A stretch of DNA of 64,000 bases from contig CP032507.1 in NCBI GenBank assembly GCA_008375315.1, positions 248,001 to 312,000 on the forward strand, in the 5' to 3' direction. Made by a program: the position numbers and the translations under genes. Source of the stretch: Ectothiorhodospiraceae bacterium BW-2. GTDB taxonomy: Bacteria; Pseudomonadota; Gammaproteobacteria; Thiohalomonadales; Thiohalomonadaceae. This document shows positions 1-64,000 of the stretch, piece after piece; positions within the stretch are counted from its first letter, which is position 1, and every line of letters starts with the position of its first letter. Below the pieces are notes generated by a model, which searched no databases, was not told where the DNA came from, and saw only the letters and a program-made list of their open reading frames with translations.

Positions 1-2
1 AC

Positions 3-188
3 AACCGCAACAACAACAACGGTTTCCGTCTTCTCCAGTCTGCCTGTGGGTGCAAACCACCAACCAGAACTGCCCACTTTACGGAGTCGGCAGGCGTGAT
101 CACAGGCATCCATGAGCACTCTTCCTGGTCGTGCAGGGTTGCATGGTCAAATAGCGTTGTCACGGATGACGGGCAGCCGGGCTGGTAG
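3..188 (+). CDS. C-terminal end of a probable FGE/C-type-lectin-fold protein (partial)
   Basis: The frame is open from the window edge to a TAG at 186-188. It opens with NRNNNNGFRLLQS, the ending typical of formylglycine-generating-enzyme/C-type-lectin-fold proteins, including targets of diversity-generating retroelements. Such proteins usually stop within a few residues of NGFRL, but here about 45 further residues without recognisable similarity follow, so the 3' end may be rearranged or shifted in frame. No diversity-generating reverse transcriptase is in the window. The molecular role cannot be told from this fragment. Confidence 0.45.
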   Translation, partial: NRNNNNGFRLLQSACGCKPPTRTAHFTESAGVITGIHEHSSWSCRVAWSNSVVTDDGQPGW

Positions 189-238
189 CAGTTGCGAACG
201 CCCGATGCCATTTTATTAACAGAGGTTCAGATACGCTT

Positions 239-463
239 ATGCAAGCCATCGAGATCAAAACTGAAATTACCGAAGCCCATCAAATTCATCTGCAACTGCC
301 CGATACCATCCGTTCCGGCCCGGCCAGAGTGGTGATACTGCTGGATAACCCACCCGAAACCGATGCGAGAGAGAGTGCGGAGCAGAATTTCATAGCGGCA
401 CAACAGACGGTCATGACGCATATTTGGGATAATCAGGAAGATGAGGTCTGGAATGCGCTATAG
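239..463 (+). CDS. Probable antitoxin of a MazF/PemK-type module
   Basis: A 74-residue acidic protein with no family I can name. It would act as the antitoxin because its last codons overlap the start of a gene whose first 20 residues match the MazF/PemK toxin N-terminus (ATG at 453, an 11-base overlap), the usual antitoxin-toxin order. It ends with a short acidic tail (DNQEDEVWNAL). Since the toxin is cut short, this antitoxin has probably lost its partner. Function is inferred from position only. Confidence 0.5.
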   Translation: MQAIEIKTEITEAHQIHLQLPDTIRSGPARVVILLDNPPETDARESAEQNFIAAQQTVMTHIWDNQEDEVWNAL

Positions 464-524
464 CCGCGGTGATTTGGTGCTGATTCCTTACCCATACACC
501 GATTTAACCGCACAAAAATTCTGA
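453..524 (+). pseudogene. Truncated MazF/PemK-type endoribonuclease toxin
   Basis: The 23-codon frame reads MRYSRGDLVLIPYPYTDL and then stops. This is the conserved beginning of MazF/PemK toxins (RGD-[IL]-V-L-[IV]-P-[FY]-P-[FY]-T-D-L), which are normally 105-120 residues and cleave mRNA. Everything after the first beta strands is gone and no continuation appears in the other frames before the next gene. The reading frame overlaps the upstream antitoxin-like gene. It is a relic of a type II toxin-antitoxin module and almost certainly inactive. Confidence 0.7.
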
Positions 525-597
525 AAACAGTAACCGGAGTTAGTCTATCTTTCCTCACACAGATTATCAGCCATCTTTGCCATACACTGGAGTCATC

Positions 598-1275
598 ATG
601 AGATCACTTTTAGCCCACTACACACTGCCCGCGATTATGTTGCACTGTCTGCTCATTTCCGGCCAAAGTTTCGCCTTCAGCCTGGATGATATGGACAAGC
701 TGGATCAGCTCGACCGCATGGATCAACAGGAGCTACTGGAGCTGGCCAAACAGGCCGCCAAAAGCTGGAACTTCAGCAAGGCCAACGGCTATCTGGAGCA
801 GGCGCGTAATAAAGCCTACTCACCCGATGCGATTAAAGCCACCGAACAGGTGATTGCCAGCAGTCGCCGTGACTACGAGGCGGAGCAGCAGCGCAAGCGG
901 GATGAAGCAGAGCGGCAGCGGCGTGAGGAGGAGGCGCGGCGTTTGGCGGCACAGCAACAGCAGTATAGTGGTGGTTCCTCAGGTGGTGGAAGTGACTATG
1001 TGTTAATTGATTCCGAGTTTGTTTGTCATTTATGTCTTGCACGGGATCTATCCGTATCCGGGCCTAATACCTTTGAACCCTCTTGGAATCATGCCCCTAG
1101 CGGCTCTATATTCAAGGGCTATTCCGGCTCAGTGGCAGGAACTTATTCATATAGTGTGCGCACCGATGATAACCGCCACTACTGTTCGGGTAGTTTCCGC
1201 TTAAGCAGCTCTACTCAACGCTATACCATTCGAGTGTATGGTGATTGTGGTGATGCCGGAAGTGGTGAATGGTAA
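598..1275 (+). CDS. Secreted protein with charged coiled-coil segment, function unknown
   Basis: A predicted exported protein of 225 residues. I chose the ATG at 598 over an in-frame ATG at 577 because it has a GGAG eight bases upstream and starts directly with a signal peptide (MRSLLAHY, then a hydrophobic stretch ending SFA). After it come an Asp/Leu-rich helix, an Arg/Glu/Gln-rich likely coiled coil at about residues 90-120, a Gly/Ser linker, and a C-terminal domain with four cysteines that could form two disulfides. I do not recognise a family. It is probably periplasmic or surface-located. Confidence 0.6.
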   Translation: MRSLLAHYTLPAIMLHCLLISGQSFAFSLDDMDKLDQLDRMDQQELLELAKQAAKSWNFSKANGYLEQARNKAYSPDAIKATEQVIASSRRDYEAEQQRKRDEAERQRREEEARRLAAQQQQYSGGSSGGGSDYVLIDSEFVCHLCLARDLSVSGPNTFEPSWNHAPSGSIFKGYSGSVAGTYSYSVRTDDNRHYCSGSFRLSSSTQRYTIRVYGDCGDAGSGEW

Positions 1276-1374
1276 ATAGCGTTCGGTTTCGTCATGTTTA
1301 ATAAGCTGAGTATCAGAAAATAGAGCTACAGCAATCGTTGGTTGTGCCGTGTTTTAACCCAAAGGAGCCCGCTT

Positions 1375-1695
1375 ATGAACTCACCCTCTACTATTAATCC
1401 ACAATTTGAAAAACAGGTTACGCCGCTACTCTCCGAATTTGGCTATCAAGGCGGCATTAAAGAGCTGGTGCAGGATCAACTCACCCTGATGTTGCAAAGC
1501 AAAATCGACCACTATCAGGCCGAAATTGCCCTCTATCGCCAGCAAAGCGGAGATGATTATGAGCAGATTCTGAACTATGCAGAGTCAGCCACAAGCGAGG
1601 ATTTTGATCTGGAAGATCGGCTGAACGACTGGCGCTTTGCCCGCGAGATGTTGAGTCACTATCAGGCACAAATGGCACAACTGGCTGATGATTAA
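1375..1695 (+). CDS. Probable antitoxin partner of TumE-like toxin
   Basis: A 106-residue, mostly helical protein preceded by a strong ribosome-binding site (AAAGGAG) nine bases before the ATG at 1375. This decides the start against a more upstream frame opening at 1342. It overlaps the TumE-like toxin gene by eight bases, the coupling usual for type II antitoxin-toxin pairs. No helix-turn-helix motif is obvious. The antitoxin role follows from the neighbour, not from the sequence itself. Confidence 0.6.
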   Translation: MNSPSTINPQFEKQVTPLLSEFGYQGGIKELVQDQLTLMLQSKIDHYQAEIALYRQQSGDDYEQILNYAESATSEDFDLEDRLNDWRFAREMLSHYQAQMAQLADD

Positions 1696-2035
1696 ACTGC
1701 TTCAGCGGTTTACGCCGCCGATTGTCCATTACCGTATTGAGCAGTATGAACATGACGGCACACTGCTGCGCCTGAAAATGGTCATAGAAATGAACGATAA
1801 CAGCCTGCTGCATGTCAAAGAGTACCGTTTTGCCGATGGTTCCCGCAAATACGCCTACCACTGGCTGGATGCAACCGGTCAGTTACGGACTCGATGGGAC
1901 AATGCCCACCACTGGCCGCACATTGCCACTTTTCCGCACCATCAACATATAGAGCGCAACGATAATGTCCATCCATCCACCGCAACATCTCTGGAGGCGG
2001 TTTTGCAACGCATTCAGCAACAGGTTGCGTCTTAA
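1688..2035 (+). CDS. TumE-family toxin
   Basis: A 115-residue protein with the hallmarks of the TumE (DUF6516) toxin family: the segment KEYRFADGSRKYAYHW, a following WDNAHHWP, and the FPHHQHI motif. TumE proteins are toxins of type II modules paired with a small antitoxin encoded just upstream, as here (eight-base overlap). The target of TumE is not firmly established. The gene looks complete, with normal length and all conserved histidines present. The family call is from recognised motifs and no alignment was run. Confidence 0.8.
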   Translation: MIKLLQRFTPPIVHYRIEQYEHDGTLLRLKMVIEMNDNSLLHVKEYRFADGSRKYAYHWLDATGQLRTRWDNAHHWPHIATFPHHQHIERNDNVHPSTATSLEAVLQRIQQQVAS

Positions 2036-2097
2036 TCACAAGCGGATCCAGCTCTTTGGAGAGGCTCAATGGGCTGGTTAAAGCACCATCCTGGCGG

Positions 2098-3702
2098 TCA
2101 TGGATTAGCCGAATTATTTAATTCAACTTCGGCATTAAACAGTGGTTTACTGGGAAGCAACCGCTGTAAAGCCTTTATCACCTGCTGCTTCTCCAACGGA
2201 GACAACTGTTCACTCTGCTGCTGAAGGATTTTAAAGCAGTCACGACATCGCTCCCGATCACCCATCCCCTGCAACCACAGCTCCGCCTCCAGCAGCAGAT
2301 TATTGACCCATTGATGATCATGCGGATAACGCGCTGTCGCCTGAGTGAGTAGATTCAGTGCCGCCTGATACTGCTGCCAGTTCATGAGCACCTCAACAAG
2401 CATCATCATTTCGGCATAGCTGCCCAGTGCAAACTGTGGATTACGACCAATCTGCTGTTCGGCAATGCGGGCAGCACTACGCTTATCGCTCTTTTGCAGA
2501 TAGAGGTGGCACAGCAACCGCGCCAAACAGTTCTGGCTGCGTCCATCGGGTAGCTGGCACAACGCTTGATAGAGCTCTTCATATACCTCCGGGCTGGTCT
2601 GATACGCCTCAAACCGCTTCAGTAGCTGGCTAATCACTTCGGTATGTTGCCCTTTATCTGCCAGATAGCAGAGTTGCTCGGTGTAGCGTTCAAAGGCGTG
2701 TTGCGCGCGCCGCTCATACTGCGCCTGTTCAAAGCGCTGATGACGCTGCGGGTGGTGGTAGTGCAGTCCCGAAGGGTCTCTGCGGCGGATAAACGCCTCC
2801 TCAATCGCCTCATTGAGTTCTGGGGCAATCTCTCGCCGCCGTTTGTTAAACCAAAACAGCCCAATCAGATACCCACCCACCCCACCAAAGACATGGGCGA
2901 CAATATTGGTGCTGCCCGACATCCCTTCGGTAAAGAGATCAAAGGCATCAGCACCGACATAGAACAGCACCAGCCAAATCGCCGGAATATAGACAGTAAT
3001 GGGTGGTATCCCCCAAAACAGCAGGGTGCGGATTCGTGCTTTGGGCATCAGCCAGGCCGATAGTCCCATTAAGCCGGTTACCACCCCGGAGAGACCCAAT
3101 GAAGGCGTCGCTTCATGCCCGGCAGCAACCCAAACGCTGTACGACCAACTTGCCGCCAGCGCCATCAATAGCAAGGTGGTCAAATAGCGCCAGTGGCTAT
3201 CGATAATCAACTCCAGTGCCGGTGCAAAGGCAAAAAAGAAGATCAGGTTAAACAGCAGATGGTAAAAACCGCTGTGAGCCAATGAAGAGGTGATAACCCG
3301 CCAGATGTTCCACCACGATTCGGGGAGATAGAGCAGTTGACTGGTAAAGCTCTGGGGTGGGGATGTTTGTTGAAACTGGCGATATGCCGCCTCAATATTG
3401 CTCGACTTCGCCAAATCGCCGATTTTAAGCACTTCGGCTAAGCGATGCTCCGGGTCGGGTGCGGTATGAATAATCCTTAGCATCAAATGGCAGAATGAGT
3501 TGGGGCGCTCCGGTTTGCCTTGTTGCCGTTCAGGCGGTGGGTCGAATAGATCGGTTTGTGTGCAGAAGTGCCACAGTGCATTTTCGATGGCGGTATCGTT
3601 TCGATCCTGTTGCCAGTAGATGAGGCAACAGAGCAGCATCACGGCGATGGAGACTTTCGGTAACCGGCCTAATGCCAAATCCGCACTGTAAGGAATAAAC
3701 AC
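2098..3702 (-). CDS. Rhomboid-family intramembrane serine protease with C-terminal helical repeats
   Basis: A membrane protease of 534 residues. The N-terminal half holds the rhomboid fold: a SLAHSGFYHLLFN segment (about 140-152), the catalytic Ser in GLSGVVTGLMG (about residue 205) and the catalytic His in IVAHVFGGVGG (about residue 270). These residues cut peptide bonds within the membrane. The last 230 residues are soluble and helical, resembling TPR repeats, and could select partners. The start is a GTG, supported by the common rhomboid opening MFIPY. It runs convergently with the TumE module. Substrates are unknown. Confidence 0.85.
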   Translation of the reverse strand: MFIPYSADLALGRLPKVSIAVMLLCCLIYWQQDRNDTAIENALWHFCTQTDLFDPPPERQQGKPERPNSFCHLMLRIIHTAPDPEHRLAEVLKIGDLAKSSNIEAAYRQFQQTSPPQSFTSQLLYLPESWWNIWRVITSSLAHSGFYHLLFNLIFFFAFAPALELIIDSHWRYLTTLLLMALAASWSYSVWVAAGHEATPSLGLSGVVTGLMGLSAWLMPKARIRTLLFWGIPPITVYIPAIWLVLFYVGADAFDLFTEGMSGSTNIVAHVFGGVGGYLIGLFWFNKRRREIAPELNEAIEEAFIRRRDPSGLHYHHPQRHQRFEQAQYERRAQHAFERYTEQLCYLADKGQHTEVISQLLKRFEAYQTSPEVYEELYQALCQLPDGRSQNCLARLLCHLYLQKSDKRSAARIAEQQIGRNPQFALGSYAEMMMLVEVLMNWQQYQAALNLLTQATARYPHDHQWVNNLLLEAELWLQGMGDRERCRDCFKILQQQSEQLSPLEKQQVIKALQRLLPSKPLFNAEVELNNSANP

Positions 3703-4069
3703 AGAAATTTAGCCCTTAAAAAGCGGGCGGTGGCTATCCGGTTGCATCCGTTGTTCCTCTGTTTGATAAATCGACTGCTCACCGCGGCATTCTTAGCCGA
3801 ATTACAGCCTGATCGTGACCTGCCCAGGCTGCTCCATGCCTCGACTGCTAAGGATAGGAAATCCAACCGCCTACGCCAAAGTATCCCCCAGCTCCGGAGC
3901 GCCGTCAAGATTCGGTCAGAGCCCCTTCTGACCACCGGAAGGCGAGGATGAAACAGAAATTGGCCTGTCGGGAGGTGTTTGAGGCGGTTGTCGCCGCAGG
4001 GAGAGAGACGGAAAGAAGCGGGTTTCGCGCGAGCGGCAACGGTCGGTCCGGCAGCCCCTCGGCGGGCTG
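3703..4069. other. Non-coding junction between rhomboid gene and IS91 remnant
   Basis: I see no gene here. The first part has the composition of the host region. From about 3860 the sequence becomes GC-rich and matches the character of the adjoining IS91-type DNA, so one boundary of the acquired segment probably lies in this stretch. I could not recognise a clean IS91 terminus. Confidence 0.4.
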
Positions 4070-5344
4070 CTACCAGGAGACTCGTTGATCGTATTCGTAC
4101 TCCGGCTCGGGCTGGGCGAGAGGGTCGCCCTGAAGGTAATCCTCGGCGTCGATGGCGTCCGCCACGGACTCTTCGTACCACTCTGGCGGTCCCCTGGCGG
4201 AGGCGATTCGTGGCGGGGCGGCGGGTTCGCCGATGTGCTCTAGGATGGCCCGCACCTCCACGGCCTCGGTGATGAAGGCGATGATCTGCATCTCGGCCCC
4301 GCACTGGGGGCAGGTCAAAGGGAACGCTTCGTAAATGCGAGCCAGCAGCATGGCCCAGAGGTAGCGGGCGGGGGATCGCCCGATAGCCACCGGAGGGTCG
4401 TCCGCTGCCGTCTCTACCGCCGGTTTCGTTTCAGGCTCCGCCGCCACGGGCTGGGGCGCGAGGGCGGTTACCGCCGGCCGCAGTGGTGAGTTGGGGGCGA
4501 GCACGCCGTAGTAGCGATGCCGGTGTTGCCTGGGCGGCGGAACCAGGGCGGCGATGCGCCCGATCAGTTCGAGCGGCGAGAGGATGATCTGGGTTTGCCC
4601 GTCCGGGCCGGGCTTGGGCAGGTGGTAGATCAACCGCTGGGCATCGATCTCCTCCAGTCGGTCGGCGGCAAATGGCGGGCGGGCGCAGTAGCGCAGCAGA
4701 CGCTCCATGCCTCGCCGGTCGTGTGCCTCGATCCGCACGCTGGCGTCGAGGGAGAACCCGCCGCCGTGATCCCACTGCTCCATCTCCTGGCGATCTGCCT
4801 TTTCCAGCAATCCCCGCCGCACGAACGCCCGCAAGATGCGGCGGCGGATTTGGGTCTGCACCGCCTCGGCGTCGTCCGCATCGAGTTCCTCCACTTCAAT
4901 GAAGTGTGCGCCCTGCTCCGGGTCGGGTTCGAAAATGCCGTCGATGAAGACGACATGGAAATGCGTGTGTTCGTTGAGTGAAGAGCCGAATCGGTGGATG
5001 AACGCCACCGCGCCGGTTCGCGCCTTCGGACCTGCCCCAGGGCTCTGTTCGCGCAAGTGTTGCTCGACGGCATCGAGGAAGATGCGCAAAGCGCTGCTGA
5101 GCGCCTTGCGGTCGTGCTGGAGGTGGTAGCGCAGCCGCTTGGGCAGGGAGAGCACCCATTGGCGTACCGGCAGCCGGGGCAGGACATGATCGGTGAGGTG
5201 AGCAGCGGTCTCCGCCATCCGCCGGGTGTTGCACGAAGGGCAGACGCCCCGCCCTTTGCAGGAGAAGGCAATCAGGAAATCATGGCCGCATTCGTCACAG
5301 CGGGCGCGGGCGAACCCATAGGCGAGGCGGAAGCAGTGACCCAA
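4070..5344 (-). pseudogene. IS91-family transposase, N-terminally truncated
   Basis: The 424-residue frame has the IS91 zinc-finger region (CDECGHDFLIAFSCKG, CPSCNTRRM), the HUH nuclease motif (HTHFHVVFIDG), the downstream YYGVLAPN tyrosine motif, and a C-terminal LTCPQCGAEMQIIAF. IS91 transposases move by rolling-circle transposition. Family members carry about 70-80 further residues before the zinc finger. Here a TAA lies immediately before the first usable TTG codon and the DNA turns AT-rich beyond 5345, so the 5' end is lost. GC content is clearly higher than in neighbouring genes, a sign of transfer. Probably inactive. Confidence 0.8.
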
Positions 5345-5928
5345 TTAAGTTCCCTTCATAAATATATTTACTTTTATGTAACAACTATTACCTATAGACA
5401 TCTCAAGTTACCATAATATCCCATCAAACTGTGCAAAACTGTTCCTAAAAACCTAAGCAAAGTTGCTCATGGCGGTTTTTGGTAATTCGCTCTCCGTTGA
5501 TAACACCCTTGCGGGCGAGCAACTGGAGTCCTGGTTGAGCAGTCCCAACCGGATGGCCGGTCAACACCGGCAACATGGGCAGTTTCAGCCATCGAAACCC
5601 AGCTTGCGCCATAAAAATTGCCTCGACGTTCATCCTGAACAGAGAACAACCTTGCGATTCGACTTCGACTCTAACCATGGCACGCAAAACTTTCGCGCTT
5701 GTAGATAACCTATCTACGGTGGAAAATTCTAATGACAAATAAATAAAAAATTAAGAACTGTTTTTTGCTCCCTTATTTGAGCGATTTTAATTGTTGGCAC
5801 GAGACATGCTAATGCAAATACAGCAGACAATGGCTATCACCATTTCCCCCACGATTCCTTCGTTAAAAGAAATCAAGATGCCTATACTGCGCCCCACTCA
5901 ATCGTTAACCAAAACGGAAAGGATCGTC
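5345..5928. other. AT-rich region without a convincing gene
   Basis: Between the IS91 truncation point and the helicase start I find only short open frames on both strands with no recognisable domain. A frame continuous with the helicase opens at 5791, but its first 46 codons look non-coding and the ribosome-binding site sits before 5929. The promoter for the dinG-ssb genes is expected here; I did not identify it with confidence. Confidence 0.4.
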
Positions 5929-8034
5929 ATGCCCCACAGCCAAACTCTGTTTCAGCAACTGCAAAAGCTCCAACCCGAATGGTCCGTTCGCGCATCGCAA
6001 CTGGAGATGGCCGAGATCATTGAACAGTCGATCCCCGCAACCCGCTACCTGATGATTGAAGCGCCAACCGGAGTCGGAAAAACCCTCGCCTATCTCATTG
6101 GTATGCTACCAGTCGCCATGGCACACCAAAAAAAGCTGGTCATCGCCACCGCCACCGTCGGCTTGCAGCATCAGTTGATGGAGAAGGAGCTGCCGCTGCT
6201 ACAGCAGATTGTCGATCAACCCTTTAGCTACGCTATCGCCAAAGGGCGGGGGCGCTACTTCTGCCCGATGCTGGCCGAAGCGCATATCTCAGGGGATGTC
6301 GCCGCATCGTTTAAGATCGAAGAGGGTAAGCTGAGCTACAGCGGCATGAATCATCAACTCTCATCACTCTACCACCAGTGGCAATCGGGCGACTGGAGCG
6401 GTGATCTGGATAGCTACCCCTCCGAAATTGAGAGCACCCTGCGCCCCAAAATCACCATTAGCCGCGAAGCGTGCCAATATGTGCAGTGTAAACACTATAT
6501 GGGCTGCCCCTACTACCGCGCCCGGGCAAAAGTCGATCAGGCGCAGGTCATTGTCACTAATCAGGATACCCTGCTACTAGATGCCAAATTCGGCGGCGGT
6601 GTACTGCTGCCCAAAGCCGATCAGACTTTGACAGTGATCGATGAGGCGCACAATCTGCCGCAAAAAGCGGTTGAGGTACAAACGGTCACCCTCTCACTCA
6701 AAGCGCTACTCGATTTGGTCGAATACGCCGAACCTGTTCCGGCAACGCTGGCTAAACTCCTGCCGGCCAAAAAACGCCAAATTCAAACCAAAAAGGATCT
6801 GGTCGAGTCGCTATGGCAGCATCTGCATACTAGGACGCTGCAACTACGGCAGATCTTAACCCAAGACCGGGGCGTACAGCAGGCGATGAAGCGCTCTCAA
6901 CCGAATATGTTGCTGGAGCGCTCCACACCCATGATGCAACAGCTCAATGAACCGCTGGAGCAACTGCTCATCTGTGGCCGCCATCTGCTACGCACCTTCA
7001 GCGAGTGGCTTGATGCACTGCAAGCGCAAATTGAGGTGAGTAACAACCCCACGCCGCTACTCAACTTTAGCAGCATCTGTAGCAAAGTGATTGGCGAACT
7101 CAATGAGATGGTCGAGTGCTGCCAGCTCTATCAGACCCCACAAAGTAGTAACGGACCGGTGGCCTGGTGGGTCAATCTTGCGCTGCCCAATAGCGGGGTA
7201 CAGCTCGGTATTGCCGGCACGCCCATCGATATTACCCCATTTTTGCAGCAGAAGCTGTGGCAACCCACCGTAGCTGTGGTGTTAACTTCAGCCACTTTGC
7301 AGAGCCTTAACTCATTCGACTATTTCTGTCAGCAAAACGGCCTAACCGGTGAGTTTAGTGGCCAACACTACAGCCTAAGCTCCCCTTTTCACTATGCCGA
7401 ACAGGCGACACTCCATGTTCCCGCCTTTAAATATCAACCCGGCAGTGATGATGAGAACTATCTGCTGGAGTTGGCCAGCTACCTCAATCAGCAGCTGAAT
7501 CCGGAACGGGCAACACTGGTGCTGTTTACCAATCGCAGCCACATGGAGCTGATCTTTGCCTCGATGCGGCCGGCGCTGCAGCAGCGGATTATCAAACAGT
7601 CGGGCTCGACGGTACAGCTAATTCGCCGCCACCAGCAGCAGCTAGAGCAGCATGGTGGATCGGTTCTGTTTGGGCTTGCCAGCCTAGCTGAAGGGATTGA
7701 TCTGCCAGGCGAGCTGTGTGAGCAGGTGATTATTACCCGCCTCCCCTTCCCCGCGATGGAATCCCCCATCGAAAAGGTGCGTAAAAAGTGGCTCGATCAA
7801 CAGGGTAAGAGCTGGTTTATGTCGTATGCACTACCCCACGCAGCGATACGGCTCACCCAAATGTGCGGTCGTCTGCTGCGGCGGGAGAGTGATCGGGGTA
7901 TCATCACCATTACCGATCGCCGCATTATTCAGCGCCAGTATGGGCATCAGATGTTAAACGGTCTGCCCGATTACCGGCGAGAGGTTCAACACTACGCTGT
8001 CCCTACCCAATCTTTAATTGAAGGAGCTTTCTAA
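5929..8034 (+). CDS. dinG: DinG/YoaA-family ATP-dependent DNA helicase
   Basis: A superfamily 2, XPD-type helicase of 701 residues acting in the cytoplasm on DNA in repair. Visible motifs are Walker A (EAPTGVGKT), the DEAH box (VIDEAHN), a cysteine group that should bind a 4Fe-4S cluster (FCPM, then CQYVQCKHYMGC), motif V (LFGLASLAEGIDLPGE) and motif VI (QMCGRLLRRESDRG). The ATG at 5929 has a GAAAGGA ribosome-binding site. It is followed directly by ssb, fitting a DNA-repair pair. Length and motifs match DinG; YoaA is the main alternative name. Confidence 0.88.
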   Translation: MPHSQTLFQQLQKLQPEWSVRASQLEMAEIIEQSIPATRYLMIEAPTGVGKTLAYLIGMLPVAMAHQKKLVIATATVGLQHQLMEKELPLLQQIVDQPFSYAIAKGRGRYFCPMLAEAHISGDVAASFKIEEGKLSYSGMNHQLSSLYHQWQSGDWSGDLDSYPSEIESTLRPKITISREACQYVQCKHYMGCPYYRARAKVDQAQVIVTNQDTLLLDAKFGGGVLLPKADQTLTVIDEAHNLPQKAVEVQTVTLSLKALLDLVEYAEPVPATLAKLLPAKKRQIQTKKDLVESLWQHLHTRTLQLRQILTQDRGVQQAMKRSQPNMLLERSTPMMQQLNEPLEQLLICGRHLLRTFSEWLDALQAQIEVSNNPTPLLNFSSICSKVIGELNEMVECCQLYQTPQSSNGPVAWWVNLALPNSGVQLGIAGTPIDITPFLQQKLWQPTVAVVLTSATLQSLNSFDYFCQQNGLTGEFSGQHYSLSSPFHYAEQATLHVPAFKYQPGSDDENYLLELASYLNQQLNPERATLVLFTNRSHMELIFASMRPALQQRIIKQSGSTVQLIRRHQQQLEQHGGSVLFGLASLAEGIDLPGELCEQVIITRLPFPAMESPIEKVRKKWLDQQGKSWFMSYALPHAAIRLTQMCGRLLRRESDRGIITITDRRIIQRQYGHQMLNGLPDYRREVQHYAVPTQSLIEGAF

Positions 8035-8520
8035 ATGAGTCGCGGAATTAACAAAGTGATTATCCTAGGTAACCTAGGTGCCAACCCAGAGGTACGGGCG
8101 ACCCGCACCGGAGGTACCATCACCACCTTAAGTGTCGCCACCAGCGAACAGTGGACCGATAAAAACAGTGGCCAAAAGCAGGAGAAGACCGAGTGGCACC
8201 GGGTGGTTCTGTTTAACCGGCTAGCAGAGGTGGCTCGCGATTATCTGCACAAAGGGCGACAGATCTATATTGAGGGTAAAATTCAGACCCGTAAATGGAC
8301 CGATCAAACCGGACTGGAGCGCTATACCACCGAAATCATTGCCAATGAGATGCAGATGCTGGGGGCGAAAGATGATAGCATGCCGCCTCCTCCTCCGGTT
8401 GACGACTCTTTTGGGACTCAGTCGCAGCCACCTAAGGCCGGCGGTAGCCCTCCCAAAGAGGAGCCCTATGGCGGGAATCCCCCTCCGTTTGATGATAACT
8501 ATCCCGATGTGCCCTTCTAG
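8035..8520 (+). CDS. ssb: Single-stranded DNA-binding protein
   Basis: SSB coats single-stranded DNA during replication, recombination and repair. The 161-residue protein has the OB-fold beginning [20 protein letters not shown], the W-rich [19 protein letters not shown] strand region, a Pro/Gly-rich disordered linker from about residue 117 and the acidic tail DDNYPDVPF, the docking site for partner proteins. The ATG follows the helicase stop directly, with an AAGGAG site inside the helicase end, so the two genes are co-translated. The gene ends in TAG. Confidence 0.95.
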
Positions 8521-8731
8521 GCCATTAAGATTTATTGCCCGAAGAGCTGTCTTCGTGGGAGATATCCGGCAACGGATGTCGAAGGGTTAAAGTTATAAAC
8601 CCGGCGGCTCGTCTGATTTTTCAGGCACGAAGGTAGCTAAGCGCTATCAGGACAACTACCGAAGCACAATGGATCGCCGCAATCCCGCTTCGGTGGTTTC
8701 TCCTTTTTTACCCATTTCCAAGGTGAAGGCT
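8521..8731 (+). ncRNA. Candidate structured RNA upstream of the reverse transcriptase (DRT2-like template)
   Basis: The interval between ssb and the reverse transcriptase holds several inverted repeats. GATATCCG pairs with CGGATGTC around a GCAA tetraloop (about 8560-8579). CTGA/TCAG extends outward to a longer hairpin around 8612-8632. ACCGAAGC (8658-8665) pairs with GCTTCGGT (8687-8694) and encloses an inner GGAT/ATCC stem. In characterised DRT2 systems the non-coding RNA that serves as template lies just upstream of the RT gene. Boundaries here are my estimate, and the RNA may begin inside the 3' end of ssb. Whether it is transcribed separately is unknown. Confidence 0.5.
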
Positions 8732-10012
8732 ATGGACAACAGACCCGACTGGTATCGCAGTAACCGTTATAAACTCCACTTTGACCGTCCCTGTAGTCTG
8801 ACCGAAGCAGAGCGAATCGTGCTCCATCCAAGCCGCATCACCCAACACGCTTTTTTACCGCTGATCACCCATCAGCTAGGGCACAAACGCAAAGTTCAGC
8901 TCATCAATGGCACCCTTGAACGGAGTAGTCGCTCGCGTGCAGTAAGCTACCCTGGGCACCTTGATGGCCATATCTATAACTACTATCGACAAATGCTCAG
9001 CGAACGCTATGAGCAGCAGGTGGCACAATATCAGTTAGCCGATCATATTCTCGCCTTTCGCCCAGGACAACAGAGCAATATCGAGGTCGCGATTAAAGCT
9101 TTTAGCGCTATTGAGCAGATGAGAGATTGCACCGCTATCGGGGTGGATGTTCACGCTTTTTTTGATTCGTTGGATCACGGCGTCCTGAAGCAGGCGTGGC
9201 AGAAGCTGCTCGGCACAGCTAAGTTGCCCGATGATCACTATGCGATTTTTCGTTCGCTAACCCGCTTTAGCTTTGTCGATCGGGATGCAATCTATGCAGA
9301 GCTCGGTCTCTCATGCCATAACCCTCAACCCACCGGTGAGATTTGGCGGCTGTGTAGTGCTAAAACCTTCCGAAATGAGATAAGAGGCAACGGGTTACTG
9401 AAGGTGAACCGCCAGTCCAAAGGGATCCCACAGGGAGTCTCCATCTCGGCGCTGCTCTCAAACATCTATATGCTTGAGTTTGATACGCACCTGAAAACTT
9501 ATGCTGAAGCAGCAGGTGGCCACTACTTCCGCTTCTGCGATGACATTCTGCTGCTGCTACCACCGAATCAGGAGCAGCAGGCTTTAGCCACGGTGAAGGC
9601 GTTAATTGAGCAGCTTAAACTGGAGCTCAATCTGAGCAAAACCGAAGTGGTCTCATTTCAAACCGTGCACGGCAGAATCAGTTCTGACAGGCCCTTACAA
9701 TATTTGGGGCTGACTTTTAACGGCCGTGAGGTGCGAATTCGCGACAGCAGCCTTGATCGCTTCCGGCGCAAAATGCGTAACCGGGTGCGGTTAGCGCGCA
9801 AAACGCAGGCCAAATATAACCGTCTGCGGGCAAAGCGAGGCCAGCCACCAACTCGGCTCTATACCCGTAAACTCTATCAGCAAAATACCCATTTAGGGCG
9901 GCAAAATTTTATTCGCTATGCCATGCGAGTGGCCAAACAGAGCGGTTCGACCGCGGTTAACAAACAGATTAAACAGCTGCTACAGCAGTTTGAAGCGTTA
10001 ATTAGCGAGTAA
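8732..10012 (+). CDS. Reverse transcriptase, probable antiviral DRT2-type
   Basis: A 426-residue reverse transcriptase. Polymerase motifs are A (GVDVHAFFDSLDH, Asp139), B (GIPQGVSISALLSNIYM, 231-247) and C (FRFCDDILLL, FCDD at 268-271). The SALLSNIYM block, the [YF]CDD catalytic box and the N-terminal SYPGHLDGHIYNYY region are features I associate with DRT2 antiviral RTs, rather than with group II introns, retrons or diversity-generating RTs. There is no maturase or endonuclease domain. ATG 8732 is chosen for its AAGGTGAAGG site; the frame stays open upstream to 8591. A structured RNA precedes it. The exact subclass needs a phylogeny. Confidence 0.7.
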   Translation: MDNRPDWYRSNRYKLHFDRPCSLTEAERIVLHPSRITQHAFLPLITHQLGHKRKVQLINGTLERSSRSRAVSYPGHLDGHIYNYYRQMLSERYEQQVAQYQLADHILAFRPGQQSNIEVAIKAFSAIEQMRDCTAIGVDVHAFFDSLDHGVLKQAWQKLLGTAKLPDDHYAIFRSLTRFSFVDRDAIYAELGLSCHNPQPTGEIWRLCSAKTFRNEIRGNGLLKVNRQSKGIPQGVSISALLSNIYMLEFDTHLKTYAEAAGGHYFRFCDDILLLLPPNQEQQALATVKALIEQLKLELNLSKTEVVSFQTVHGRISSDRPLQYLGLTFNGREVRIRDSSLDRFRRKMRNRVRLARKTQAKYNRLRAKRGQPPTRLYTRKLYQQNTHLGRQNFIRYAMRVAKQSGSTAVNKQIKQLLQQFEALISE

Positions 10013-10017
10013 CCCTA

Positions 10018-11274
10018 TCAACCCATACCGTTATCGTTCAGCCACTGTTTAACCGCGTCGAAGGTTTGCTGGGCCGGCTCGCGGTTATACTTCAGCCTTA
10101 ATTGCCCGATGCGGGGTCGGTTTTGATGCAGGATAATCTCCAAAGTCGCCCGCTCCGGCACCGTGACTTGGTAAATATAACACGCCCCCCGCAAAATACG
10201 CTCGCGATAGCTGGCGACACAGTGGTGCATCGCTCTGCCCTCACGCAACAGCATCACGCTATTGGTAATCGGTATAATCGTCTCACTCCCCTGAACCGGT
10301 GGCTGGTGGTAAACCTCCCTCTCTAGCAGCGCCTCTCGCTGTTCGTTGTAGCGCTCTGACAGGTTTTGATGCAGCCGCTCCAGCCCCTCATACTGTTTTA
10401 GCTGTAACAGACGCCTGATAGCAGCGTCATCCCCCAACGCTTGCGCCATCTCCAGCGTATCACGGTAGGTGATTTTAAGATCGCGCATCTCTCGCATCCA
10501 ACGATTACGAAACCGGGAAAAGTGTTCAGTCGCACTCTGATGATGCGGCTGTTGCCTGAGTTCATGAGCCAGCCGATTCGACTCAAGGTTTTTAGGCCGA
10601 AAATAGGTATAGACCAACTCAGCCGGCATCTCACCCTCATGAATCAGGTGTAATAGCTCTGTCGCTATCCCCTCCTCTTTCCAGTCAGCCGGTTGTGCCC
10701 GCGCCAAAGGGGCTAGCGCCTCGCTGCGTAGCAGCCACTGTAACAGCCTATAGTCCCGTTCACTGCCCTGATAGATTGGGATCTGACTCAGCAGCTATAG
10801 CGCCAGTTTAGGCGATCGCTTTACCCATTCAGCGGCGCTATCACCGAGCCAATTAAGTAGCAGATGGTGCAGTTTCTGTTGTAGCGCTTTATGGACCAGT
10901 TGCTGCCAGTTAGCCTGATCCCGATCGATATCACCGGCCCACAGCCAGTAAAAAGTCGGATGGACATGGAGAAGCTGGGCCGCATAAGGCTCTAAGGCGG
11001 CAAGATGGAGCATCGGATAGTTGCCATAGCGATAGTAACTCACGGCCTGCTGATGCGCGGACGGAATCGTCTGCCGAATCTGCTGCAAAATCGGATTAGC
11101 ACTCGATAGCAGTCCTAAATCGGAGATATCCTCCACCCGCTCCCATCAATCAGACTGCTGCTGTTCCACCCACAAGCCGCTGTGCCAGCTACTGATACGC
11201 AGTGTCATGTTGAGTGCCGGAATCGGCAGGATGTTCCAGTCGATTGAGGGGTAGTGTACGGCAGCGTTGTTCAA
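10018..11274 (-). pseudogene. PcfJ-like protein gene interrupted by two in-frame stops
   Basis: One reading frame runs from a TTG at 11274 (GGAG upstream) to 10018 but is broken by TGA at 11146-11148 and TAG at 10795-10797. The last part carries the PcfJ-like signature LREGRAMHHCVASYRERILRG...YQVTVPERATLEI and QLRLKYNREP. PcfJ-like proteins are widespread in plasmids and accessory DNA and their role is poorly known. The sequence on both sides of each stop remains coherent, so this is recent decay or read-through rather than an old ruin. It faces the reverse transcriptase tail to tail with a gap of five bases. Confidence 0.7.
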
Positions 11275-11581
11275 AGGCTATGTCTCCAATAGTTGTGGAT
11301 GAGGGCGGCTACTATTTTAAATCGCAAACAACTTAGCAAAGCCGATGCCAAAATGGAATGAATTGCTACGCCATCACGCCGCAAGTGGTCAATAGCCCCC
11401 CTAAAACCGGCTCTAAAATAAAATATTTTACCAGCTAGATAATTTATTTTACCAAAACCCATTTTAACTGAGGAAAATATCACCCAAAAATATCTTATCA
11501 TTATGAAATAAAACAAAAAATAAAAACTGGATCATCGGTTGCTCTAAGCAGCGCACATTCCAATTTTCTAAGGGAGAAGTT
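11275..11581. other. Intergenic region between divergent PcfJ-like gene and DuOB operon
   Basis: About 300 AT-rich bases with no coding signal. It should hold the promoters for the divergent units on either side. I see no clear sigma54 or sigma70 match that I would assign. Confidence 0.4.
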
Positions 11582-12220
11582 ATGATGAGCCAGGTCGTTA
11601 TTTTTGCCAACTCTATCAAAAAGCAGCAGCGTTGCATCGCGGGAAAAAGGGTCGACACCAAAGGCTGGATTCGCCCCGTTGCCTCTAATGACGGCGCCGA
11701 AATCAGCGCTAATCGCTGTCTGGTAAAAGCCGATCAACGCTGGCTGGAAACGGCTCCGCTGCAACTGGTCGAAATGGAGTTAGGTAATCCAGTTCCCTTG
11801 GTTAATCAGCCGGAAAATTACTTAATGACCAATAAGCCTTGGCGCTATATTCGTCATCTTAACAGCCATGAGTTGGGCGATTATCTCGATACCCCTGAAT
11901 CATTGTGGGGCAGCGGTGCTTGGATCGATTATAGCGATATTGAGCAAGGGTCACTGGTGATTGATAAATCACTGCTTTTGGTGAAGGTCGAACAGCTTCA
12001 TCTCTTCTATCGCGAAACCAGCTATGGGCGGGTTAAGCGGCGGGCTCGGTTCGTCTATAACCACCACAACTACGACTTGCCGGTGACCGATCCGGCGTTT
12101 GCGCAGCAGGTGGAGCAGGCAACGCACCACACTATTTTGTGCATCAGTCTCGGCGAAAAGTTCGACTACTATGGTGATGGTAACTATAGTTGTTTCAAAA
12201 TTGTCGCCTCCATTCTTTAA
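11582..12220 (+). CDS. Dual OB-domain (DuOB) protein
   Basis: A 212-residue protein matching the dual OB-fold (DuOB) family, with the opening VVIFANSIKKQQRCIAGKRV, then GWIRPVAS, and a hydrophobic end with SLGEKFDYYGDGNYSCFKIVASI. DuOB proteins occur in predicted conflict and nucleic-acid-modification loci, often beside DUF488 and DUF4326 genes, as here. The biochemical role is not established; an OB fold suggests nucleic-acid or nucleotide binding. The start has a GGGAGAAG site. It is the first gene of a three-gene operon with a 12-base gap to the next. Confidence 0.75.
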   Translation: MMSQVVIFANSIKKQQRCIAGKRVDTKGWIRPVASNDGAEISANRCLVKADQRWLETAPLQLVEMELGNPVPLVNQPENYLMTNKPWRYIRHLNSHELGDYLDTPESLWGSGAWIDYSDIEQGSLVIDKSLLLVKVEQLHLFYRETSYGRVKRRARFVYNHHNYDLPVTDPAFAQQVEQATHHTILCISLGEKFDYYGDGNYSCFKIVASIL

Positions 12221-12232
12221 AGGAGTTTACTC

Positions 12233-12673
12233 ATGAAAACTTATACTCTTGGCTTTACCCAGAAAAATGCGGAGAAATTTTTCTCGTTAATTCGTCAAAG
12301 TGGGGTTAAACAGCTGTTGGATGTGCGGTTACACAATAACTCACAGCTAGCGGGTTTTACTAAACGGGATGACTTGCGTTTTTTTCTGCGGGAGTTGTGT
12401 CAGGTCGATTACCACTATGTCACTGAATTGGCTCCGACTAAGCAGATTTTGACACCCTATAAAAAGGGCGAAATGAGCTGGGATGTCTATGAAGATCGCT
12501 ATATGGATCTGATGGCACAGCGCCGGGTAGAGCGTTCCGTCACACCGGAGCAGCTTCATGGCGGTTGCCTGCTGTGTAGTGAACATCAGCCGCACCATTG
12601 CCATCGCCGCCTTGCGGTTGAGTATCTGAATCGTACTTTGGATCTGAATTTGGAGGTTATCCATTTAGTATGA
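12233..12673 (+). CDS. DUF488 domain protein
   Basis: A 146-residue DUF488 protein: YTLGFTQKNAEKFFSLI at the start, LLDVRLHN in the core, and the conserved C-terminal LLCSEHQPHHCHRRLAVEYL with Cys/His residues that could bind metal or serve in catalysis. DUF488 proteins are of unknown biochemical function and are common in defence and stress islands. AAAGGAG precedes the ATG. The stop codon overlaps the start of the next gene as ATGA, so translation is coupled. Confidence 0.8.
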   Translation: MKTYTLGFTQKNAEKFFSLIRQSGVKQLLDVRLHNNSQLAGFTKRDDLRFFLRELCQVDYHYVTELAPTKQILTPYKKGEMSWDVYEDRYMDLMAQRRVERSVTPEQLHGGCLLCSEHQPHHCHRRLAVEYLNRTLDLNLEVIHLV

Positions 12674-13281
12674 GCACACCATCGCTTCCCCATATACTGG
12701 TTGCATATCCTAAGCTGTTTCGCTGTTACAGTAAGTTTGCGCGTAAATTAGATCACCTGTTAAGCCGTAGTGGTGAGGTTAATTTAATCGCCCTAAACGA
12801 TTGGCATCAGTGGTTAGAGCAGTATCGCTCTGAACGAGAGGCAGCAACGCATATCAGCACAATAGATCAGTTAGAGGATATCACGCTCACTCACGCGGTT
12901 TTATTCGATGATGGTCAGGAGCTAAGTGAGTTAATCGACTACTGTAAGCAACAGCAGCTTAATTGGCGACTGATCCCGATTCGACTCACGCGGATTGTCA
13001 ATGTGGATCGAAAAGAGGCGCATGATGTCTATATCGGCAGGGGTTCGCCTTGGGGCAATCCCTATGCGGTAGGATTTGGCATGTCGCCGGATGAGGGGCA
13101 GGATGATCGGGACGAAGCGATTCGAAAGTTTCAGTACGATTTTGAGCGTGACTATCTTAAGAGCAAGCGTACCGAGTATCATCAGTTAATCGGTAAGGTG
13201 TTAGGGTGCCACTGTAAGCCGGCTGCGTGTCATGGCGATGTGATTGTCGATTATTTGAATGGGGTGGATGATGGTAAGTAA
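12670..13281 (+). CDS. DUF4326 domain protein
   Basis: A 203-residue protein. The C-terminal half (about 115-200) is a DUF4326 domain: VYIGRGSPWGNPYAVG, then LGCHCKPAACHGDVIVDYL, with the conserved Cys/His cluster. The N-terminal 110 residues are a small alpha/beta domain with no name I recognise, starting HILVAYPKLFRCYSKF. It overlaps the DUF488 gene by four bases. Both families share a Cys-His C-terminal element followed by a [VI]-x-Y-L helix, suggesting related chemistry; that is my inference. It meets the neighbouring PLD-like gene tail to tail with no gap. Confidence 0.8.
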   Translation: MSTPSLPHILVAYPKLFRCYSKFARKLDHLLSRSGEVNLIALNDWHQWLEQYRSEREAATHISTIDQLEDITLTHAVLFDDGQELSELIDYCKQQQLNWRLIPIRLTRIVNVDRKEAHDVYIGRGSPWGNPYAVGFGMSPDEGQDDRDEAIRKFQYDFERDYLKSKRTEYHQLIGKVLGCHCKPAACHGDVIVDYLNGVDDGK

Positions 13282-14217
13282 TCATAATTCCAGCGAAATT
13301 TTAATCTCATCTACCAGCCGATAATGACTATTTTGAGGATCAAATCGTTGCGATACCGACTGATAAATCGGCTCTTCTAATAGCGTAATGAGCGTAGTTT
13401 CGTTTGGGTTTGTGCTGGCATCTAAGCCGATACTAAACTGCACTCCCCCCCTATCGGTTAGAATAAAGCGGTCGTGGATATTGTTACTCCAGTCGGTTTC
13501 GCTCCAACGATAGAAGTGGATCGAGATATTTGGCGGTAGTTGCTCTACAAAATTTTGGCACCCTTGATAAAAACCGTTTCGGTCGGGTTTACTTCTCTTT
13601 GGATTATCGCCTAAAAGATGAAAAATCAGCGCAACATTCTGATTTTTTTTAGCGATGATGCCTTGATGCCAAGTGGTTGTAAGTTCGATTAAGGGTCGAT
13701 ACCAACGCTCGGAAAAGGGGCTAAAGTGTGGATCAATTAAAGTTAATGTTTGGCTTCGATGCAGCAGAGGTGAGAGTGTTTTCGCTATCAGTGCCGCATC
13801 GCGTTTAATTTCGATCATGGTGCTACTTTGCCATAGCGGTTCCTCTTCATCTAATGTCTCATTGATCAGCACAAAGGGGAGTTGATCGGGGTTGGTTTCG
13901 CTAATAATGGCATCAAACGGGTGGAGTGCGTGTTCATGGATTGCATTTTCGAGCCAACTGATCTCATCTTGCCACTGGCATGGACACAAACGAGCCGATA
14001 ATTTATCACGCCGTTTACTCATTAAAGTCAATCGCTCTTCAATCCGCTTTTTTTCCATCGTTTTGCAGTGGGTTAGCGCATCATAGACCAGTTTTCGCCA
14101 CCGTTTGGGGTATTCGGCAATCAGCTTGCCCTTTGAAATGCCAAACTGTTCGGTTAAGTATCGAAAATTTTGCCAGTTGCTTAATAACTCTGGATCGATG
14201 GCATACTCTTTAATCAT
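13282..14217 (-). CDS. PLD-like protein paired with AAA ATPase (copy 1)
   Basis: A 311-residue protein. Its C-terminal region has a phospholipase-D-like motif with Arg in place of Lys, IHDRFILTDRGGVQFSIGLD (HxRxxxxD), similar to MIT_C-type PLD-like domains. Upstream, TLIDPHFSPF marks a core strand. Only one such motif is visible, so a dimeric active site is likely if it is active. The same architecture recurs at 18643-19590 with another ATPase. It lies 136 bases downstream of a DUF3696 ATPase on the same strand, so I infer an ATPase sensor with a PLD-like effector. The ATG at 14217 has GGAG nine bases upstream. Confidence 0.65.
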   Translation of the reverse strand: MIKEYAIDPELLSNWQNFRYLTEQFGISKGKLIAEYPKRWRKLVYDALTHCKTMEKKRIEERLTLMSKRRDKLSARLCPCQWQDEISWLENAIHEHALHPFDAIISETNPDQLPFVLINETLDEEEPLWQSSTMIEIKRDAALIAKTLSPLLHRSQTLTLIDPHFSPFSERWYRPLIELTTTWHQGIIAKKNQNVALIFHLLGDNPKRSKPDRNGFYQGCQNFVEQLPPNISIHFYRWSETDWSNNIHDRFILTDRGGVQFSIGLDASTNPNETTLITLLEEPIYQSVSQRFDPQNSHYRLVDEIKISLEL

Positions 14218-14250
14218 GGCTATCGCTCCGTTCGCTATCAAAATCGAGAG

Positions 14251-14278
14251 ATTCTACCTGTTTATATTCGGGTAGAAT
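14251..14278 (-). repeat. Inverted repeat between ATPase and PLD-like gene (copy 1 pair)
   Basis: ATTCTACC (14251-14258) pairs with GGTAGAAT (14271-14278), a perfect 8-bp stem with a 12-base loop. It lies between the ATPase stop and the PLD-like start. No clear U-run follows on the minus strand, so it may attenuate, stabilise mRNA ends or bind a regulator rather than terminate. Confidence 0.5.
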
Positions 14279-14353
14279 TTCCAATTTCTGTATTAGTAGG
14301 GCTAAGTTCATTTAGTTTTTTCTCTCTCTTTATAGTTTTAGTTCCAATAGATA

Positions 14354-16216
14354 TTAAAACAGCTCATCGGCTCGCTCTTCAAAAAAGCCATTCGGCCAAT
14401 CATCGATGAATTCCCCCTCTTCGTCAATACGCAGGCGTTGGGCGGTAGTGGCGCCGTCTTTGGTGTCGATATAATACACAGCGATGTCTTTTGGATTCAG
14501 TTGATTACCATTTTCTATCGGTTCACGAATACGCCGTAACAGGCGTAACAACAAATGCTCACTATGGGTTTCAAACAGAAATAGCCGCTGTTGTTTATTA
14601 TTTGCTTGTTCATCGTCATCTAATAATTTACCTGCAATCAACTCTCCTAGTATAACCTGCAAACGCGGATGGATATGTAATTCAGGCTGCTCATTCATAA
14701 AAATCGGACTTCCCTTACTTAATAGCCCGACAATAATCGGTACGATTTGCGAGATACCTGTCCCCACATCGCTGACATTTACCTCTACATCTCGCCTAAC
14801 ATCTATCAGCTTTAAAATTTGCTGAAAACGGCCACTACGATTGATTTGTTCAATTAATTTTGGCAGATCGATATTATTTTCACCGTTCGCGATCTTTTCC
14901 AGCTCTCCTTCAACTTCCATATTAAGTGCAAGAACTTTTGATTTTTTTATCCGGTAGCCACAATTAAACTTATCTGTATCACATAGATATTGATTTACAA
15001 TAGACAAATTTTCATCTGTTAGTTGATTTAATGACTGCCATGCTGCAATACCATTATGCCAATTTTCATGACTGTATTGTTCTTGAATCTGTTCTTGTGT
15101 TGGGACTTTTCTAAGAGGACCAATATATTTTGCTTCTGTTAAAAAATTAGATACCTCTTCAAATGACCCTGATAAAAGAGTATTAAAAAAATAGTAAAAC
15201 AGCGCATTAGTATATTTATGCTTAATTGGTATTTCTTTATAACGATTCTCTATATCAATATAATTTTTCAACACATCTGGTTCAACATCAACTTCCTCAT
15301 AATAAAAACTAGGAATATCAGGATTATCAAAGTCTTCATAAGCTACTGATTTTTTATTTGGAGGATGATCCAAAAAATCACTAATTTCATTTAGCTTGTC
15401 AAAAAAATGGAGCATTACATTTCGATATACATCAGCACCGACATAATCTTTAGAAAAACCTGGAAATAGAATTTTCTCCTTATTAACATTCTTCCATAGA
15501 CTATCTTCATAGACTATACCATCAAATAAGTATTTCCAACCAATGTTATCTCTTGAGTCTTTAGTTAAGTAGCGCTTATTTTCTAATAGGAACCAAGGAT
15601 GAAAAAAATTAATCTCTATCCAATTAGGGTCAGGGTCATTTCCTCCTTCTGTGCTAATTGTTACGACAACTTCATTTTTTGCAATAAATTTAAGATGTGA
15701 CAAAAATGCACGCTTTTCTTTTTCTTCCCAACTAATTGAAAATTCAATAATCAAACCTTCTGTTACTGTATTTGCGCTTAGAAGAGGGTAATTTTTTATC
15801 TCTTCAGCAGCATTTTCATTAGGGATCTCTCTCGGACGCTTCTCATGAGGAAAATAAATCTTTCCCGAACGCTTCTCTCTTACAAAACTCATATATCCAC
15901 CTGTTGTACTTTCAACAAATAGATCCCAATTCCACAAAGCATCAATCTCAATCCCAAACTTAATCGACCGACTCAAATCATGCCCATGCACCAAATTGGC
16001 AAACCCACCCAAATCCATCGAAGTGCCACCGACACGGGTATAGCGGTTATTACACTCCTGATGATTCACCACATCATTAAGATAAGCCAGCGCCTGCAAC
16101 AGCGTACTTTTGCCAGCACTATTAGGCCCATAGAGCAGCGTAATCGGTGCCAGCTCAAACTTAACCGGCTCACGAATGCCTTTAAAATTTTCAATTGTAA
16201 TCGACTTAATAGCCAT
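14354..16216 (-). CDS. AAA15-type ATPase with DUF3696 domain (copy 1)
   Basis: A 620-residue SMC/ABC-like ATPase. Walker A is GPNSAGKS (30-37) after the strand start SITIENFKGI; the signature region is DVGTGISQIVPIIVGLL; Walker B and D-loop are FMNEQPELHIHP; a conserved HSEHLLLRLLRR follows, and the end DDWPNGFFEE is the DUF3696 signature. Related ATPases act as sensors in OLD-, PARIS- and retron-type defence. The ATG at 16216 fits the family start better than an in-frame codon 32 residues upstream. The middle of the gene is AT-rich compared with its ends, suggesting foreign origin. Its partner is the PLD-like gene downstream. Confidence 0.8.
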   Translation of the reverse strand: MAIKSITIENFKGIREPVKFELAPITLLYGPNSAGKSTLLQALAYLNDVVNHQECNNRYTRVGGTSMDLGGFANLVHGHDLSRSIKFGIEIDALWNWDLFVESTTGGYMSFVREKRSGKIYFPHEKRPREIPNENAAEEIKNYPLLSANTVTEGLIIEFSISWEEKEKRAFLSHLKFIAKNEVVVTISTEGGNDPDPNWIEINFFHPWFLLENKRYLTKDSRDNIGWKYLFDGIVYEDSLWKNVNKEKILFPGFSKDYVGADVYRNVMLHFFDKLNEISDFLDHPPNKKSVAYEDFDNPDIPSFYYEEVDVEPDVLKNYIDIENRYKEIPIKHKYTNALFYYFFNTLLSGSFEEVSNFLTEAKYIGPLRKVPTQEQIQEQYSHENWHNGIAAWQSLNQLTDENLSIVNQYLCDTDKFNCGYRIKKSKVLALNMEVEGELEKIANGENNIDLPKLIEQINRSGRFQQILKLIDVRRDVEVNVSDVGTGISQIVPIIVGLLSKGSPIFMNEQPELHIHPRLQVILGELIAGKLLDDDEQANNKQQRLFLFETHSEHLLLRLLRRIREPIENGNQLNPKDIAVYYIDTKDGATTAQRLRIDEEGEFIDDWPNGFFEERADELF

Positions 16217-16411
16217 TGCTCTGTTCCCGTTCCAATTTTGAGTGTGTACGCAAACCCATCCGGTTTCCGAATAAAAAATAACCCTCTGCCCTATCCGCAG
16301 TATGTTCCACACAGCAGAGTGCGAATAAGGCTAACGACTGAGGGCTCAAGCCGTAGGAGACTCTCTGCTGCTTTGGTATGCCGGATAAAGCACTTAATAT
16401 GCCAACTATAC

Positions 16412-17902
16412 TCACTGCTCGCTAATTCCATAACGCGCCATGCGTTTAGTTAAAGTCTGATTGGTATCCTTATAGCCTAACAGCTTAGAAGCCCCCTTCT
16501 TACTCTGCCCCGACTCCTGCCACGCCCGCTCAATATAGTGGCGTTCAACCTCCTCAAGTACCTGAGATACCTTGAAATTGTCATCCAGTGGCCGCCCCAA
16601 CACACCATCACTACTTTGTGCTTGCGGCCGCAGCAATATCGCCTGAGCCAAATCCTCCGCGGTAATCATCTCACCGCGCTGCCATAGCGTGGCACGAATT
16701 AAGGTATTCTCCAACTCGCGCACATTCCCCGGCCATGGGTGACTTAAAATAATATTTGTGGCCTCAACAGAAAGTTTTTTACTCTCTAGCTGCTCCTCTT
16801 TGGCAATGCGCTGCAACAGTCGCTCGGCTAAATAGAGTAGATCCCCCTCCCTTTGGCGTAAAGGCGGAAGGGTTAACACCCCAATAGAGACCCGATAGAA
16901 CAGATCTTCGCGAAATTTTCCTTCCATCACCCGCTGCGCTAAATCACGGTGAGTTGCCGCAATCAGGCGAACATCGACACCGATCTCTGCCCCACCCCCG
17001 ACTCGCCGGATCTTCTTCTCCTGAAACACCCGCAATAGCCGTACCTGAGCATCGAGCGGTAATTCGCCCAGCTCATCTAAAAAAATAGTGCCGCCATTGG
17101 CCGCCTCAAATATCCCCTTTTTTTGTACATTCGCGCCGGTAAAAGCCCCCTTTTCATGACCAAACAGCTCTGAGTCGATCAGCTCTGGCGGAATCGAGCC
17201 ACAGTTGAGGGCAATGAAGGGTTTATCGGCCCGGGGGCTGCTGTTATGAATGGCAGTGGCAAATAGCTCTTTACCGGTACCGGTCTCTCCTAGCAACAGC
17301 ACCGGAATTGAGCGTTGCGCTAGTTGAGCTGCCTTCAGCTTCAGTTCCTGCATCACACGACTTTGGGCGTAGATGTCGCTAAAGTGTGTCGCAGAGGTGG
17401 TATCGAAATCACTCAACGAGTGCAGCTGTTGATCCGATAGCGGCGTAAACTCAGCCGCAATTTGAAACGGTAGCGTCACCTGTTTCAACCCAAATTGCAG
17501 TGACGATGCCAATAAGGTAACTTTTTTAAACCGGGTCTGGGTCAGCAGCAGCCAGACCGCATGCATCGCTGGGGTACCGGGGCTAAGTAGCACCGCAGTC
17601 TGCGCCTGATCATCAATCAAAGGGGTTAGCACCGCCTTTTCAGCTAAATAGATGGCGGCATAATCGACCGGAATCATCTGCTCATCATGCCACTGCAGCA
17701 CCACTTCGGCATCGATCTGTGGCTGTAACCAGTCAATATAGCGTTGGGTTCGCTCTATTGGGTAGTTACTGAGTAGCAGAATCTGTTGTAACGCTGGCAT
17801 CAGATCGGCAAGCGAAGCGAAAATCGGCCCTCGATTATCCTCCGACTCTATGCCCTTAAGGTCGTGGTCACCCACCCAACAAATTAATCGGGTAATGGTC
17901 AC
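16412..17902 (-). CDS. Sigma54-dependent activator with CARF-like N-terminal domain (RtcR-like architecture)
   Basis: A 496-residue bacterial enhancer-binding protein. The N-terminal 150 residues form a Rossmann-like domain with LLLSNYP and LSPGTPAMHAVWLLL (107-120), a CARF-type ligand-binding pattern as in RtcR. The AAA+ domain has Walker A GETGTGKE (205-212), the sigma54-contacting GAFTGA loop (252-257) and Walker B GGTIFLDELGELP. The C-terminus holds a Fis-type helix-turn-helix (KKGASKLLGYKDTNQTL). It should drive sigma54 promoters upon binding a nucleotide or RNA end. The sigma54 promoter at 23464-23479 is the obvious target. The ligand is unknown. Confidence 0.85.
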   Translation of the reverse strand: MTITRLICWVGDHDLKGIESEDNRGPIFASLADLMPALQQILLLSNYPIERTQRYIDWLQPQIDAEVVLQWHDEQMIPVDYAAIYLAEKAVLTPLIDDQAQTAVLLSPGTPAMHAVWLLLTQTRFKKVTLLASSLQFGLKQVTLPFQIAAEFTPLSDQQLHSLSDFDTTSATHFSDIYAQSRVMQELKLKAAQLAQRSIPVLLLGETGTGKELFATAIHNSSPRADKPFIALNCGSIPPELIDSELFGHEKGAFTGANVQKKGIFEAANGGTIFLDELGELPLDAQVRLLRVFQEKKIRRVGGGAEIGVDVRLIAATHRDLAQRVMEGKFREDLFYRVSIGVLTLPPLRQREGDLLYLAERLLQRIAKEEQLESKKLSVEATNIILSHPWPGNVRELENTLIRATLWQRGEMITAEDLAQAILLRPQAQSSDGVLGRPLDDNFKVSQVLEEVERHYIERAWQESGQSKKGASKLLGYKDTNQTLTKRMARYGISEQ

Positions 17903-17941
17903 AGTTGCTGCTGCTCCTTTTATCCGTCTGAAACTTAACCG

Positions 17942-18625
17942 TCAATAACGCAAGAGTTGATCGGTGTGGTTCAGGCTCATTTGCGGTTTACCCTTGTAGA
18001 GAGCCACCATTCCGGTGGCACAAAACCGCTGTCCGGCTAACCCTGCCAAGTCACCCCACTGCCGCTCGAAATAGACCCGTTTGTTACTCCAAATCACCCA
18101 GGTCAGGGGCTGATTCGGGTAGCGCCGCTCCAGATTAAGGTAGCTTCCTTGACTAAAGGGTGATACCTGCGCAATCCGGCCACAGACGCGAACCTCTTTA
18201 CCGATATGGTTAACAACCTGCTCTGGCGACAGCGTGGTTGATTGTGATGAATCCCGCTTAGTAGGGTTAGCTTGCGATTGCAGTGGTGTAACCGCCGCCT
18301 GTAGTTGACAACGAAACCTTTTAAATTCATGACTGTACTCCACCTGCTCGCGTAAATTCGCCATCGAGAGCTGATGCTGGTGCGCCAACTGCCGCTGCTG
18401 TTCGACGTTCCATTGTACCCCACGATTGCCCGCAGCACGATGCAGTTGATTTAAACCGGTGACTGAAACGCCATAAAATAGCGAGGCCTCAGATAGCGTA
18501 TTGAGCGTCGCTTCGTAACAGGCTGCGCTCTCGGTTTCACCATAACCGGTGGCAGAGAACTGTTGCGCTTGCAGCGGCAGCATCACCACAGAAAGAAGTA
18601 TAAACAATCCGATTCTGCATCTCAT
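17942..18625 (-). CDS. Exported protein with C-terminal OB-like domain
   Basis: A 227-residue protein with a signal peptide (MRCRIGLFILLSVVMLPLQA, cleavage near AQQF). A middle region is rich in Gln/His, and a C-terminal domain (about 140-227) begins IGKEVRVCGRIAQVSPF and ends GKPQMSLNH, the shape of an OB-fold nucleic-acid-binding or excalibur-type domain. It lies 39 bases upstream of the sigma54 activator and 17 bases after the PLD-like gene on the same strand, so it is part of the block. Export of a nucleic-acid-binding domain in a defence-like operon is unusual. No family name is certain. Confidence 0.6.
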   Translation of the reverse strand: MRCRIGLFILLSVVMLPLQAQQFSATGYGETESAACYEATLNTLSEASLFYGVSVTGLNQLHRAAGNRGVQWNVEQQRQLAHQHQLSMANLREQVEYSHEFKRFRCQLQAAVTPLQSQANPTKRDSSQSTTLSPEQVVNHIGKEVRVCGRIAQVSPFSQGSYLNLERRYPNQPLTWVIWSNKRVYFERQWGDLAGLAGQRFCATGMVALYKGKPQMSLNHTDQLLRY

Positions 18626-18642
18626 GACGGTAACTCCTGATT

Positions 18643-19590
18643 TTAGTTAAACATCTCGACACTTTCGGCATCGACCCGAACCCGGAGCTGAAACGGCGAG
18701 GAGTTAGACCGGTATTGAGGCAAAATATCGCCTAATTCACGATAATCCTTGATGCTCCACTCCGACTGCTGAAAATCGTCTTTATCGGTACCGGCACCGC
18801 TGACCAATCCACCTTGATTGGTGATGATGTAGCGTTCATGCAGTTTAAGCTCATCCTCTTTTCGCTCCCAGGCATACAGTTCAATTTGGTGTGCCGTTTC
18901 ATAGCCCATTTTATTAAGAAACTGCTGCCAGCGCGACACCAGGTGGCTCTTCTTCTCTTCCCACTTACAGTGAATTATGATTCGCCCGCCCTCGCGCAGG
19001 CCACGCCGTTCACGAAAATTATTGGCCATCACCCGCAGTGAGGTCTGGTAACGCGGCAGCTCTAGGTAGAAGTAGGGATCAATAATGGTTAGCTTTTTGG
19101 CATAAGAGAGGAATGGCAGCAGGATTTCATGCAGATTCTCTTGGCTTTTAATGCAGTGGTGGCTACCGGTTAAGCCAAAGACTTCGCTAATATTGATGCT
19201 ATCGAGCTGCGATAGCGCCATCACATCGGGCTGGTAGGTGTCGTTAGCGATGATTTTATAGAAAGGACGCAACTGGTGCAGTGTCAGAGCAATAGAAAAC
19301 CAGTCCGATTCGTTTTCGCCATAGCTTATCGTTGTCAGTTTAGGATGGCCGACAATGCGATCCCGATCACGCAGTATCGCTATGGTGCCTAATAGCCGCT
19401 CGCGAATTGAAGCCGGCAGCGTATTCACTCGCGTCATCACCCTTTTGGCCCACTCTTTATTGTTCAGGCCGACGATATAACCGCTTTGGGCTAAACTATC
19501 GAGCAGGATTTTAATATCTTTCCAACGCGCCTCCTCTTGTAATCTGGCAGCATCAAAGACTTGGGGTGTAATGCAGATCTCTTTAAACAT
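18643..19590 (-). CDS. PLD-like protein paired with AAA ATPase (copy 2)
   Basis: A 315-residue relative of the protein at 13282-14217. The core strand is TIIDPYFYLELP and the active-site-like motif is LHERYIITNQGGLVSGAGTD (HxRxxxxN, with Arg replacing Lys and Asn replacing Asp of the classic HKD). I place the start at ATG 19590, which overlaps the end of the ATPase gene by eight bases; longer upstream frames run inside the ATPase. Coupled translation supports a physical ATPase-effector pair. With the catalytic motif altered, activity as a nuclease or lipase is uncertain. Confidence 0.65.
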   Translation of the reverse strand: MFKEICITPQVFDAARLQEEARWKDIKILLDSLAQSGYIVGLNNKEWAKRVMTRVNTLPASIRERLLGTIAILRDRDRIVGHPKLTTISYGENESDWFSIALTLHQLRPFYKIIANDTYQPDVMALSQLDSINISEVFGLTGSHHCIKSQENLHEILLPFLSYAKKLTIIDPYFYLELPRYQTSLRVMANNFRERRGLREGGRIIIHCKWEEKKSHLVSRWQQFLNKMGYETAHQIELYAWERKEDELKLHERYIITNQGGLVSGAGTDKDDFQQSEWSIKDYRELGDILPQYRSNSSPFQLRVRVDAESVEMFN

Positions 19591-21948
19591 CGTCAAAGCG
19601 CTCGCGGTAACTCTCTTCAAAAAAGCCATTCGGCCATGGGTCGAGTAGTGTACCATCGTCATCGAGTTCAAGCTCATTGAGGTAGGTCGATTCGCCGTTG
19701 TGATCGACATAGAGCAGGCAGATGTCATCGGGGGTAATTGCTAACGGATCGTCTTTGCTCAGCGTACCATCGGCGGTTTGGCGCATTCGTTTCATGATTC
19801 GAAGCAGCAGGTGTTCGCTATGCGATTCAATCACCAGCTCGTTACCCTGTTCGCGGTAGCTGCGGATAAACTCATCGGCAATTTCGCACTGTAAGGCCGG
19901 GTGGAGATGGAGTTCGGGCTGTTCGATGAAGATTTTGCTCTGTTTTAGGGTTTTGGCGGCAATCAGCACGGGCAGCACTTGCGAGATACCAAGTCCCATT
20001 TCTCGGGGGGTGACTTCGGTTTTGGTGCGTTTGTCGAGGAAGGTGATTGTAGCTTTCTCCAGAGGTTCCAAAAAAAGTATTTTGCGCCACAGGCTATGTA
20101 CTTTTTTACGATTAACGATAATTTCGTAATGACTTTTTAGCTTTTTATCATTAGATAGCCAATGATTTATTCTCTCTACGATTTCAGGTTTTTTAACAAA
20201 ACCTTCCCACATCTGCTGACTATTTTTTGCCCAACCTAAAGCCTTTTTTTTATGGTTAAAATTAGTTTTAGAATTTAACCATTCGATAAAAGAAATAGAT
20301 TTCATATATAGCGACAATCTAGCTAAAAATTCATTTTTTGAGTTAATGGCAAATAAATTTAACACCGAAAAAAAAATATAGCCGGCCATTTTTTATGGTT
20401 GCTTAACGAATAAGTCAACTCGTTTCTCTTTGGGTAATATCTAAGGGGTGCTATATACTGGACACTAAGACTGATATTGGAAAAATTCAAAACTACCTCA
20501 ATTATACTTCTTGAAAGGAATTCATGTCGCATGATTATTGAAGTGATTTTTTTATTAAAAAATTTTCGAGAAAAATAACACGCATCGGAAAAAGAATTAT
20601 TTATATCTCTAATCAAATTAGACATTATAAAAAAGTTACTTTCTAACATTTTAGAGCATTCACTAGAAAACTTTCCATCCTTGGCAGACCAGATGTTATC
20701 ACAATTATTAACCAAACTGATCCCAACACTTTTTTGTGAAATTTCAAAAAAAGAAGATATATTATTATAATTTTTAACTTTTCTAAGAGCATTAATATAT
20801 TCAATTATTGATTTTTCAATTAACTCATCATTTCCATGGAAAATGTTTTCAAACCAAACCAAATAATTCTCTATTATTTTCAACAAAAAAACATCCACCA
20901 AAGTACAACTTTTCTTTTCACAAACAAACCCCACTAAATCAAAGGAACTTAGCAACGCCTCCTCTTTCTCAAAAAGCTCTTCAAAAGCTTTGTTTTTAAC
21001 TATAAGCTTACTTGCTTTATTACATTTAAAAAACTCAACAAACTTCGAGACTGAATCAATTATATAATAACCAATATAATTAAAAAAATTGCTATTTTTT
21101 TTATTTTTTTTAATCATATCTAAATTGCAATTATTTAACTTAAAACAAATTGAATTTATTACTCTACATTTTCTTGAAAAAAGATTTTTCAATTCCGAAA
21201 TAATTTCTTCATTTTTTTGATTCTCTTTATTAAACAAAATATCACGCAAACAATCAGGTAAATTATTAATTATTTCATCTTTATTATTTATATCAGATCC
21301 ACCCAATTCAATAAAAACTCTTAACACATCTCTCATGACTTTATGCGACAATAATTCTCTCCTTGATCTTTTTGATATCCTCTGGTATTTCTCAAGAAAT
21401 TTAATAGTTGAATCAAAATTATAAAAAGGGTGCTTTAGTGTCTTATTAACATCATTAAGTACCTGAAACTTTTTCATATTTATTATTTTTCTTATTTTAT
21501 AAGAATATACCGAGAACTCATCATTATTAACAATTTTTATATAATCTTTTATTTTTAAAGAAATTTCCTCATCAGTTAGCTCAAAAAAACCTGCATCACC
21601 AGCATCAATAACATCTTTATAATCAACTCCATATATTTGAGAAATTTTCTCTATATTTTTAAAAGTTATTTTATACGATATTTTACGATTAATATCTTTA
21701 CCGTGAACAAAATTATTAAATTCACCAATATCAAACAGATCACCAGCAAAACAGCTTCCGTATGAAGTAAAACTCTGTTCCCCACCCCGCCGAATATACT
21801 CAATATAAAGCAAAAAATGCAGCAGACTCGACTTACCCATGCTATTCGGCCCATAGACCAGTGTAATTGGTTTTTTGGAGAAGGTCTGCATCTTCTCACC
21901 AAAGCTCTTAAAGTTATTGAAACTGATTGTATCGTGCTGCTTCTTCAT
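19583..21948 (-). CDS. AAA15-type ATPase with DUF3696 domain (copy 2), frame broken at a T9 tract
   Basis: About 788 codons in two frames. The first part (21948 to about 20368) has Walker A GPNSMGKSS (33-41) after MKKQHDTISFNNFKSFG. The second (to 19583) has MGLGISQVLPVLIAAK, FIEQPELHLHPALQ, HSEHLLLRIMKR and DPWPNGFFEE (DUF3696). They join by a -1 shift at nine consecutive T in the mRNA strand. The shift could be decay, phase variation, or programmed slippage giving a full ATPase plus a short form. The central region is extremely AT-rich. It sits between a small membrane protein and the PLD-like gene. ATG 21948 has AAGGAAA upstream. Confidence 0.7.
20368..20376 (-). other. Homopolymer (A9/T9) at the ATPase frame break
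   Basis: Nine A on the plus strand, read as nine T in the gene. It contains the T-TTT-TTT type slippery heptamer in the upstream frame (ATA TTT TTT TTT CGG). A -1 slip, or one extra T by polymerase slippage, restores the frame into SVLNLFAINSK and the rest of the ATPase. Confidence 0.6.
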
Positions 21949-21975
21949 ATTTCCTTACCCGATAATCCCAAAAAT

Positions 21976-22326
21976 TCAACTAAACAGCCATTGATACAGG
22001 CCATATAATACGGCTAATATTGATAAAACAACGACCCCAAAAACGCTCCAGACCAAGATGGTAAAACCAATCGACCTATTACCAACATCCCTCTCTTCTA
22101 ACCTATAATTTATATACTCACGCCCCTCAATTTTTGCCAACAGCCTCTCCCCTTTTTGAACATAATTTTCAGAAAGTCCATGTATATCGCCGTATAGCTC
22201 GGCCTCTTCCATATAGAAACGATACTGAAACCGTAATACCTCAGCCGCCTCTTCAGATTTTCCCTGTTGGTATAGCGCTTCCGCCTCCTCATACAAGGAG
22301 ATTATCAAATGCATATCTTTGGCCAT
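21976..22326 (-). CDS. Small membrane-anchored helical protein
   Basis: A 116-residue protein with a helical N-terminal part (MHLIISLYEEAEALYQQGKSEEAAEVL resembles one TPR unit) and a C-terminal transmembrane segment (about 88-112, SIGFTILVWSVFGVVVLS). An AGGAAG site precedes the ATG. It is 14 bases after the DUF932 gene and 27 bases before the ATPase, so it belongs to the same transcript. It could anchor the ATPase complex at the membrane; that is a guess from position. No family is recognised. Confidence 0.6.
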   Translation of the reverse strand: MAKDMHLIISLYEEAEALYQQGKSEEAAEVLRFQYRFYMEEAELYGDIHGLSENYVQKGERLLAKIEGREYINYRLEERDVGNRSIGFTILVWSVFGVVVLSILAVLYGLYQWLFS

Positions 22327-22340
22327 TATATCTTCCTAAA

Positions 22341-23420
22341 TTAGGCAGCCCGCCGAAAATCTTGCGGCAATAGCAACCCATACGAACCATCAACATAACG
22401 CCGTGACTCTTCACTTAGCACCTGATCTAGCGAATTTTCCAAAATATCGGTTCCCAAACCGATCAACTGCCGCTTACCCCAATTAGAGATATAGCGCTCA
22501 TGGTTACCGAGCCAGGTGAGCGCCTGCGACAATGCCCACTCATTGTAACCCACATCATTGGCCTCAACGCGCAGACGACTATTCACCCGCTCAATTGAAG
22601 CTTTAGCTAGCGATAACCGCCCCATTAACTCGGTCATTGAGCCAGAGTTTAGCGCATGGCCTCGTGCAGCACCAATGCGATCTTCCAACCATTTTTGATT
22701 GCCGATGCCATCATTTACCGTGGTTTGAATAAAATCGGTTAGATCAATTTCGCGAGTATGCTTCCAGCGAAAATTAGTTCCTCGCCACGCTTTCAGCCCA
22801 TTAGTGCAAATCAGCACCATACGCCCCCAGCTCACCTTATAGGCATCATAGCCGCTGTTTTTGGCGTAAATGAGCCCGTAGCGATATTCGGTCTGAAACC
22901 CCTGCATATCAAACTTAAAGGACTCAATCACATCGCCACTACGATTCCGCTTCATACCATAACTCTGCGGAACCAGTGCGGTATTGTCACGGATCTGCTC
23001 TAAAAACTGCTGCCGAAAGGCGAGCTGATTCACTTCAACAAATTTATCGGTCACGACACCATAGATCTGATTCGCGCCACGACTATCGCGATAGTAGCGG
23101 ATCAGCAACTCGTGCTGTGCAAACAGTGCCGATAGCTCCTGCTCTAGCTGGCGGGGATCCTGCTGGAACAGGTTGTTCCAACGCTGCTCAATCGTGGTAT
23201 AGGCAGATTGACCCCACGCTCTTCCCCCTAATTGATGGATTAAAGGACGATCTATTTTGCCACGAAACACCGTACCATCATGCCACAGCTGAAGCTCTTT
23301 GCCTTTCTTATCGATAGTCACCCGCACCGCTGCGGTTAAGCGGTGTGACTGAATGTTCTGCTCAAAGCGAACTAGCTCGTTTAAAGGGGCAATATCGGCT
23401 TGAACGGCATTGATTAACAT
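22341..23420 (-). CDS. DUF932 domain protein
   Basis: A 359-residue protein of the DUF932 (phage/plasmid-related) family, recognised by VPQSYGMKRNRSGDV, AYKVSWGRMVLICTNGLKAW and WKHTREIDLTDFI. The function is not known; family members occur in phages, plasmids and beside RtcR-type regulated genes. The ATG at 23420 has AGGAG ten bases upstream. The longer frame from 23480 overlaps the sigma54 promoter and is not used. It is the first gene of a minus-strand operon whose promoter sits 44 bases upstream of this start. Confidence 0.8.
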   Translation of the reverse strand: MLINAVQADIAPLNELVRFEQNIQSHRLTAAVRVTIDKKGKELQLWHDGTVFRGKIDRPLIHQLGGRAWGQSAYTTIEQRWNNLFQQDPRQLEQELSALFAQHELLIRYYRDSRGANQIYGVVTDKFVEVNQLAFRQQFLEQIRDNTALVPQSYGMKRNRSGDVIESFKFDMQGFQTEYRYGLIYAKNSGYDAYKVSWGRMVLICTNGLKAWRGTNFRWKHTREIDLTDFIQTTVNDGIGNQKWLEDRIGAARGHALNSGSMTELMGRLSLAKASIERVNSRLRVEANDVGYNEWALSQALTWLGNHERYISNWGKRQLIGLGTDILENSLDQVLSEESRRYVDGSYGLLLPQDFRRAA

Positions 23421-23463
23421 GGCATCGTCTCCTGAGGCTAAGTTGAATGACACTCTCCTCAAC

Positions 23464-23479
23464 AGCAATCTCTTTGCCA
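23464..23479 (-). promoter_or_regulatory. Sigma54 (-24/-12) promoter of the DUF932-ATPase-PLD operon
   Basis: The minus strand reads TGGCAAAGAGATTGCT from 23479 to 23464. This has the invariant GG and GC with the exact 10-base spacing of the consensus TGGCACNNNNNTTGCW, with one mismatch. Transcription would start about 12 bases further, leaving a leader of about 30 bases before ATG 23420. A sigma54 activator with GAFTGA is encoded at the far end of the same gene block. Confidence 0.8.
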
Positions 23480-23767
23480 AGTTAATAAAAAATATTTCTT
23501 ATTTTATTTCAGTTAATTACAAAACAATTCAAGTTAAGCATCTATGACATTAAGGGTAAATGTTTTTATGTATGGATAATAATGGTTACTTTTTAGAGGT
23601 CGTGCTATCCGGATATTCTGCTTAATATAGCGACCCATTTCATTTTAAAGAGCCCTGATGAATCGATATGCGCCAATAGCCTAACCAACACTATCCGATT
23701 TTCACTAGAAACCAGCCCTTGTTATCCCCTACAATTAAGCCATGAGCAACGCATCCCCCCCCTCCCC

Positions 23768-24574
23768 TTGTCACCCCAGCGCCGACGCCAATGGCACCGC
23801 CTATTCGGGCTGATGGTACAAGAGCAATTTCATGATAGCCCCTACCGGGTTGAGGTAGAGATCGATGTCGCCAAGGTGTCACAATTTCTCGATGTGGTGG
23901 TGATTGAGCAGTTCGAGGCGAGAGATTGGGCGGGAGCCAATACACTACCCGATGGGTTGCAGCCGTTGCGTCCCCACAATCTGATTACCTTTAAATCGCA
24001 CCATGAATCGCTCACCGACTGGTCGGTCAAAGAGTTAGTCGGCTACTATGTCAGCTACCGAAAACAGCTCAGCGAAGGTAGCAAACGCCCACCCCAGTCC
24101 GATTTCGGACTCTACGCTGTCAGCCACCACTACCAGTAGAATCTGTCGGCTTATCTTAGTACAGGAGACAAGCCGGGGCTCTACCACCTCAACTGGGGCA
24201 GTGATACAATCACACTCATTGTTCTGACTCAAATCGCTACCGAACCGCATAACGACCTGTGGCATCTCTTTAGCCACCAAGCCGAGCGGGTCCGGCAGGC
24301 GAGCCAGCGTTATCGTCAACATCGTAGCGAAATTGCCTATGGCGTGATACAGCAGTTATTGGAAATCTACAGCGAGGAGGAGCCTGAGATGGCCTATACC
24401 CTGGAACAGTTTACTAAAGAGTTTGTTGCCAGCCATTTGGGGGTTTTGACACCAGATGAGATAGCCAACCGCTTAAGTCAGAAAGATTTACAGACACTAC
24501 TAGAGCGGTTGCAGCAGCGACAGCAGAAGAGCACCAATAACACAGAGGAGGAAAGAGACTTACAGGGAGAGTAA
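23768..24574 (+). pseudogene. Rpn/DUF4351-type uncharacterised protein gene with in-frame TAG
   Basis: The frame runs from about 23768 to 24574 with a single TAG at 24137-24139. Both sides are coherent: before it, LRPHNLITFKSHHESLTDWSVKELVGYYVSYRK and FGLYAVSHHYQ; after it, PGLYHLNWGSDTITLIVLTQI, LWHLFS and MAYTLEQFTKEF. I recognise this as a widespread uncharacterised protein in the Rpn/putative-transposase neighbourhood; the family name is uncertain. No good ATG lies in frame. An ATG at 23742 is one base out of frame across a run of eight C (23755-23762), so the 5' end may also be damaged. Confidence 0.5.
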
Positions 24575-24841
24575 ATCAATGTGGTAATTTATGGCTAATT
24601 CGTCGATAAAGTTTGATTTGAGAGTTGCCTTAGCGCCACCAGTTACCAGTCTCAAAATCCTCTCCAAAAAACAAAAACATCCTTTTTATTTTAGTTGCTT
24701 ATTCCTCATATCCTATTTATTTTCTCCACTACGACTACCCCCTAAATAGCCGTTCCCCCCGCAATTCTCTCTGTAGCCCCATTTTTCTCTGTAGTCAGGA
24801 AAAATTGCCGGATTTTTGACTACCTACTCGTTACCCAGTCA

Positions 24842-24863
24842 GGCCTTGTTCATCGTTCCGTCA
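24842..24863 (-). repeat. End motif of the dispersed MITE-like repeat
   Basis: Contains GGCCTTGTTCATCG, the reverse complement of CGATGAACAAGGCC found at 25521-25540, 50423-50444, 63865-63885, in the spacers of the ATPase array (for example 28355-28369) and at the ends of the two full elements. It probably marks a solo terminal repeat. Confidence 0.55.
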
Positions 24864-24951
24864 GGCTTGCAGTGTCTATTATGCCCCTCCAACCAAGTGT
24901 GATTCAAACCATGCTTTTTAAACGACCATCTCTTCCGGTAATCCACGGCGT

Positions 24952-24980
24952 GTAGGGGCGGGTTTCAAACCCGCCCCTAC
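24952..24980. repeat. 14-bp palindrome, REP-like
   Basis: GTAGGGGCGGGTTT (24952-24965) is followed by one C and then its perfect reverse complement (24967-24980). Sequences of this kind are dispersed in many bacterial genomes as REP-like elements. It could form a very stable hairpin in RNA. Confidence 0.7.
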
Positions 24981-24988
24981 GAAACCCG

Positions 24989-25102
24989 GGTCTTGTTCAT
25001 CGTCTCGTCACCCTCATGAGGCATGATTCCCTCGCCTTACCTCTCCGCCTCTCCCAGCGGGAAGGGGGTGGAGGGGAGCTAACGAAGAGATGAACAAGGC
25101 CC
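24989..25102 (-). mobile_element. MITE-like element, copy 1 (114 bp)
   Basis: Bounded by imperfect inverted ends CTTGTTCATCG and GATGAACAAG. Its reverse complement recurs at 51512-51623 with roughly 90 percent identity by eye, including the central CCTCATGAGG palindrome. It encodes nothing. The size, inverted ends and dispersed copies fit a miniature inverted-repeat element. Confidence 0.7.
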
Positions 25103-25816
25103 CCATTTCGTAACGACAGGTTTGAAACGCACTATTGCAACCATTGCGCCCTCAAATCAAATTATTCTGTGTGGCTATTGCGTAGCAGAAAGAAAGAGAG
25201 CGGAGCTTGATGCGCTAGCACACTCAAACGGGCTTAACCCATATTTTGGGAATTTTGAGCAAAAAATGACGATTTTGCCAGAAAATTTCGCATAGGCAGT
25301 TTAGTTTGTACTCCTCTTCCCGATCCTTACTTCGACTCACCTCTTGGATGAGCCTTTCCTTCGATGCTCACGACAACGCTCTTCAGCCAATGCCGCTCGA
25401 CGGTGGTTTGAAGCCGACCCCTGCAGGCAGACTTCGGAGGGTCTTCCTCCATCACTTTAGCAGCTTCTCATACTGCACGGCTCAACTCCATTTGAACCGA
25501 ACCGCATTGCTGTGGCACACACGAGACGATGAACAAGGCCGATGCAGGAGAAGCGCGAGAGGCGGGTTGCACACTCTAAATCAATCATTTATATGTGCGG
25601 ACAGCGGGTTGCGCTCTGTACATAGGAGAAAGAGTTGTATAAAATAGGCAGCTTAACTAAGTTTGGAGGCTCCGTTGAAAATGGATATCCATTCCTAACA
25701 GCAATTAACAGTACGGCCTGTTAATCAGTCTGATAGAGTTTGCGGTTCAGATATTAAATACCCAAGACACCGAAGCACACAGCTAGATCGGTTTATTACT
25801 AAGTACAGGAAAACTG

Positions 25817-26344
25817 ATGAGCAAAATTTTAATTATTTTTTCCACAACTGATGGGCACACACAAAAAATATGTTCTCGACTTCAAGAAATAATAGAAAAT
25901 AGCAACAACCAAGTCACCTTATCACCCATATCAGAAGCAGATTCAATTGATTTAAACTCGTTTGATAAAATTGTTATTGGTGCAAGTATTCGGTATGGGA
26001 AGCATAGCCCTGAAATTTACAAATTCATAAACAATAATGCACAAAAATTTGAGCACAAACCCAACGCATTTTTCTCTGTAAATGTCGTTGCCAGAAAGCC
26101 GGAAAAAAGCCAACCTAACACAAACCCTTACTTACAGAAATTTCTTGCGCAAATTACATGGAAACCAAAGAAACTTGCAGTTTTTGCAGGGAAAATCGAA
26201 TATCAGAAATATAGTTTTTTTGATCGTTTAATGATTAGGTTAATTATGAAGGTTACCCATGGACCAACCGATCCCAAAACCAATGTAGAATTTACGAATT
26301 GGAGTCAAGTGGACGATTTCGGACAAGTTATTAATGAAATGTAA
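25817..26344 (+). CDS. hemG: Menaquinone-dependent protoporphyrinogen IX dehydrogenase
   Basis: HemG oxidises protoporphyrinogen IX to protoporphyrin IX in haem synthesis, passing electrons through FMN to the quinone pool. The 175-residue protein has the flavodoxin opening ILIIFSTTDGHTQKI, the GASIRYGKHSPEI segment, the HemG-specific insert (VNVVARKPEKSQPNTNPYLQKF), and FDRLMIRLIMKVTHGPTDP. Length and motifs match HemG closely. It stands alone between repeat-rich DNA and the ATPase array. Haem supply is relevant for the cytochromes further along the window. Confidence 0.92.
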   Translation: MSKILIIFSTTDGHTQKICSRLQEIIENSNNQVTLSPISEADSIDLNSFDKIVIGASIRYGKHSPEIYKFINNNAQKFEHKPNAFFSVNVVARKPEKSQPNTNPYLQKFLAQITWKPKKLAVFAGKIEYQKYSFFDRLMIRLIMKVTHGPTDPKTNVEFTNWSQVDDFGQVINEM

Positions 26345-26417
26345 CTTATCCATTAAAAATCAAAACAACTTCTGGATGCAGAGACGATGGTCACGGAGAG
26401 GCTTGATCTGCTCATTA

Positions 26418-26573
26418 TTAGTCCAAAAGATCTCCAGGCCGCTGGCGGTTGGAGATCCGATCCCGCAGTTCCGCTCGCAAACAGAGGTGCCGTTCAGCCA
26501 GAGTAGATCGGCGCTCATCGGGTGAGAGCGCATCTAAATAGCGTTGCAGCAGCTCGTGAAGGGGGGAATTCAT
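26418..26573 (-). CDS. Small protein downstream of the ATPase array, uncertain
   Basis: A 51-codon frame beginning MNSPLHELLQRYLDALSPDERRSTLAERH, directly downstream of the last array gene and on the same strand. It is hydrophilic and helical with no recognised family. The frame is open upstream into the array gene end, so it could equally be the tail of a lost larger gene. Evidence is only coding-like composition and position. Confidence 0.25.
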   Translation of the reverse strand: MNSPLHELLQRYLDALSPDERRSTLAERHLCLRAELRDRISNRQRPGDLLD

Positions 26574-26635
26574 AGCCGTTTTACTCGGCGAGTCGTCTCT
26601 GAATGAGGCCGAAGCGTCTATTTTCAGCCACTCGT

Positions 26636-28228
26636 TTAACACCCCCACCGGTGCGGCAGCCCCTCTCGGGCCGGGCAGTACCAGAACTTATCCTCCCAAC
26701 TGACCTTAGGATTGCGGTTAAAGATCACTAAATGCGCCTCCTCCGCCCCACACCCATCGGCATAATCGAGCGTCTGCTGGCACCCTTCGGCCAGTAGTTG
26801 TTCTAAGTCGCCCCGTTGCAGCTTCAGCTCCACCACCACCCGCTGCACTTCGCCCCAGAAGCCCGCCGTTTCATCCACCGGCCACTCAATGATGAGATCG
26901 GTACGCCGCCGACCGAGGGCATATTCACGGTTAATGCGCCCGCCACCGTTGATAATCCGCTGCAAAAACGCCTGCATTAATAGCTGCGGCCCCGCCTCTT
27001 TGTAGTCAAACCGTTCAACCCAGCTCTCGGCGTTGTCGCGAAAAAAGTGCCGAAATCCGTGCAACAGTTTGACCATGTCGAGCCGTCGCTCGGCGGTGAG
27101 GTACCACTGCTGCTGTTGGTGGGTGATATTCTGCTGCATCACAATCGACAGCTCGCGTGGAATCACCTCTTGGTAGATGCGGTTGCTGATATGGATCATC
27201 GGGTGGCGCCGAATCAGCCCTAAATCTTCGCAATATTGCAGGTCATCGGCGGCTTGCTGGATGCTATCCCCCTCGCCCGCCACAATCGGTGCTATCACCC
27301 CATGCACGCGCGGTTCACACAGTTTGTCTGATAACTGATCGAGGTGGGTGGCGCGGGATTGGATCAGCCGCTCACGGGCGGCCTGATAGTGGCGTAGGGT
27401 GATGGGTTGGTGGCGGTCGCGGAGCTCTACCGCTTTCCAAGTCAGTTCGTGACCCAGTGCATTGACAAGCCACGGCTGTCCGGCGGTATCGAGCCACAGT
27501 TCGGCAAAAATCGCCTCTTCAAAGGGCTGGCCGGTCGCCTCAGTGTGCTGCTGATAGAGCTGACGGCATTCGACTTCGTTAAAGTTGCCCATCGTTAGGG
27601 ATTCGGCTTTGATATTAAAGGCGCTGCCGCCGGTGATGATGTCGCCACTGCTCTGGTGGATGCGGTAATCTTTTAAGTCGCGCACGCCGCAGAGCAGCAC
27701 CGAGTGGGGAAAGGCGTGCGGGCGTTGGGTATAACCGGTGCGCAGTTGCCGCAGCAGGGAGACTAGCGTATCGCCAATGAGGGCATCGACCTCATCCAGT
27801 AGCAGGACTATCGGACGGTCGCTGCGCTGGCACCAGAAATTGAGCAGGGCTTGTAGCTGCTGATGCGGTGTCTTTTCCGAACCCTCCTGTTTTAACCACG
27901 CCAGAAGCTGGTTGTCTCCCCGATCCATCGCCACGGTTTCCGCGATAGCCAGACAGATGGTTTTAATTCCTGCTCCCACATCATTGCGTGCGGTCTGCGC
28001 CGTTTCAATGTTGACATAGAGAGCACTATAACGCCCTTCCGCATTGAGCCGCTCGACCATCGCCAGCAGGGTGGTGGTTTTGCCGGTCTGGCGCGGCGCA
28101 TGGAGCAGAAAGTAGCGCTGGCTGTCGATAAGATAGCTCAGCTCCGCCCAGTTGAGCCGCATAAGTGGCGGCAGGGTGTAGTTCAGCTCCGCCTTTTGCG
28201 GCCCAGCGGTGTTAAAAAATTTATCCAT
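26636..28228 (-). CDS. AAA ATPase-nuclease, array copy 1 (B-V1-C1)
   Basis: 530 residues. Walker A is APRQTGKT (44-51) and Walker B is PIVLLLDEVDAL (139-150). A sensor-like region follows (SVLLCGVRDLKDYRIH), then a winged-helix-like stretch and a C-terminal PD-(D/E)XK-like nuclease core (YALGRRRTDLIIEW, Asp444; VVVELKLQRGD, E467/K469; then QTLDYADGCG). This is an AAA-like ATPase of unknown function. It is the most diverged at the C-terminus (LLHGFRHFFRDNAESWVERF, WPVDETAGFWGEVQRV), so it may be the least gene-converted copy. It is the array end nearest hemG. The V1 cassette reads NDVGAGIKTICLAIAETV. Confidence 0.8.
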   Translation of the reverse strand: MDKFFNTAGPQKAELNYTLPPLMRLNWAELSYLIDSQRYFLLHAPRQTGKTTTLLAMVERLNAEGRYSALYVNIETAQTARNDVGAGIKTICLAIAETVAMDRGDNQLLAWLKQEGSEKTPHQQLQALLNFWCQRSDRPIVLLLDEVDALIGDTLVSLLRQLRTGYTQRPHAFPHSVLLCGVRDLKDYRIHQSSGDIITGGSAFNIKAESLTMGNFNEVECRQLYQQHTEATGQPFEEAIFAELWLDTAGQPWLVNALGHELTWKAVELRDRHQPITLRHYQAARERLIQSRATHLDQLSDKLCEPRVHGVIAPIVAGEGDSIQQAADDLQYCEDLGLIRRHPMIHISNRIYQEVIPRELSIVMQQNITHQQQQWYLTAERRLDMVKLLHGFRHFFRDNAESWVERFDYKEAGPQLLMQAFLQRIINGGGRINREYALGRRRTDLIIEWPVDETAGFWGEVQRVVVELKLQRGDLEQLLAEGCQQTLDYADGCGAEEAHLVIFNRNPKVSWEDKFWYCPAREGLPHRWGC

Positions 28229-28404
28229 TCATCTCATCCTCTCTGTTTTTCACCTAACCGGTAGATGGTGGATAGCGCGACTCTAAAAAATATCGCGATC
28301 CGAGGCTGCTGCCAAGAATCCAGCCCATGGGTGCCATCCGTTCCGTCAATCGGGGCGATGAACAAGGCCGATTGGTTTAAGTATCGACAGCCGGCGCAGC
28401 GGCA

Positions 28405-30012
28405 TTAACACCCCCATAAATGGGGCTGGTTCTCCCGTGCGGGGCAGTACCAGAGCTTCTCCTCCCAGCTCACTTTCGGGTCGCGGTTGAAGATAAGCAG
28501 ATGCGACTCCTCGGCACCACAGCCGTCGGCATAGTCGAGGGTCTGGGTGATACCTTTGGCAATGAGCTCTTCTAAATCACCCCGTTGCAGTTTTAGCTCG
28601 ACCACTATCCGCTGCACCGGCCCAAAGAAGCCCTGCGCCTCATCCAGCGACCACTCGATAGTGAGGTCGGTGCGCTTACGGCCTAAGGCATATTCGCGCT
28701 GAATCCGCCCGCCGCCGTTAATAATCCGCTGCAAAAAGGCCTGCATCAGCAGTTGCGGCCCCGCCTCTTTGTAGTCAAAGCGCTCAATCCAGCCCTCGGC
28801 GTTCTCACGGAAGAAGTGTTGGAAGGCTTTGAGGAGTTTGACCATATTCAGTCGCCGGTCGGGGTGGAGGTACCACACCTGCTCCTGATTGGCGATGGTG
28901 GTCTGGGTGATCCATGTCAGCTCACGCGGAATCACTTCGCGATAGATGCGATTGCTAATGCGCAGCGAGGGGCGCGACACCACTAAACCCAAATCTTCGC
29001 AATATTGGCGGTCATCCAGTGGAACCGGCTGCTCTAACTCATCCACCCCTGCCAGTAAGGGGGCAATCACTCGCCGCACCCGCTCCTCTTGCAGCTTGTG
29101 CGCTAACTGGTCGAGGTGGGTGGCGCGGGATTGAATCAGCCGCTCACGGGCGGCCTGATAGTGGCGTAGGGTGATGGGTTGGCGGCGGTCGCGGAGTCCC
29201 ACCTCTTCCCAAGTCAGTTCGTGGCCAAGGGCATTGACAAGCCACGGCTGTCCGGCGGTGTCGAGCCACAACTCGGCAAAAATGCCCTCTTCAAAGGGCT
29301 GGCCGGTCGCTTCGGTGTGCTGCTGATAGAGTTGGCGGCATTCGATTTCGTTGAAATTGCCCATCGTGAGCGACTTAGCCTTAATGTTAAAGGCGCTGCC
29401 GCCGGTGATGATGTCGCCGCTGCTCTGGTGGATGCGGTAATCTTTTAAGTCGCGCACCCCACAGAGCAGCACCGAGTGGGGAAAGGCAAGGGGGCGCTGG
29501 GTGTAGCCGGTGCGCAGTTGCCGCAGCAGGGAGACCAGTGTATCGCCAATGAGGGCATCGACCTCATCTAATAGCAGGACTATCGGCTTAGGGTGGTGCA
29601 GGCTCCACCGCTCTAGCAGATTAAAGACCAGCCCGTGGTGACTCTCCCCATGGTGGGGCTGCGCCTCCAGCCAATCGAGCAGTGAGCTATCGTGCAATGT
29701 GAGACGTGCTGATCGGGCAATGGCATTGGCAACCGTATAGTTACCAATCGTGATCTGATTCCGCGCCGTCTGCGCCATTTCAATGTTGACATAGAGGGCA
29801 CTATAACGCCCTTCCGCATTGAGCCGCTCGACCATCGCCAGCAGGGTGGTGGTTTTCCCCGTCTGGCGGGGGGCGTGGAGCAGAAAGTAGCGTTTTTGGT
29901 CAATCAGATGGTGAATCTCTGCCCAATGAACGCGCTGCATCGGGTCGAGCGTATAGTGATCGGCGGCAATCTGCGGCCCTGCGGTGTTAAAAAACTTCTC
30001 CACTCCTCTCAT
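28405..30012 (-). CDS. AAA ATPase-nuclease, array copy 2 (A-V2-C2)
   Basis: 535 residues with the same domain order as copy 1: ATPase, linker, PD-(D/E)XK-like end. The N-terminus is type A (GPQIAADHYTLDPMQRVHW) and the cassette is V2 (NQITIGNYTVANAIARSARL, then QPHHGESHHGLVF). The C-terminal half is C2 (AHKLQEERVRRVIAP, TWITQTTIANQEQVWY). The start ATG overlaps the stop of a 39-codon leader as ATGA. All ATPase and nuclease residues are present, so it looks functional. Confidence 0.8.
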   Translation of the reverse strand: MRGVEKFFNTAGPQIAADHYTLDPMQRVHWAEIHHLIDQKRYFLLHAPRQTGKTTTLLAMVERLNAEGRYSALYVNIEMAQTARNQITIGNYTVANAIARSARLTLHDSSLLDWLEAQPHHGESHHGLVFNLLERWSLHHPKPIVLLLDEVDALIGDTLVSLLRQLRTGYTQRPLAFPHSVLLCGVRDLKDYRIHQSSGDIITGGSAFNIKAKSLTMGNFNEIECRQLYQQHTEATGQPFEEGIFAELWLDTAGQPWLVNALGHELTWEEVGLRDRRQPITLRHYQAARERLIQSRATHLDQLAHKLQEERVRRVIAPLLAGVDELEQPVPLDDRQYCEDLGLVVSRPSLRISNRIYREVIPRELTWITQTTIANQEQVWYLHPDRRLNMVKLLKAFQHFFRENAEGWIERFDYKEAGPQLLMQAFLQRIINGGGRIQREYALGRKRTDLTIEWSLDEAQGFFGPVQRIVVELKLQRGDLEELIAKGITQTLDYADGCGAEESHLLIFNRDPKVSWEEKLWYCPARENQPHLWGC

Positions 30013-30128
30013 CCTCTCGGTTTTGCGCCTAAAACCGGCGGTTTGGCGCCGAACTGTAGCAGATAGCGATCCTGATTCTCCTCTCTAACCCGACCGATAT
30101 CGGTTAGCGCGTAGTGGTTAAACACCAT
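30009..30128 (-). CDS. Leader ORF of array copy 2, PP2C-like 5' fragment
   Basis: 39 codons with CAGGAG before the ATG. The protein starts MVFNHYALTDIGRVREENQD, matching the PP2C phosphatase N-terminus (T-D-x-G-x-V-R-x-x-N-x-D), and then runs out into GAKPPVLGAKPRG. The stop overlaps the ATPase start (ATGA), so translation of the ATPase is probably coupled. It is a captured 5' end, not a full phosphatase. Confidence 0.6.
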   Translation of the reverse strand: MVFNHYALTDIGRVREENQDRYLLQFGAKPPVLGAKPRG

Positions 30129-30191
30129 AAGGTAACTCCTGAACAGGTAAGTGAACGATTAGGTTAAGTATCGACAGCCGGCGCAGCGGCA

Positions 30192-31794
30192 TTAACACCC
30201 CCATAAATGGGGCTGGTTCTCCCGTGCGGGGCAGTACCAGAGCTTCTCCTCCCAGCTCACTTTCGGGTCGCGGTTGAAGATAAGCAGATGCGACTCCTCG
30301 GCACCACAGCCGTCGGCATAGTCGAGGGTCTGGGTGATACCTTTGGCAATGAGCTCTTCTAAATCACCCCGTTGCAGTTTTAGCTCGACCACTATCCGCT
30401 GCACCGGCCCAAAGAAGCCCTGCGCCTCATCCAGCGACCACTCGATAGTGAGGTCGGTGCGCTTACGGCCTAAGGCATATTCGCGCTGAATCCGCCCGCC
30501 GCCGTTAATAATCCGCTGCAAAAAGGCCTGCATTAGCAGTTGCGGCCCCGCCTCTTTGTAGTCAAAGCGCTCTATCCAGCCCTCGGCGTTCTCACGGAAG
30601 AAGTGTTGGAAGGCTTTGAGGAGTTTGACCATATTCAGTCGCCGGTCGGGGTGGAGGTACCACACCTGCTCCTGATTGGCGATATGGTCTGGGTGAGCAA
30701 GGTCAGCTAACGCGAAATAACTTACACGATAGATGCGATTGCTAATGCGCAGCGAGGGGCGCGACACCACTAAACCCAAATCTTCGCAATATTGGCGGTC
30801 ATCCGTGGAACCGGCTGCTCTAACTCATCCACCCCTGCCAGTAAGGGGCAATCACTCGCCGCACCCGCTCCTCTTGCAGCTTGTGCGCTAACTGGTCGAG
30901 GTGGGTGGCGCGGGATTGAATCAGCCGCTCACGGGCGGCCTGATAGTGTTGCAAGGTAATGGTTTGGCTGCGGTCGCGCAACGCCACCTCTTCCCAAGTC
31001 AGTTCGTGGCCGAGCGCATTGACAAGCCACGGCTGTCCGGCGGTGTCGAGCCACAGCTCGGCAAAAATGCCCTCTTCAAAGGGCTGGCCGGTCGCTTCGG
31101 TGTGCTGCTGATAGAGTTGGCGGCATTCGACTTCGTTGAAATTGCCCATCGTGAGCGACTTAGCCTTAATGTTAAAGGCGCTGCCGCCGGTGATAATCTC
31201 GCCGCTGCTCTGGTGGATGCGGTAATCTTTTAAGTCGCGCACGCCGCAGAGCAGCACCGAGTGGGGAAAGGCGTGCGGGCGCTGGGTGTAGCCGGTGCGC
31301 AGTTGGCGCAGCAGGGAGACTAGCGTATCGCCAATGAGGGCATCGACCTCATCCAGTAGCAGCACAATCGGACGGTCGCTGCGCTGGCACCAGAAATTGA
31401 GCAGGGCTTGTAGCTGCTGATGCGGTGTCTTTTCCGAACCCTCCTGTTTTAACCACGCCAGAAGTTGGTTGTCTCCCCGATCCATCGCCACAGTTTCCGC
31501 GATAGCCAGACAGATGGTTTTAATTCCTGCTCCCACATCATTGCGTGCGGTCTGCGCCGTTTCAATGTTGACATAGAGGGCACTATAACGCCCTTCCGCA
31601 TTGAGCCGCTCGACCATCGCCAGCAGGGTGGTGGTCTTCCCCGTCTGGCGGGGGGCGTGGAGCAGAAAGTAGCGTTTTTGGTCAATCAGATGGTGAATCT
31701 CTGCCCAATGAACGCGCTGCATCGGGTCGAGCGTATAGTGATCGGCGGCAATCTGCGGCCCTGCGGTGTTAAAAAACTTCTCCACTCCTCTCAT
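30192..31794 (-). pseudogene. AAA ATPase-nuclease, array copy 3 (A-V1-C2), frameshifted
   Basis: The N-terminal 320 residues (31794 to about 30830) and the last 190 residues read well but in different frames. One base is missing at about 30806 in the GTCATCC-GTGG context and one G at about 30846. A further patch at about 30683-30730 carries many clustered substitutions and small indels relative to the other copies (RVSYFALADLAHPDHIANQ replaces REVIPRELTWITQTTIANQ). The rest is nearly identical to neighbours, so damage is local and recent. The protein would lack the C-terminal nuclease. Confidence 0.8.
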
Positions 31795-31910
31795 CCTCTC
31801 TGTTTTTCGCCTAAAACCGGCGGTTTGGCGCCGAACTGTAGCAGATAGCGATCCTGATTCTCTTCTCTAACCCGACCGATATCGGTTAGCGCGTAGTGGT
31901 TAAACACCAT
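31791..31910 (-). CDS. Leader ORF of array copy 3, PP2C-like 5' fragment
   Basis: Same 39-codon leader as before copy 2, with an ATG at 31910 and stop overlapping the copy 3 start. A few substitutions near the end (GEKQRG in place of GAKPRG) come from the type of junction shared with the B spacers. Confidence 0.55.
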   Translation of the reverse strand: MVFNHYALTDIGRVREENQDRYLLQFGAKPPVLGEKQRG

Positions 31911-31973
31911 AAGGTAACTCCTGAACAGGTAAGTGAACGATTAGGTTAAGTATCGACAGCCGGTGCAGCGGCA

Positions 31974-33575
31974 TTAACACCCCCATAAATGGGGCTGGTT
32001 CTCCCGTGCGGGGCAGTACCAGAGCTTCTCCTCCCAGCTCACTTTCGGGTCGCGGTTGAAGATAAGCAGATGCGACTCCTCGGCACCACAGCCGTCGGCA
32101 TAGTCGAGGGTCTGGGTGATACCTTTGGCAATGAGCTCTTCTAAATCGCCCCGTTGCAGTTTTAGCTCGACCACTATCCGCTGCACCGGCCCAAAGAAGC
32201 CCTGCGCCTCATCCAGCGACCACTCGATAGTGAGGTCGGTGCGCTTACGGCCTAAGGCATATTCGCGCTGAATCCGCCCGCCGCCGTTAATAATCCGCTG
32301 CAAAAAGGCCTGCATTAGCAGTTGCGGCCCCGCCTCTTTGTAGTCAAAGCGCTCTATCCAGCTTTCGGCGTTCTCGCGGAAGAAGTGTTGGAAGGCTTTG
32401 AGGAGTTTGACCATGTCAAGCCGCCGCTCGGCGGTGAGGTACCACTGCTGCTGTTGGTGGGTGATGTTCTGCTGCATCACAATCGACAGCTCGCGTGGAA
32501 TCACCTCTTGGTAGATGCGGTTGCTGATATGGACCATCGGGTGGCGCCGAATCAGCCCTAAATCTTCGCAATATTGCAGGTCATCGGCGGCTTGCTGGAT
32601 GCTATCCCCTTCGCCCGCTACAATCGGTGCTATCACCCCATGCACGCGCGGTTCACACAGTTTGTCTGACAACTGATCGAGGTGGGTGGCGCGGGATTGA
32701 ATCAGCCGCTCACAGGCGGCCTGATAGTGTTGCAAGGTAATGGTTTGGCTGCGGTCGCGCAACGCCACCTCTTCCCAGGTCAACTCATGGCCGAGCGCAT
32801 TGACCAGCCACGGCTGTCCGGCGGTATCGAGCCACAACTCGGCAAAAATGCCCTCTTCAAAGGGCTGGCCGGTCGCCTCAGTGTGCTGCTGATAGAGTTG
32901 GCGGCATTCGACTTCGTTGAAATTGCCCATCGTGAGCGACTTAGCCTTAATGTTAAAGGCGCTGCCACCGGTGATAATGTCGCCGCTGCTCTGGTGGATG
33001 CGGTAATCTTTTAAGTCGCGCACGCCGCAGAGCAGCACCGAGTGGGGAAAGGCGTGCGGGCGTTGGGTGTAGCCGGTGCGCAGTTGGCGCAGCAGGGAGA
33101 CTAGCGTATCGCCAATAAGGGCATCGACCTCATCGAGCAGCAGCACAATCGGCTTCGGGTGGTGCAGACTCCACTGCTCCAGTAGATTCAGAATCAGCCC
33201 ATGGTTCTCCTCGTGATGGGTTTGCGCCTCCAGCCAGTGCAGCAGTGAATCGTCGCGCAGTGTGAGGCGTACCGTTCGGGCAATGGCATGGGCGATGGTG
33301 TAATGGCCAATCGCCACTTGATTTCGTGCCGTCTGCGCCGCTTCGATGTTGACATAGAGCGTGGTATAACGCCCCTCGGCGTTCAACTGTTCGACGATGG
33401 CCAGCAGGGTGGTGGTTTTCCCCGTCTGGCGGGGGGCGTGGAGCAGAAAGTAGCGTTTTTGGTCAATCAGATGGTGAATCTCTGCCCAATGAACGCGCTG
33501 CATCGGGTCGAGCGTATAGTGATCGGCGGCAATCTGCGGCCCTGCGGTGTTAAAAAACTTCTCCACTCCTCTCAT
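31974..33575 (-). CDS. AAA ATPase-nuclease, array copy 4 (A-V3-C1)
   Basis: 533 residues, type A N-terminus. The cassette is V3 (NQVAIGHYTIAHAIARTVRL, then QTHHEENHGLIL), related to V2 but clearly distinct. The C-terminal half is C1 (SDKLCEPRVHGVIAPIVAGE, SIVMQQNITHQQQQWYLTAE). Around the ATPase motif it has MVERL changed to IVEQL, shared only with copy 11, so the V3 block includes flanking sequence. Catalytic motifs are intact. It is preceded by the PP2C-like leader. Confidence 0.8.
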   Translation of the reverse strand: MRGVEKFFNTAGPQIAADHYTLDPMQRVHWAEIHHLIDQKRYFLLHAPRQTGKTTTLLAIVEQLNAEGRYTTLYVNIEAAQTARNQVAIGHYTIAHAIARTVRLTLRDDSLLHWLEAQTHHEENHGLILNLLEQWSLHHPKPIVLLLDEVDALIGDTLVSLLRQLRTGYTQRPHAFPHSVLLCGVRDLKDYRIHQSSGDIITGGSAFNIKAKSLTMGNFNEVECRQLYQQHTEATGQPFEEGIFAELWLDTAGQPWLVNALGHELTWEEVALRDRSQTITLQHYQAACERLIQSRATHLDQLSDKLCEPRVHGVIAPIVAGEGDSIQQAADDLQYCEDLGLIRRHPMVHISNRIYQEVIPRELSIVMQQNITHQQQQWYLTAERRLDMVKLLKAFQHFFRENAESWIERFDYKEAGPQLLMQAFLQRIINGGGRIQREYALGRKRTDLTIEWSLDEAQGFFGPVQRIVVELKLQRGDLEELIAKGITQTLDYADGCGAEESHLLIFNRDPKVSWEEKLWYCPARENQPHLWGC

Positions 33576-33691
33576 CCTCTCGGTTTTGCGCCTAAAACCG
33601 GCGGTTTGGCGCCGAACTGTAGCAGATAGCGATCCTGATTCTCCTCTCTAACCCGACCGATATCGGTTAGCGCGTAGTGGTTAAACACCAT
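33572..33691 (-). CDS. Leader ORF of array copy 4, PP2C-like 5' fragment
   Basis: The 39-codon leader again, with ATG 33691, CAGGAG upstream, and ATGA overlap with the copy 4 start. It is identical in layout to that of copy 2. Confidence 0.55.
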   Translation of the reverse strand: MVFNHYALTDIGRVREENQDRYLLQFGAKPPVLGAKPRG

Positions 33692-33754
33692 AAGGTAACT
33701 CCTGAACAGGTAAGTGAACGATTAGGTTAAGTATCGACAGCCGGCGCAGCGGCA

Positions 33755-35350
33755 TTAACACCCCCATAAATGGGGCTGGTTCTCCCGTGCGGGGCAGTAC
33801 CAGAGCTTCTCCTCCCAGCTCACTTTCGGGTCGCGGTTGAAGATAAGCAGATGCGACTCCTCGGCACCACAGCCGTCGGCATAGTCGAGGGTCTGGGTGA
33901 TACCTTTGGCAATGAGCTCTTCTAAATCACCCCGTTGCAGTTTTAGCTCGACCACTATCCGCTGCACCGGCCCAAAGAAGCCCTGCGCCTCATCCAGCGA
34001 CCACTCGATAGTGAGGTCGGTGCGCTTACGGCCTAAGGCATATTCGCGCTGAATCCGCCCGCCGCCGTTAATAATCCGCTGCAAAAAGGCCTGCATTAGC
34101 AGTTGCGGCCCCGCCTCTTTGTAGTCAAAGCGCTCTATCCAGCCCTCGGCGTTCTCACGGAAGAAGTGTTGGAAGGCTTTGAGGAGTTTGACCATATTCA
34201 GTCGCCGGTCGGGGTGGAGGTACCACACCTGCTCCTGATTGGCGATAGTGGTCTGGGTGATCCAGGTCAGCTCACGCGGAATCACTTCACGATAGATGCG
34301 ATTGCTAATGCGCAGCGAGGGGCGCGACACCACTAAACCCAAATCTTCGCAATATTGGCGGTCATCCCGTGGAACCGGCTGCTCTAACTCATCCACCCCT
34401 GCCAGTAAGGGGGCAATCACTCGCCGCACCCGCTCCTCTTGCAGCTTGTGCGCTAACTGGTCGAGGTGGGTGGCGCGGGATTGAATCAGCCGCTCACGGG
34501 CGGCCTGATAGTGTTGCAAGGTAATGGTTTGGCTGCGGTCGCGCAACGCCACCTCTTCCCAAGTCAGTTCGTGGCCGAGCGCATTGACAAGCCACGGCTG
34601 TCCGGCGGTGTCGAGCCACAGCTCGGCAAAAATGCCCTCTTCAAAGGGCTGGCCGGTCGCTTCGGTGTGCTGCTGATAGAGTTGGCGGCATTCGACTTCG
34701 TTGAAATTGCCCATCGTGAGCGACTTAGCCTTAATGTTAAAGGCGCTGCCGCCGGTGATAATCTCGCCGCTGCTCTGGTGGATGCGGTAATCTTTTAAGT
34801 CGCGCACGCCGCAGAGCAGCACCGAGTGGGGAAAGGCGTGCGGGCGCTGGGTGTAGCCGGTGCGCAGTTGGCGCAGCAGGGAGACCAGTGTATCGCCAAT
34901 GAGGGCATCGACCTCATCGAGTAGCAGCACAATCGGACGGTCGCTGCGCTGGCACCAGAAATTGAGCAGGGCTTGTAGCTGCTGATGCGGTGTCTTTTCC
35001 GAACCCTCCTGTTTTAACCACGCCAGAAGTTGGTTGTCTCCCCGATCCATCGCCACAGTTTCCGCGATAGCCAGACAGATGGTTTTAATTCCTGCTCCCA
35101 CATCATTGCGTGCGGTCTGCGCCGTTTCAATGTTGACATAGAGGGCACTATAACGCCCTTCCGCATTGAGCCGCTCGACCATCGCCAGCAGGGTGGTGGT
35201 TTTGCCGGTCTGGCGCGGCGCATGGAGCAGAAAGTAGCGCTGGCTGTCGATAAGATAGCTCAGCTCCGCCCAGTTGAGCCGCATAAGTGGCGGCAGGGTG
35301 TAGTTCAGCTCCGCCTTTTGCGGCCCAGCGGTGTTAAAAAATTTATCCAT
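33755..35350 (-). CDS. AAA ATPase-nuclease, array copy 5 (B-V1-C2)
   Basis: 531 residues. Type B N-terminus (MDKFFNTAGPQKAELNYTLP), cassette V1 as in copies 1 and 3, and C2 C-terminal half. From the cassette to the end it matches the damaged copy 3 almost base for base, but intact, so copy 5 is a likely recent relative of copy 3 that differs upstream of the Walker A motif. The start has AGAGAGGATGAGATGA upstream and no PP2C-like leader. Confidence 0.8.
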   Translation of the reverse strand: MDKFFNTAGPQKAELNYTLPPLMRLNWAELSYLIDSQRYFLLHAPRQTGKTTTLLAMVERLNAEGRYSALYVNIETAQTARNDVGAGIKTICLAIAETVAMDRGDNQLLAWLKQEGSEKTPHQQLQALLNFWCQRSDRPIVLLLDEVDALIGDTLVSLLRQLRTGYTQRPHAFPHSVLLCGVRDLKDYRIHQSSGEIITGGSAFNIKAKSLTMGNFNEVECRQLYQQHTEATGQPFEEGIFAELWLDTAGQPWLVNALGHELTWEEVALRDRSQTITLQHYQAARERLIQSRATHLDQLAHKLQEERVRRVIAPLLAGVDELEQPVPRDDRQYCEDLGLVVSRPSLRISNRIYREVIPRELTWITQTTIANQEQVWYLHPDRRLNMVKLLKAFQHFFRENAEGWIERFDYKEAGPQLLMQAFLQRIINGGGRIQREYALGRKRTDLTIEWSLDEAQGFFGPVQRIVVELKLQRGDLEELIAKGITQTLDYADGCGAEESHLLIFNRDPKVSWEEKLWYCPARENQPHLWGC

Positions 35351-35513
35351 TCATCTCATCCTCTCTGTTTTTCACCTAACCGGTAGATGGTGGATAGCGC
35401 GACTCTAAAAAATATCGCGATCCGGGGCTCAGCCCATGGGTGCCACCCGTTCCGTCAATCGGGGCGATGAACAAGGCCGATTGGTTTCAGTATCGACAGC
35501 CGGCGCAGCGGCA

Positions 35514-37109
35514 TTAACACCCCCATAAATGGGGCTGGTTCTCCCGGGCGGGACAGTACCAGAGCTTCTCCTCCCAGCTCACTTTCGGGTCGCGGTTGAA
35601 GATAAGCAGATGCGACTCCTCGGCACCACAGCCGTCGGCATAGTCGAGGGTCTGGGTGATACCTTTGGCAATGAGCTCTTCTAAATCGCCCCGTTGCAGT
35701 TTTAGCTCGACCACTATCCGCTGCACCGGCCCAAAGAAGCCCTGCGCCTCATCCAGCGACCACTCGATAGTGAGGTCGGTGCGCTTACGGCCTAAGGCAT
35801 ATTCGCGCTGAATCCGCCCGCCGCCGTTAATAATCCGCTGCAAAAAGGCCTGCATTAATAGCTGCGGCCCCGCCTCTTTGTAGTCAAAGCGCTCTATCCA
35901 GCTTTCGGCGTTCTCGCGGAAGAAGTGTTGGAAGGCTTTGAGGAGTTTGACCATGTCGAGCCGCCGCTCGGCGGTGAGGTACCACTGCTGCTGTTGGTGG
36001 GTGATGTTCTGCTGCATCACAATCGACAGCTCGCGTGGAATCACCTCTTGGTAGATGCGGTTGCTGATATGGGCCATCGGGTGGCGCCGAATCAGCCCTA
36101 AATCTTCGCAATATTGCAGGTCATCGGCGGCTTGCTGGATGCTATCCCCTTCGCCCGCTACAATCGGTGCTATCACCCCATGCACGCGCGGTTCACACAG
36201 TTTGTCTGATAACTGATCGAGGTGGGTGGCGCGGGATTGAATCAGCCGCTCACGGGCGGCCTGATAGTGTTGCAAGGTAATGGTTTGGCTGCGGTCGCGG
36301 AGTGCGCTCTCCTTCCAAGTCAGTTCGTGGCCGAGCGCATTGACAAGCCACGGCTGTCCGGCGGTATCGAGCCACAACTCGGCAAAAATGCCCTCTTCAA
36401 AGGGCTGGCCGGTCGCCTCAGTGTGCTGCTGATAGAGCTGACGGCATTCGACTTCGTTAAAGTTGCCCATCGTTAGGGATTCGGCTTTGATATTAAAGGC
36501 GCTGCCGCCGGTGATGATGTCGCCACTGCTCTGGTGGATGCGGTAATCTTTTAAGTCGCGCACGCCGCAGAGCAGCACCGAGTGGGGAAAGGCGTGCGGG
36601 CGTTGGGTATAACCGGTGCGCAGTTGGCGCAGCAGGGAGACTAGCGTATCGCCAATGAGGGCATCGACCTCATCTAATAGCAGGACTATCGGCTTAGGGT
36701 GGTGCAGGCTCCACCGCTCTAGCAGATTAAAGACCAGCCCGTGGTGACTCTCCCCATGGTGGGGCTGCGCCTCCAGCCAATCGAGCAGTGAGCTATCGTG
36801 CAATGTGAGACGCGCTGATCGGGCAATGGCATTAGCAACCGTATAGTTACCAATCGTGATCTGATTCCGCGCCGTCTGCGCCATTTCAATGTTGACATAG
36901 AGGGCACTATAACGCCCTTCCGCATTGAGCCGCTCGACCATCGCCAGCAGGGTGGTGGTTTTGCCGGTCTGGCGCGGCGCATGGAGCAGAAAGTAGCGCT
37001 GGCTGTCGATAAGATAGCTCAGCTCCGCCCAGTTGAGCCGCATGAGTGGCGGTAATGTGTAGTTCAGCTCCGCCTTTTGCGGCCCAGCGGTGTTAAAAAA
37101 TTTATCCAT
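35514..37109 (-). CDS. AAA ATPase-nuclease, array copy 6 (B-V2-C1)
   Basis: 531 residues. Type B N-terminus, cassette V2 as in copy 2, and C1 C-terminal half as in copies 1, 4, 7 and 10. The region after the ATPase core (NIKAESLTMGNFNEVECR) matches copy 1, while the nuclease domain matches the others, so at least two exchange points lie inside this gene. All motifs are intact. Confidence 0.8.
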   Translation of the reverse strand: MDKFFNTAGPQKAELNYTLPPLMRLNWAELSYLIDSQRYFLLHAPRQTGKTTTLLAMVERLNAEGRYSALYVNIEMAQTARNQITIGNYTVANAIARSARLTLHDSSLLDWLEAQPHHGESHHGLVFNLLERWSLHHPKPIVLLLDEVDALIGDTLVSLLRQLRTGYTQRPHAFPHSVLLCGVRDLKDYRIHQSSGDIITGGSAFNIKAESLTMGNFNEVECRQLYQQHTEATGQPFEEGIFAELWLDTAGQPWLVNALGHELTWKESALRDRSQTITLQHYQAARERLIQSRATHLDQLSDKLCEPRVHGVIAPIVAGEGDSIQQAADDLQYCEDLGLIRRHPMAHISNRIYQEVIPRELSIVMQQNITHQQQQWYLTAERRLDMVKLLKAFQHFFRENAESWIERFDYKEAGPQLLMQAFLQRIINGGGRIQREYALGRKRTDLTIEWSLDEAQGFFGPVQRIVVELKLQRGDLEELIAKGITQTLDYADGCGAEESHLLIFNRDPKVSWEEKLWYCPARENQPHLWGC

Positions 37110-37286
37110 TCATCTCATCCTCTCTGTTTTTCACCTAACCGGTAGATGGTGGATAGCGCGACCCTAAAAAACATCGCGATCCGGGGCTGCTGCCCCGGAA
37201 TCCAGCCCATGGGTGCCACCCGTTCCGTCAATCGGGGCGATGAACAAGGCCGATTGGTTTAAGTATCGACAGCCGGCGCAGCGGCA

Positions 37287-38879
37287 TTAACACCCCCATA
37301 AATGGGGCTGGTTCTCCCGGGCGGGGCAGTACCAGAGCTTCTCCTCCCAGCTCACTTTCGGGTCGCGGTTGAAGATAAGCAGATGCGACTCCTCGGCACC
37401 ACAGCCGTCGGCATAGTCGAGGGTCTGGGTGATACCTTTGGCAATGAGCTCTTCTAAATCGCCCCGTTGCAGTTTTAGCTCGACCACTATCCGCTGCACC
37501 GGCCCAAAGAAGCCCTGCGCCTCATCCAGCGACCACTCGATAGTGAGGTCGGTGCGCTTACGGCCTAAGGCATATTCGCGCTGAATCCGCCCGCCGCCGT
37601 TAATAATCCGCTGCAAAAAGGCCTGCATTAGCAGTTGCGGCCCCGCCTCTTTGTAGTCAAAGCGCTCTATCCAGCTTTCGGCGTTCTCGCGGAAGAAGTG
37701 TTGGAAGGCTTTGAGGAGTTTGACCATGTCGAGCCGCCGCTCGGCGGTGAGGTACCACTGCTGCTGTTGGTGGGTGATGTTCTGCTGCATCACAATCGAC
37801 AGCTCGCGTGGAATCACCTCTTGGTAGATACGGTTGCTGATATGGACCATCGGGTTGCGCCGAATTAGCCCTAAATCTTCGCAATATTGCAGGTCATCGG
37901 CGGCTTGCTGGATGCTATCCCCTTCGCCCGCTACAATCGGTGCTATCACCCCATGCACGCGCGGTTCACGCAGTTTGTCTGACAACTGATCGAGGTGGGT
38001 GGCGCGGGATTGAATCAGCCGCTCACGGGCGGCCTGATAGTGTTGCAAGGTAATGGTTTGGCTGCGGTCGCGCAACGCCACATCTTCCCAGGTCAACTCA
38101 TGGCCGAGCGCATTGACAAGCCACGGCTGTCCGGCGGTATCGAGCCACAACTCGGCAAAAATGCCCTCTTCAAAGGGCTGGCCGGTCGCTTCGGTGTGCT
38201 GCTGATAGAGTTGGCGGCACTCCGCTGCGCTGAAATTGCCCATCGTGAGCGACTTAGCCTTAATGTTAAAGGCGCTGCCACCGGTGATAATGTCGCCGCT
38301 GCTCTGGTGGATGCGGTAATCTTTTAAGTCGCGCACGCCGCAGAGCAGCACCGAGTGGGGAAAGGCGTGCGGGCGTTGGGTATAACCGGTGCGCAGTTGG
38401 CGCAGCAGGGAGACTAGCGTATCGCCAATGAGGGCATCGACCTCATCTAGTAGCAGGACTATCGGCTTGGGGTGAACCGAAGCCCACCAGCTTAACAGGG
38501 CACTAAATCGCTGCATCGCTTCCGCTTCAGCAATGATTTGATGCCCTGCGCTGGCATCAATCAGATGGGGTGCCGTGGCGCGAATACTCTGCAACAGGGC
38601 ATCGCAGAACTGCCGATCGCCGAGTTCGGCATTCTGTCGTGCCACCTGCGACCGCTCTAAATTGACATAGAGGGCACTATAACGCCCTTCCGCATTGAGC
38701 CGCTCGACCATCGCCAGCAGGGTGGTGGTTTTGCCGGTCTGGCGCGGCGCATGGAGCAGAAAGTAGCGCTGGCTGTCGATAAGATAGCTCAGCTCCGCCC
38801 AGTTGAGCCGCATGAGTGGCGGCAGGGTGTAGTTCAGCTCCGCCTTTTGCGGCCCAGCGGTGTTAAAAAATTTATCCAT
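37287..38879 (-). CDS. AAA ATPase-nuclease, array copy 7 (B-V4-C1)
   Basis: 530 residues. Type B N-terminus and cassette V4 (LERSQVARQNAELGDRQF, then IDASAGHQIIAEAEAMQRF), the most different of the four cassettes. The C1 C-terminal half has LREPRVHG. It shares the variant NFSAAECRQLYQQ only with copy 10. Outside the N-terminal type, copies 7 and 10 are nearly the same gene. Confidence 0.8.
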   Translation of the reverse strand: MDKFFNTAGPQKAELNYTLPPLMRLNWAELSYLIDSQRYFLLHAPRQTGKTTTLLAMVERLNAEGRYSALYVNLERSQVARQNAELGDRQFCDALLQSIRATAPHLIDASAGHQIIAEAEAMQRFSALLSWWASVHPKPIVLLLDEVDALIGDTLVSLLRQLRTGYTQRPHAFPHSVLLCGVRDLKDYRIHQSSGDIITGGSAFNIKAKSLTMGNFSAAECRQLYQQHTEATGQPFEEGIFAELWLDTAGQPWLVNALGHELTWEDVALRDRSQTITLQHYQAARERLIQSRATHLDQLSDKLREPRVHGVIAPIVAGEGDSIQQAADDLQYCEDLGLIRRNPMVHISNRIYQEVIPRELSIVMQQNITHQQQQWYLTAERRLDMVKLLKAFQHFFRENAESWIERFDYKEAGPQLLMQAFLQRIINGGGRIQREYALGRKRTDLTIEWSLDEAQGFFGPVQRIVVELKLQRGDLEELIAKGITQTLDYADGCGAEESHLLIFNRDPKVSWEEKLWYCPARENQPHLWGC

Positions 38880-39055
38880 TCATCTCATCCTCTCTGTTTT
38901 TCACCTAACCGGTAGATGGTGGATAGCGCGACTCTAAAAAATATCGCGATCCGAGGCTGCTGCCCAGAATCCAGCCCATGGGTGCCACCCGTTCCGTCAA
39001 TCGGGGCGATGAACAAGGCCGATTGGTTTAAGTATCGACAGTCGGCGCAGCGGCA

Positions 39056-40651
39056 TTAACACCCCCATAAATGGGGCTGGTTCTCCCGTGCGGGGCAGTA
39101 CCAGAGCTTCTCCTCCCAGCTCACTTTCGGGTCGCGGTTGAAGATAAGCAGATGCGACTCCTCAGCACCACAGCCGTCGGCATAGTCGAGGGTCTGGGTG
39201 ATACCTTTGGCAATGAGCTCTTCTAAATCGCCCCGTTGCAGTTTTAGCTCGACCACTATCCGCTGCACCGGCCCAAAGAAGCCCTGCGCCTCATCCAGCG
39301 ACCACTCGATAGTGAGGTCGGTGCGCTTACGGCCTAAGGCATATTCGCGCTGAATCCGCCCGCCGCCGTTAATAATCCGCTGCAAAAAGGCCTGCATTAG
39401 CAGTTGCGGCCCCGCCTCTTTGTAGTCAAAGCGCTCTATCCAGCCCTCGGCGTTCTCGCGGAAGAAGTGTTGGAAGGCTTTGAGGAGTTTGACCATATTC
39501 AGTCGCCGGTCGGGGTGGAGGTACCACACCTGCTCCTGATTGGCGATGGTGGTCTGGGTGATCCAGGTCAGCTCACGCGGAATCACTTCGCGATAGATGC
39601 GATTGCTAATGCGCAGCGAGGGGCGCGACACCACTAAACCCAAATCTTCGCAATATTGGCGGTCATCCAGTGGAACCGGCTGCTCTAACTCATCCACCCC
39701 TGCCAGTAAGGGGGCAATCACTCGCCGCACCCGCTCCTCTTGCAGCTTGTGCGCTAACTGGTCGAGGTGGGTGGCGCGGGATTGAATCAGCCGCTCACGG
39801 GCGGCCTGATAGTGGCGTAGGGTGATGGGTTGGCGGCGGTCGCGGAGTCCCACCTCTTCCCAAGTCAGTTCGTGGCCAAGGGCATTGACAAGCCACGGCT
39901 GTCCGGCGGTGTCGAGCCACAACTCGGCAAAAATGCCCTCTTCAAAGGGCTGGCCGGTCGCCTCGGTGTGCTGCTGATAGAGCTGGCGGCATTCGACTTC
40001 GTTGAAGTTGCCCATCGTTAGGGATTTGGCTTTGATATTAAAGACGCTGCCGCCGGTGATGATGTCGCCACTGCTCTGGTGGATGCGGTAATCTTTTAAG
40101 TCGCGCACGCCGCAGAGCAGCACCGAGTGGGGAAAGGCGTGCGGGCGCTGGGTATAACCGGTGCGCAGTTGCCGCAGCAGGGAGACTAGCGTATCGCCAA
40201 TGAGGGCATCGACCTCATCTAGTAGCAGGACTATCGGCTTGGGGTGAACCGAAGCCCACCAGCTTAACAGGGCACTAAATCGCTGCATCGCTTCCGCTTC
40301 AGCAATGATTTGATGCCCTGCGCTGGCATCAATCAGATGGGGTGCCGTGGCGCGAATACTCTGCAACAGGGCATCGCAGAACTGCCGATCGCCGAGTTCG
40401 GCATTCTGTCGTGCCACCTGCGACCGCTCTAAATTGACATAGAGGGCACTATAACGCCCTTCCGCATTGAGCCGCTCGACCATCGCCAGCAGGGTGGTGG
40501 TCTTCCCCGTCTGGCGGGGGGCGTGGAGCAGAAAGTAGCGCTGGCTGTCGATAAGATAGCTCAGCTCCGCCCAGTTGAGCCGCATAAGTGGCGGCAGGGT
40601 GTAGTTCAGCTCCGCCTTTTGCGGCCCAGCGGTGTTAAAAAATTTATCCAT
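39056..40651 (-). CDS. AAA ATPase-nuclease, array copy 8 (B-V4-C2)
   Basis: 531 residues. Type B N-terminus, cassette V4, and C2 C-terminal half. It shares the rare GGSVFNIKAKS variant and everything downstream of Walker A with copy 9, from which it differs at the N-terminus and spacer. This pair locates an exchange point close to the Walker A codons. Confidence 0.8.
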   Translation of the reverse strand: MDKFFNTAGPQKAELNYTLPPLMRLNWAELSYLIDSQRYFLLHAPRQTGKTTTLLAMVERLNAEGRYSALYVNLERSQVARQNAELGDRQFCDALLQSIRATAPHLIDASAGHQIIAEAEAMQRFSALLSWWASVHPKPIVLLLDEVDALIGDTLVSLLRQLRTGYTQRPHAFPHSVLLCGVRDLKDYRIHQSSGDIITGGSVFNIKAKSLTMGNFNEVECRQLYQQHTEATGQPFEEGIFAELWLDTAGQPWLVNALGHELTWEEVGLRDRRQPITLRHYQAARERLIQSRATHLDQLAHKLQEERVRRVIAPLLAGVDELEQPVPLDDRQYCEDLGLVVSRPSLRISNRIYREVIPRELTWITQTTIANQEQVWYLHPDRRLNMVKLLKAFQHFFRENAEGWIERFDYKEAGPQLLMQAFLQRIINGGGRIQREYALGRKRTDLTIEWSLDEAQGFFGPVQRIVVELKLQRGDLEELIAKGITQTLDYADGCGAEESHLLIFNRDPKVSWEEKLWYCPARENQPHLWGC

Positions 40652-40778
40652 TCATCTCATCCTCTCTGTTTTTCACCGGCTGCTGCCCGGAATCCAGCCC
40701 ATGGGTGCCACCCGTTCCGTCAATCGGGGCGATGAACAAGGCCGATTGGTTTCAGTATCGACAGTCGGCGCAGCGGCA

Positions 40779-42383
40779 TTAACACCCCCATAAATGGGGC
40801 TGGTTCTCCCGGGCGGGGCAGTACCAGAGCTTCTCCTCCCAGCTCACTTTCGGGTCGCGGTTGAAGATAAGCAGATGCGACTCCTCGGCACCACAGCCGT
40901 CGGCATAGTCGAGGGTCTGGGTGATACCTTTGGCAATGAGCTCTTCTAAATCGCCCCGTTGCAGTTTTAGCTCGACCACTATCCGCTGCACCGGCCCAAA
41001 GAAGCCCTGCGCCTCATCCAGCGACCACTCGATAGTGAGGTCGGTGCGCTTACGGCCTAAGGCATATTCGCGCTGAATCCGCCCGCCGCCGTTAATAATC
41101 CGCTGCAAAAAGGCCTGCATCAGCAGTTGCGGCCCCGCCTCTTTGTAGTCAAAGCGCTCTATCCAGCCCTCGGCGTTCTCGCGGAAGAAGTGTTGGAAGG
41201 CTTTGAGGAGTTTGACCATATTCAGTCGCCGGTCGGGGTGGAGGTACCACACCTGCTCCTGATTGGCGATGGTGGTCTGGGTGATCCAGGTCAGCTCACG
41301 CGGAATCACTTCGCGATAGATGCGATTGCTAATGCGCAGCGAGGGGCGCGACACCACTAAACCCAAATCTTCGCAATATTGGCGGTCATCCAGTGGAACC
41401 GGCTGCTCTAACTCATCCACCCCTGCCAGTAAGGGGGCAATCACTCGCCGCACCCGCTCCTCTTGCAGCTTGTGCGCTAACTGGTCGAGGTGGGTGGCGC
41501 GGGATTGAATCAGCCGCTCACGGGCGGCCTGATAGTGGCGTAGGGTGATGGGTTGGCGGCGGTCGCGGAGTCCCACCTCTTCCCAAGTCAGTTCGTGGCC
41601 AAGGGCATTGACAAGCCACGGCTGTCCGGCGGTGTCGAGCCACAACTCGGCAAAAATGCCCTCTTCAAAGGGCTGGCCGGTCGCCTCGGTGTGCTGCTGA
41701 TAGAGCTGGCGGCATTCGACTTCGTTGAAGTTGCCCATCGTTAGGGATTTGGCTTTGATATTAAAGACGCTGCCGCCGGTGATGATGTCGCCACTGCTCT
41801 GGTGGATGCGGTAATCTTTTAAGTCGCGCACGCCGCAGAGCAGCACCGAGTGGGGAAAGGCGTGCGGGCGCTGGGTATAACCGGTGCGCAGTTGCCGCAG
41901 CAGGGAGACTAGCGTATCGCCAATGAGGGCATCGACCTCATCTAGTAGCAGGACTATCGGCTTGGGGTGAACCGAAGCCCACCAGCTTAACAGGGCACTA
42001 AATCGCTGCATCGCTTCCGCTTCAGCAATGATTTGATGCCCTGCGCTGGCATCAATCAGATGGGGTGCCGTGGCGCGAATACTCTGCAACAGGGCATCGC
42101 AGAACTGCCGATCGCCGAGTTCGGCATTCTGTCGTGCCACCTGCGACCGCTCTAAATTGACATAGAGGGCACTATAACGCCCTTCCGCATTGAGCCGCTC
42201 GACCATCGCCAGCAGGGTGGTGGTCTTCCCCGTCTGGCGGGGGGCGTGGAGCAGAAAGTAGCGTTTTTGGTCAATCAGATGGTGAATCTCTGCCCAATGA
42301 ACGCGCTGCATCGGGTCGAGCGTATAGTGATCGGCGGCAATCTGCGGCCCTGCGGTGTTAAAAAACTTCTCCACTCCTCTCAT
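40779..42383 (-). CDS. AAA ATPase-nuclease, array copy 9 (A-V4-C2)
   Basis: 534 residues. Type A N-terminus with a PP2C-like leader, cassette V4, and C2 C-terminal half. The body equals copy 8. The spacer between copies 8 and 9 is the shortest in the array (127 bases) because part of the B-type spacer is deleted. All motifs are intact. Confidence 0.8.
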   Translation of the reverse strand: MRGVEKFFNTAGPQIAADHYTLDPMQRVHWAEIHHLIDQKRYFLLHAPRQTGKTTTLLAMVERLNAEGRYSALYVNLERSQVARQNAELGDRQFCDALLQSIRATAPHLIDASAGHQIIAEAEAMQRFSALLSWWASVHPKPIVLLLDEVDALIGDTLVSLLRQLRTGYTQRPHAFPHSVLLCGVRDLKDYRIHQSSGDIITGGSVFNIKAKSLTMGNFNEVECRQLYQQHTEATGQPFEEGIFAELWLDTAGQPWLVNALGHELTWEEVGLRDRRQPITLRHYQAARERLIQSRATHLDQLAHKLQEERVRRVIAPLLAGVDELEQPVPLDDRQYCEDLGLVVSRPSLRISNRIYREVIPRELTWITQTTIANQEQVWYLHPDRRLNMVKLLKAFQHFFRENAEGWIERFDYKEAGPQLLMQAFLQRIINGGGRIQREYALGRKRTDLTIEWSLDEAQGFFGPVQRIVVELKLQRGDLEELIAKGITQTLDYADGCGAEESHLLIFNRDPKVSWEEKLWYCPARENQPHLWGC

Positions 42384-42499
42384 CCTCTCTGTTTTTCGCC
42401 TAAAACCGGCGGTTTGGCGCCGAACTGTAGCAGATAGCGATCCTGATTCTCCTCTCTAACCAGACCGATATCGGTTAGCGCGTAGTGGTTAAACACCAT
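42380..42499 (-). CDS. Leader ORF of array copy 9, PP2C-like 5' fragment
   Basis: The same 39-codon leader, ATG 42499, overlapping the copy 9 start as ATGA. One substitution changes the arginine of DIGRVRE to leucine, showing that the leader peptide sequence is not strictly conserved. Confidence 0.5.
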   Translation of the reverse strand: MVFNHYALTDIGLVREENQDRYLLQFGAKPPVLGEKQRG

Positions 42500-42562
42500 A
42501 AGGTAACTCCTGAACAGGTAAGTGAACGATTAGGTTAAGTATCGACAGCCGGCGCAGCGGCA

Positions 42563-44164
42563 TTAACACCCCCATAAATGGGGCTGGTTCTCCCGGGCGG
42601 GGCAGTACCAGAGCTTCTCCTCCCAGCTCACTTTCGGGTCGCGGTTGAAGATAAGCAGATGCGACTCCTCGGCACCACAGCCGTCGGCATAGTCGAGGGT
42701 CTGGGTGATACCTTTGGCAATGAGCTCTTCTAAATCGCCCCGTTGCAGTTTTAGCTCGACCACTATCCGCTGCACCGGCCCAAAGAAGCCCTGCGCCTCA
42801 TCCAGCGACCACTCGATAGTGAGGTCGGTGCGCTTACGGCCTAAGGCATATTCGCGCTGAATCCGCCCGCCGCCGTTAATAATCCGCTGCAAAAAGGCCT
42901 GCATTAGCAGTTGCGGCCCCGCCTCTTTGTAGTCAAAGCGCTCTATCCAGCTTTCGGCGTTCTCGCGGAAGAAGTGTTGGAAGGCTTTGAGGAGTTTGAC
43001 CATGTCGAGCCGCCGCTCGGCGGTGAGGTACCACTGCTGCTGTTGGTGGGTGATGTTCTGCTGCATCACAATCGACAGCTCGCGTGGAATCACCTCTTGG
43101 TAGATACGGTTGCTGATATGGACCATCGGGTTGCGCCGAATTAGCCCTAAATCTTCGCAATATTGCAGGTCATCGGCGGCTTGCTGGATGCTATCCCCTT
43201 CGCCCGCTACAATCGGTGCTATCACCCCATGCACGCGCGGTTCACGCAGTTTGTCTGACAACTGATCGAGGTGGGTGGCGCGGGATTGAATCAGCCGCTC
43301 ACGGGCGGCCTGATAGTGTTGCAAGGTAATGGTTTGGCTGCGGTCGCGCAACGCCACCTCTTCCCAGGTCAACTCATGGCCGAGCGCATTGACAAGCCAC
43401 GGCTGTCCGGCGGTATCGAGCCACAACTCGGCAAAAATGCCCTCTTCAAAGGGCTGGCCGGTCGCTTCGGTGTGCTGCTGATAGAGTTGGCGGCACTCCG
43501 CTGCGCTGAAATTGCCCATCGTGAGCGACTTAGCCTTAATGTTAAAGGCGCTGCCACCGGTGATAATGTCGCCGCTGCTCTGGTGGATGCGGTAATCTTT
43601 TAAGTCGCGCACGCCGCAGAGCAGCACCGAGTGGGGAAAGGCGTGCGGGCGTTGGGTATAACCGGTGCGCAGTTGGCGCAGCAGGGAGACTAGCGTATCG
43701 CCAATGAGGGCATCGACCTCATCCAGTAGTAGGACTATCGGCTTGGGGTGAACCGAAGCCCACCAGCTTAACAGGGCACTAAATCGCTGCATCGCTTCCG
43801 CTTCAGCAATGATTTGATGCCCTGCGCTGGCATCAATCAGATGGGGTGCCGTGGCGCGAATACTCTGCAACAGGGCATCGCAGAACTGCCGATCGCCGAG
43901 TTCGGCATTCTGTCGTGCCACCTGCGACCGCTCTAAATTGACATAGAGGGCACTATAACGCCCTTCCGCATTGAGCCGCTCGACCATCGCCAGCAGGGTG
44001 GTGGTCTTCCCCGTCTGGCGGGGGGCGTGGAGCAGAAAGTAGCGTTTTTGGTCAATCAGATGGTGAATCTCTGCCCAATGAACGCGCTGCATCGGGTCGA
44101 GCGTATAGTGATCGGCGGCAATCTGCGGCCCTGCGGTGTTAAAAAACTTCTCCATTCCTCTCAT
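42563..44164 (-). CDS. AAA ATPase-nuclease, array copy 10 (A-V4-C1)
   Basis: 533 residues from ATG 44164 (MRGMEKFFNTAG); the frame opens further upstream at 44233 but that part is spacer. Type A N-terminus, cassette V4, and C1 half with LREPRVHG and NFSAAECR as in copy 7. Its leader is cut off after about 40 bases at GGCGGTTCGGAA and replaced by unrelated sequence, so it has lost the PP2C-like leader. All motifs are intact. Confidence 0.8.
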   Translation of the reverse strand: MRGMEKFFNTAGPQIAADHYTLDPMQRVHWAEIHHLIDQKRYFLLHAPRQTGKTTTLLAMVERLNAEGRYSALYVNLERSQVARQNAELGDRQFCDALLQSIRATAPHLIDASAGHQIIAEAEAMQRFSALLSWWASVHPKPIVLLLDEVDALIGDTLVSLLRQLRTGYTQRPHAFPHSVLLCGVRDLKDYRIHQSSGDIITGGSAFNIKAKSLTMGNFSAAECRQLYQQHTEATGQPFEEGIFAELWLDTAGQPWLVNALGHELTWEEVALRDRSQTITLQHYQAARERLIQSRATHLDQLSDKLREPRVHGVIAPIVAGEGDSIQQAADDLQYCEDLGLIRRNPMVHISNRIYQEVIPRELSIVMQQNITHQQQQWYLTAERRLDMVKLLKAFQHFFRENAESWIERFDYKEAGPQLLMQAFLQRIINGGGRIQREYALGRKRTDLTIEWSLDEAQGFFGPVQRIVVELKLQRGDLEELIAKGITQTLDYADGCGAEESHLLIFNRDPKVSWEEKLWYCPARENQPHLWGC

Positions 44165-44520
44165 CCTCTCGGTTTTGCGCCTAAAACCGGCGGTTCGGAA
44201 TCTGTAACTGATGTGACGCAAACTCAAGTCCACAGGCCCTCTATTCCCCTCTACCGCAAACGGGCGAGGGGCGATAGAAGCGGCGCTGGCAGAGCCGTTT
44301 GTCGATATGCGGAATCATCCAGAGCAGCAGTTAAGGGCACGCTTCGACCGCAGTGATGGTCATCCCCCTCGACAAAAAACAATACTCCAGAGCAGGCGGC
44401 GGCGCAACCCTTCTGTTTCACCTTGGCGGGCGTGGCCAATCTAGCTCTGCACCGAGGCCCGTATCTCTGGTGGGTTGATCGCGCTCGTGGGTTAATGGGC
44501 GCGGAGTGGGGGAAGGCTAG
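44165..44520. other. Foreign segment between array copies 10 and 11
   Basis: About 350 bases unlike any other spacer in the array. They replace the leader of copy 10 and the C-terminal two thirds of copy 11. No gene is evident. Junctions on both sides lie inside array sequence, suggesting a deletion filled by, or a recombination with, outside DNA. Confidence 0.5.
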
Positions 44521-45039
44521 GGGGCGTTGGGGGTAGCCGGTGCGCAGTTGGCGCAGCAGGGAGACTAGCGTATCGCCAATGAGGGCATCGACCTCATCGA
44601 GCAGCAGCACAATCGGCTTCGGGTGGTGCAGACTCCACTGCTCCAGTAGATTCAGAATCAGACCATGGCTCTCCTCGTGATGGGTTTGCGCCTCCAGCCA
44701 GTGCAGCAGTGAATCGTCGCGCAGTGTGAGGCGTACCGTTCGGGCAATGGCATGGGCGATGGTGTAATGGCCAATCGCCACTTGATTTCGTGCCGTCTGC
44801 GCCGCTTCGATGTTGACATAGAGCGTGGTATAACGCCCCTCGGCGTTCAACTGTTCGACGATGGCCAGCAGGGTGGTGGTTTTCCCCGTCTGGCGGGGGG
44901 CGTGGAGAAGAAAGTAGCGTTTTTGGTCAATCAGATGGTGAATCTCTGCCCAATGAACGCGCTGCATCGGGTCGAGCGTATAGTGATCGGTGGCAATCTG
45001 CGGCCCTGCGGTGTTAAAAAACTTCTCCATTCCTCTCAT
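44251..45039 (-). pseudogene. AAA ATPase-nuclease, array copy 11 (A-V3, truncated)
   Basis: Type A N-terminus and cassette V3 (QTHHEESHGLIL), intact through Walker B and RQLRTGYPQRPLAFPHS at about residue 177. The frame then runs into unrelated sequence to a stop at 44251. The nuclease domain is missing. It is the outermost copy and probably a broken array end. Together with copy 4 it is the only carrier of V3. Confidence 0.8.
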
Positions 45040-45145
45040 CCTCTCTGTTTTTCGCCTAAAACCGGCGGTTCGGAACCCATCATGCGTTCACTTAGAAGCA
45101 CCCGTTATATGATGAGGTCGGGTGGTCGAGCCACTGCCATTCATC

Positions 45146-45703
45146 CGATTCAATGCTTGTGGAATTTTTATTGAGTTAAAATTATAAACAGACTCAATAC
45201 CAAGAAACCCTAAATCAACAGTTAAAATGTTCTTTTTATCTACCATATTCCAATGGTCTTTGTTTCGTTTGCTCGGTTGCATCTATGAGTATATTTTCGA
45301 TATTACTTTTTTCAAAAAACTCTTTAAACTCAATGGGATCCTTAAATTTTCTAATCGGCATACATTCTAACTCATTTAATGCGTGCTCCAAAACAGAGAG
45401 ACCAAATGCTTGAACTTTGTGCGCATAAGATGGTGATATTCCAGCCACAAAACCTAAGTTATCATAAGTTAACCCACTCTTTAAACTGAACAGCGTAAAA
45501 AATAAAAGCTCCTCTGTGTTTTTGATACAGAATTCATCACCAATTTTAATCGTATTTTTAAGTGATTTCGATTCGATAATGCTCAAGTGGCTTTTTTCGA
45601 AAGTTTCCAAAATCAAGTAAAACTGCTTTTTCTTTATGCCAGTAGCAGCAGCCCAACCTCTATCAGTATTTAACTCTGATGTGCTAAATTTCATCAATAA
45701 CAC
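45146..45703 (-). pseudogene. IS5-type DDE transposase remnant with internal deletion
   Basis: The first 150 codons from 45703 show the N-terminal HTH region of a DDE_Tnp_4/IS5-type transposase (LKSGLTYDNLGFVAGISPSY) and the first catalytic Asp (ILIDATEQ). The frame then ends after KQRPLEYGR. Another frame continues with NILTVDLGFLGIESVYNF, which belongs near the third conserved region. The middle of the enzyme is therefore deleted. It cannot be active. Confidence 0.7.
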
Positions 45704-45750
45704 CTTTCAAAAAATTGTTTAAAAAATTAATTATAAACCATATAATTTGG

Positions 45751-46040
45751 CTAGGAAACAACTTTAATAACCGCTTCGCTGGTCGCCTCATCGGCCAGCA
45801 CCAGACGCGGTTTATGCGGTAGGGCCCGGGCAATCGCCCCACGCTGCTGCTGACCTCCGGATAGCTGATGCGGCAGCCGCGCTAACAGAGGTAACAGCCC
45901 GAGTCGGTCAATCAGGTCATCGCGAAAAGCTGTATCAAGCCGACCACAGTTACCACTGCCACTTTCGCCTAGTAAGGCGGCAGAACAGCCGGTGTCAAGT
46001 CTGAGATCAACACCGTCAAGTACACGAAGGTGACCGTCAG
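45751..46040 (-). pseudogene. ABC transporter ATPase remnant
   Basis: A continuous frame with [14 protein letters not shown] and a damaged Walker A (GESGSGN, Lys lost), followed directly by [20 protein letters not shown] with the ABC signature and Walker B ([10 protein letters not shown]). About 80-90 residues between Walker A and the signature are missing, and the 5' end is absent. It resembles ATPases of the MacB/LolD type. A dead fragment. Confidence 0.75.
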
Positions 46041-46508
46041 GTTGGTGGAATGTTTTGCAGAGTTTTATCAGTTGCAGCAGGGTTTAAGGTATAACTCATG
46101 CAGAACCCGTTGCGCGCCCTCTTCTGCTCATTTCATCGTCACTGAAGTCTTGTTGTTAAAAAGCCAAACAACAATGCTGATCTATTTTAGCATCTTTTCC
46201 TCCTTGTTATTTATCTAAGATATTGAATTAAATTAAGATTTCTTATTCAAATTATCCACCATTACCCAAATACGCTAGTGGTGCCATACCGGAGACTATT
46301 TAGTCAGGCACTTAATTGGTTGCCTTTTTCCTACAGTCGCTCCATATTACCTCACCTACACAGTGAAAATGTAATATACGCACCGGCAATTCTGCAATAC
46401 ACGGAAACTATCCCTGTTGCCAGATATAGCATACAATTCAGGATAGTTTGGTTGTCAAAGACAACATACCTAGTAACAAAGATGAAACAAAATCTATTGA
46501 GGATATTT
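46041..46508. other. Intergenic region upstream of the DJ-1/PfpI gene
   Basis: No gene recognised. It is AT-rich in the middle. The inverted repeat at 46451-46465 lies near the expected promoter. Confidence 0.4.
46451..46465. promoter_or_regulatory. Inverted repeat, possible operator of DJ-1/PfpI gene
   Basis: GTTGTC, three A, GACAAC: a perfect 6-bp dyad centred 51 bases upstream of the ATG. The position suits a repressor or activator site. No regulator is adjacent. Confidence 0.35.
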
Positions 46509-47189
46509 ATGAACAAAGTACTTATTGTCTTAACATCACACGACCAACTCGGTGATACCGGCGAAAAAACAGGCTTTTGGCTGGAGGAGTTTGCCGCCCC
46601 ATACTACCAACTTATAGATGCGGGTGTGCAGGTAACACTGTGCTCACCCGAAGGTGGTCAACCTCCTCTTGATCCGAAAAGCCATGAACCCACTTTTCAA
46701 ACTAAAGAGACACACCGGTTTGACAATGATCCGATCGCTCAAGCAGAGCTAGCCAATACCGCGAAGTTATCTGAAATGAAGGTAGAAGATTTCGATGCTG
46801 TTTTTTATCCGGGCGGTCATGGTCCGTTATGGGATCTGCACAATGACCCAAACTCCATTAAACTGATAGAAGGCTTCATTTCTGCTAAAAAGCCTGTTGC
46901 CGCAGTGTGCCATGCTCCGGCAGTTCTGCTAAACGCTAAGGATGAAAATGGTGATCCCTTGGTTAAAGGCAAGAGAGTCACTGGGTTTAGTAACTCAGAA
47001 GAAGAAGCGGTACAGTTAACAAATGTCGTACCCTATCTGGTTGAAGATAAGCTAAACGAACTAGGTGGGTTCTACCAAAAAGTCGAAGATTGGGGCTCGC
47101 TGGCTGTTGTTGATGGTTTGGTTATCACAGGACAAAATCCTGCCTCTTCAGCTGCTGTGGCAGAAGCCCTGCTTAAATCTCTTAACTAA
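46509..47189 (+). CDS. DJ-1/PfpI-family protein (class I glutamine-amidotransferase-like)
   Basis: A 226-residue protein of the DJ-1/PfpI superfamily, group of Hsp31/glyoxalase III-like proteins. The catalytic Cys134 is in AAVCHAP, the helper Glu is in the GEKTGFWLEE block near the start, and FYPGGHGPLWDL forms the oxyanion side. Likely roles are detoxification of methylglyoxal or stress protection. I chose ATG 46509 for its GAGG site and family start (MNKVLIVLTS); the longer upstream frame is not conserved. It lies 62 bases before the persulfide dioxygenase and probably shares its transcript. Confidence 0.85.
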   Translation: MNKVLIVLTSHDQLGDTGEKTGFWLEEFAAPYYQLIDAGVQVTLCSPEGGQPPLDPKSHEPTFQTKETHRFDNDPIAQAELANTAKLSEMKVEDFDAVFYPGGHGPLWDLHNDPNSIKLIEGFISAKKPVAAVCHAPAVLLNAKDENGDPLVKGKRVTGFSNSEEEAVQLTNVVPYLVEDKLNELGGFYQKVEDWGSLAVVDGLVITGQNPASSAAVAEALLKSLN

Positions 47190-47251
47190 CACAAAATTGA
47201 TTTAGCCATGGAGTATATTGTTCCGAGAGGATACAACTATAAGGAGACCAA

Positions 47252-47953
47252 ATGATGCAAATCAGACAACTTTTTGATAGTGATACCAGCACATTCACCT
47301 ACCTGCTGTGGGATGAACAGACACGAGAGTCTGCTATTATTGATTCAGTTCGGGAGCAATTTGAGCGTGATAGCACCCTGATTGATGAATTAGGACTGAC
47401 CCTTAAATATGCATTGGAAACCCATATTCACGCTGATCATATCACTGCTTCAGGGTTGTTACGGCAGCGATTTGGTGCTGTGATCGCGCTACATAAAAAC
47501 AGTCAGGCTAGCTGCGCAGATGAGCTTCTGATCGATAACCAAATTCTGTATTTAGGCAATCAGACTATTGAAGTCATTGCTACTCCAGGCCACACCAATA
47601 CTGATGTCAGCTACAAAATTAATGGCGCAGTATTCACCGGAGATGCATTAATGATTCGTGCCTGTGGCCGCACCGACTTCCAATCTGGTGATAGTCGTCA
47701 ACTCTATCACTCCATCACCCAAAAGATCTTTAAACTCCCTGCCGAAACAGCAGTCTATCCCGGTCACGACTACAATGGCCGAACCGCGTCAACTATTGAA
47801 GAAGAGAGGGCTTATAACCCCTATTTTACTGGTGTAAACGAAGCGGCTTTTATTCAAAAAATGGCTAATCTGAATCTCCCTCAACCTAAGCGTATCGATA
47901 TTGCTGTACCGGGTAACGAGGTTTGTGGACTAGAATTAGAACGATCTGCTTAA
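47252..47953 (+). CDS. Persulfide dioxygenase, ETHE1-type metallo-beta-lactamase fold
   Basis: A 233-residue MBL-fold protein that should oxidise glutathione persulfide to sulfite with O2, using one Fe(II). Metal ligands are visible in THIHADH, the His of TPGHTNTD, and the Asp in FTGDALMI. The ETHE1-type GRTDFQSGD and YPGHDYNGR motifs set it apart from glyoxalase II. AAGGAG precedes the ATG. It fits the sulfide-oxidising character of the window, where flavocytochrome c yields sulfane sulfur. It could also be named pdo. Confidence 0.88.
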   Translation: MMQIRQLFDSDTSTFTYLLWDEQTRESAIIDSVREQFERDSTLIDELGLTLKYALETHIHADHITASGLLRQRFGAVIALHKNSQASCADELLIDNQILYLGNQTIEVIATPGHTNTDVSYKINGAVFTGDALMIRACGRTDFQSGDSRQLYHSITQKIFKLPAETAVYPGHDYNGRTASTIEEERAYNPYFTGVNEAAFIQKMANLNLPQPKRIDIAVPGNEVCGLELERSA

Positions 47954-48592
47954 GATCAATCCGTTTGCTTACTTGATGACGCTACAGCGTTATGCCCATC
48001 AGATCAATCGTCATCTAGAGTTGTGATTCCCTTGGAACTATCAGCAGACGCTGGAACTGAAGAAGTTGCGAGGGAGTTGGCAACTAGCAGAACAGCAGGC
48101 GGTCACTTCACAAGGCCAGGGCTCCGGTGTAAGATGGGCTGATGGTCTGTCGGCTAGCGTAGGCTAGTGATGACTTACTGATTTATGCTGTTCTATTGTA
48201 CAGCCAAGACTGCGATGTTTATGGCAGCAAGCAATGCGGGCGAATGGGTTAGATGTGATAGAGCAACAGAAACGACTGATGAAAATGAGTAATAATAGTT
48301 CCTGCCTAAACTGATTAGGATTTAAATTTGAACGAGGCGGTGCCCACTCCTCCCGCACAATCATGTTGGATGAGCTTCGCCTGCTGTTTGCCTGTATCGA
48401 TAACCCCCCTGAGTGTCAAGATACCCTGAGACCACCCCTGACGAGAGATGAATGTAGAATCAGGGGGCAACAGAGGAGCAATTAACAGATACACACTATA
48501 GCTCACCGGGAAGAGACAGAGTTTGGTGATTTTGGTCAATTTTTTAAGTTGCAAGGCTACTATGTACAGGTAACACCGATTAAAATAGCTCC
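47954..48592. other. Intergenic region with degenerate coding fragments
   Basis: No intact gene. A stretch around 47990-48110 translates in one frame to a helical fragment (QINRHLEL, FPWNYQQTLELKKLRGSW) broken by a stop, and 48360-48485 gives another short fragment (LLFACIDNPPECQDTL). These look like relics of lost genes, families unknown. Confidence 0.35.
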
Positions 48593-49381
48593 ATGTATCG
48601 AGTCTGTCCAAATTGTGGTCACCAAACCGAGCAGCCGTTAACAGATCGCTGCCCTACTTGTGGGGTTGTCTTTAAAAAATGGTTAAAAAACCGCTTTCGA
48701 ACCGAACCGGTTACTGAGAATCGCGCGGCAAGTAAAATCCGATGGCCCCTCCCTTCGCTCTTACAGCCGCCAAAACCGGTAAACCAGGCAACACTTACTG
48801 GCTATCTGCTGCTATACATCGCACTCATCGTTTGGTGTGTTCAGTTCATTCAAATGGAGTATTACCACCTCGATTTCGGCTACCGTTACGATATACCGGT
48901 ACCCGACATCGGCTAGTCGTTTATGCACAATGTGAATCTAATTTTTCATGAAGCCGGCCATGTGCTGTTCCGCCCCTTCGGCCACTTTATGACGGTACTC
49001 GGCGGCTCACTGTTTCAGGTACTAATGCCCCTGATAGTGATGCTGGTCTTTTTAATTAAGGAAGACAATCCCTTCGCCGCCTCAGTCGGGCTCTGGTGGG
49101 CCGGACAGAGTCTGATGGATATTGCCCCTTACATTAACGATGCCCGCAATGGCCAGCTAATGCTGCTCGGCGGTGTCACCGGTCAAGAGACGATCGGCTA
49201 CCACGACTGGGAGACGCTGCTGACAATGATGCATGCGATGGAATGGGATCACACCTTAGCCGACTGGGTCGATAGCACCGGTGTGATATGGATGGTTCTG
49301 GCCTGGTGCTGGGGCGGACTCGTGCTATGGCGCTATTTTCACAAAAGCTCGCCTCAGTGTTTTGGCGCACGCATCAAATGA
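48593..49381 (+). pseudogene. Zinc-ribbon membrane protein with HEAGH metalloprotease motif, in-frame TAG
   Basis: One frame with a single TAG at 48914-48916. The N-terminal part has a zinc ribbon (CPNCGHQTEQPLTDRCPTCG) and one transmembrane segment. After the TAG comes FMHNVNLIFHEAGHVLF with the HExxH metal site, then more membrane helices and YHDWETLLTMMHAMEWDH. Homologues I recall join these parts in one chain. If the stop is read as such, neither half would work alone unless the second part starts at ATG 48923. It could be a recent nonsense mutation. Confidence 0.6.
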
Positions 49382-49510
49382 ACTAGCATATATGCCAATT
49401 ATAAAATTTAATTATCCAACTGAATTTAAAGAGTTTTTTGAGAAAAAAATACCGAAGAACAAGACCGAAATGTTCACATTTATCAGCACTAATCTATGGA
49501 GGAACTAGGA

Positions 49511-50161
49511 GTGAACGAGTATCATAAGATTCAGACGGTATATCTACGCGATCCTGCAACGAAACATAAAACATTACTTGAAGGTCAATTCGCCAAACCA
49601 GAATTTGAATACTTGAAAAATAATATATGGGTATTCACCGAAAAAGTTGATGGTACGAATATCCGTGTTCAATGGGACGGAGATCATGTCTCGTTCGCCG
49701 GAAAAACTGACCATGCTGAGACGCCGAAGTTTTTGCTTGATAAACTTGATGAACTCTTTACGGCTGAGGCGTTTGCTATGCATAAACTCCCACCACTGTG
49801 TTTGTATGGCGAAGGGTATGGAGCCAAAATTCAGAAAGGGGGTGGCAACTATATTCCCGATGGGGTCAGCTTCATCTTATTCGATATCAATATTGATGGC
49901 ATTTGGCTTGAGCGTCAGAATGTTGAAGACATCGCTCAAAAACTGGTCATTGATAGTGTGCCTATGATTGGGGAGGGAACCTTACTTGAAGGCATTGAGA
50001 GGGTCAAAAATGGCTATGATTCCAGATTACGGCTTACGCCTCCGGAAGGGCTTGTCATGCGTCCAAAGGTTGAGCTGGTTAATCGGCGCGGTGAACGAGT
50101 AATCACCAAAATAAAAATAAATGATTTCGAGCAAGAAGTACGAACAGACGCTTGCCGTTGA
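49511..50161 (+). CDS. RNA ligase, T4 Rnl2-like
   Basis: A 216-residue nucleotidyltransferase that seals RNA nicks using ATP. Motif I is FTEKVDGTNIRV with the adenylated Lys45; motif III-like is LCLYGEGYGAKI; motif IV is PEGLVMRPK; motif V is VITKIKIND. The length equals the catalytic core of Rnl2-type ligases without a C-terminal domain. I prefer GTG 49511 because GGAGG precedes it by eight bases; an in-frame ATG at 49496 has no such site. It stands alone, so its role in RNA repair is inferred from the family. Confidence 0.85.
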   Translation: MNEYHKIQTVYLRDPATKHKTLLEGQFAKPEFEYLKNNIWVFTEKVDGTNIRVQWDGDHVSFAGKTDHAETPKFLLDKLDELFTAEAFAMHKLPPLCLYGEGYGAKIQKGGGNYIPDGVSFILFDINIDGIWLERQNVEDIAQKLVIDSVPMIGEGTLLEGIERVKNGYDSRLRLTPPEGLVMRPKVELVNRRGERVITKIKINDFEQEVRTDACR

Positions 50162-50453
50162 CCGATAAGTATATGAGGAGATGGGTCGGAGACGGTAACG
50201 GTGATATCGAGCTGCTGTAACGGCAGATCACAATTGAGACTGGGGTTATTCATCATGGAACTCCTGTTGAGCTCCTAGTGAGTTAGCCTTAGCGTAAAGA
50301 GTTTTTCTTTGGGGTTGCGACAGAGTCGGTTAAACTAGCCTCTGACATGACACTGCCTCCTTTTGGCGATGGGTGTTGTGTCACTTGTGTATTGGGAAGC
50401 CTTACCGGTTTTGGCTCTTAGCTGACGAAACGATAAACAAGGCCTGAACATCA
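50162..50453. other. Intergenic region, possible 5' remnant of a lost minus-strand gene
   Basis: On the minus strand a good ribosome-binding site (CAGGAG) precedes ATG 50256 and MMNNPSLNCDLPLQQLDITVTVSD, after which the frame runs into the ligase gene antisense. It may be the cut-off start of a gene displaced by the ligase. A copy of the repeat motif CGATAAACAAGGCC lies at 50431-50444. Confidence 0.35.
50423..50444 (+). repeat. End motif of the dispersed MITE-like repeat
   Basis: Ends in CGATAAACAAGGCC, one base different from the common form. It sits just upstream of the Fic gene start, so it could affect its leader. Confidence 0.5.
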
Positions 50454-51440
50454 ATGCCTCAAACAAATAGCATACCTTTAGAACCATTGATGCCTGCATC
50501 ACTCTCTCGTGAGCAACAAAGTGGTTTATTACGAATCAAAGAGCAGTTTAATTCTTTAATGTCGAGTCTTATGCACATTCAAGATTTTGATTTAAGCGTT
50601 ATTTACCCAGAAACAGATGATCTTTTTGAGCTGTATGAGCAGTTAACCGATCTAAAAAAGTGTCTTGATAGCTTTCGTCCATTAACCACTAATCAGGTGA
50701 AAAATATTACTGAAGTTTTTGATACTGAATACACTTACGAATCGAATGCTATAGAAGGGAATACACTGACCCTTATGGAAACCGAAATGGTCATTCATCG
50801 AGGAATGACTATTAGCGGAAAGCCATTAAAAGATCATCAGGAAGCGATTAACCATAGAGATGCTATTCAGCTTATTAGAGAGTTAGCTCGTCATGAGACA
50901 GAGTTTAACCAAAATGTGCTATTACAAATCCACGCTATTATTTTGTCAGGCATAGATAGGGAAAATGCAGGGATGTATCGAAGAGAGCGAGTACGCATTG
51001 CAGGGAGTCGCCATATTTGCCCGAATTATTTAAAAATACCGCAACTTATGGAAGAGTATTTTCACTATTATGAAGCGAATAGAATTAACACTCATCCAGT
51101 TGAGTTAGCGAGCAATCTTCATGAAAAATTAGTAACGATTCATCCGTTTATTGACGGTAATGGAAGAACTGCCAGATTAGTCATGAATCTCATTCTACTT
51201 AAAAATGGTTATCCTATTACCGTGATTCACTCAGATAGAGATCAAAGATTGGCGTACTATAATGCTTTAGAAACCGCTCAAATATCAGAGACGGGTGACA
51301 ACAGTCACTTTCAACGACTCATTGCGAAGTATGTAAAAAAGTGGCTTTTTCAATATCTAAATCTACTCTCTGATAATGGGAATACGGAAACAGAGAATAG
51401 GGGGTACTATTTTTTTCAAAAAATAGAGCCTTATTTGTAG
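50454..51440 (+). CDS. Fic-domain protein (AMP transferase)
   Basis: A 328-residue Fic protein that should transfer AMP from ATP to a protein target. The active motif is HPFIDGNGRTARLVMN (HxFx[DE]GNGRxxR). The N-terminal helix carries the autoinhibitory SNAIEGN motif (S/T-x-x-x-E-G/N), so this is a class II Fic protein that is normally kept silent by its own helix. A Fic_N-like region precedes it. No partner antitoxin gene is needed or seen. It could be a stress toxin or a regulatory enzyme; the target is unknown. Confidence 0.88.
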   Translation: MPQTNSIPLEPLMPASLSREQQSGLLRIKEQFNSLMSSLMHIQDFDLSVIYPETDDLFELYEQLTDLKKCLDSFRPLTTNQVKNITEVFDTEYTYESNAIEGNTLTLMETEMVIHRGMTISGKPLKDHQEAINHRDAIQLIRELARHETEFNQNVLLQIHAIILSGIDRENAGMYRRERVRIAGSRHICPNYLKIPQLMEEYFHYYEANRINTHPVELASNLHEKLVTIHPFIDGNGRTARLVMNLILLKNGYPITVIHSDRDQRLAYYNALETAQISETGDNSHFQRLIAKYVKKWLFQYLNLLSDNGNTETENRGYYFFQKIEPYL

Positions 51441-51841
51441 GTATTAAATCAAATTAACTATACTTTACGCGGCTGATTTATGAACCTATAATTTAGCGTA
51501 TTCCCTAAACAGGTCTTGTTCATCTCCTCGTCAGCTCCTCTCCACCTCTCCCCGCTGGGGGAGGCGAAGAGGAAAGGCGAGGGAGTCATGCCTCATGAGG
51601 GTGACGAGACGATGAACAAGGCCCAAATGGGAGAATTACCCTTACCCAGAAGAGGAAGAGGGCATGCTAATTCTAACTTCATGAAATCATTAGTTGTCCC
51701 GGCTTAAGTTGGTAGCCCATGATCTCAATGTTTTTCAACGGTACTTCAATAAATCGGTAAGGGCTGGCACCTATCCAGTATTCTCCCTATAGTATATCTC
51801 GCGCCGGTGCAGTAGTCTGACAAAAGCCACTTCAATACTAT
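51441..51841. other. Intergenic region with MITE-like element
   Basis: Holds the second full MITE-like copy and about 200 further bases without coding signal. It lies between the Fic gene and the displaced 3' end of higA. Confidence 0.45.
51512..51623 (+). mobile_element. MITE-like element, copy 2 (112 bp)
   Basis: Inverse orientation of the element at 24989-25102, with the same ends and central CCTCATGAGG. Small indels and substitutions distinguish the two. No transposase frame is present. Confidence 0.7.
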
Positions 51842-51918
51842 TCATACAGGTAATGCCCGCCAATCAGCAGGACTCTCCGGTGCCTCATTTCGAGCTGGCT
51901 CACGAATCAGTACATCAG

Positions 51919-51926
51919 CCGAAATA
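51919..51926. repeat. Target-site duplication of IS copy 1 (left)
   Basis: CCGAAATA here and again at 53623-53630, directly flanking the IS. This 8-bp duplication marks the insertion in higA. Confidence 0.9.
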
Positions 51927-53622
51927 CAGCAATTCAGGGGCAGCTCCATAACCGACTAACTTCATAAACTTACATTGGCAAAAAAATTATTTTTTCCAGC
52001 AAAAATAGCCCATATATCTCCAATTTTGAGAGGTAACCGCATGTCAACTGCACGAAAATCAGCTTCGAACCAATCCGTCCGGTCTAAAAAAAGAATCGGA
52101 ATAAACGTAAATTACAGCGCAAAGATGTCGTCTATCAACTCCACCTGACCATCACACACTTCTTTCCTGCTCTCTTTGAGCAGATGAGAGAGCTGGATGA
52201 GTGCCGGACATCTACTAATTATGATTTGGCGGCTCTTATTACGGCCTGCATTGCCATGTTTCTCTTTAAAGCCGGTTCTCGTAATGAAATGAATAATCTG
52301 CGCGAAGAGAAACGCTTTCGCAAAAACTACCAGCGGTTGTTCAAAATGCCGCTACCTCATATGGATACCGTCGATAATGTCATGCGACAACTCACGGAGG
52401 ATCAACTGCAAAAACTGACTCAATCCATGGTTAGGGCGCTGTTGAAAAAGAAGATATTCCACAATCAACGGCTGTTTGGTGAATGGTTTGTCATTGCGGT
52501 GGATGCGAGCGGGATTCATAGTTTTACAGAGTGTCCCCATGAACAGGCGCTGCACAAAGACTACAGCAGCGGTAAAAGTAGCTGGCATAACATGGTTTTA
52601 GAGGCCAAACTGATTACCGCTAACGGCTTCGCCATCTCCATTGCCACAGAGTGGCTGGAAAACCCCGAAGAGGGCAACTATGACAAACAGGATTGTGAGC
52701 GTAAGGCATTCAAACGCCTAGCAAAAAAGTTGAAATCGGCGTTTCCGCGTCTACCCATCTGTCTGGTTGCCGATGGACTCTATCCTTATCAGGGATTCTT
52801 CGAAATTTGCTCAGAGTATGGTTGGGGCTGGATAGTCACCTTCAAGGATGGCAATCTGCCATCTGTTTGGGAAGAGGTTAAATCCTTGTGCCAGTTAACA
52901 TCCGGCAATCAACGAAAAATCATTCTACGGCAACAGGATAATGTCATTGAGCAAAACTATACATGGATTAACGATATTGACTATCATGGCGTGAAACTAC
53001 ACTGGCTGGAATGCATAGAGACAACCACCGACAAAGAGGGGCAGATAATTGAAAATCGGTTCGTTCACATTAGCTCCTATCCCATCAACTGGAATACGGC
53101 ACCGGAATTGAGCCGTACCGGACGCTTACGCTGGAAAATAGAGAACGAAGGCTTTAATACCCAAAAAAATCATGGATATGCATTAGAGCACAAATTTTCA
53201 CGGGTGAGTTATCTGGCGACCAAGAATTACTACCAGTGCTTGCAAATAGCTCACATCATCAATCAGTTACTGGTATTTAGCAAGACATTTCAAAGTGTTA
53301 TGCAGGGGAAGATGACCTTAAAGCGCATCTGGGGAAAGATGATTGCCGTTATGACTGAACGAAAACTGTCGGTAACGAAATTAGCCCAACTCACCGGGCG
53401 CCCCTGCCAGATTCGACTCATCAATTAAAAGACGATGGAGATCCCCGCTCCGAAATTCGGGATAACCCTCATTACACACTGGAGACAAGCTCACTCAACA
53501 CCGCTGTACAATTTGAAATAGTTGACTTTTCAACAAGGAAATGTTGAGAAGAGGGGGGGTATTGTCGCCAAGAAAGCAAGGCTATGTAGTGATGCTGGTT
53601 TGGCGGTGACTCTGAATTGCTG
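51927..53622 (+). mobile_element. IS element copy 1 (1696 bp, IS4-like DDE)
   Basis: Terminal inverted repeats begin CAGCAATTCAG at both ends, and an 8-bp target duplication flanks it. It contains one transposase gene. A second copy of equal length is at 55454-57149 and a third starts at 63898. By eye the two complete copies are identical, so they spread recently. Confidence 0.92.
52184..53428 (+). CDS. IS4-superfamily-like DDE transposase (copy 1)
   Basis: A 414-residue transposase. It starts MRELDECRTSTNYDLAALI. The acidic residues of a DDE site appear in VIAVDASGIHSF, CLVADGLYPY and LRWKIENEGFNTQKNHGY, the last resembling the E-bearing C1 region of IS4-like enzymes. The protein is identical to that at 55648-56892. 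The exact IS family name cannot be settled without a database; IS4-related is my best reading. Confidence 0.8.
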   Translation: MRELDECRTSTNYDLAALITACIAMFLFKAGSRNEMNNLREEKRFRKNYQRLFKMPLPHMDTVDNVMRQLTEDQLQKLTQSMVRALLKKKIFHNQRLFGEWFVIAVDASGIHSFTECPHEQALHKDYSSGKSSWHNMVLEAKLITANGFAISIATEWLENPEEGNYDKQDCERKAFKRLAKKLKSAFPRLPICLVADGLYPYQGFFEICSEYGWGWIVTFKDGNLPSVWEEVKSLCQLTSGNQRKIILRQQDNVIEQNYTWINDIDYHGVKLHWLECIETTTDKEGQIIENRFVHISSYPINWNTAPELSRTGRLRWKIENEGFNTQKNHGYALEHKFSRVSYLATKNYYQCLQIAHIINQLLVFSKTFQSVMQGKMTLKRIWGKMIAVMTERKLSVTKLAQLTGRPCQIRLIN

Positions 53623-53995
53623 CCGAAATACCTAACCCTTGAGTCAGTCTTCTAATCATGCTAATGCTTAACGGACGCTTTCGGTTCAGCACATCAGAGA
53701 CCTTAGAAGCCGAACCGATATAGGGAATGAGCTCTCTTTGACTCATCTCCATCTGATCCATACGAAAACGAATAGCATCAATTGGATCGGGGGGATCAAC
53801 CGGGTATTGTTGCTGCTCATAGTGCTCTATTAACAGAGCCAACAGCTCCAACTCATCTGCTTGAGGGCTATTTTCTACCGGGTCAAGTTGCATCAGTGTC
53901 ATTAGGCGGTTAAGCGCCTGTTCATGTTCAGCCCCTGACTTAATCACTCTCATCTGTTGCATAACCAACCCTCTTAAAACTGCTTTTGACTATAC

Positions 53996-54259
53996 TCAGC
54001 ATGGGGTACCTACCCACTCAATCACCACCATACCATGACGATATTGCACCTGTACGACCAGTCGGTAGTGGTTACCCTTAATATTAAAAATCACCCTGTT
54101 GTCAGCCAAAAAATCAGCACTACGATAGCGCTCTTTTATATCTTGCGGCGTTTGCCAGTGGCTTCGTTGCGCCTCATCAAACCACGCTTGTAGTGCTCTT
54201 TTCGAGTTGGCATGTCTCTGCCAAAACTTAACCAGCTTGTCTCGTCCGAATAGTCTCAT
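53996..54259 (-). CDS. higB: HigB-type mRNA interferase toxin
   Basis: An 87-residue toxin of the HigB family: RLFGRDKLVKFWQRHANSKRAL, then YRSADFLADNRVIFNIKGNHYRLVVQV and VVIEWVGT at the end, the typical RelE-fold order with the FNIKGN-YRL core. HigB cleaves mRNA at the ribosome. The toxin lies before the antitoxin, the order characteristic of higBA, with 27 bases between them. It remains intact while its antitoxin lost its tail to an IS, so the shortened HigA is presumably still protective, or HigB is not expressed. Confidence 0.88.
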   Translation of the reverse strand: MRLFGRDKLVKFWQRHANSKRALQAWFDEAQRSHWQTPQDIKERYRSADFLADNRVIFNIKGNHYRLVVQVQYRHGMVVIEWVGTPC

Positions 54260-54284
54260 TATAGCCCCAAATCATAACCCAAAG

Positions 54285-54299
54285 TTCCCAATTTGGGAA
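54285..54299. promoter_or_regulatory. Palindromic operator upstream of higBA
   Basis: TTCCCAA, T, TTGGGAA: a perfect dyad 26 bases before the higB start. HigA proteins repress their own operon by binding such palindromes, so this is the likely operator. Confidence 0.65.
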
Positions 54300-54593
54300 T
54301 GGTCACAAATAAAATTCAGGCGCTTTTTTTGCGTTTTAATCCGTCAAGACAGACTTGCCCAACGGTTAGGCATTAGCCTGAGCTGTTAATTGCTCTCTCA
54401 AAAAATCCTTTAATAACCCATCTCGCTGTGCCGCACAGCGTGCCGCGAGCCCAATAGCGGCATACCGATTTGCGGGTTAAGCCAAAAAAAATAGCGCCGA
54501 CCAGCTAAAACACCCTTGTTAACAGGCCTCTTTTGCAACACAAACAGCTCTCAAACCGTAACTACTCAGGGGGGGTAAGATAGTAAAAAAAAT
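54300..54593. other. Intergenic region between higBA and IS66 remnant
   Basis: No gene. A copy of CGTAACTACTCAGGGG at 54558-54572 resembles the probable IS66 end at 54594-54610 and may mark an older terminus. Confidence 0.4.
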
Positions 54594-54602
54594 CGTAACT
54601 AT

Positions 54603-55376
54603 TCAGGGGTGAATTTCCATAAACTCTGGCCACTTTCCATTGTAGAGCAGTCGCAAAGCCTCAGCTGGGGATACCCCATTCTTCTGGCAGGTAGAGAGGT
54701 AGCTGCGAATTCTGGCAAACATCATAGCTCCCTCCTTTGAGCGGAAACATCCGTAACCTTACGCCACCATAGCGTGACGGCCTCGGAGCCGGCCTGATAG
54801 ACTTAGAGAGCGGCAAAATCCGGTCAATTTGTCGTAGTGGTTGAGCAGATAGCGGATCGCTTTGCCCAGCGGACTGTTTTCCTCGACATCGCCACTCTCA
54901 ATCTGCGCCTCGCCCCACTGTTTGAGCTGCGCCATCAGCGGCAGTGAGTGCTGCTGATGGTAAGCCAGCCGCTCTGCCGGGGTGTACTTCTCCTCCTTGC
55001 AGTGAGCATCGTGGTGCCACACCGGGTCGTAGAGCGCTAACACCCATGGGCCGTTATCCGGATGCAGCTCTGCCACATCCACAAACCCCCGCCTACAGTG
55101 GCTGTTGCAGAATGTATCGTGTCGCTGTGTTTCATCCAGCACCGTAGGCAGATTGCGACTGAGCGCATCGCACATGATAGTGGGTTTGGGTAACCCAGGA
55201 TGGCGCAGACGCAGAATCTCATCGATCAACTCTCCGGCATGGCCGATATCGGTCTGGTAGAGCACGATTTGTTGGCCACTCTCCAGTGTCGCGATTAAGC
55301 CGGAAGTGAAAGTACCGCTGCGGGGTTTAAGTTGACCGCTCCGTCTGTCAGGCTTCAGAATCGTGCCCTGATTCAA
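54603..55376 (-). pseudogene. IS66 transposase (TnpC), C-terminal half, decayed
   Basis: Recognised by SGTFTSGLIATLESGQQI, IMCDALSRNLP, AYHQQHSLPLMAQLKQW and SPLGKAIRYLLNHYDKL. TAA at 54759 interrupts the frame, after which the same frame continues with CFRSKEGAMMFARIRSYLSTC and ends at 54603. About 240 N-terminal residues are absent. Not functional. Confidence 0.8.
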
Positions 55377-55445
55377 AATCCGGTTGGGTGTGTCATCCAG
55401 ATGGCACTATTTTACCAAATTTGAGAGGAGTTGGCGTAGTTGTTG

Positions 55446-55453
55446 TGCCTTAA
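55446..55453. repeat. Target-site duplication of IS copy 2 (left)
   Basis: TGCCTTAA here and at 57150-57157, directly flanking the IS: an 8-bp duplication showing that it inserted into IS66 DNA. Confidence 0.9.
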
Positions 55454-57149
55454 CAGCAATTCAGAGTCACCGCCAAACCAGCATCACTACATAGCCTTGC
55501 TTTCTTGGCGACAATACCCCCCCTCTTCTCAACATTTCCTTGTTGAAAAGTCAACTATTTCAAATTGTACAGCGGTGTTGAGTGAGCTTGTCTCCAGTGT
55601 GTAATGAGGGTTATCCCGAATTTCGGAGCGGGGATCTCCATCGTCTTTTAATTGATGAGTCGAATCTGGCAGGGGCGCCCGGTGAGTTGGGCTAATTTCG
55701 TTACCGACAGTTTTCGTTCAGTCATAACGGCAATCATCTTTCCCCAGATGCGCTTTAAGGTCATCTTCCCCTGCATAACACTTTGAAATGTCTTGCTAAA
55801 TACCAGTAACTGATTGATGATGTGAGCTATTTGCAAGCACTGGTAGTAATTCTTGGTCGCCAGATAACTCACCCGTGAAAATTTGTGCTCTAATGCATAT
55901 CCATGATTTTTTTGGGTATTAAAGCCTTCGTTCTCTATTTTCCAGCGTAAGCGTCCGGTACGGCTCAATTCCGGTGCCGTATTCCAGTTGATGGGATAGG
56001 AGCTAATGTGAACGAACCGATTTTCAATTATCTGCCCCTCTTTGTCGGTGGTTGTCTCTATGCATTCCAGCCAGTGTAGTTTCACGCCATGATAGTCAAT
56101 ATCGTTAATCCATGTATAGTTTTGCTCAATGACATTATCCTGTTGCCGTAGAATGATTTTTCGTTGATTGCCGGATGTTAACTGGCACAAGGATTTAACC
56201 TCTTCCCAAACAGATGGCAGATTGCCATCCTTGAAGGTGACTATCCAGCCCCAACCATACTCTGAGCAAATTTCGAAGAATCCCTGATAAGGATAGAGTC
56301 CATCGGCAACCAGACAGATGGGTAGACGCGGAAACGCCGATTTCAACTTTTTTGCTAGGCGTTTGAATGCCTTACGCTCACAATCCTGTTTGTCATAGTT
56401 GCCCTCTTCGGGGTTTTCCAGCCACTCTGTGGCAATGGAGATGGCGAAGCCGTTAGCGGTAATCAGTTTGGCCTCTAAAACCATGTTATGCCAGCTACTT
56501 TTACCGCTGCTGTAGTCTTTGTGCAGCGCCTGTTCATGGGGACACTCTGTAAAACTATGAATCCCGCTCGCATCCACCGCAATGACAAACCATTCACCAA
56601 ACAGCCGTTGATTGTGGAATATCTTCTTTTTCAACAGCGCCCTAACCATGGATTGAGTCAGTTTTTGCAGTTGATCCTCCGTGAGTTGTCGCATGACATT
56701 ATCGACGGTATCCATATGAGGTAGCGGCATTTTGAACAACCGCTGGTAGTTTTTGCGAAAGCGTTTCTCTTCGCGCAGATTATTCATTTCATTACGAGAA
56801 CCGGCTTTAAAGAGAAACATGGCAATGCAGGCCGTAATAAGAGCCGCCAAATCATAATTAGTAGATGTCCGGCACTCATCCAGCTCTCTCATCTGCTCAA
56901 AGAGAGCAGGAAAGAAGTGTGTGATGGTCAGGTGGAGTTGATAGACGACATCTTTGCGCTGTAATTTACGTTTATTCCGATTCTTTTTTTAGACCGGACG
57001 GATTGGTTCGAAGCTGATTTTCGTGCAGTTGACATGCGGTTACCTCTCAAAATTGGAGATATATGGGCTATTTTTGCTGGAAAAAATAATTTTTTTGCCA
57101 ATGTAAGTTTATGAAGTTAGTCGGTTATGGAGCTGCCCCTGAATTGCTG
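55454..57149 (-). mobile_element. IS element copy 2 (1696 bp, IS4-like DDE)
   Basis: Reverse orientation of the element at 51927-53622, equal length, same CAGCAATTCAG ends, flanked by an 8-bp duplication. It sits inside the IS66 remnant. Confidence 0.92.
55648..56892 (-). CDS. IS4-superfamily-like DDE transposase (copy 2)
   Basis: 414 residues, identical to the transposase at 52184-53428, including all probable catalytic residues (VDASGIHSF, VADGLYPY, WKIENEGFN). Two identical intact copies about 3.5 kb apart in inverted orientation can recombine to invert the higB segment between them. Confidence 0.8.
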   Translation of the reverse strand: MRELDECRTSTNYDLAALITACIAMFLFKAGSRNEMNNLREEKRFRKNYQRLFKMPLPHMDTVDNVMRQLTEDQLQKLTQSMVRALLKKKIFHNQRLFGEWFVIAVDASGIHSFTECPHEQALHKDYSSGKSSWHNMVLEAKLITANGFAISIATEWLENPEEGNYDKQDCERKAFKRLAKKLKSAFPRLPICLVADGLYPYQGFFEICSEYGWGWIVTFKDGNLPSVWEEVKSLCQLTSGNQRKIILRQQDNVIEQNYTWINDIDYHGVKLHWLECIETTTDKEGQIIENRFVHISSYPINWNTAPELSRTGRLRWKIENEGFNTQKNHGYALEHKFSRVSYLATKNYYQCLQIAHIINQLLVFSKTFQSVMQGKMTLKRIWGKMIAVMTERKLSVTKLAQLTGRPCQIRLIN

Positions 57150-57163
57150 TGCCTTAATCGCAC

Positions 57164-57385
57164 TTATCGGCTCTGCTGGGCGAGGCAACCCCGATATTTG
57201 CCTTTGGAGAGGCGCTTGGTCATCAGCCAGTAGCCATTGTTCTCATAGACTAGCAGGCGAATCATCGTTTTGGAGCGGTTAATAAAGGCAAACACGGTGC
57301 CCGAGCGCGGCTGTTGGCCGAGTTGGTGTTGGCACATCGCGACAAAGCCGTCGATGCCACCGACAGTCAGCCATCTCTCATCCAT
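57164..57385 (-). CDS. tnpB: IS66 accessory protein TnpB (Orf2-like)
   Basis: A 73-residue frame from ATG 57385 (MDERWLTVGGIDGFVAMCQHQL) with RSGTVFAFINRSKTMIRLLVYENNGYWLMTKRL, the TnpB/Orf2 core of IS66 elements. Family members are about 110-120 residues, so the N-terminal part is short and the C-terminus (RGCLAQQSR) is altered. It serves only IS66 transposition and is useless without tnpC. Confidence 0.7.
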   Translation of the reverse strand: MDERWLTVGGIDGFVAMCQHQLGQQPRSGTVFAFINRSKTMIRLLVYENNGYWLMTKRLSKGKYRGCLAQQSR

Positions 57386-57595
57386 AACCTTCGTTCTTAA
57401 AAGTAACCCCCATAAATGACATTGGCGGATTACCAATATGTGGTCACTGGCCCCCGTGCCACGCGCATTGGTGGTTCGGCAGGGGGAGTGGGGCTACTGC
57501 TCGGTAGCGGCAAAGCGGAAGTTAGATGTAGGGCTTGAACAGTCAGTGTAGCCCTCCCCCACCAGGTGGGAGAGGGTGATGTAGGCCTTGTTGAG

Positions 57596-58870
57596 TTAAC
57601 CAAACATATCGGTAGTGATATTTTTAAACCAGCCGTGAGCAAATTGAGCCTCGCGCGCTCTAAGGCGAGGATCAGCTTGAGGAGGCGAGAGTCCACCGGC
57701 CCCCTTAATGGCTTCAATTCGACCCTCGTGTAGCTGATAAACGGCTGCAACTGAAATACCATAATCGGGGGTAATTAAGCTGTAACAGGTGTTGACATAG
57801 GAGGGTTCCGGCAACTCAACGCCTTGTAACTGCGCAACAATGGCTGCCGCACAGACCTTTCCTTGTGAATTAGCCGCATAACCCGATTTAGGCATAGCAC
57901 CCGCAATCGCCGCATCGCCAATCACATAGATATTCGGGTGACGAGTCGATTCAAAACTGCGTTGATCCACAGGGCACCAACCACTTTGATCGGTCAGATC
58001 GGCCTTAACCGCTAAAGGAGCCGCTTTTTGTGCCGGAATAATATTAATCACATCCCCTCGGTAGTTATCAAATTCACCCACAAGTTGGTGATCATCAAGA
58101 CTTAGCGCCTCTATTTTCCCCCCCGCAGCGCCGCCGACCCACTCAATCATGTCGCCATAGAAACGGCTCCAACCTGCGGTAAATAGCCCCTGTTTAGAGA
58201 AGGCATCTTTATGATCTAAAATTAAAATTTTAGATTTTGGTTTATGGTGTTTAAGGTAGTGGGCAATCTGCGCCGCCCTTTCGTAAGGCCCGGGCGGGCA
58301 ACGAAAAGGGTTAGGGGGAGCACTAATTAGCACCGTACCGCCATCACGCATCGCTAATAGCTGCTTTCGCAATAGCTCCGTTTGTGCTCCAGCTTTCCAC
58401 GCATGGGGGTAGGTGGTTGCGGCGATCTCGGCACTATATCCCTCTATCATCTCCCAACGGTAATCGACACCAGGTGAGACAATAAGCCTATCGTAACGGT
58501 AGTGCCGTCCCTCTAAGCCATGAACTAGCTGCTTAACAGGATCGATACCAATCACCTCATCCTGCATAATATGAATACCGTGAGAGGAGAGACCGCGATA
58601 GTTAAAGGTGAGCGAATCGAGTGTACGCTCGCCACTTAATACTTCGTTACTCAGTGGGCAGGAGCGATAAGAGGCCTCCTTCTCAATAAGCAAGACATCG
58701 AGCGATGGATCGAGCTTTTTAAGATATTTTGCGGCAATGGTACCGCCATATCCCCCCCCAATAACCACAATTTTGGCACTAGAGGGGGAAGCGGCATAGC
58801 TTTTAGCCGTTGCTAACAGCGGCAGCGTTGCGCCGATCTTAATAAAATCTCTGCGATTAAGTTGACTCAT
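57596..58870 (-). CDS. fccB: Flavocytochrome c sulfide dehydrogenase, flavoprotein subunit
   Basis: FccB oxidises sulfide in the periplasm with covalently bound FAD and passes electrons to the cytochrome subunit. The 424-residue precursor has a Tat signal (NRRDFIKIGA), the FAD-binding IVVIGGGYGGTIAAKYL, and cysteines at 191 (FRCPPGPYERA) and 362 (YVNTCYSLI) that match the redox-active disulfide of FccB after removal of the signal. PNIYVIGDAAI is the second FAD contact. It lies 12 bases after fccA. SoxF is a close relative; the adjacent diheme cytochrome favours FccB. Confidence 0.9.
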   Translation of the reverse strand: MSQLNRRDFIKIGATLPLLATAKSYAASPSSAKIVVIGGGYGGTIAAKYLKKLDPSLDVLLIEKEASYRSCPLSNEVLSGERTLDSLTFNYRGLSSHGIHIMQDEVIGIDPVKQLVHGLEGRHYRYDRLIVSPGVDYRWEMIEGYSAEIAATTYPHAWKAGAQTELLRKQLLAMRDGGTVLISAPPNPFRCPPGPYERAAQIAHYLKHHKPKSKILILDHKDAFSKQGLFTAGWSRFYGDMIEWVGGAAGGKIEALSLDDHQLVGEFDNYRGDVINIIPAQKAAPLAVKADLTDQSGWCPVDQRSFESTRHPNIYVIGDAAIAGAMPKSGYAANSQGKVCAAAIVAQLQGVELPEPSYVNTCYSLITPDYGISVAAVYQLHEGRIEAIKGAGGLSPPQADPRLRAREAQFAHGWFKNITTDMFG

Positions 58871-58882
58871 CGTAGGCTGCTC

Positions 58883-59479
58883 CTATTTTTGACTGGCGTA
58901 GAAATGGCTGATAGCGCGAAGCTGATCAGAACTGAGCTGCTCGACACGCTGTAGCATTTTAGCCGGATGGCTACCATGGTAGCCGCCGCCTTGCTGCATA
59001 TCGGTCAATTGATCAAAGAGATAGTCGTGCCATTGACCGGCCAATCTAGGGGTATCTCGCTGCTGCGAACGCCCCTCATCTTGATGGCAAGAGGCGCAGA
59101 GCTGCTGATGTAACTCACTCCCCGTCTCACTGAGACTCCCCTCCTCGATTTGAGCCGCCTGCTGCCAAGGTTTAGCGGCAAAATAGGCTGCCATCGCTTT
59201 TAACTCATTGTCGCTATACCCCCTAGCAATACGACCCATAATCGTTGAGGGACGAACATCGTTTTGATAGTTAACCATCGCCTGATAGAGATAGCGGCTA
59301 TTTAACCCCGCTAATGAGGGCATGTGGCCGCCGGCACTATACCCATCGGTACCGTGACAGCCAGCACAGGTATTAGCTAACATAGCCGCTGAGCGTGGTG
59401 TCGCCGCAGAACTGTAGGGGGCGACCACGATCCCGCCAAATAGAACTAAAGTGGTCAGTAGTCGGAATTTAGAGCTCAT
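58883..59479 (-). CDS. fccA: Flavocytochrome c sulfide dehydrogenase, diheme cytochrome subunit
   Basis: A 198-residue periplasmic cytochrome with a signal peptide ending YSSAA and two c-type heme sites, CAGCHG (about residue 38) and CASCHQ (about 132). Each half is a cytochrome c4-like fold with its own later Met ligand candidate (GHMPSLAG, HPAKMLQR). It accepts electrons from FccB. The start overlaps the upstream TPR gene as ATGA. fccA-fccB order and size match the two-subunit enzyme; a cytochrome c4 is the alternative. Confidence 0.88.
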   Translation of the reverse strand: MSSKFRLLTTLVLFGGIVVAPYSSAATPRSAAMLANTCAGCHGTDGYSAGGHMPSLAGLNSRYLYQAMVNYQNDVRPSTIMGRIARGYSDNELKAMAAYFAAKPWQQAAQIEEGSLSETGSELHQQLCASCHQDEGRSQQRDTPRLAGQWHDYLFDQLTDMQQGGGYHGSHPAKMLQRVEQLSSDQLRAISHFYASQK

Positions 59480-59820
59480 AACTTATCCTCACGCCCATTT
59501 AGCCAAATCATCAATTTATCAATCTCCTCACTATGGTGCGGTTTTCGCTCTCTTGCCTCATCTAGTGCGGCGCGAGCTAAGGGGTATTGGCCTAGATGGA
59601 GATAAGCGATAGCCATACCAATAAAAGCGCGACCGGGCTCTTCGCCTTGACGGATCGCACTCTGATAGCTCTGCACTGCCTGTTGATAGTGTTGGTTTAA
59701 AAGCTGCTGATTCGCCTGCTCTGTTAGCGGCACAGAGGCCGCACTCGCTAACAGCTGCCCTGTATAGAGCATAAGCCCAGCGAAGGCGATTCTTAGAGTG
59801 GAACAGTATCTATTTCGCAT
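59476..59820 (-). CDS. Exported TPR-repeat protein
   Basis: A 114-residue protein with a signal peptide (ending GQLLASA) and about two TPR units (LNQHYQQAVQSYQSAIRQGE, GRAFIGMAIAYLHLGQYPLARAALDEA). TPR proteins beside cytochrome genes often help assembly. It is translationally coupled to fccA by a four-base overlap and follows the octaheme gene by 89 bases, so it is part of the operon. The precise role is unknown. Confidence 0.75.
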   Translation of the reverse strand: MRNRYCSTLRIAFAGLMLYTGQLLASAASVPLTEQANQQLLNQHYQQAVQSYQSAIRQGEEPGRAFIGMAIAYLHLGQYPLARAALDEARERKPHHSEEIDKLMIWLNGREDKL

Positions 59821-59909
59821 CGATATTTTTCTCCTATGAGGTAACCCTCTCTGCTATCAATAGGCTCGTCATTGAGCTCAATAGCAGAGAGGTAGCGGTG
59901 AATAAGCGC

Positions 59910-61388
59910 CTATTTAAGCGCGCCCTTACCGTAACGCGCTTCAAACCCTTTGCGTACAGTATCGAGCTGCTCTTTGCTCATGCCGTTAAAGTACCAGTCG
60001 TGCCCTTCATGGGAACCAAAGTACTTAGCTAGCAGCTCATCGGCGCGTTGTGTGTTGCCATCTTTATGCATCACCACCTCTTTTAACTCTGGAATGAACT
60101 TCATATAGGTGTGTTTCGCAACATCGTAGATACCGTGCCACCAAGCGTAGTCGGGGCCGCTCATGGAGGCGCCATGGCGAGCGCGACGACCTTCGTGGTG
60201 CCAAATCTCCCACCAAGTCCACTCAATCGCATCGTCGAATGGACCAGAGGTAATATATCCCTCCTGTTTAAGAACCCCCATAATCGCCGCAATCGGTTTA
60301 GCAAACTTCTCATTGTAGAGATCAACCAGATCATCGAACTGCTTGTAGTGCCCCTCAATAACACTGCCACTATGGCAGGCACTACAGACGCTCTTCATCT
60401 TGTTGCGTCTATCTTGCCATGTCAGAACCTCAATCACTCGCGATCCTTTAGCCATGTCACCGACTTGAGGTATCTCTGCCCCCTCTTTAACATCAAACTC
60501 ATCGCCATTTTCAAGCCGAACTAGGTTGAGTTTATGCGAAATCGGCGGGCGTAGTGTCCACGAGATGCGCTCTCCGACATTGTGAGTCTTTCCCTCTTCA
60601 CCACCGGCGCTCATGTGACAAGTTGCACAAGTCGGTGCGGCAACATAGTCGATACCTGCAACCCACTTATCCGATTTAAGATTCATCTCATCGATACTAG
60701 CGCGGTAGATAATGCCATGCTTCGATTCGTTATAGACCTCGATTTGGGGGTGGTCGGGACCCACATGACACTTTCCGCAAGTATCAGGAGTTCTCGCCTG
60801 TGCTTTAGAGAAGCCGTGACGGCCATGACAGGCGGTGCAGGAGCCTTTGGAGCCATCAGGGTTGATACGGCCAATACCGGTATTTGGCCAGCTTCCCGGA
60901 AGCGGCTTACCATCCTCCCCTATTTCGACTACCCCGCCATGACACTGCCGACAGCCGGCATTAACCGCAGCCGGACCGCCCACAACCTCACCGAGCAGGT
61001 TATCGAGCGAGGCTAAAATCTCTCCCGCTTTGGAGTGGTGCGATCCATCCATCTCCTCAAATTCGGTCGTGTGGCAGCTAGAGCAATCTTTAGGGGTGAC
61101 AATAATTGAGATAAGCTCCCCCTCATGCATAAAGCCATCACTATCCTCGGCCTTAGCTTGGTGACAGTCGAGGCAGTTCACCCCACTCTGGCCATGCTGA
61201 CTATCGTTCCACTGCTTGGTCAATCCGGGGGTTTCACTCAAGTGGCACTCGACACAGGCGATCCCTTTAGGATTGCCCCAGTCGCTGCCTATCGCTCCCG
61301 CCGGACGAGCCGCATAGCTTTGACTCACCATCAAGAGCGAAAAAAGCGTAAAAAATAGCCATTTTAGGCAAAAAATAGACAGTCTCAT
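59910..61388 (-). CDS. Octaheme cytochrome c, hydroxylamine-oxidoreductase-like
   Basis: A 492-residue periplasmic multiheme protein with a signal peptide ending QSYA and eight CxxCH sites: CVECH, CLDCH, CSSCH, CRQCH, CTACH, CGKCH, CATCH and CSACH. The stretch HVGPDHPQIEVYNESKHGI and the spacing fit the HAO family. Members oxidise hydroxylamine or, in the epsilon-type, reduce nitrite. Whether the crosslinking tyrosine of oxidative HAO is present cannot be judged without alignment. It heads the operon with fccA and fccB and is preceded by an FNR-type box. A link between nitrogen and sulfur metabolism is inferred. Confidence 0.85.
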   Translation of the reverse strand: MRLSIFCLKWLFFTLFSLLMVSQSYAARPAGAIGSDWGNPKGIACVECHLSETPGLTKQWNDSQHGQSGVNCLDCHQAKAEDSDGFMHEGELISIIVTPKDCSSCHTTEFEEMDGSHHSKAGEILASLDNLLGEVVGGPAAVNAGCRQCHGGVVEIGEDGKPLPGSWPNTGIGRINPDGSKGSCTACHGRHGFSKAQARTPDTCGKCHVGPDHPQIEVYNESKHGIIYRASIDEMNLKSDKWVAGIDYVAAPTCATCHMSAGGEEGKTHNVGERISWTLRPPISHKLNLVRLENGDEFDVKEGAEIPQVGDMAKGSRVIEVLTWQDRRNKMKSVCSACHSGSVIEGHYKQFDDLVDLYNEKFAKPIAAIMGVLKQEGYITSGPFDDAIEWTWWEIWHHEGRRARHGASMSGPDYAWWHGIYDVAKHTYMKFIPELKEVVMHKDGNTQRADELLAKYFGSHEGHDWYFNGMSKEQLDTVRKGFEARYGKGALK

Positions 61389-61470
61389 CGATTAGTTCTC
61401 CTATCGGTGGTTATCAAAGGTAAAACAGTGAGTGGCTTTAAAAATATTTCCCACACTCATAGAGGGAGAT

Positions 61471-61476
61471 TTTATA
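61471..61476 (-). promoter_or_regulatory. Probable -10 element of the octaheme-fcc operon
   Basis: TATAAA on the minus strand, centred 29 bases from the middle of the FNR-type box. That spacing is close to what a class II activator at -41 with a standard -10 would give. Confidence 0.5.
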
Positions 61477-61495
61477 GCGTGCGCCAAGAGTGTTC

Positions 61496-61509
61496 TTGAT
61501 ATAGATCAA
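61496..61509. promoter_or_regulatory. FNR/DNR-type binding site
   Basis: TTGATATAGATCAA is a perfect match to the TTGAT-N4-ATCAA consensus of FNR/DNR/ANR regulators. It lies between the divergent octaheme operon (start 61388) and the Crp/Fnr gene (start 61582), so it may serve both. The neighbouring regulator is the obvious candidate protein. Confidence 0.85.
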
Positions 61510-61581
61510 TTTTATTAACCGATTTTTAGGCGAAAATGGGGACAATTAGGGGGATCAACGGCGGATGGAGCGACTAAAATT

Positions 61582-62262
61582 ATGACAATTCCTAATCGGA
61601 TACTCTTCAGACATCACGAATTATTTAAATTTTTGGATGAAAAACAGCTACAAAAAATCGAAACCTGTGCCAAAAAAAGAGTTTTTAGACGGGGTGAGTA
61701 CCTCTTCTTTCAGGAGGATGAGGCGAAACACTTCTACTTAGTCTGCCAAGGTTGCGTATCGCTCAATTTTCGGGCCGATAATGGTGAGGAGCGGGTGATT
61801 GAGCTAGTCTCAGCTGGGGGAACTTTTGCCGAAGCATTAATGTTTTTGCAGGCATCTTACTATCCAGTCTCGGCTAAAGCGGAGAAGGATACTGAAATTA
61901 TTCAATTTAACTCAGACACTTACAGAAAAACAATTACGAAATCAAGCGAGTGTTGTTTAAAGATGTTAGGCCATCTGAGTCGTCGCATACATCAACTCTT
62001 AATTGAAGCAAATGAATACACGATGTTAACCTCGCGCCAAAGATTTATCAGCTATCTTATCGAACTCCAGCAACAGCAGCAAAACTTAACCATTCACCTC
62101 CCCGCTTCACGCCAAACCATCGCCTCACACCTATATATGAAACCCGAGACACTATCGCGTACCATGCTGCAGCTTAATCGAGATGGGCTGATTGAATGCA
62201 ACCAACAATATTTAAAAATCATTGACTTACATAAACTTCAGCAGGCAAAAATAGTGGTATAG
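61582..62262 (+). CDS. Crp/Fnr-family transcriptional regulator, DNR-like
   Basis: A 226-residue regulator with an N-terminal cyclic-nucleotide-like sensor fold (RGEYLFFQEDEAKHFYLVCQGCVSL), a long dimerisation helix, and a C-terminal helix-turn-helix (LPASRQTIASHLYMKPETLSRTM). The N-terminal cysteine cluster of oxygen-sensing FNR is absent, so a heme or NO-responsive DNR/NnrR-type role fits better. The recognition helix keeps E-x-x-S-R, which reads TTGAT half-sites, matching the box at 61496-61509. It probably activates the octaheme-fcc operon. Confidence 0.85.
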   Translation: MTIPNRILFRHHELFKFLDEKQLQKIETCAKKRVFRRGEYLFFQEDEAKHFYLVCQGCVSLNFRADNGEERVIELVSAGGTFAEALMFLQASYYPVSAKAEKDTEIIQFNSDTYRKTITKSSECCLKMLGHLSRRIHQLLIEANEYTMLTSRQRFISYLIELQQQQQNLTIHLPASRQTIASHLYMKPETLSRTMLQLNRDGLIECNQQYLKIIDLHKLQQAKIVV

Positions 62263-62368
62263 CTCCTGTTAAGATGCTTGACACAACCGCCCCCTCAGGC
62301 CAAAATCGCCACAGCATAGACACCTTCTAAACCACGACCCATCGTAGATAGCTACTGTAAAATTGACC

Positions 62369-63328
62369 ATGATTCAAGTCCAACCAGACGACTTTAACCC
62401 AGGTGAGCTGATCGCCCAGCTACACCAGAGCCGCCCCAACATCGGCGCCGTGACCTCATTTCTCGGCTTAGTACGCGACATGGCCGAACAACCATTGACC
62501 GGTTTTACCCTCGAACACTACCCCGGTATGACCGAAAAGAGGCTACAGGCCATCGAAAATGAGGCGCGATTACGCTGGAATATAGAGGAGGTGCTAGTCG
62601 TTCACCGTTATGGCGAGCTAAAACCGGCTGACAGAATTGTGCTGGTCGCCGTCGCCTCAGCCCACCGATGTGAGGCCTTTGCCGCCTGTGAATTTATTAT
62701 AGACTACCTCAAAACTCAGGCACCGTTTTGGAAAAAAGAGTCCACCGCTGCTAAGTCACACTGGGTAGAGGCCAAGCAGAGCGATGAGAGGGCCGCGACA
62801 AGATGGCAGACTAAGCGCAATGAGTTCAACCTACCGCTGCTGGCCATTAGTGGCGAGAGCGGCGTCGGTAAAACCACCCTACTAGAGCGACTGATTCCCA
62901 CATTACAGCACAGCGGGGTTCGGGTTGGCGTCATAAAACATAGCCACCACCATTTTGAGATTGATCAACCGGGTAAAGATAGCTACCGGCTGCGCCAAGC
63001 CGGAGCTAAACAGGTAATTTTGGCCGCAGATCATAAACTCGCGATGATGTTAGAGCCGCACGAAGCGCTAACCCTATCCCAATTGCCGCACCATTTTCAT
63101 CAGCAAGAGCTCGATCTTATTCTAGTCGAAGGTTTTAAGCAGGAGACGATACCCAAAATCTGGCTGCTACGAGAGCCCTATCTGCCCGATCCGCTCCAAC
63201 CTGATCCAAACTGCATCGCTATCGCCACTGATCGCCCCGATCTTGATACTCAAGGCTTACCCCGACTCGACCTTAATCAGATCGATCAAGTCGCCCACTT
63301 TATTCAGCAACAGATAGGCACCGTATGA
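62369..63328 (+). CDS. MoaE-MobB fusion: molybdopterin synthase large subunit joined to GTP-binding MobB
   Basis: A 319-residue two-domain protein. Residues 1-about 145 are MoaE ([15 protein letters not shown], then [43 protein letters not shown] and the active-site FWKKE), which inserts sulfur into precursor Z together with MoaD. Residues about 155-319 are MobB ([49 protein letters not shown]), a GTPase aiding guanylylation of the cofactor. The two are usually separate genes. ATG 62369 is used; a TTG two codons upstream is possible. It overlaps moaC by four bases. Confidence 0.9.
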
Positions 63329-63810
63329 CCCCCCCCTTTTTTTTGAGTCACTTTAACGCCGCCGGTGAAGCGCACATGGTTGATGTCTCTAACAAAGCCG
63401 CCACCGATAGACGCGCCGTCGCAGCCGGTACCATCTTTATGCAGCCACCAACCCTACAACTCATTATCGAGCAGGGACATAAAAAGGGTGATGTGCTCGG
63501 CACCGCCCGCCTAGCGGGCATTATGGGGGCGAAAAAGTGTGCTGATCTGATTCCGCTCTGCCATCCACTCCCTTTAACCCACCTCGCAATTGAGCTCACC
63601 CCGAATCGAGAACGCCATGCAGTAGAGTGCACCGCTACCGCGGCTACCAACGGTCAAACCGGTGTCGAGATGGAGGCGCTTACCGCCGTACAGATTACCC
63701 TGCTGACCATCTACGATATGTGTAAGGCGGTCGATAAAGGGATGGTAATGGGGGAGATCCGACTTATGGAAAAGTTGGGCGGTAAGTCTGGACAGTGGCA
63801 GCGGCCATAG
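63325..63810 (+). CDS. moaC: Cyclic pyranopterin monophosphate synthase accessory protein MoaC
   Basis: MoaC converts 3',8-cH2GTP to cyclic pyranopterin monophosphate in molybdenum cofactor synthesis. The 161-residue protein shows [18 protein letters not shown], the catalytic [40 protein letters not shown] and [12 protein letters not shown], all standard. The start overlaps the fusion gene as ATGA, giving a moaE/mobB-moaC operon. Molybdoenzymes such as nitrate reductase would use the cofactor; none is in the window. Confidence 0.95.
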
Positions 63811-63864
63811 AACGATTCATCATGCTTACGATCTCTATTCCTCGCTGTGAGGAGGCTGACAAAT

Positions 63865-63885
63865 AACGAAACGATGGACAAGGCC
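63865..63885 (+). repeat. End motif of the dispersed MITE-like repeat
   Basis: Ends in CGATGGACAAGGCC, one base off the common form, a few bases upstream of the third IS copy. Confidence 0.45.
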
Positions 63886-63897
63886 GTAGATATTGAC

Positions 63898-64000
63898 CAG
63901 CAATTCAGAGTCACCGCCAAACCAGCATCACTACATAGCCTTGCTTTCTTGGCGACAATACCCCCCCTCTTCTCAACATTTCCTTGTTGAAAAGTCAACT
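63898..64000 (-). mobile_element. IS element copy 3 (partial, continues past window)
   Basis: Begins CAGCAATTCAGAGTC and matches the first 103 bases of copy 2 without a difference that I could see. The likely left duplication is ATATTGAC (63890-63897). The transposase gene would lie outside the window. Confidence 0.85.

Follow-up and report, generated by a model that had tools for sequence, protein, structure and literature searches.

Mosaic tandem arrays of predicted ATPase-nuclease genes with exchangeable modules in Ectothiorhodospiraceae bacterium BW-2

In a window of 64,000 nucleotides from the genome of Ectothiorhodospiraceae bacterium BW-2 (contig CP032507.1, positions 248,001 to 312,000), eleven copies of a gene encoding a predicted ATPase-nuclease were arranged head to tail on the minus strand (26636-45039) with a repeat unit of ~1.77 kb. 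Diverged modules were reassorted between constant catalytic blocks, both within this array and between arrays, and the genome as a whole contained about 60 AAA-nuclease genes of two families, most of them in tandem arrays. We give a probability of roughly one half to the reading that the array is part of a recombining specificity repertoire of some 60 genes for single-polypeptide, ATP-switched nucleases.

Mosaic structure of the array

The genome is a single closed contig of 4,074,140 bases (completeness 99.73%). The window array comprised nine intact genes encoding 530-535 amino acids, while of the two remaining copies one was frameshifted and the other truncated (Table 1). An earlier note on this DNA had given the array its correct coordinates and strand, but had counted ten full-length intact copies and nine combinations of parts; copies 1-10 carried ten different combinations of N-terminal type, cassette and C-type, none of them repeated. 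Cassette V4 was present in all four combinations of N- and C-types (copies 7-10), and the pairs 7/10 and 8/9 differed almost only at the N-terminus, as the note had observed. Each unit consisted of the NTPase-nuclease gene alone, with no HsdM methyltransferase or HsdR partner. A purine-rich stretch resembling a ribosome binding site preceded most of the intact copies (nine of the eleven copies being intact), and no promoter signal above chance was detected inside the array. In silent-cassette antigenic variation, for comparison, most donor copies are silent, start-less or truncated, and a single site is expressed.

Table 1. Copies and modules of the window array (window positions), and clusters of DUF1703 genes (genome positions, k = kb)
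Feature	Position	Strand	Description
Copy 1	26636..28228	(-)	N1-V1-A, intact; lies at the array edge and has a nuclease end of its own (block dS 1.35 vs copy 5)
Copy 2	28405..30012	(-)	N2-V2-B, intact
Copy 3	30192..31794	(-)	N2-V1-B, pseudogene; frameshifts give ORFs of 324 and 195 aa
Copy 4	31974..33575	(-)	N2-V3-A, intact
Copy 5	33755..35350	(-)	N1-V1-B, intact
Copy 6	35514..37109	(-)	N1-V2-A, intact; charge form E209/K265
Copy 7	37287..38879	(-)	N1-V4-A, intact; source of the structure model
Copy 8	39056..40651	(-)	N1-V4-B, intact
Copy 9	40779..42383	(-)	N2-V4-B, intact
Copy 10	42563..44164	(-)	N2-V4-A, intact; ATG start (listed ORF: GTG at 44233)
Copy 11	44251..45039	(-)	N2-V3, truncated past Walker B; unrelated sequence replaces the 3' part
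N-terminal module, copy 7, residues 1-37	38769..38879	(-)	Example
N1-linked upstream region	38880..39055	(-)	Example
N2-linked upstream region	42384..42562	(-)	Example
Cassette V4, copy 7, residues 73-139	38463..38663	(-)	Helices between strand 2 and Walker B
Charge-swap module, copy 7, residues 198-284	38028..38288	(-)	K209/E265
Winged-helix module, copy 7, residues 300-391	37707..37982	(-)
PD-(D/E)XK-like domain, copy 7, residues 411-530	37287..37649	(-)	Conserved putative active-site residues D444, E467-x-K469, Q485
DUF1703 clusters	493-498k, 543-548k, 652-659k, 873-882k, 986-996k
DUF1703 clusters, continued	1220-1237k, 2817-2820k, 3370-3380k, 3442-3448k

Recombination statistics were calculated on a codon alignment of the nine intact window copies with 299 informative sites. 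The PHI value was 0.072, compared with 0.598 ± 0.008 in shuffled sites, none of 1000 shuffles gave a value as low, and the minimum number of recombination events (Rm) was 33. The sharp breakpoints and the gene conversion or crossing-over between copies that the note had proposed were thus supported, and the exchange was found to extend to distant arrays, as described below.

Three blocks were shared between copies, the P-loop (residues 38-72), Walker B (140-197) and the nuclease end (392-530), with dS near zero in many pairs, while in the diverged modules dS ranged from about 1 to saturation. The N-terminal module (residues 1-37) was saturated in dS with a dN of 0.34-0.38, dN in the cassette (73-139) reached 1.26, and the winged-helix module (300-391, types A and B) had a dS of about 1.4 and a dN of 0.31. 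What had been described as two C-terminal halves proved to be this central winged-helix module; the nuclease end itself was common to all copies except copy 1, the edge copy, which has kept its own nuclease block as would be expected if exchange homogenises the inner repeats. The two N-terminal types were borne out; each was linked to its own type of upstream intergenic region of ~130-180 bp, and a further diverged module carrying a charge swap (198-284) also varied. The promoter region and the N-terminal arm move as one unit.

The closely related cassettes V2 and V3 had a dN/dS of about 0.15, which gives no indication that point changes are under positive selection. The finding that every combination was distinct goes only weakly beyond free shuffling (permutation P = 0.07 for the window, P = 0.16 for seven arrays of DUF1703 genes), and it was dropped as proof of selection on these grounds.

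Predicted fold and known relatives of the protein

The AlphaFold2 model of copy 7 had a pLDDT of 83 and a pTM of 0.78. Residues 2-358 best matched two archaeal ATPases, 2QEN (Z 16.9) and 2FNA (Z 15.4), over 311-312 aligned residues, followed by NLRs, Orc/Cdc6 and TnsC, and the NTPase and winged-helix fold of 2QEN and 2FNA was present in the model. The Pfam family AAA_22 scored above its curated cut-off in all three copies scanned (30.5-34.2 vs 27), and AAA_35 did so in copy 1 alone of the three (29.9 vs 27). The C-terminal domain, modelled separately, had a pLDDT of 89.5. Its nuclease character was recognised from VIA matches to CinB/CidB, BamHI, NucS/EndoMS and Hjc (Z 5.5-8.9) together with the conserved residues listed in Table 1. 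Foldseek alone gave no nuclease identity (best E 0.014, with parts of acetyl-CoA carboxylase ranking high), and a sequence search against solved structures returned NTPase fragments only. Of 31 family members, 8 matched PDDEXK_9 (PF08011; best 6.9e-5), and the window member was not one of them. The PD-(D/E)XK-type nuclease end proposed in the note was supported: this end fits the restriction-endonuclease fold, and the whole protein is predicted to be a STAND/AAA+ NTPase with a winged helix and a PD-(D/E)XK nuclease. The note had likened the cassette to an antigenic or target-recognition repertoire; antigenic variation of a surface protein is a poor fit to an NTPase-nuclease.

In every one of 29 copies, residues 209 and 265 were opposite in charge; the pair had swapped independently five times, each time in the same direction. 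The forms K-E, E-K, E-R and E-H occurred across arrays and phyla (window example, 38085-38255), which suggests that the two residues form a salt bridge. The net charge ranged from +0 to -5 in the cassette and from +2 to -7 in the winged helix, so that neither module is basic.

There was no good match among curated NCBIfam or PADLOC families. The PADLOC scan gave weak matches in the NTPase region (mad8, 5e-5 at best) and a match to LmuA (1e-7) in 2 of 36 members, and on these weak matches the family was not assigned to a known defence system.

The closest described relatives are the DUF1703 proteins, whose combination of AAA and PD-(D/E)XK domains was published in 2007 (Knizewski et al., PMC1913061). 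Like the window proteins they have an AAA+ NTPase, a helical middle and a PD-(D/E)XK end in one chain, and they form expanded sets of paralogues. Window copies, however, scored 19.6, 16.9 and 17.4 bits with PF09820, below the cut-off of 26.1, and a related copy at 890280 was borderline (25.6-27.3 bits). The Walker A motif of the window family was HAPRQTGKT, in contrast to RPRRFGK(S/T) in DUF1703, including the canonical copies of this genome. By these sequence differences the window family is a sister of DUF1703 and not a curated member. The statement in the note that no such system was known was too strong, since an expansion of 25 recombining DUF1703 paralogues, with intragenic recombination, was reported in Cardinium cCpun (PMC6387759). 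Those paralogues average 39% identity, and the part of that report drawn on here describes neither tandem arrays nor fixed swapped segments; in BW-2, exchange was confined to defined modules, and the canonical DUF1703 genes of this genome had a mosaic of the same kind.

The best structural matches, 2QEN (PABY2304) and 2FNA (SSO1545), are STAND/MNS-type proteins with the NTPase core and winged helix, but the solved chains are about 350 residues long and have no nuclease end. To our knowledge, no mosaic arrays are known for the archaeal STAND/MNS-type ATPases. The type I restriction-modification specificity subunit HsdS, with its shuffled target-recognition domains (PMC7394358), offers a likeness of layout: its constant parts carry the recombination and two exchangeable specificity parts multiply the combinations. 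It is an unrelated protein, whereas the BW-2 family lacks a methyltransferase partner and has NTPase and nuclease in one chain, and HsdS systems have one expressed gene with spares where BW-2 has many complete genes in tandem. The Orc1/Cdc6 proteins also have an AAA+ core, and the parts of them that vary or confer specificity likewise lie between Walker A and B (the ISM) and in a winged helix; archaeal Orc1-2 requires both of these parts to bind DNA specifically (PMC9738581). The BW-2 proteins differ from them in having a PD-(D/E)XK end, bacterial multicopy arrays and non-basic modules, and they are not initiators.

No paper describing tandem arrays with fixed modules was found in the open-licence literature. 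What is new is 1) that fixed modules are swapped in tandem arrays, that factorial combinations are complete and that one genome has about 60 copies, and 2) that module lineages predate the arrays and extend across genera, with recurrence in other phyla and on plasmids.

Arrays elsewhere in the genome and in other organisms

The window-type family had 32 matches in the closed 4.07-Mb genome, 26 of them intact members in four arrays and as single genes. Beyond the window there were three copies at 889-896k, seven at 2851-2864k and four at 1768-1774k. Single genes lay at 975k, 1585k and 3803k, and there were also fragments. The 889k copy had a front of its own, and its rear half matched window copy 6 at about 98% identity; the 891k copy carried the cassette of window copies 4 and 11. 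Exchange is thus also ectopic, between arrays hundreds of kilobases apart. Two genes of the 889k locus were read by eye, a caspase-like gene fragment near the array (L031:117-479) and a gene resembling the formylglycine-generating enzyme between its copies (L031:7991-9112).

In the cassette tree, copies 7-10 grouped with one gene from 2851k, one from 3803k and one V4 copy from a different genus of the same family of bacteria (support 93-99). The backbone rejected this V4 cassette clade (p = 4e-69) and the cassette data rejected a single clade of the window copies (p = 3e-7). Because the cassette clade crosses arrays and genera against the backbone, the module lineages must be older than the present arrays. 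The corresponding AU results for the winged helix, where one p was 0.155, were set aside, identical rows of different arrays having been left free.

Canonical DUF1703 (PF09820) gave a further 35 strong matches in about nine other clusters (Table 1), seven of which were aligned. All seven had a mosaic layout like that of the window, to varying degree, with near-identical blocks between variable ones. Most differences fell in three regions, namely the N-terminus, a cassette lying between Walker A (42-54) and Walker B (146-173) at about 100-175, and a stretch from about 326 to 450 surrounding a wing-like motif. The mosaic was less sharp in one array (L122), another had no cassette differences (L123), and in a third (L124) variation was seen only within and just past the cassette.

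The family was rare elsewhere and patchy in distribution, with members in 3 of 56 relatives and no clear member among 397 other genomes sampled from the phylum. Copies in metagenome-assembled genomes of Rhodoferax and Hydrogenophaga were single genes in unrelated neighbourhoods and those on plasmids were mostly one to a plasmid. The Rhodoferax/Hydrogenophaga copies were 44-51% identical in the cassette and 55-57% in the winged helix, against 86-100% in most other blocks, and the two modules varied independently of one another. Among the copies on plasmids of the cyanobacterium Pseudanabaena, the cassette or the winged helix fell to 29-62% identity where most other blocks were 72-100% identical. 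Seven of eight Pseudanabaena plasmids carried one full ATPase-nuclease gene, and one plasmid had two places. Copies of two strains had module types in common, and four P. galeata plasmids combined cassette types with winged-helix subtypes in a 2 x 2 set, the subtypes being 92-94% identical. The cassette and the winged helix were thus the main variable modules in other organisms and in the DUF1703 arrays alike. The cassette that the note had singled out is indeed variable beyond the noise of drift, for the same segment varies independently elsewhere and in the DUF1703 arrays, but at least two modules are equally strong, this cassette and the winged helix.

Several features of the surroundings were also recorded. 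On the Pseudanabaena plasmids homology often stopped at the stop codon of the ATPase-nuclease gene, a tyrosine recombinase gene lay 12-13 bp downstream of it on pPg_03 and ABRG53b, and pPg_02 retained a C-terminal remnant of 34 residues; the end of the gene may be an integration site. The neighbourhoods of loci L045-L050 were unrelated and their homology was limited to gene-sized units; roughly 13 bp ahead of the ATG these units had a conserved TACCAT, which may be the -10 box of a leaderless transcript. No relatives were found in the phage records and viral contigs searched, and a phage or virus origin was rejected on this basis.

In the window itself, a low-GC stretch (12670-21948) contained defence-like genes, encoding an mSLOG protein, AAA_15/NsnB-like ATPases and an RtcR-type CARF regulator. 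The genes for flavocytochrome c sulfide dehydrogenase and multihaem cytochromes at 57596-61388 suggest a sulfur-oxidising host.

Possible roles of the exchanged modules

The catalytic blocks (P-loop, Walker B, lid and nuclease) were near-identical between copies, and the divergent modules lying between them, namely the N-terminal arm with its upstream region, the helical cassette, the charge-swap module and the winged helix, are reassorted through homologous exchange, both inside an array and from one array to another. We propose that the cassette and the winged helix would be two specificity surfaces that set the trigger or the cut target of a constant NTPase-nuclease, and that recombination in the constant blocks would build new specificities from old parts, in the way that HsdS subunits exchange target-recognition domains. 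More speculatively, the target would be DNA of foreign or mobile origin, or one of its proteins, in a restriction- or immunity-like role; a repertoire of this kind would most naturally serve defence, although the searches of phage records, viral contigs and defence families gave no direct support for this. The analogy with Orc1/Cdc6 suggests that the modules could read DNA, but their neutral or acidic charge makes recognition of a protein or a partner subunit at least as likely, and weakens the idea of the cassette as a simple reader of DNA sequence.

Rather unlikely, though the likeliest of the alternatives, is concerted evolution with no role in recognition, in which conversion homogenises the blocks while mismatch repair preserves old divergent islands. 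The age of the modules (dS about 1 or saturated) between homogenised blocks agrees with it, as does outer copy 1, left behind as unequal exchange predicts, and free shuffling by itself makes a set of all-distinct combinations not very unlikely. Against it, different phyla, single copies on plasmids and a separate subfamily all have their islands at the same structural segments, and cassette lineages that whole-gene replacement should erase have persisted over genera and arrays.

STAND/AAA+ proteins form oligomers, and the variable modules could instead be self-association surfaces that prevent mixed complexes of paralogues. Neutral rather than basic modules and the contact-type constraint shown by the perfect 209/265 charge-swap pair are consistent with such insulation, although the charge swap could lie within one subunit. 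We regard this explanation as unlikely. The N-terminal, cassette and winged-helix types combine freely, V4 occurring in all four combinations; unlike surfaces then cannot need mutual matching, and each would have to pair with itself.

A selfish, gene-sized mobile element that spreads by homing-like cutting and repair copying, with the swapped modules setting the insertion target, is quite improbable. The DNA homology of the Rhodoferax/Hydrogenophaga copies usually began ~12-30 bp ahead of the ATG and ended 4-9 bp past the stop codon, in keeping with such an element, but gene-limited homology is also expected of a solo defence gene, and one Rhodoferax pair had about 1.9 kb of downstream sequence in common. 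Copies at different loci of the BW-2 genome shared only about 35-45 bp outside the gene, the eight Pseudanabaena plasmids had one main copy each, several of them adjoining a tyrosine recombinase gene, the 1585k singleton (L035:1357-2463) started directly after a truncated IS66-like transposase ORF, and the patchy distribution also fits. The presence of several units in tandem is not predicted by simple homing.

Misassembly of a collapsed or chimeric repeat, to which long near-identical repeats are generally prone, was rejected as a negligible risk because the genome is a single closed contig and other arrays, other organisms and complete plasmids have breakpoints at the same places.

A broader proposition is put forward tentatively, the odds being somewhat against it: that STAND/AAA+ NTPase-nucleases like those of BW-2 form a widespread single-protein specificity system in which two surface modules, the cassette and the winged helix, are reassorted via conserved catalytic blocks to give bacteria and plasmids combinatorial repertoires of ATP-switched nucleases, a restriction- or immunity-like class of diversification not previously described.

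AAA-PD-(D/E)XK families of the DUF1703-like kind are common and expanded. The locus reveals which segments evolution has swapped and which it has kept. Copies 7-10 constitute a natural factorial experiment in which one cassette is combined with all four pairings of the types of two other modules, so that the question of recognition is directly testable with four genes, and the P. galeata plasmids provide a second 2 x 2 set. If the repertoire reading is true, these arrays would represent a new way in which bacteria obtain combinatorial specificity.
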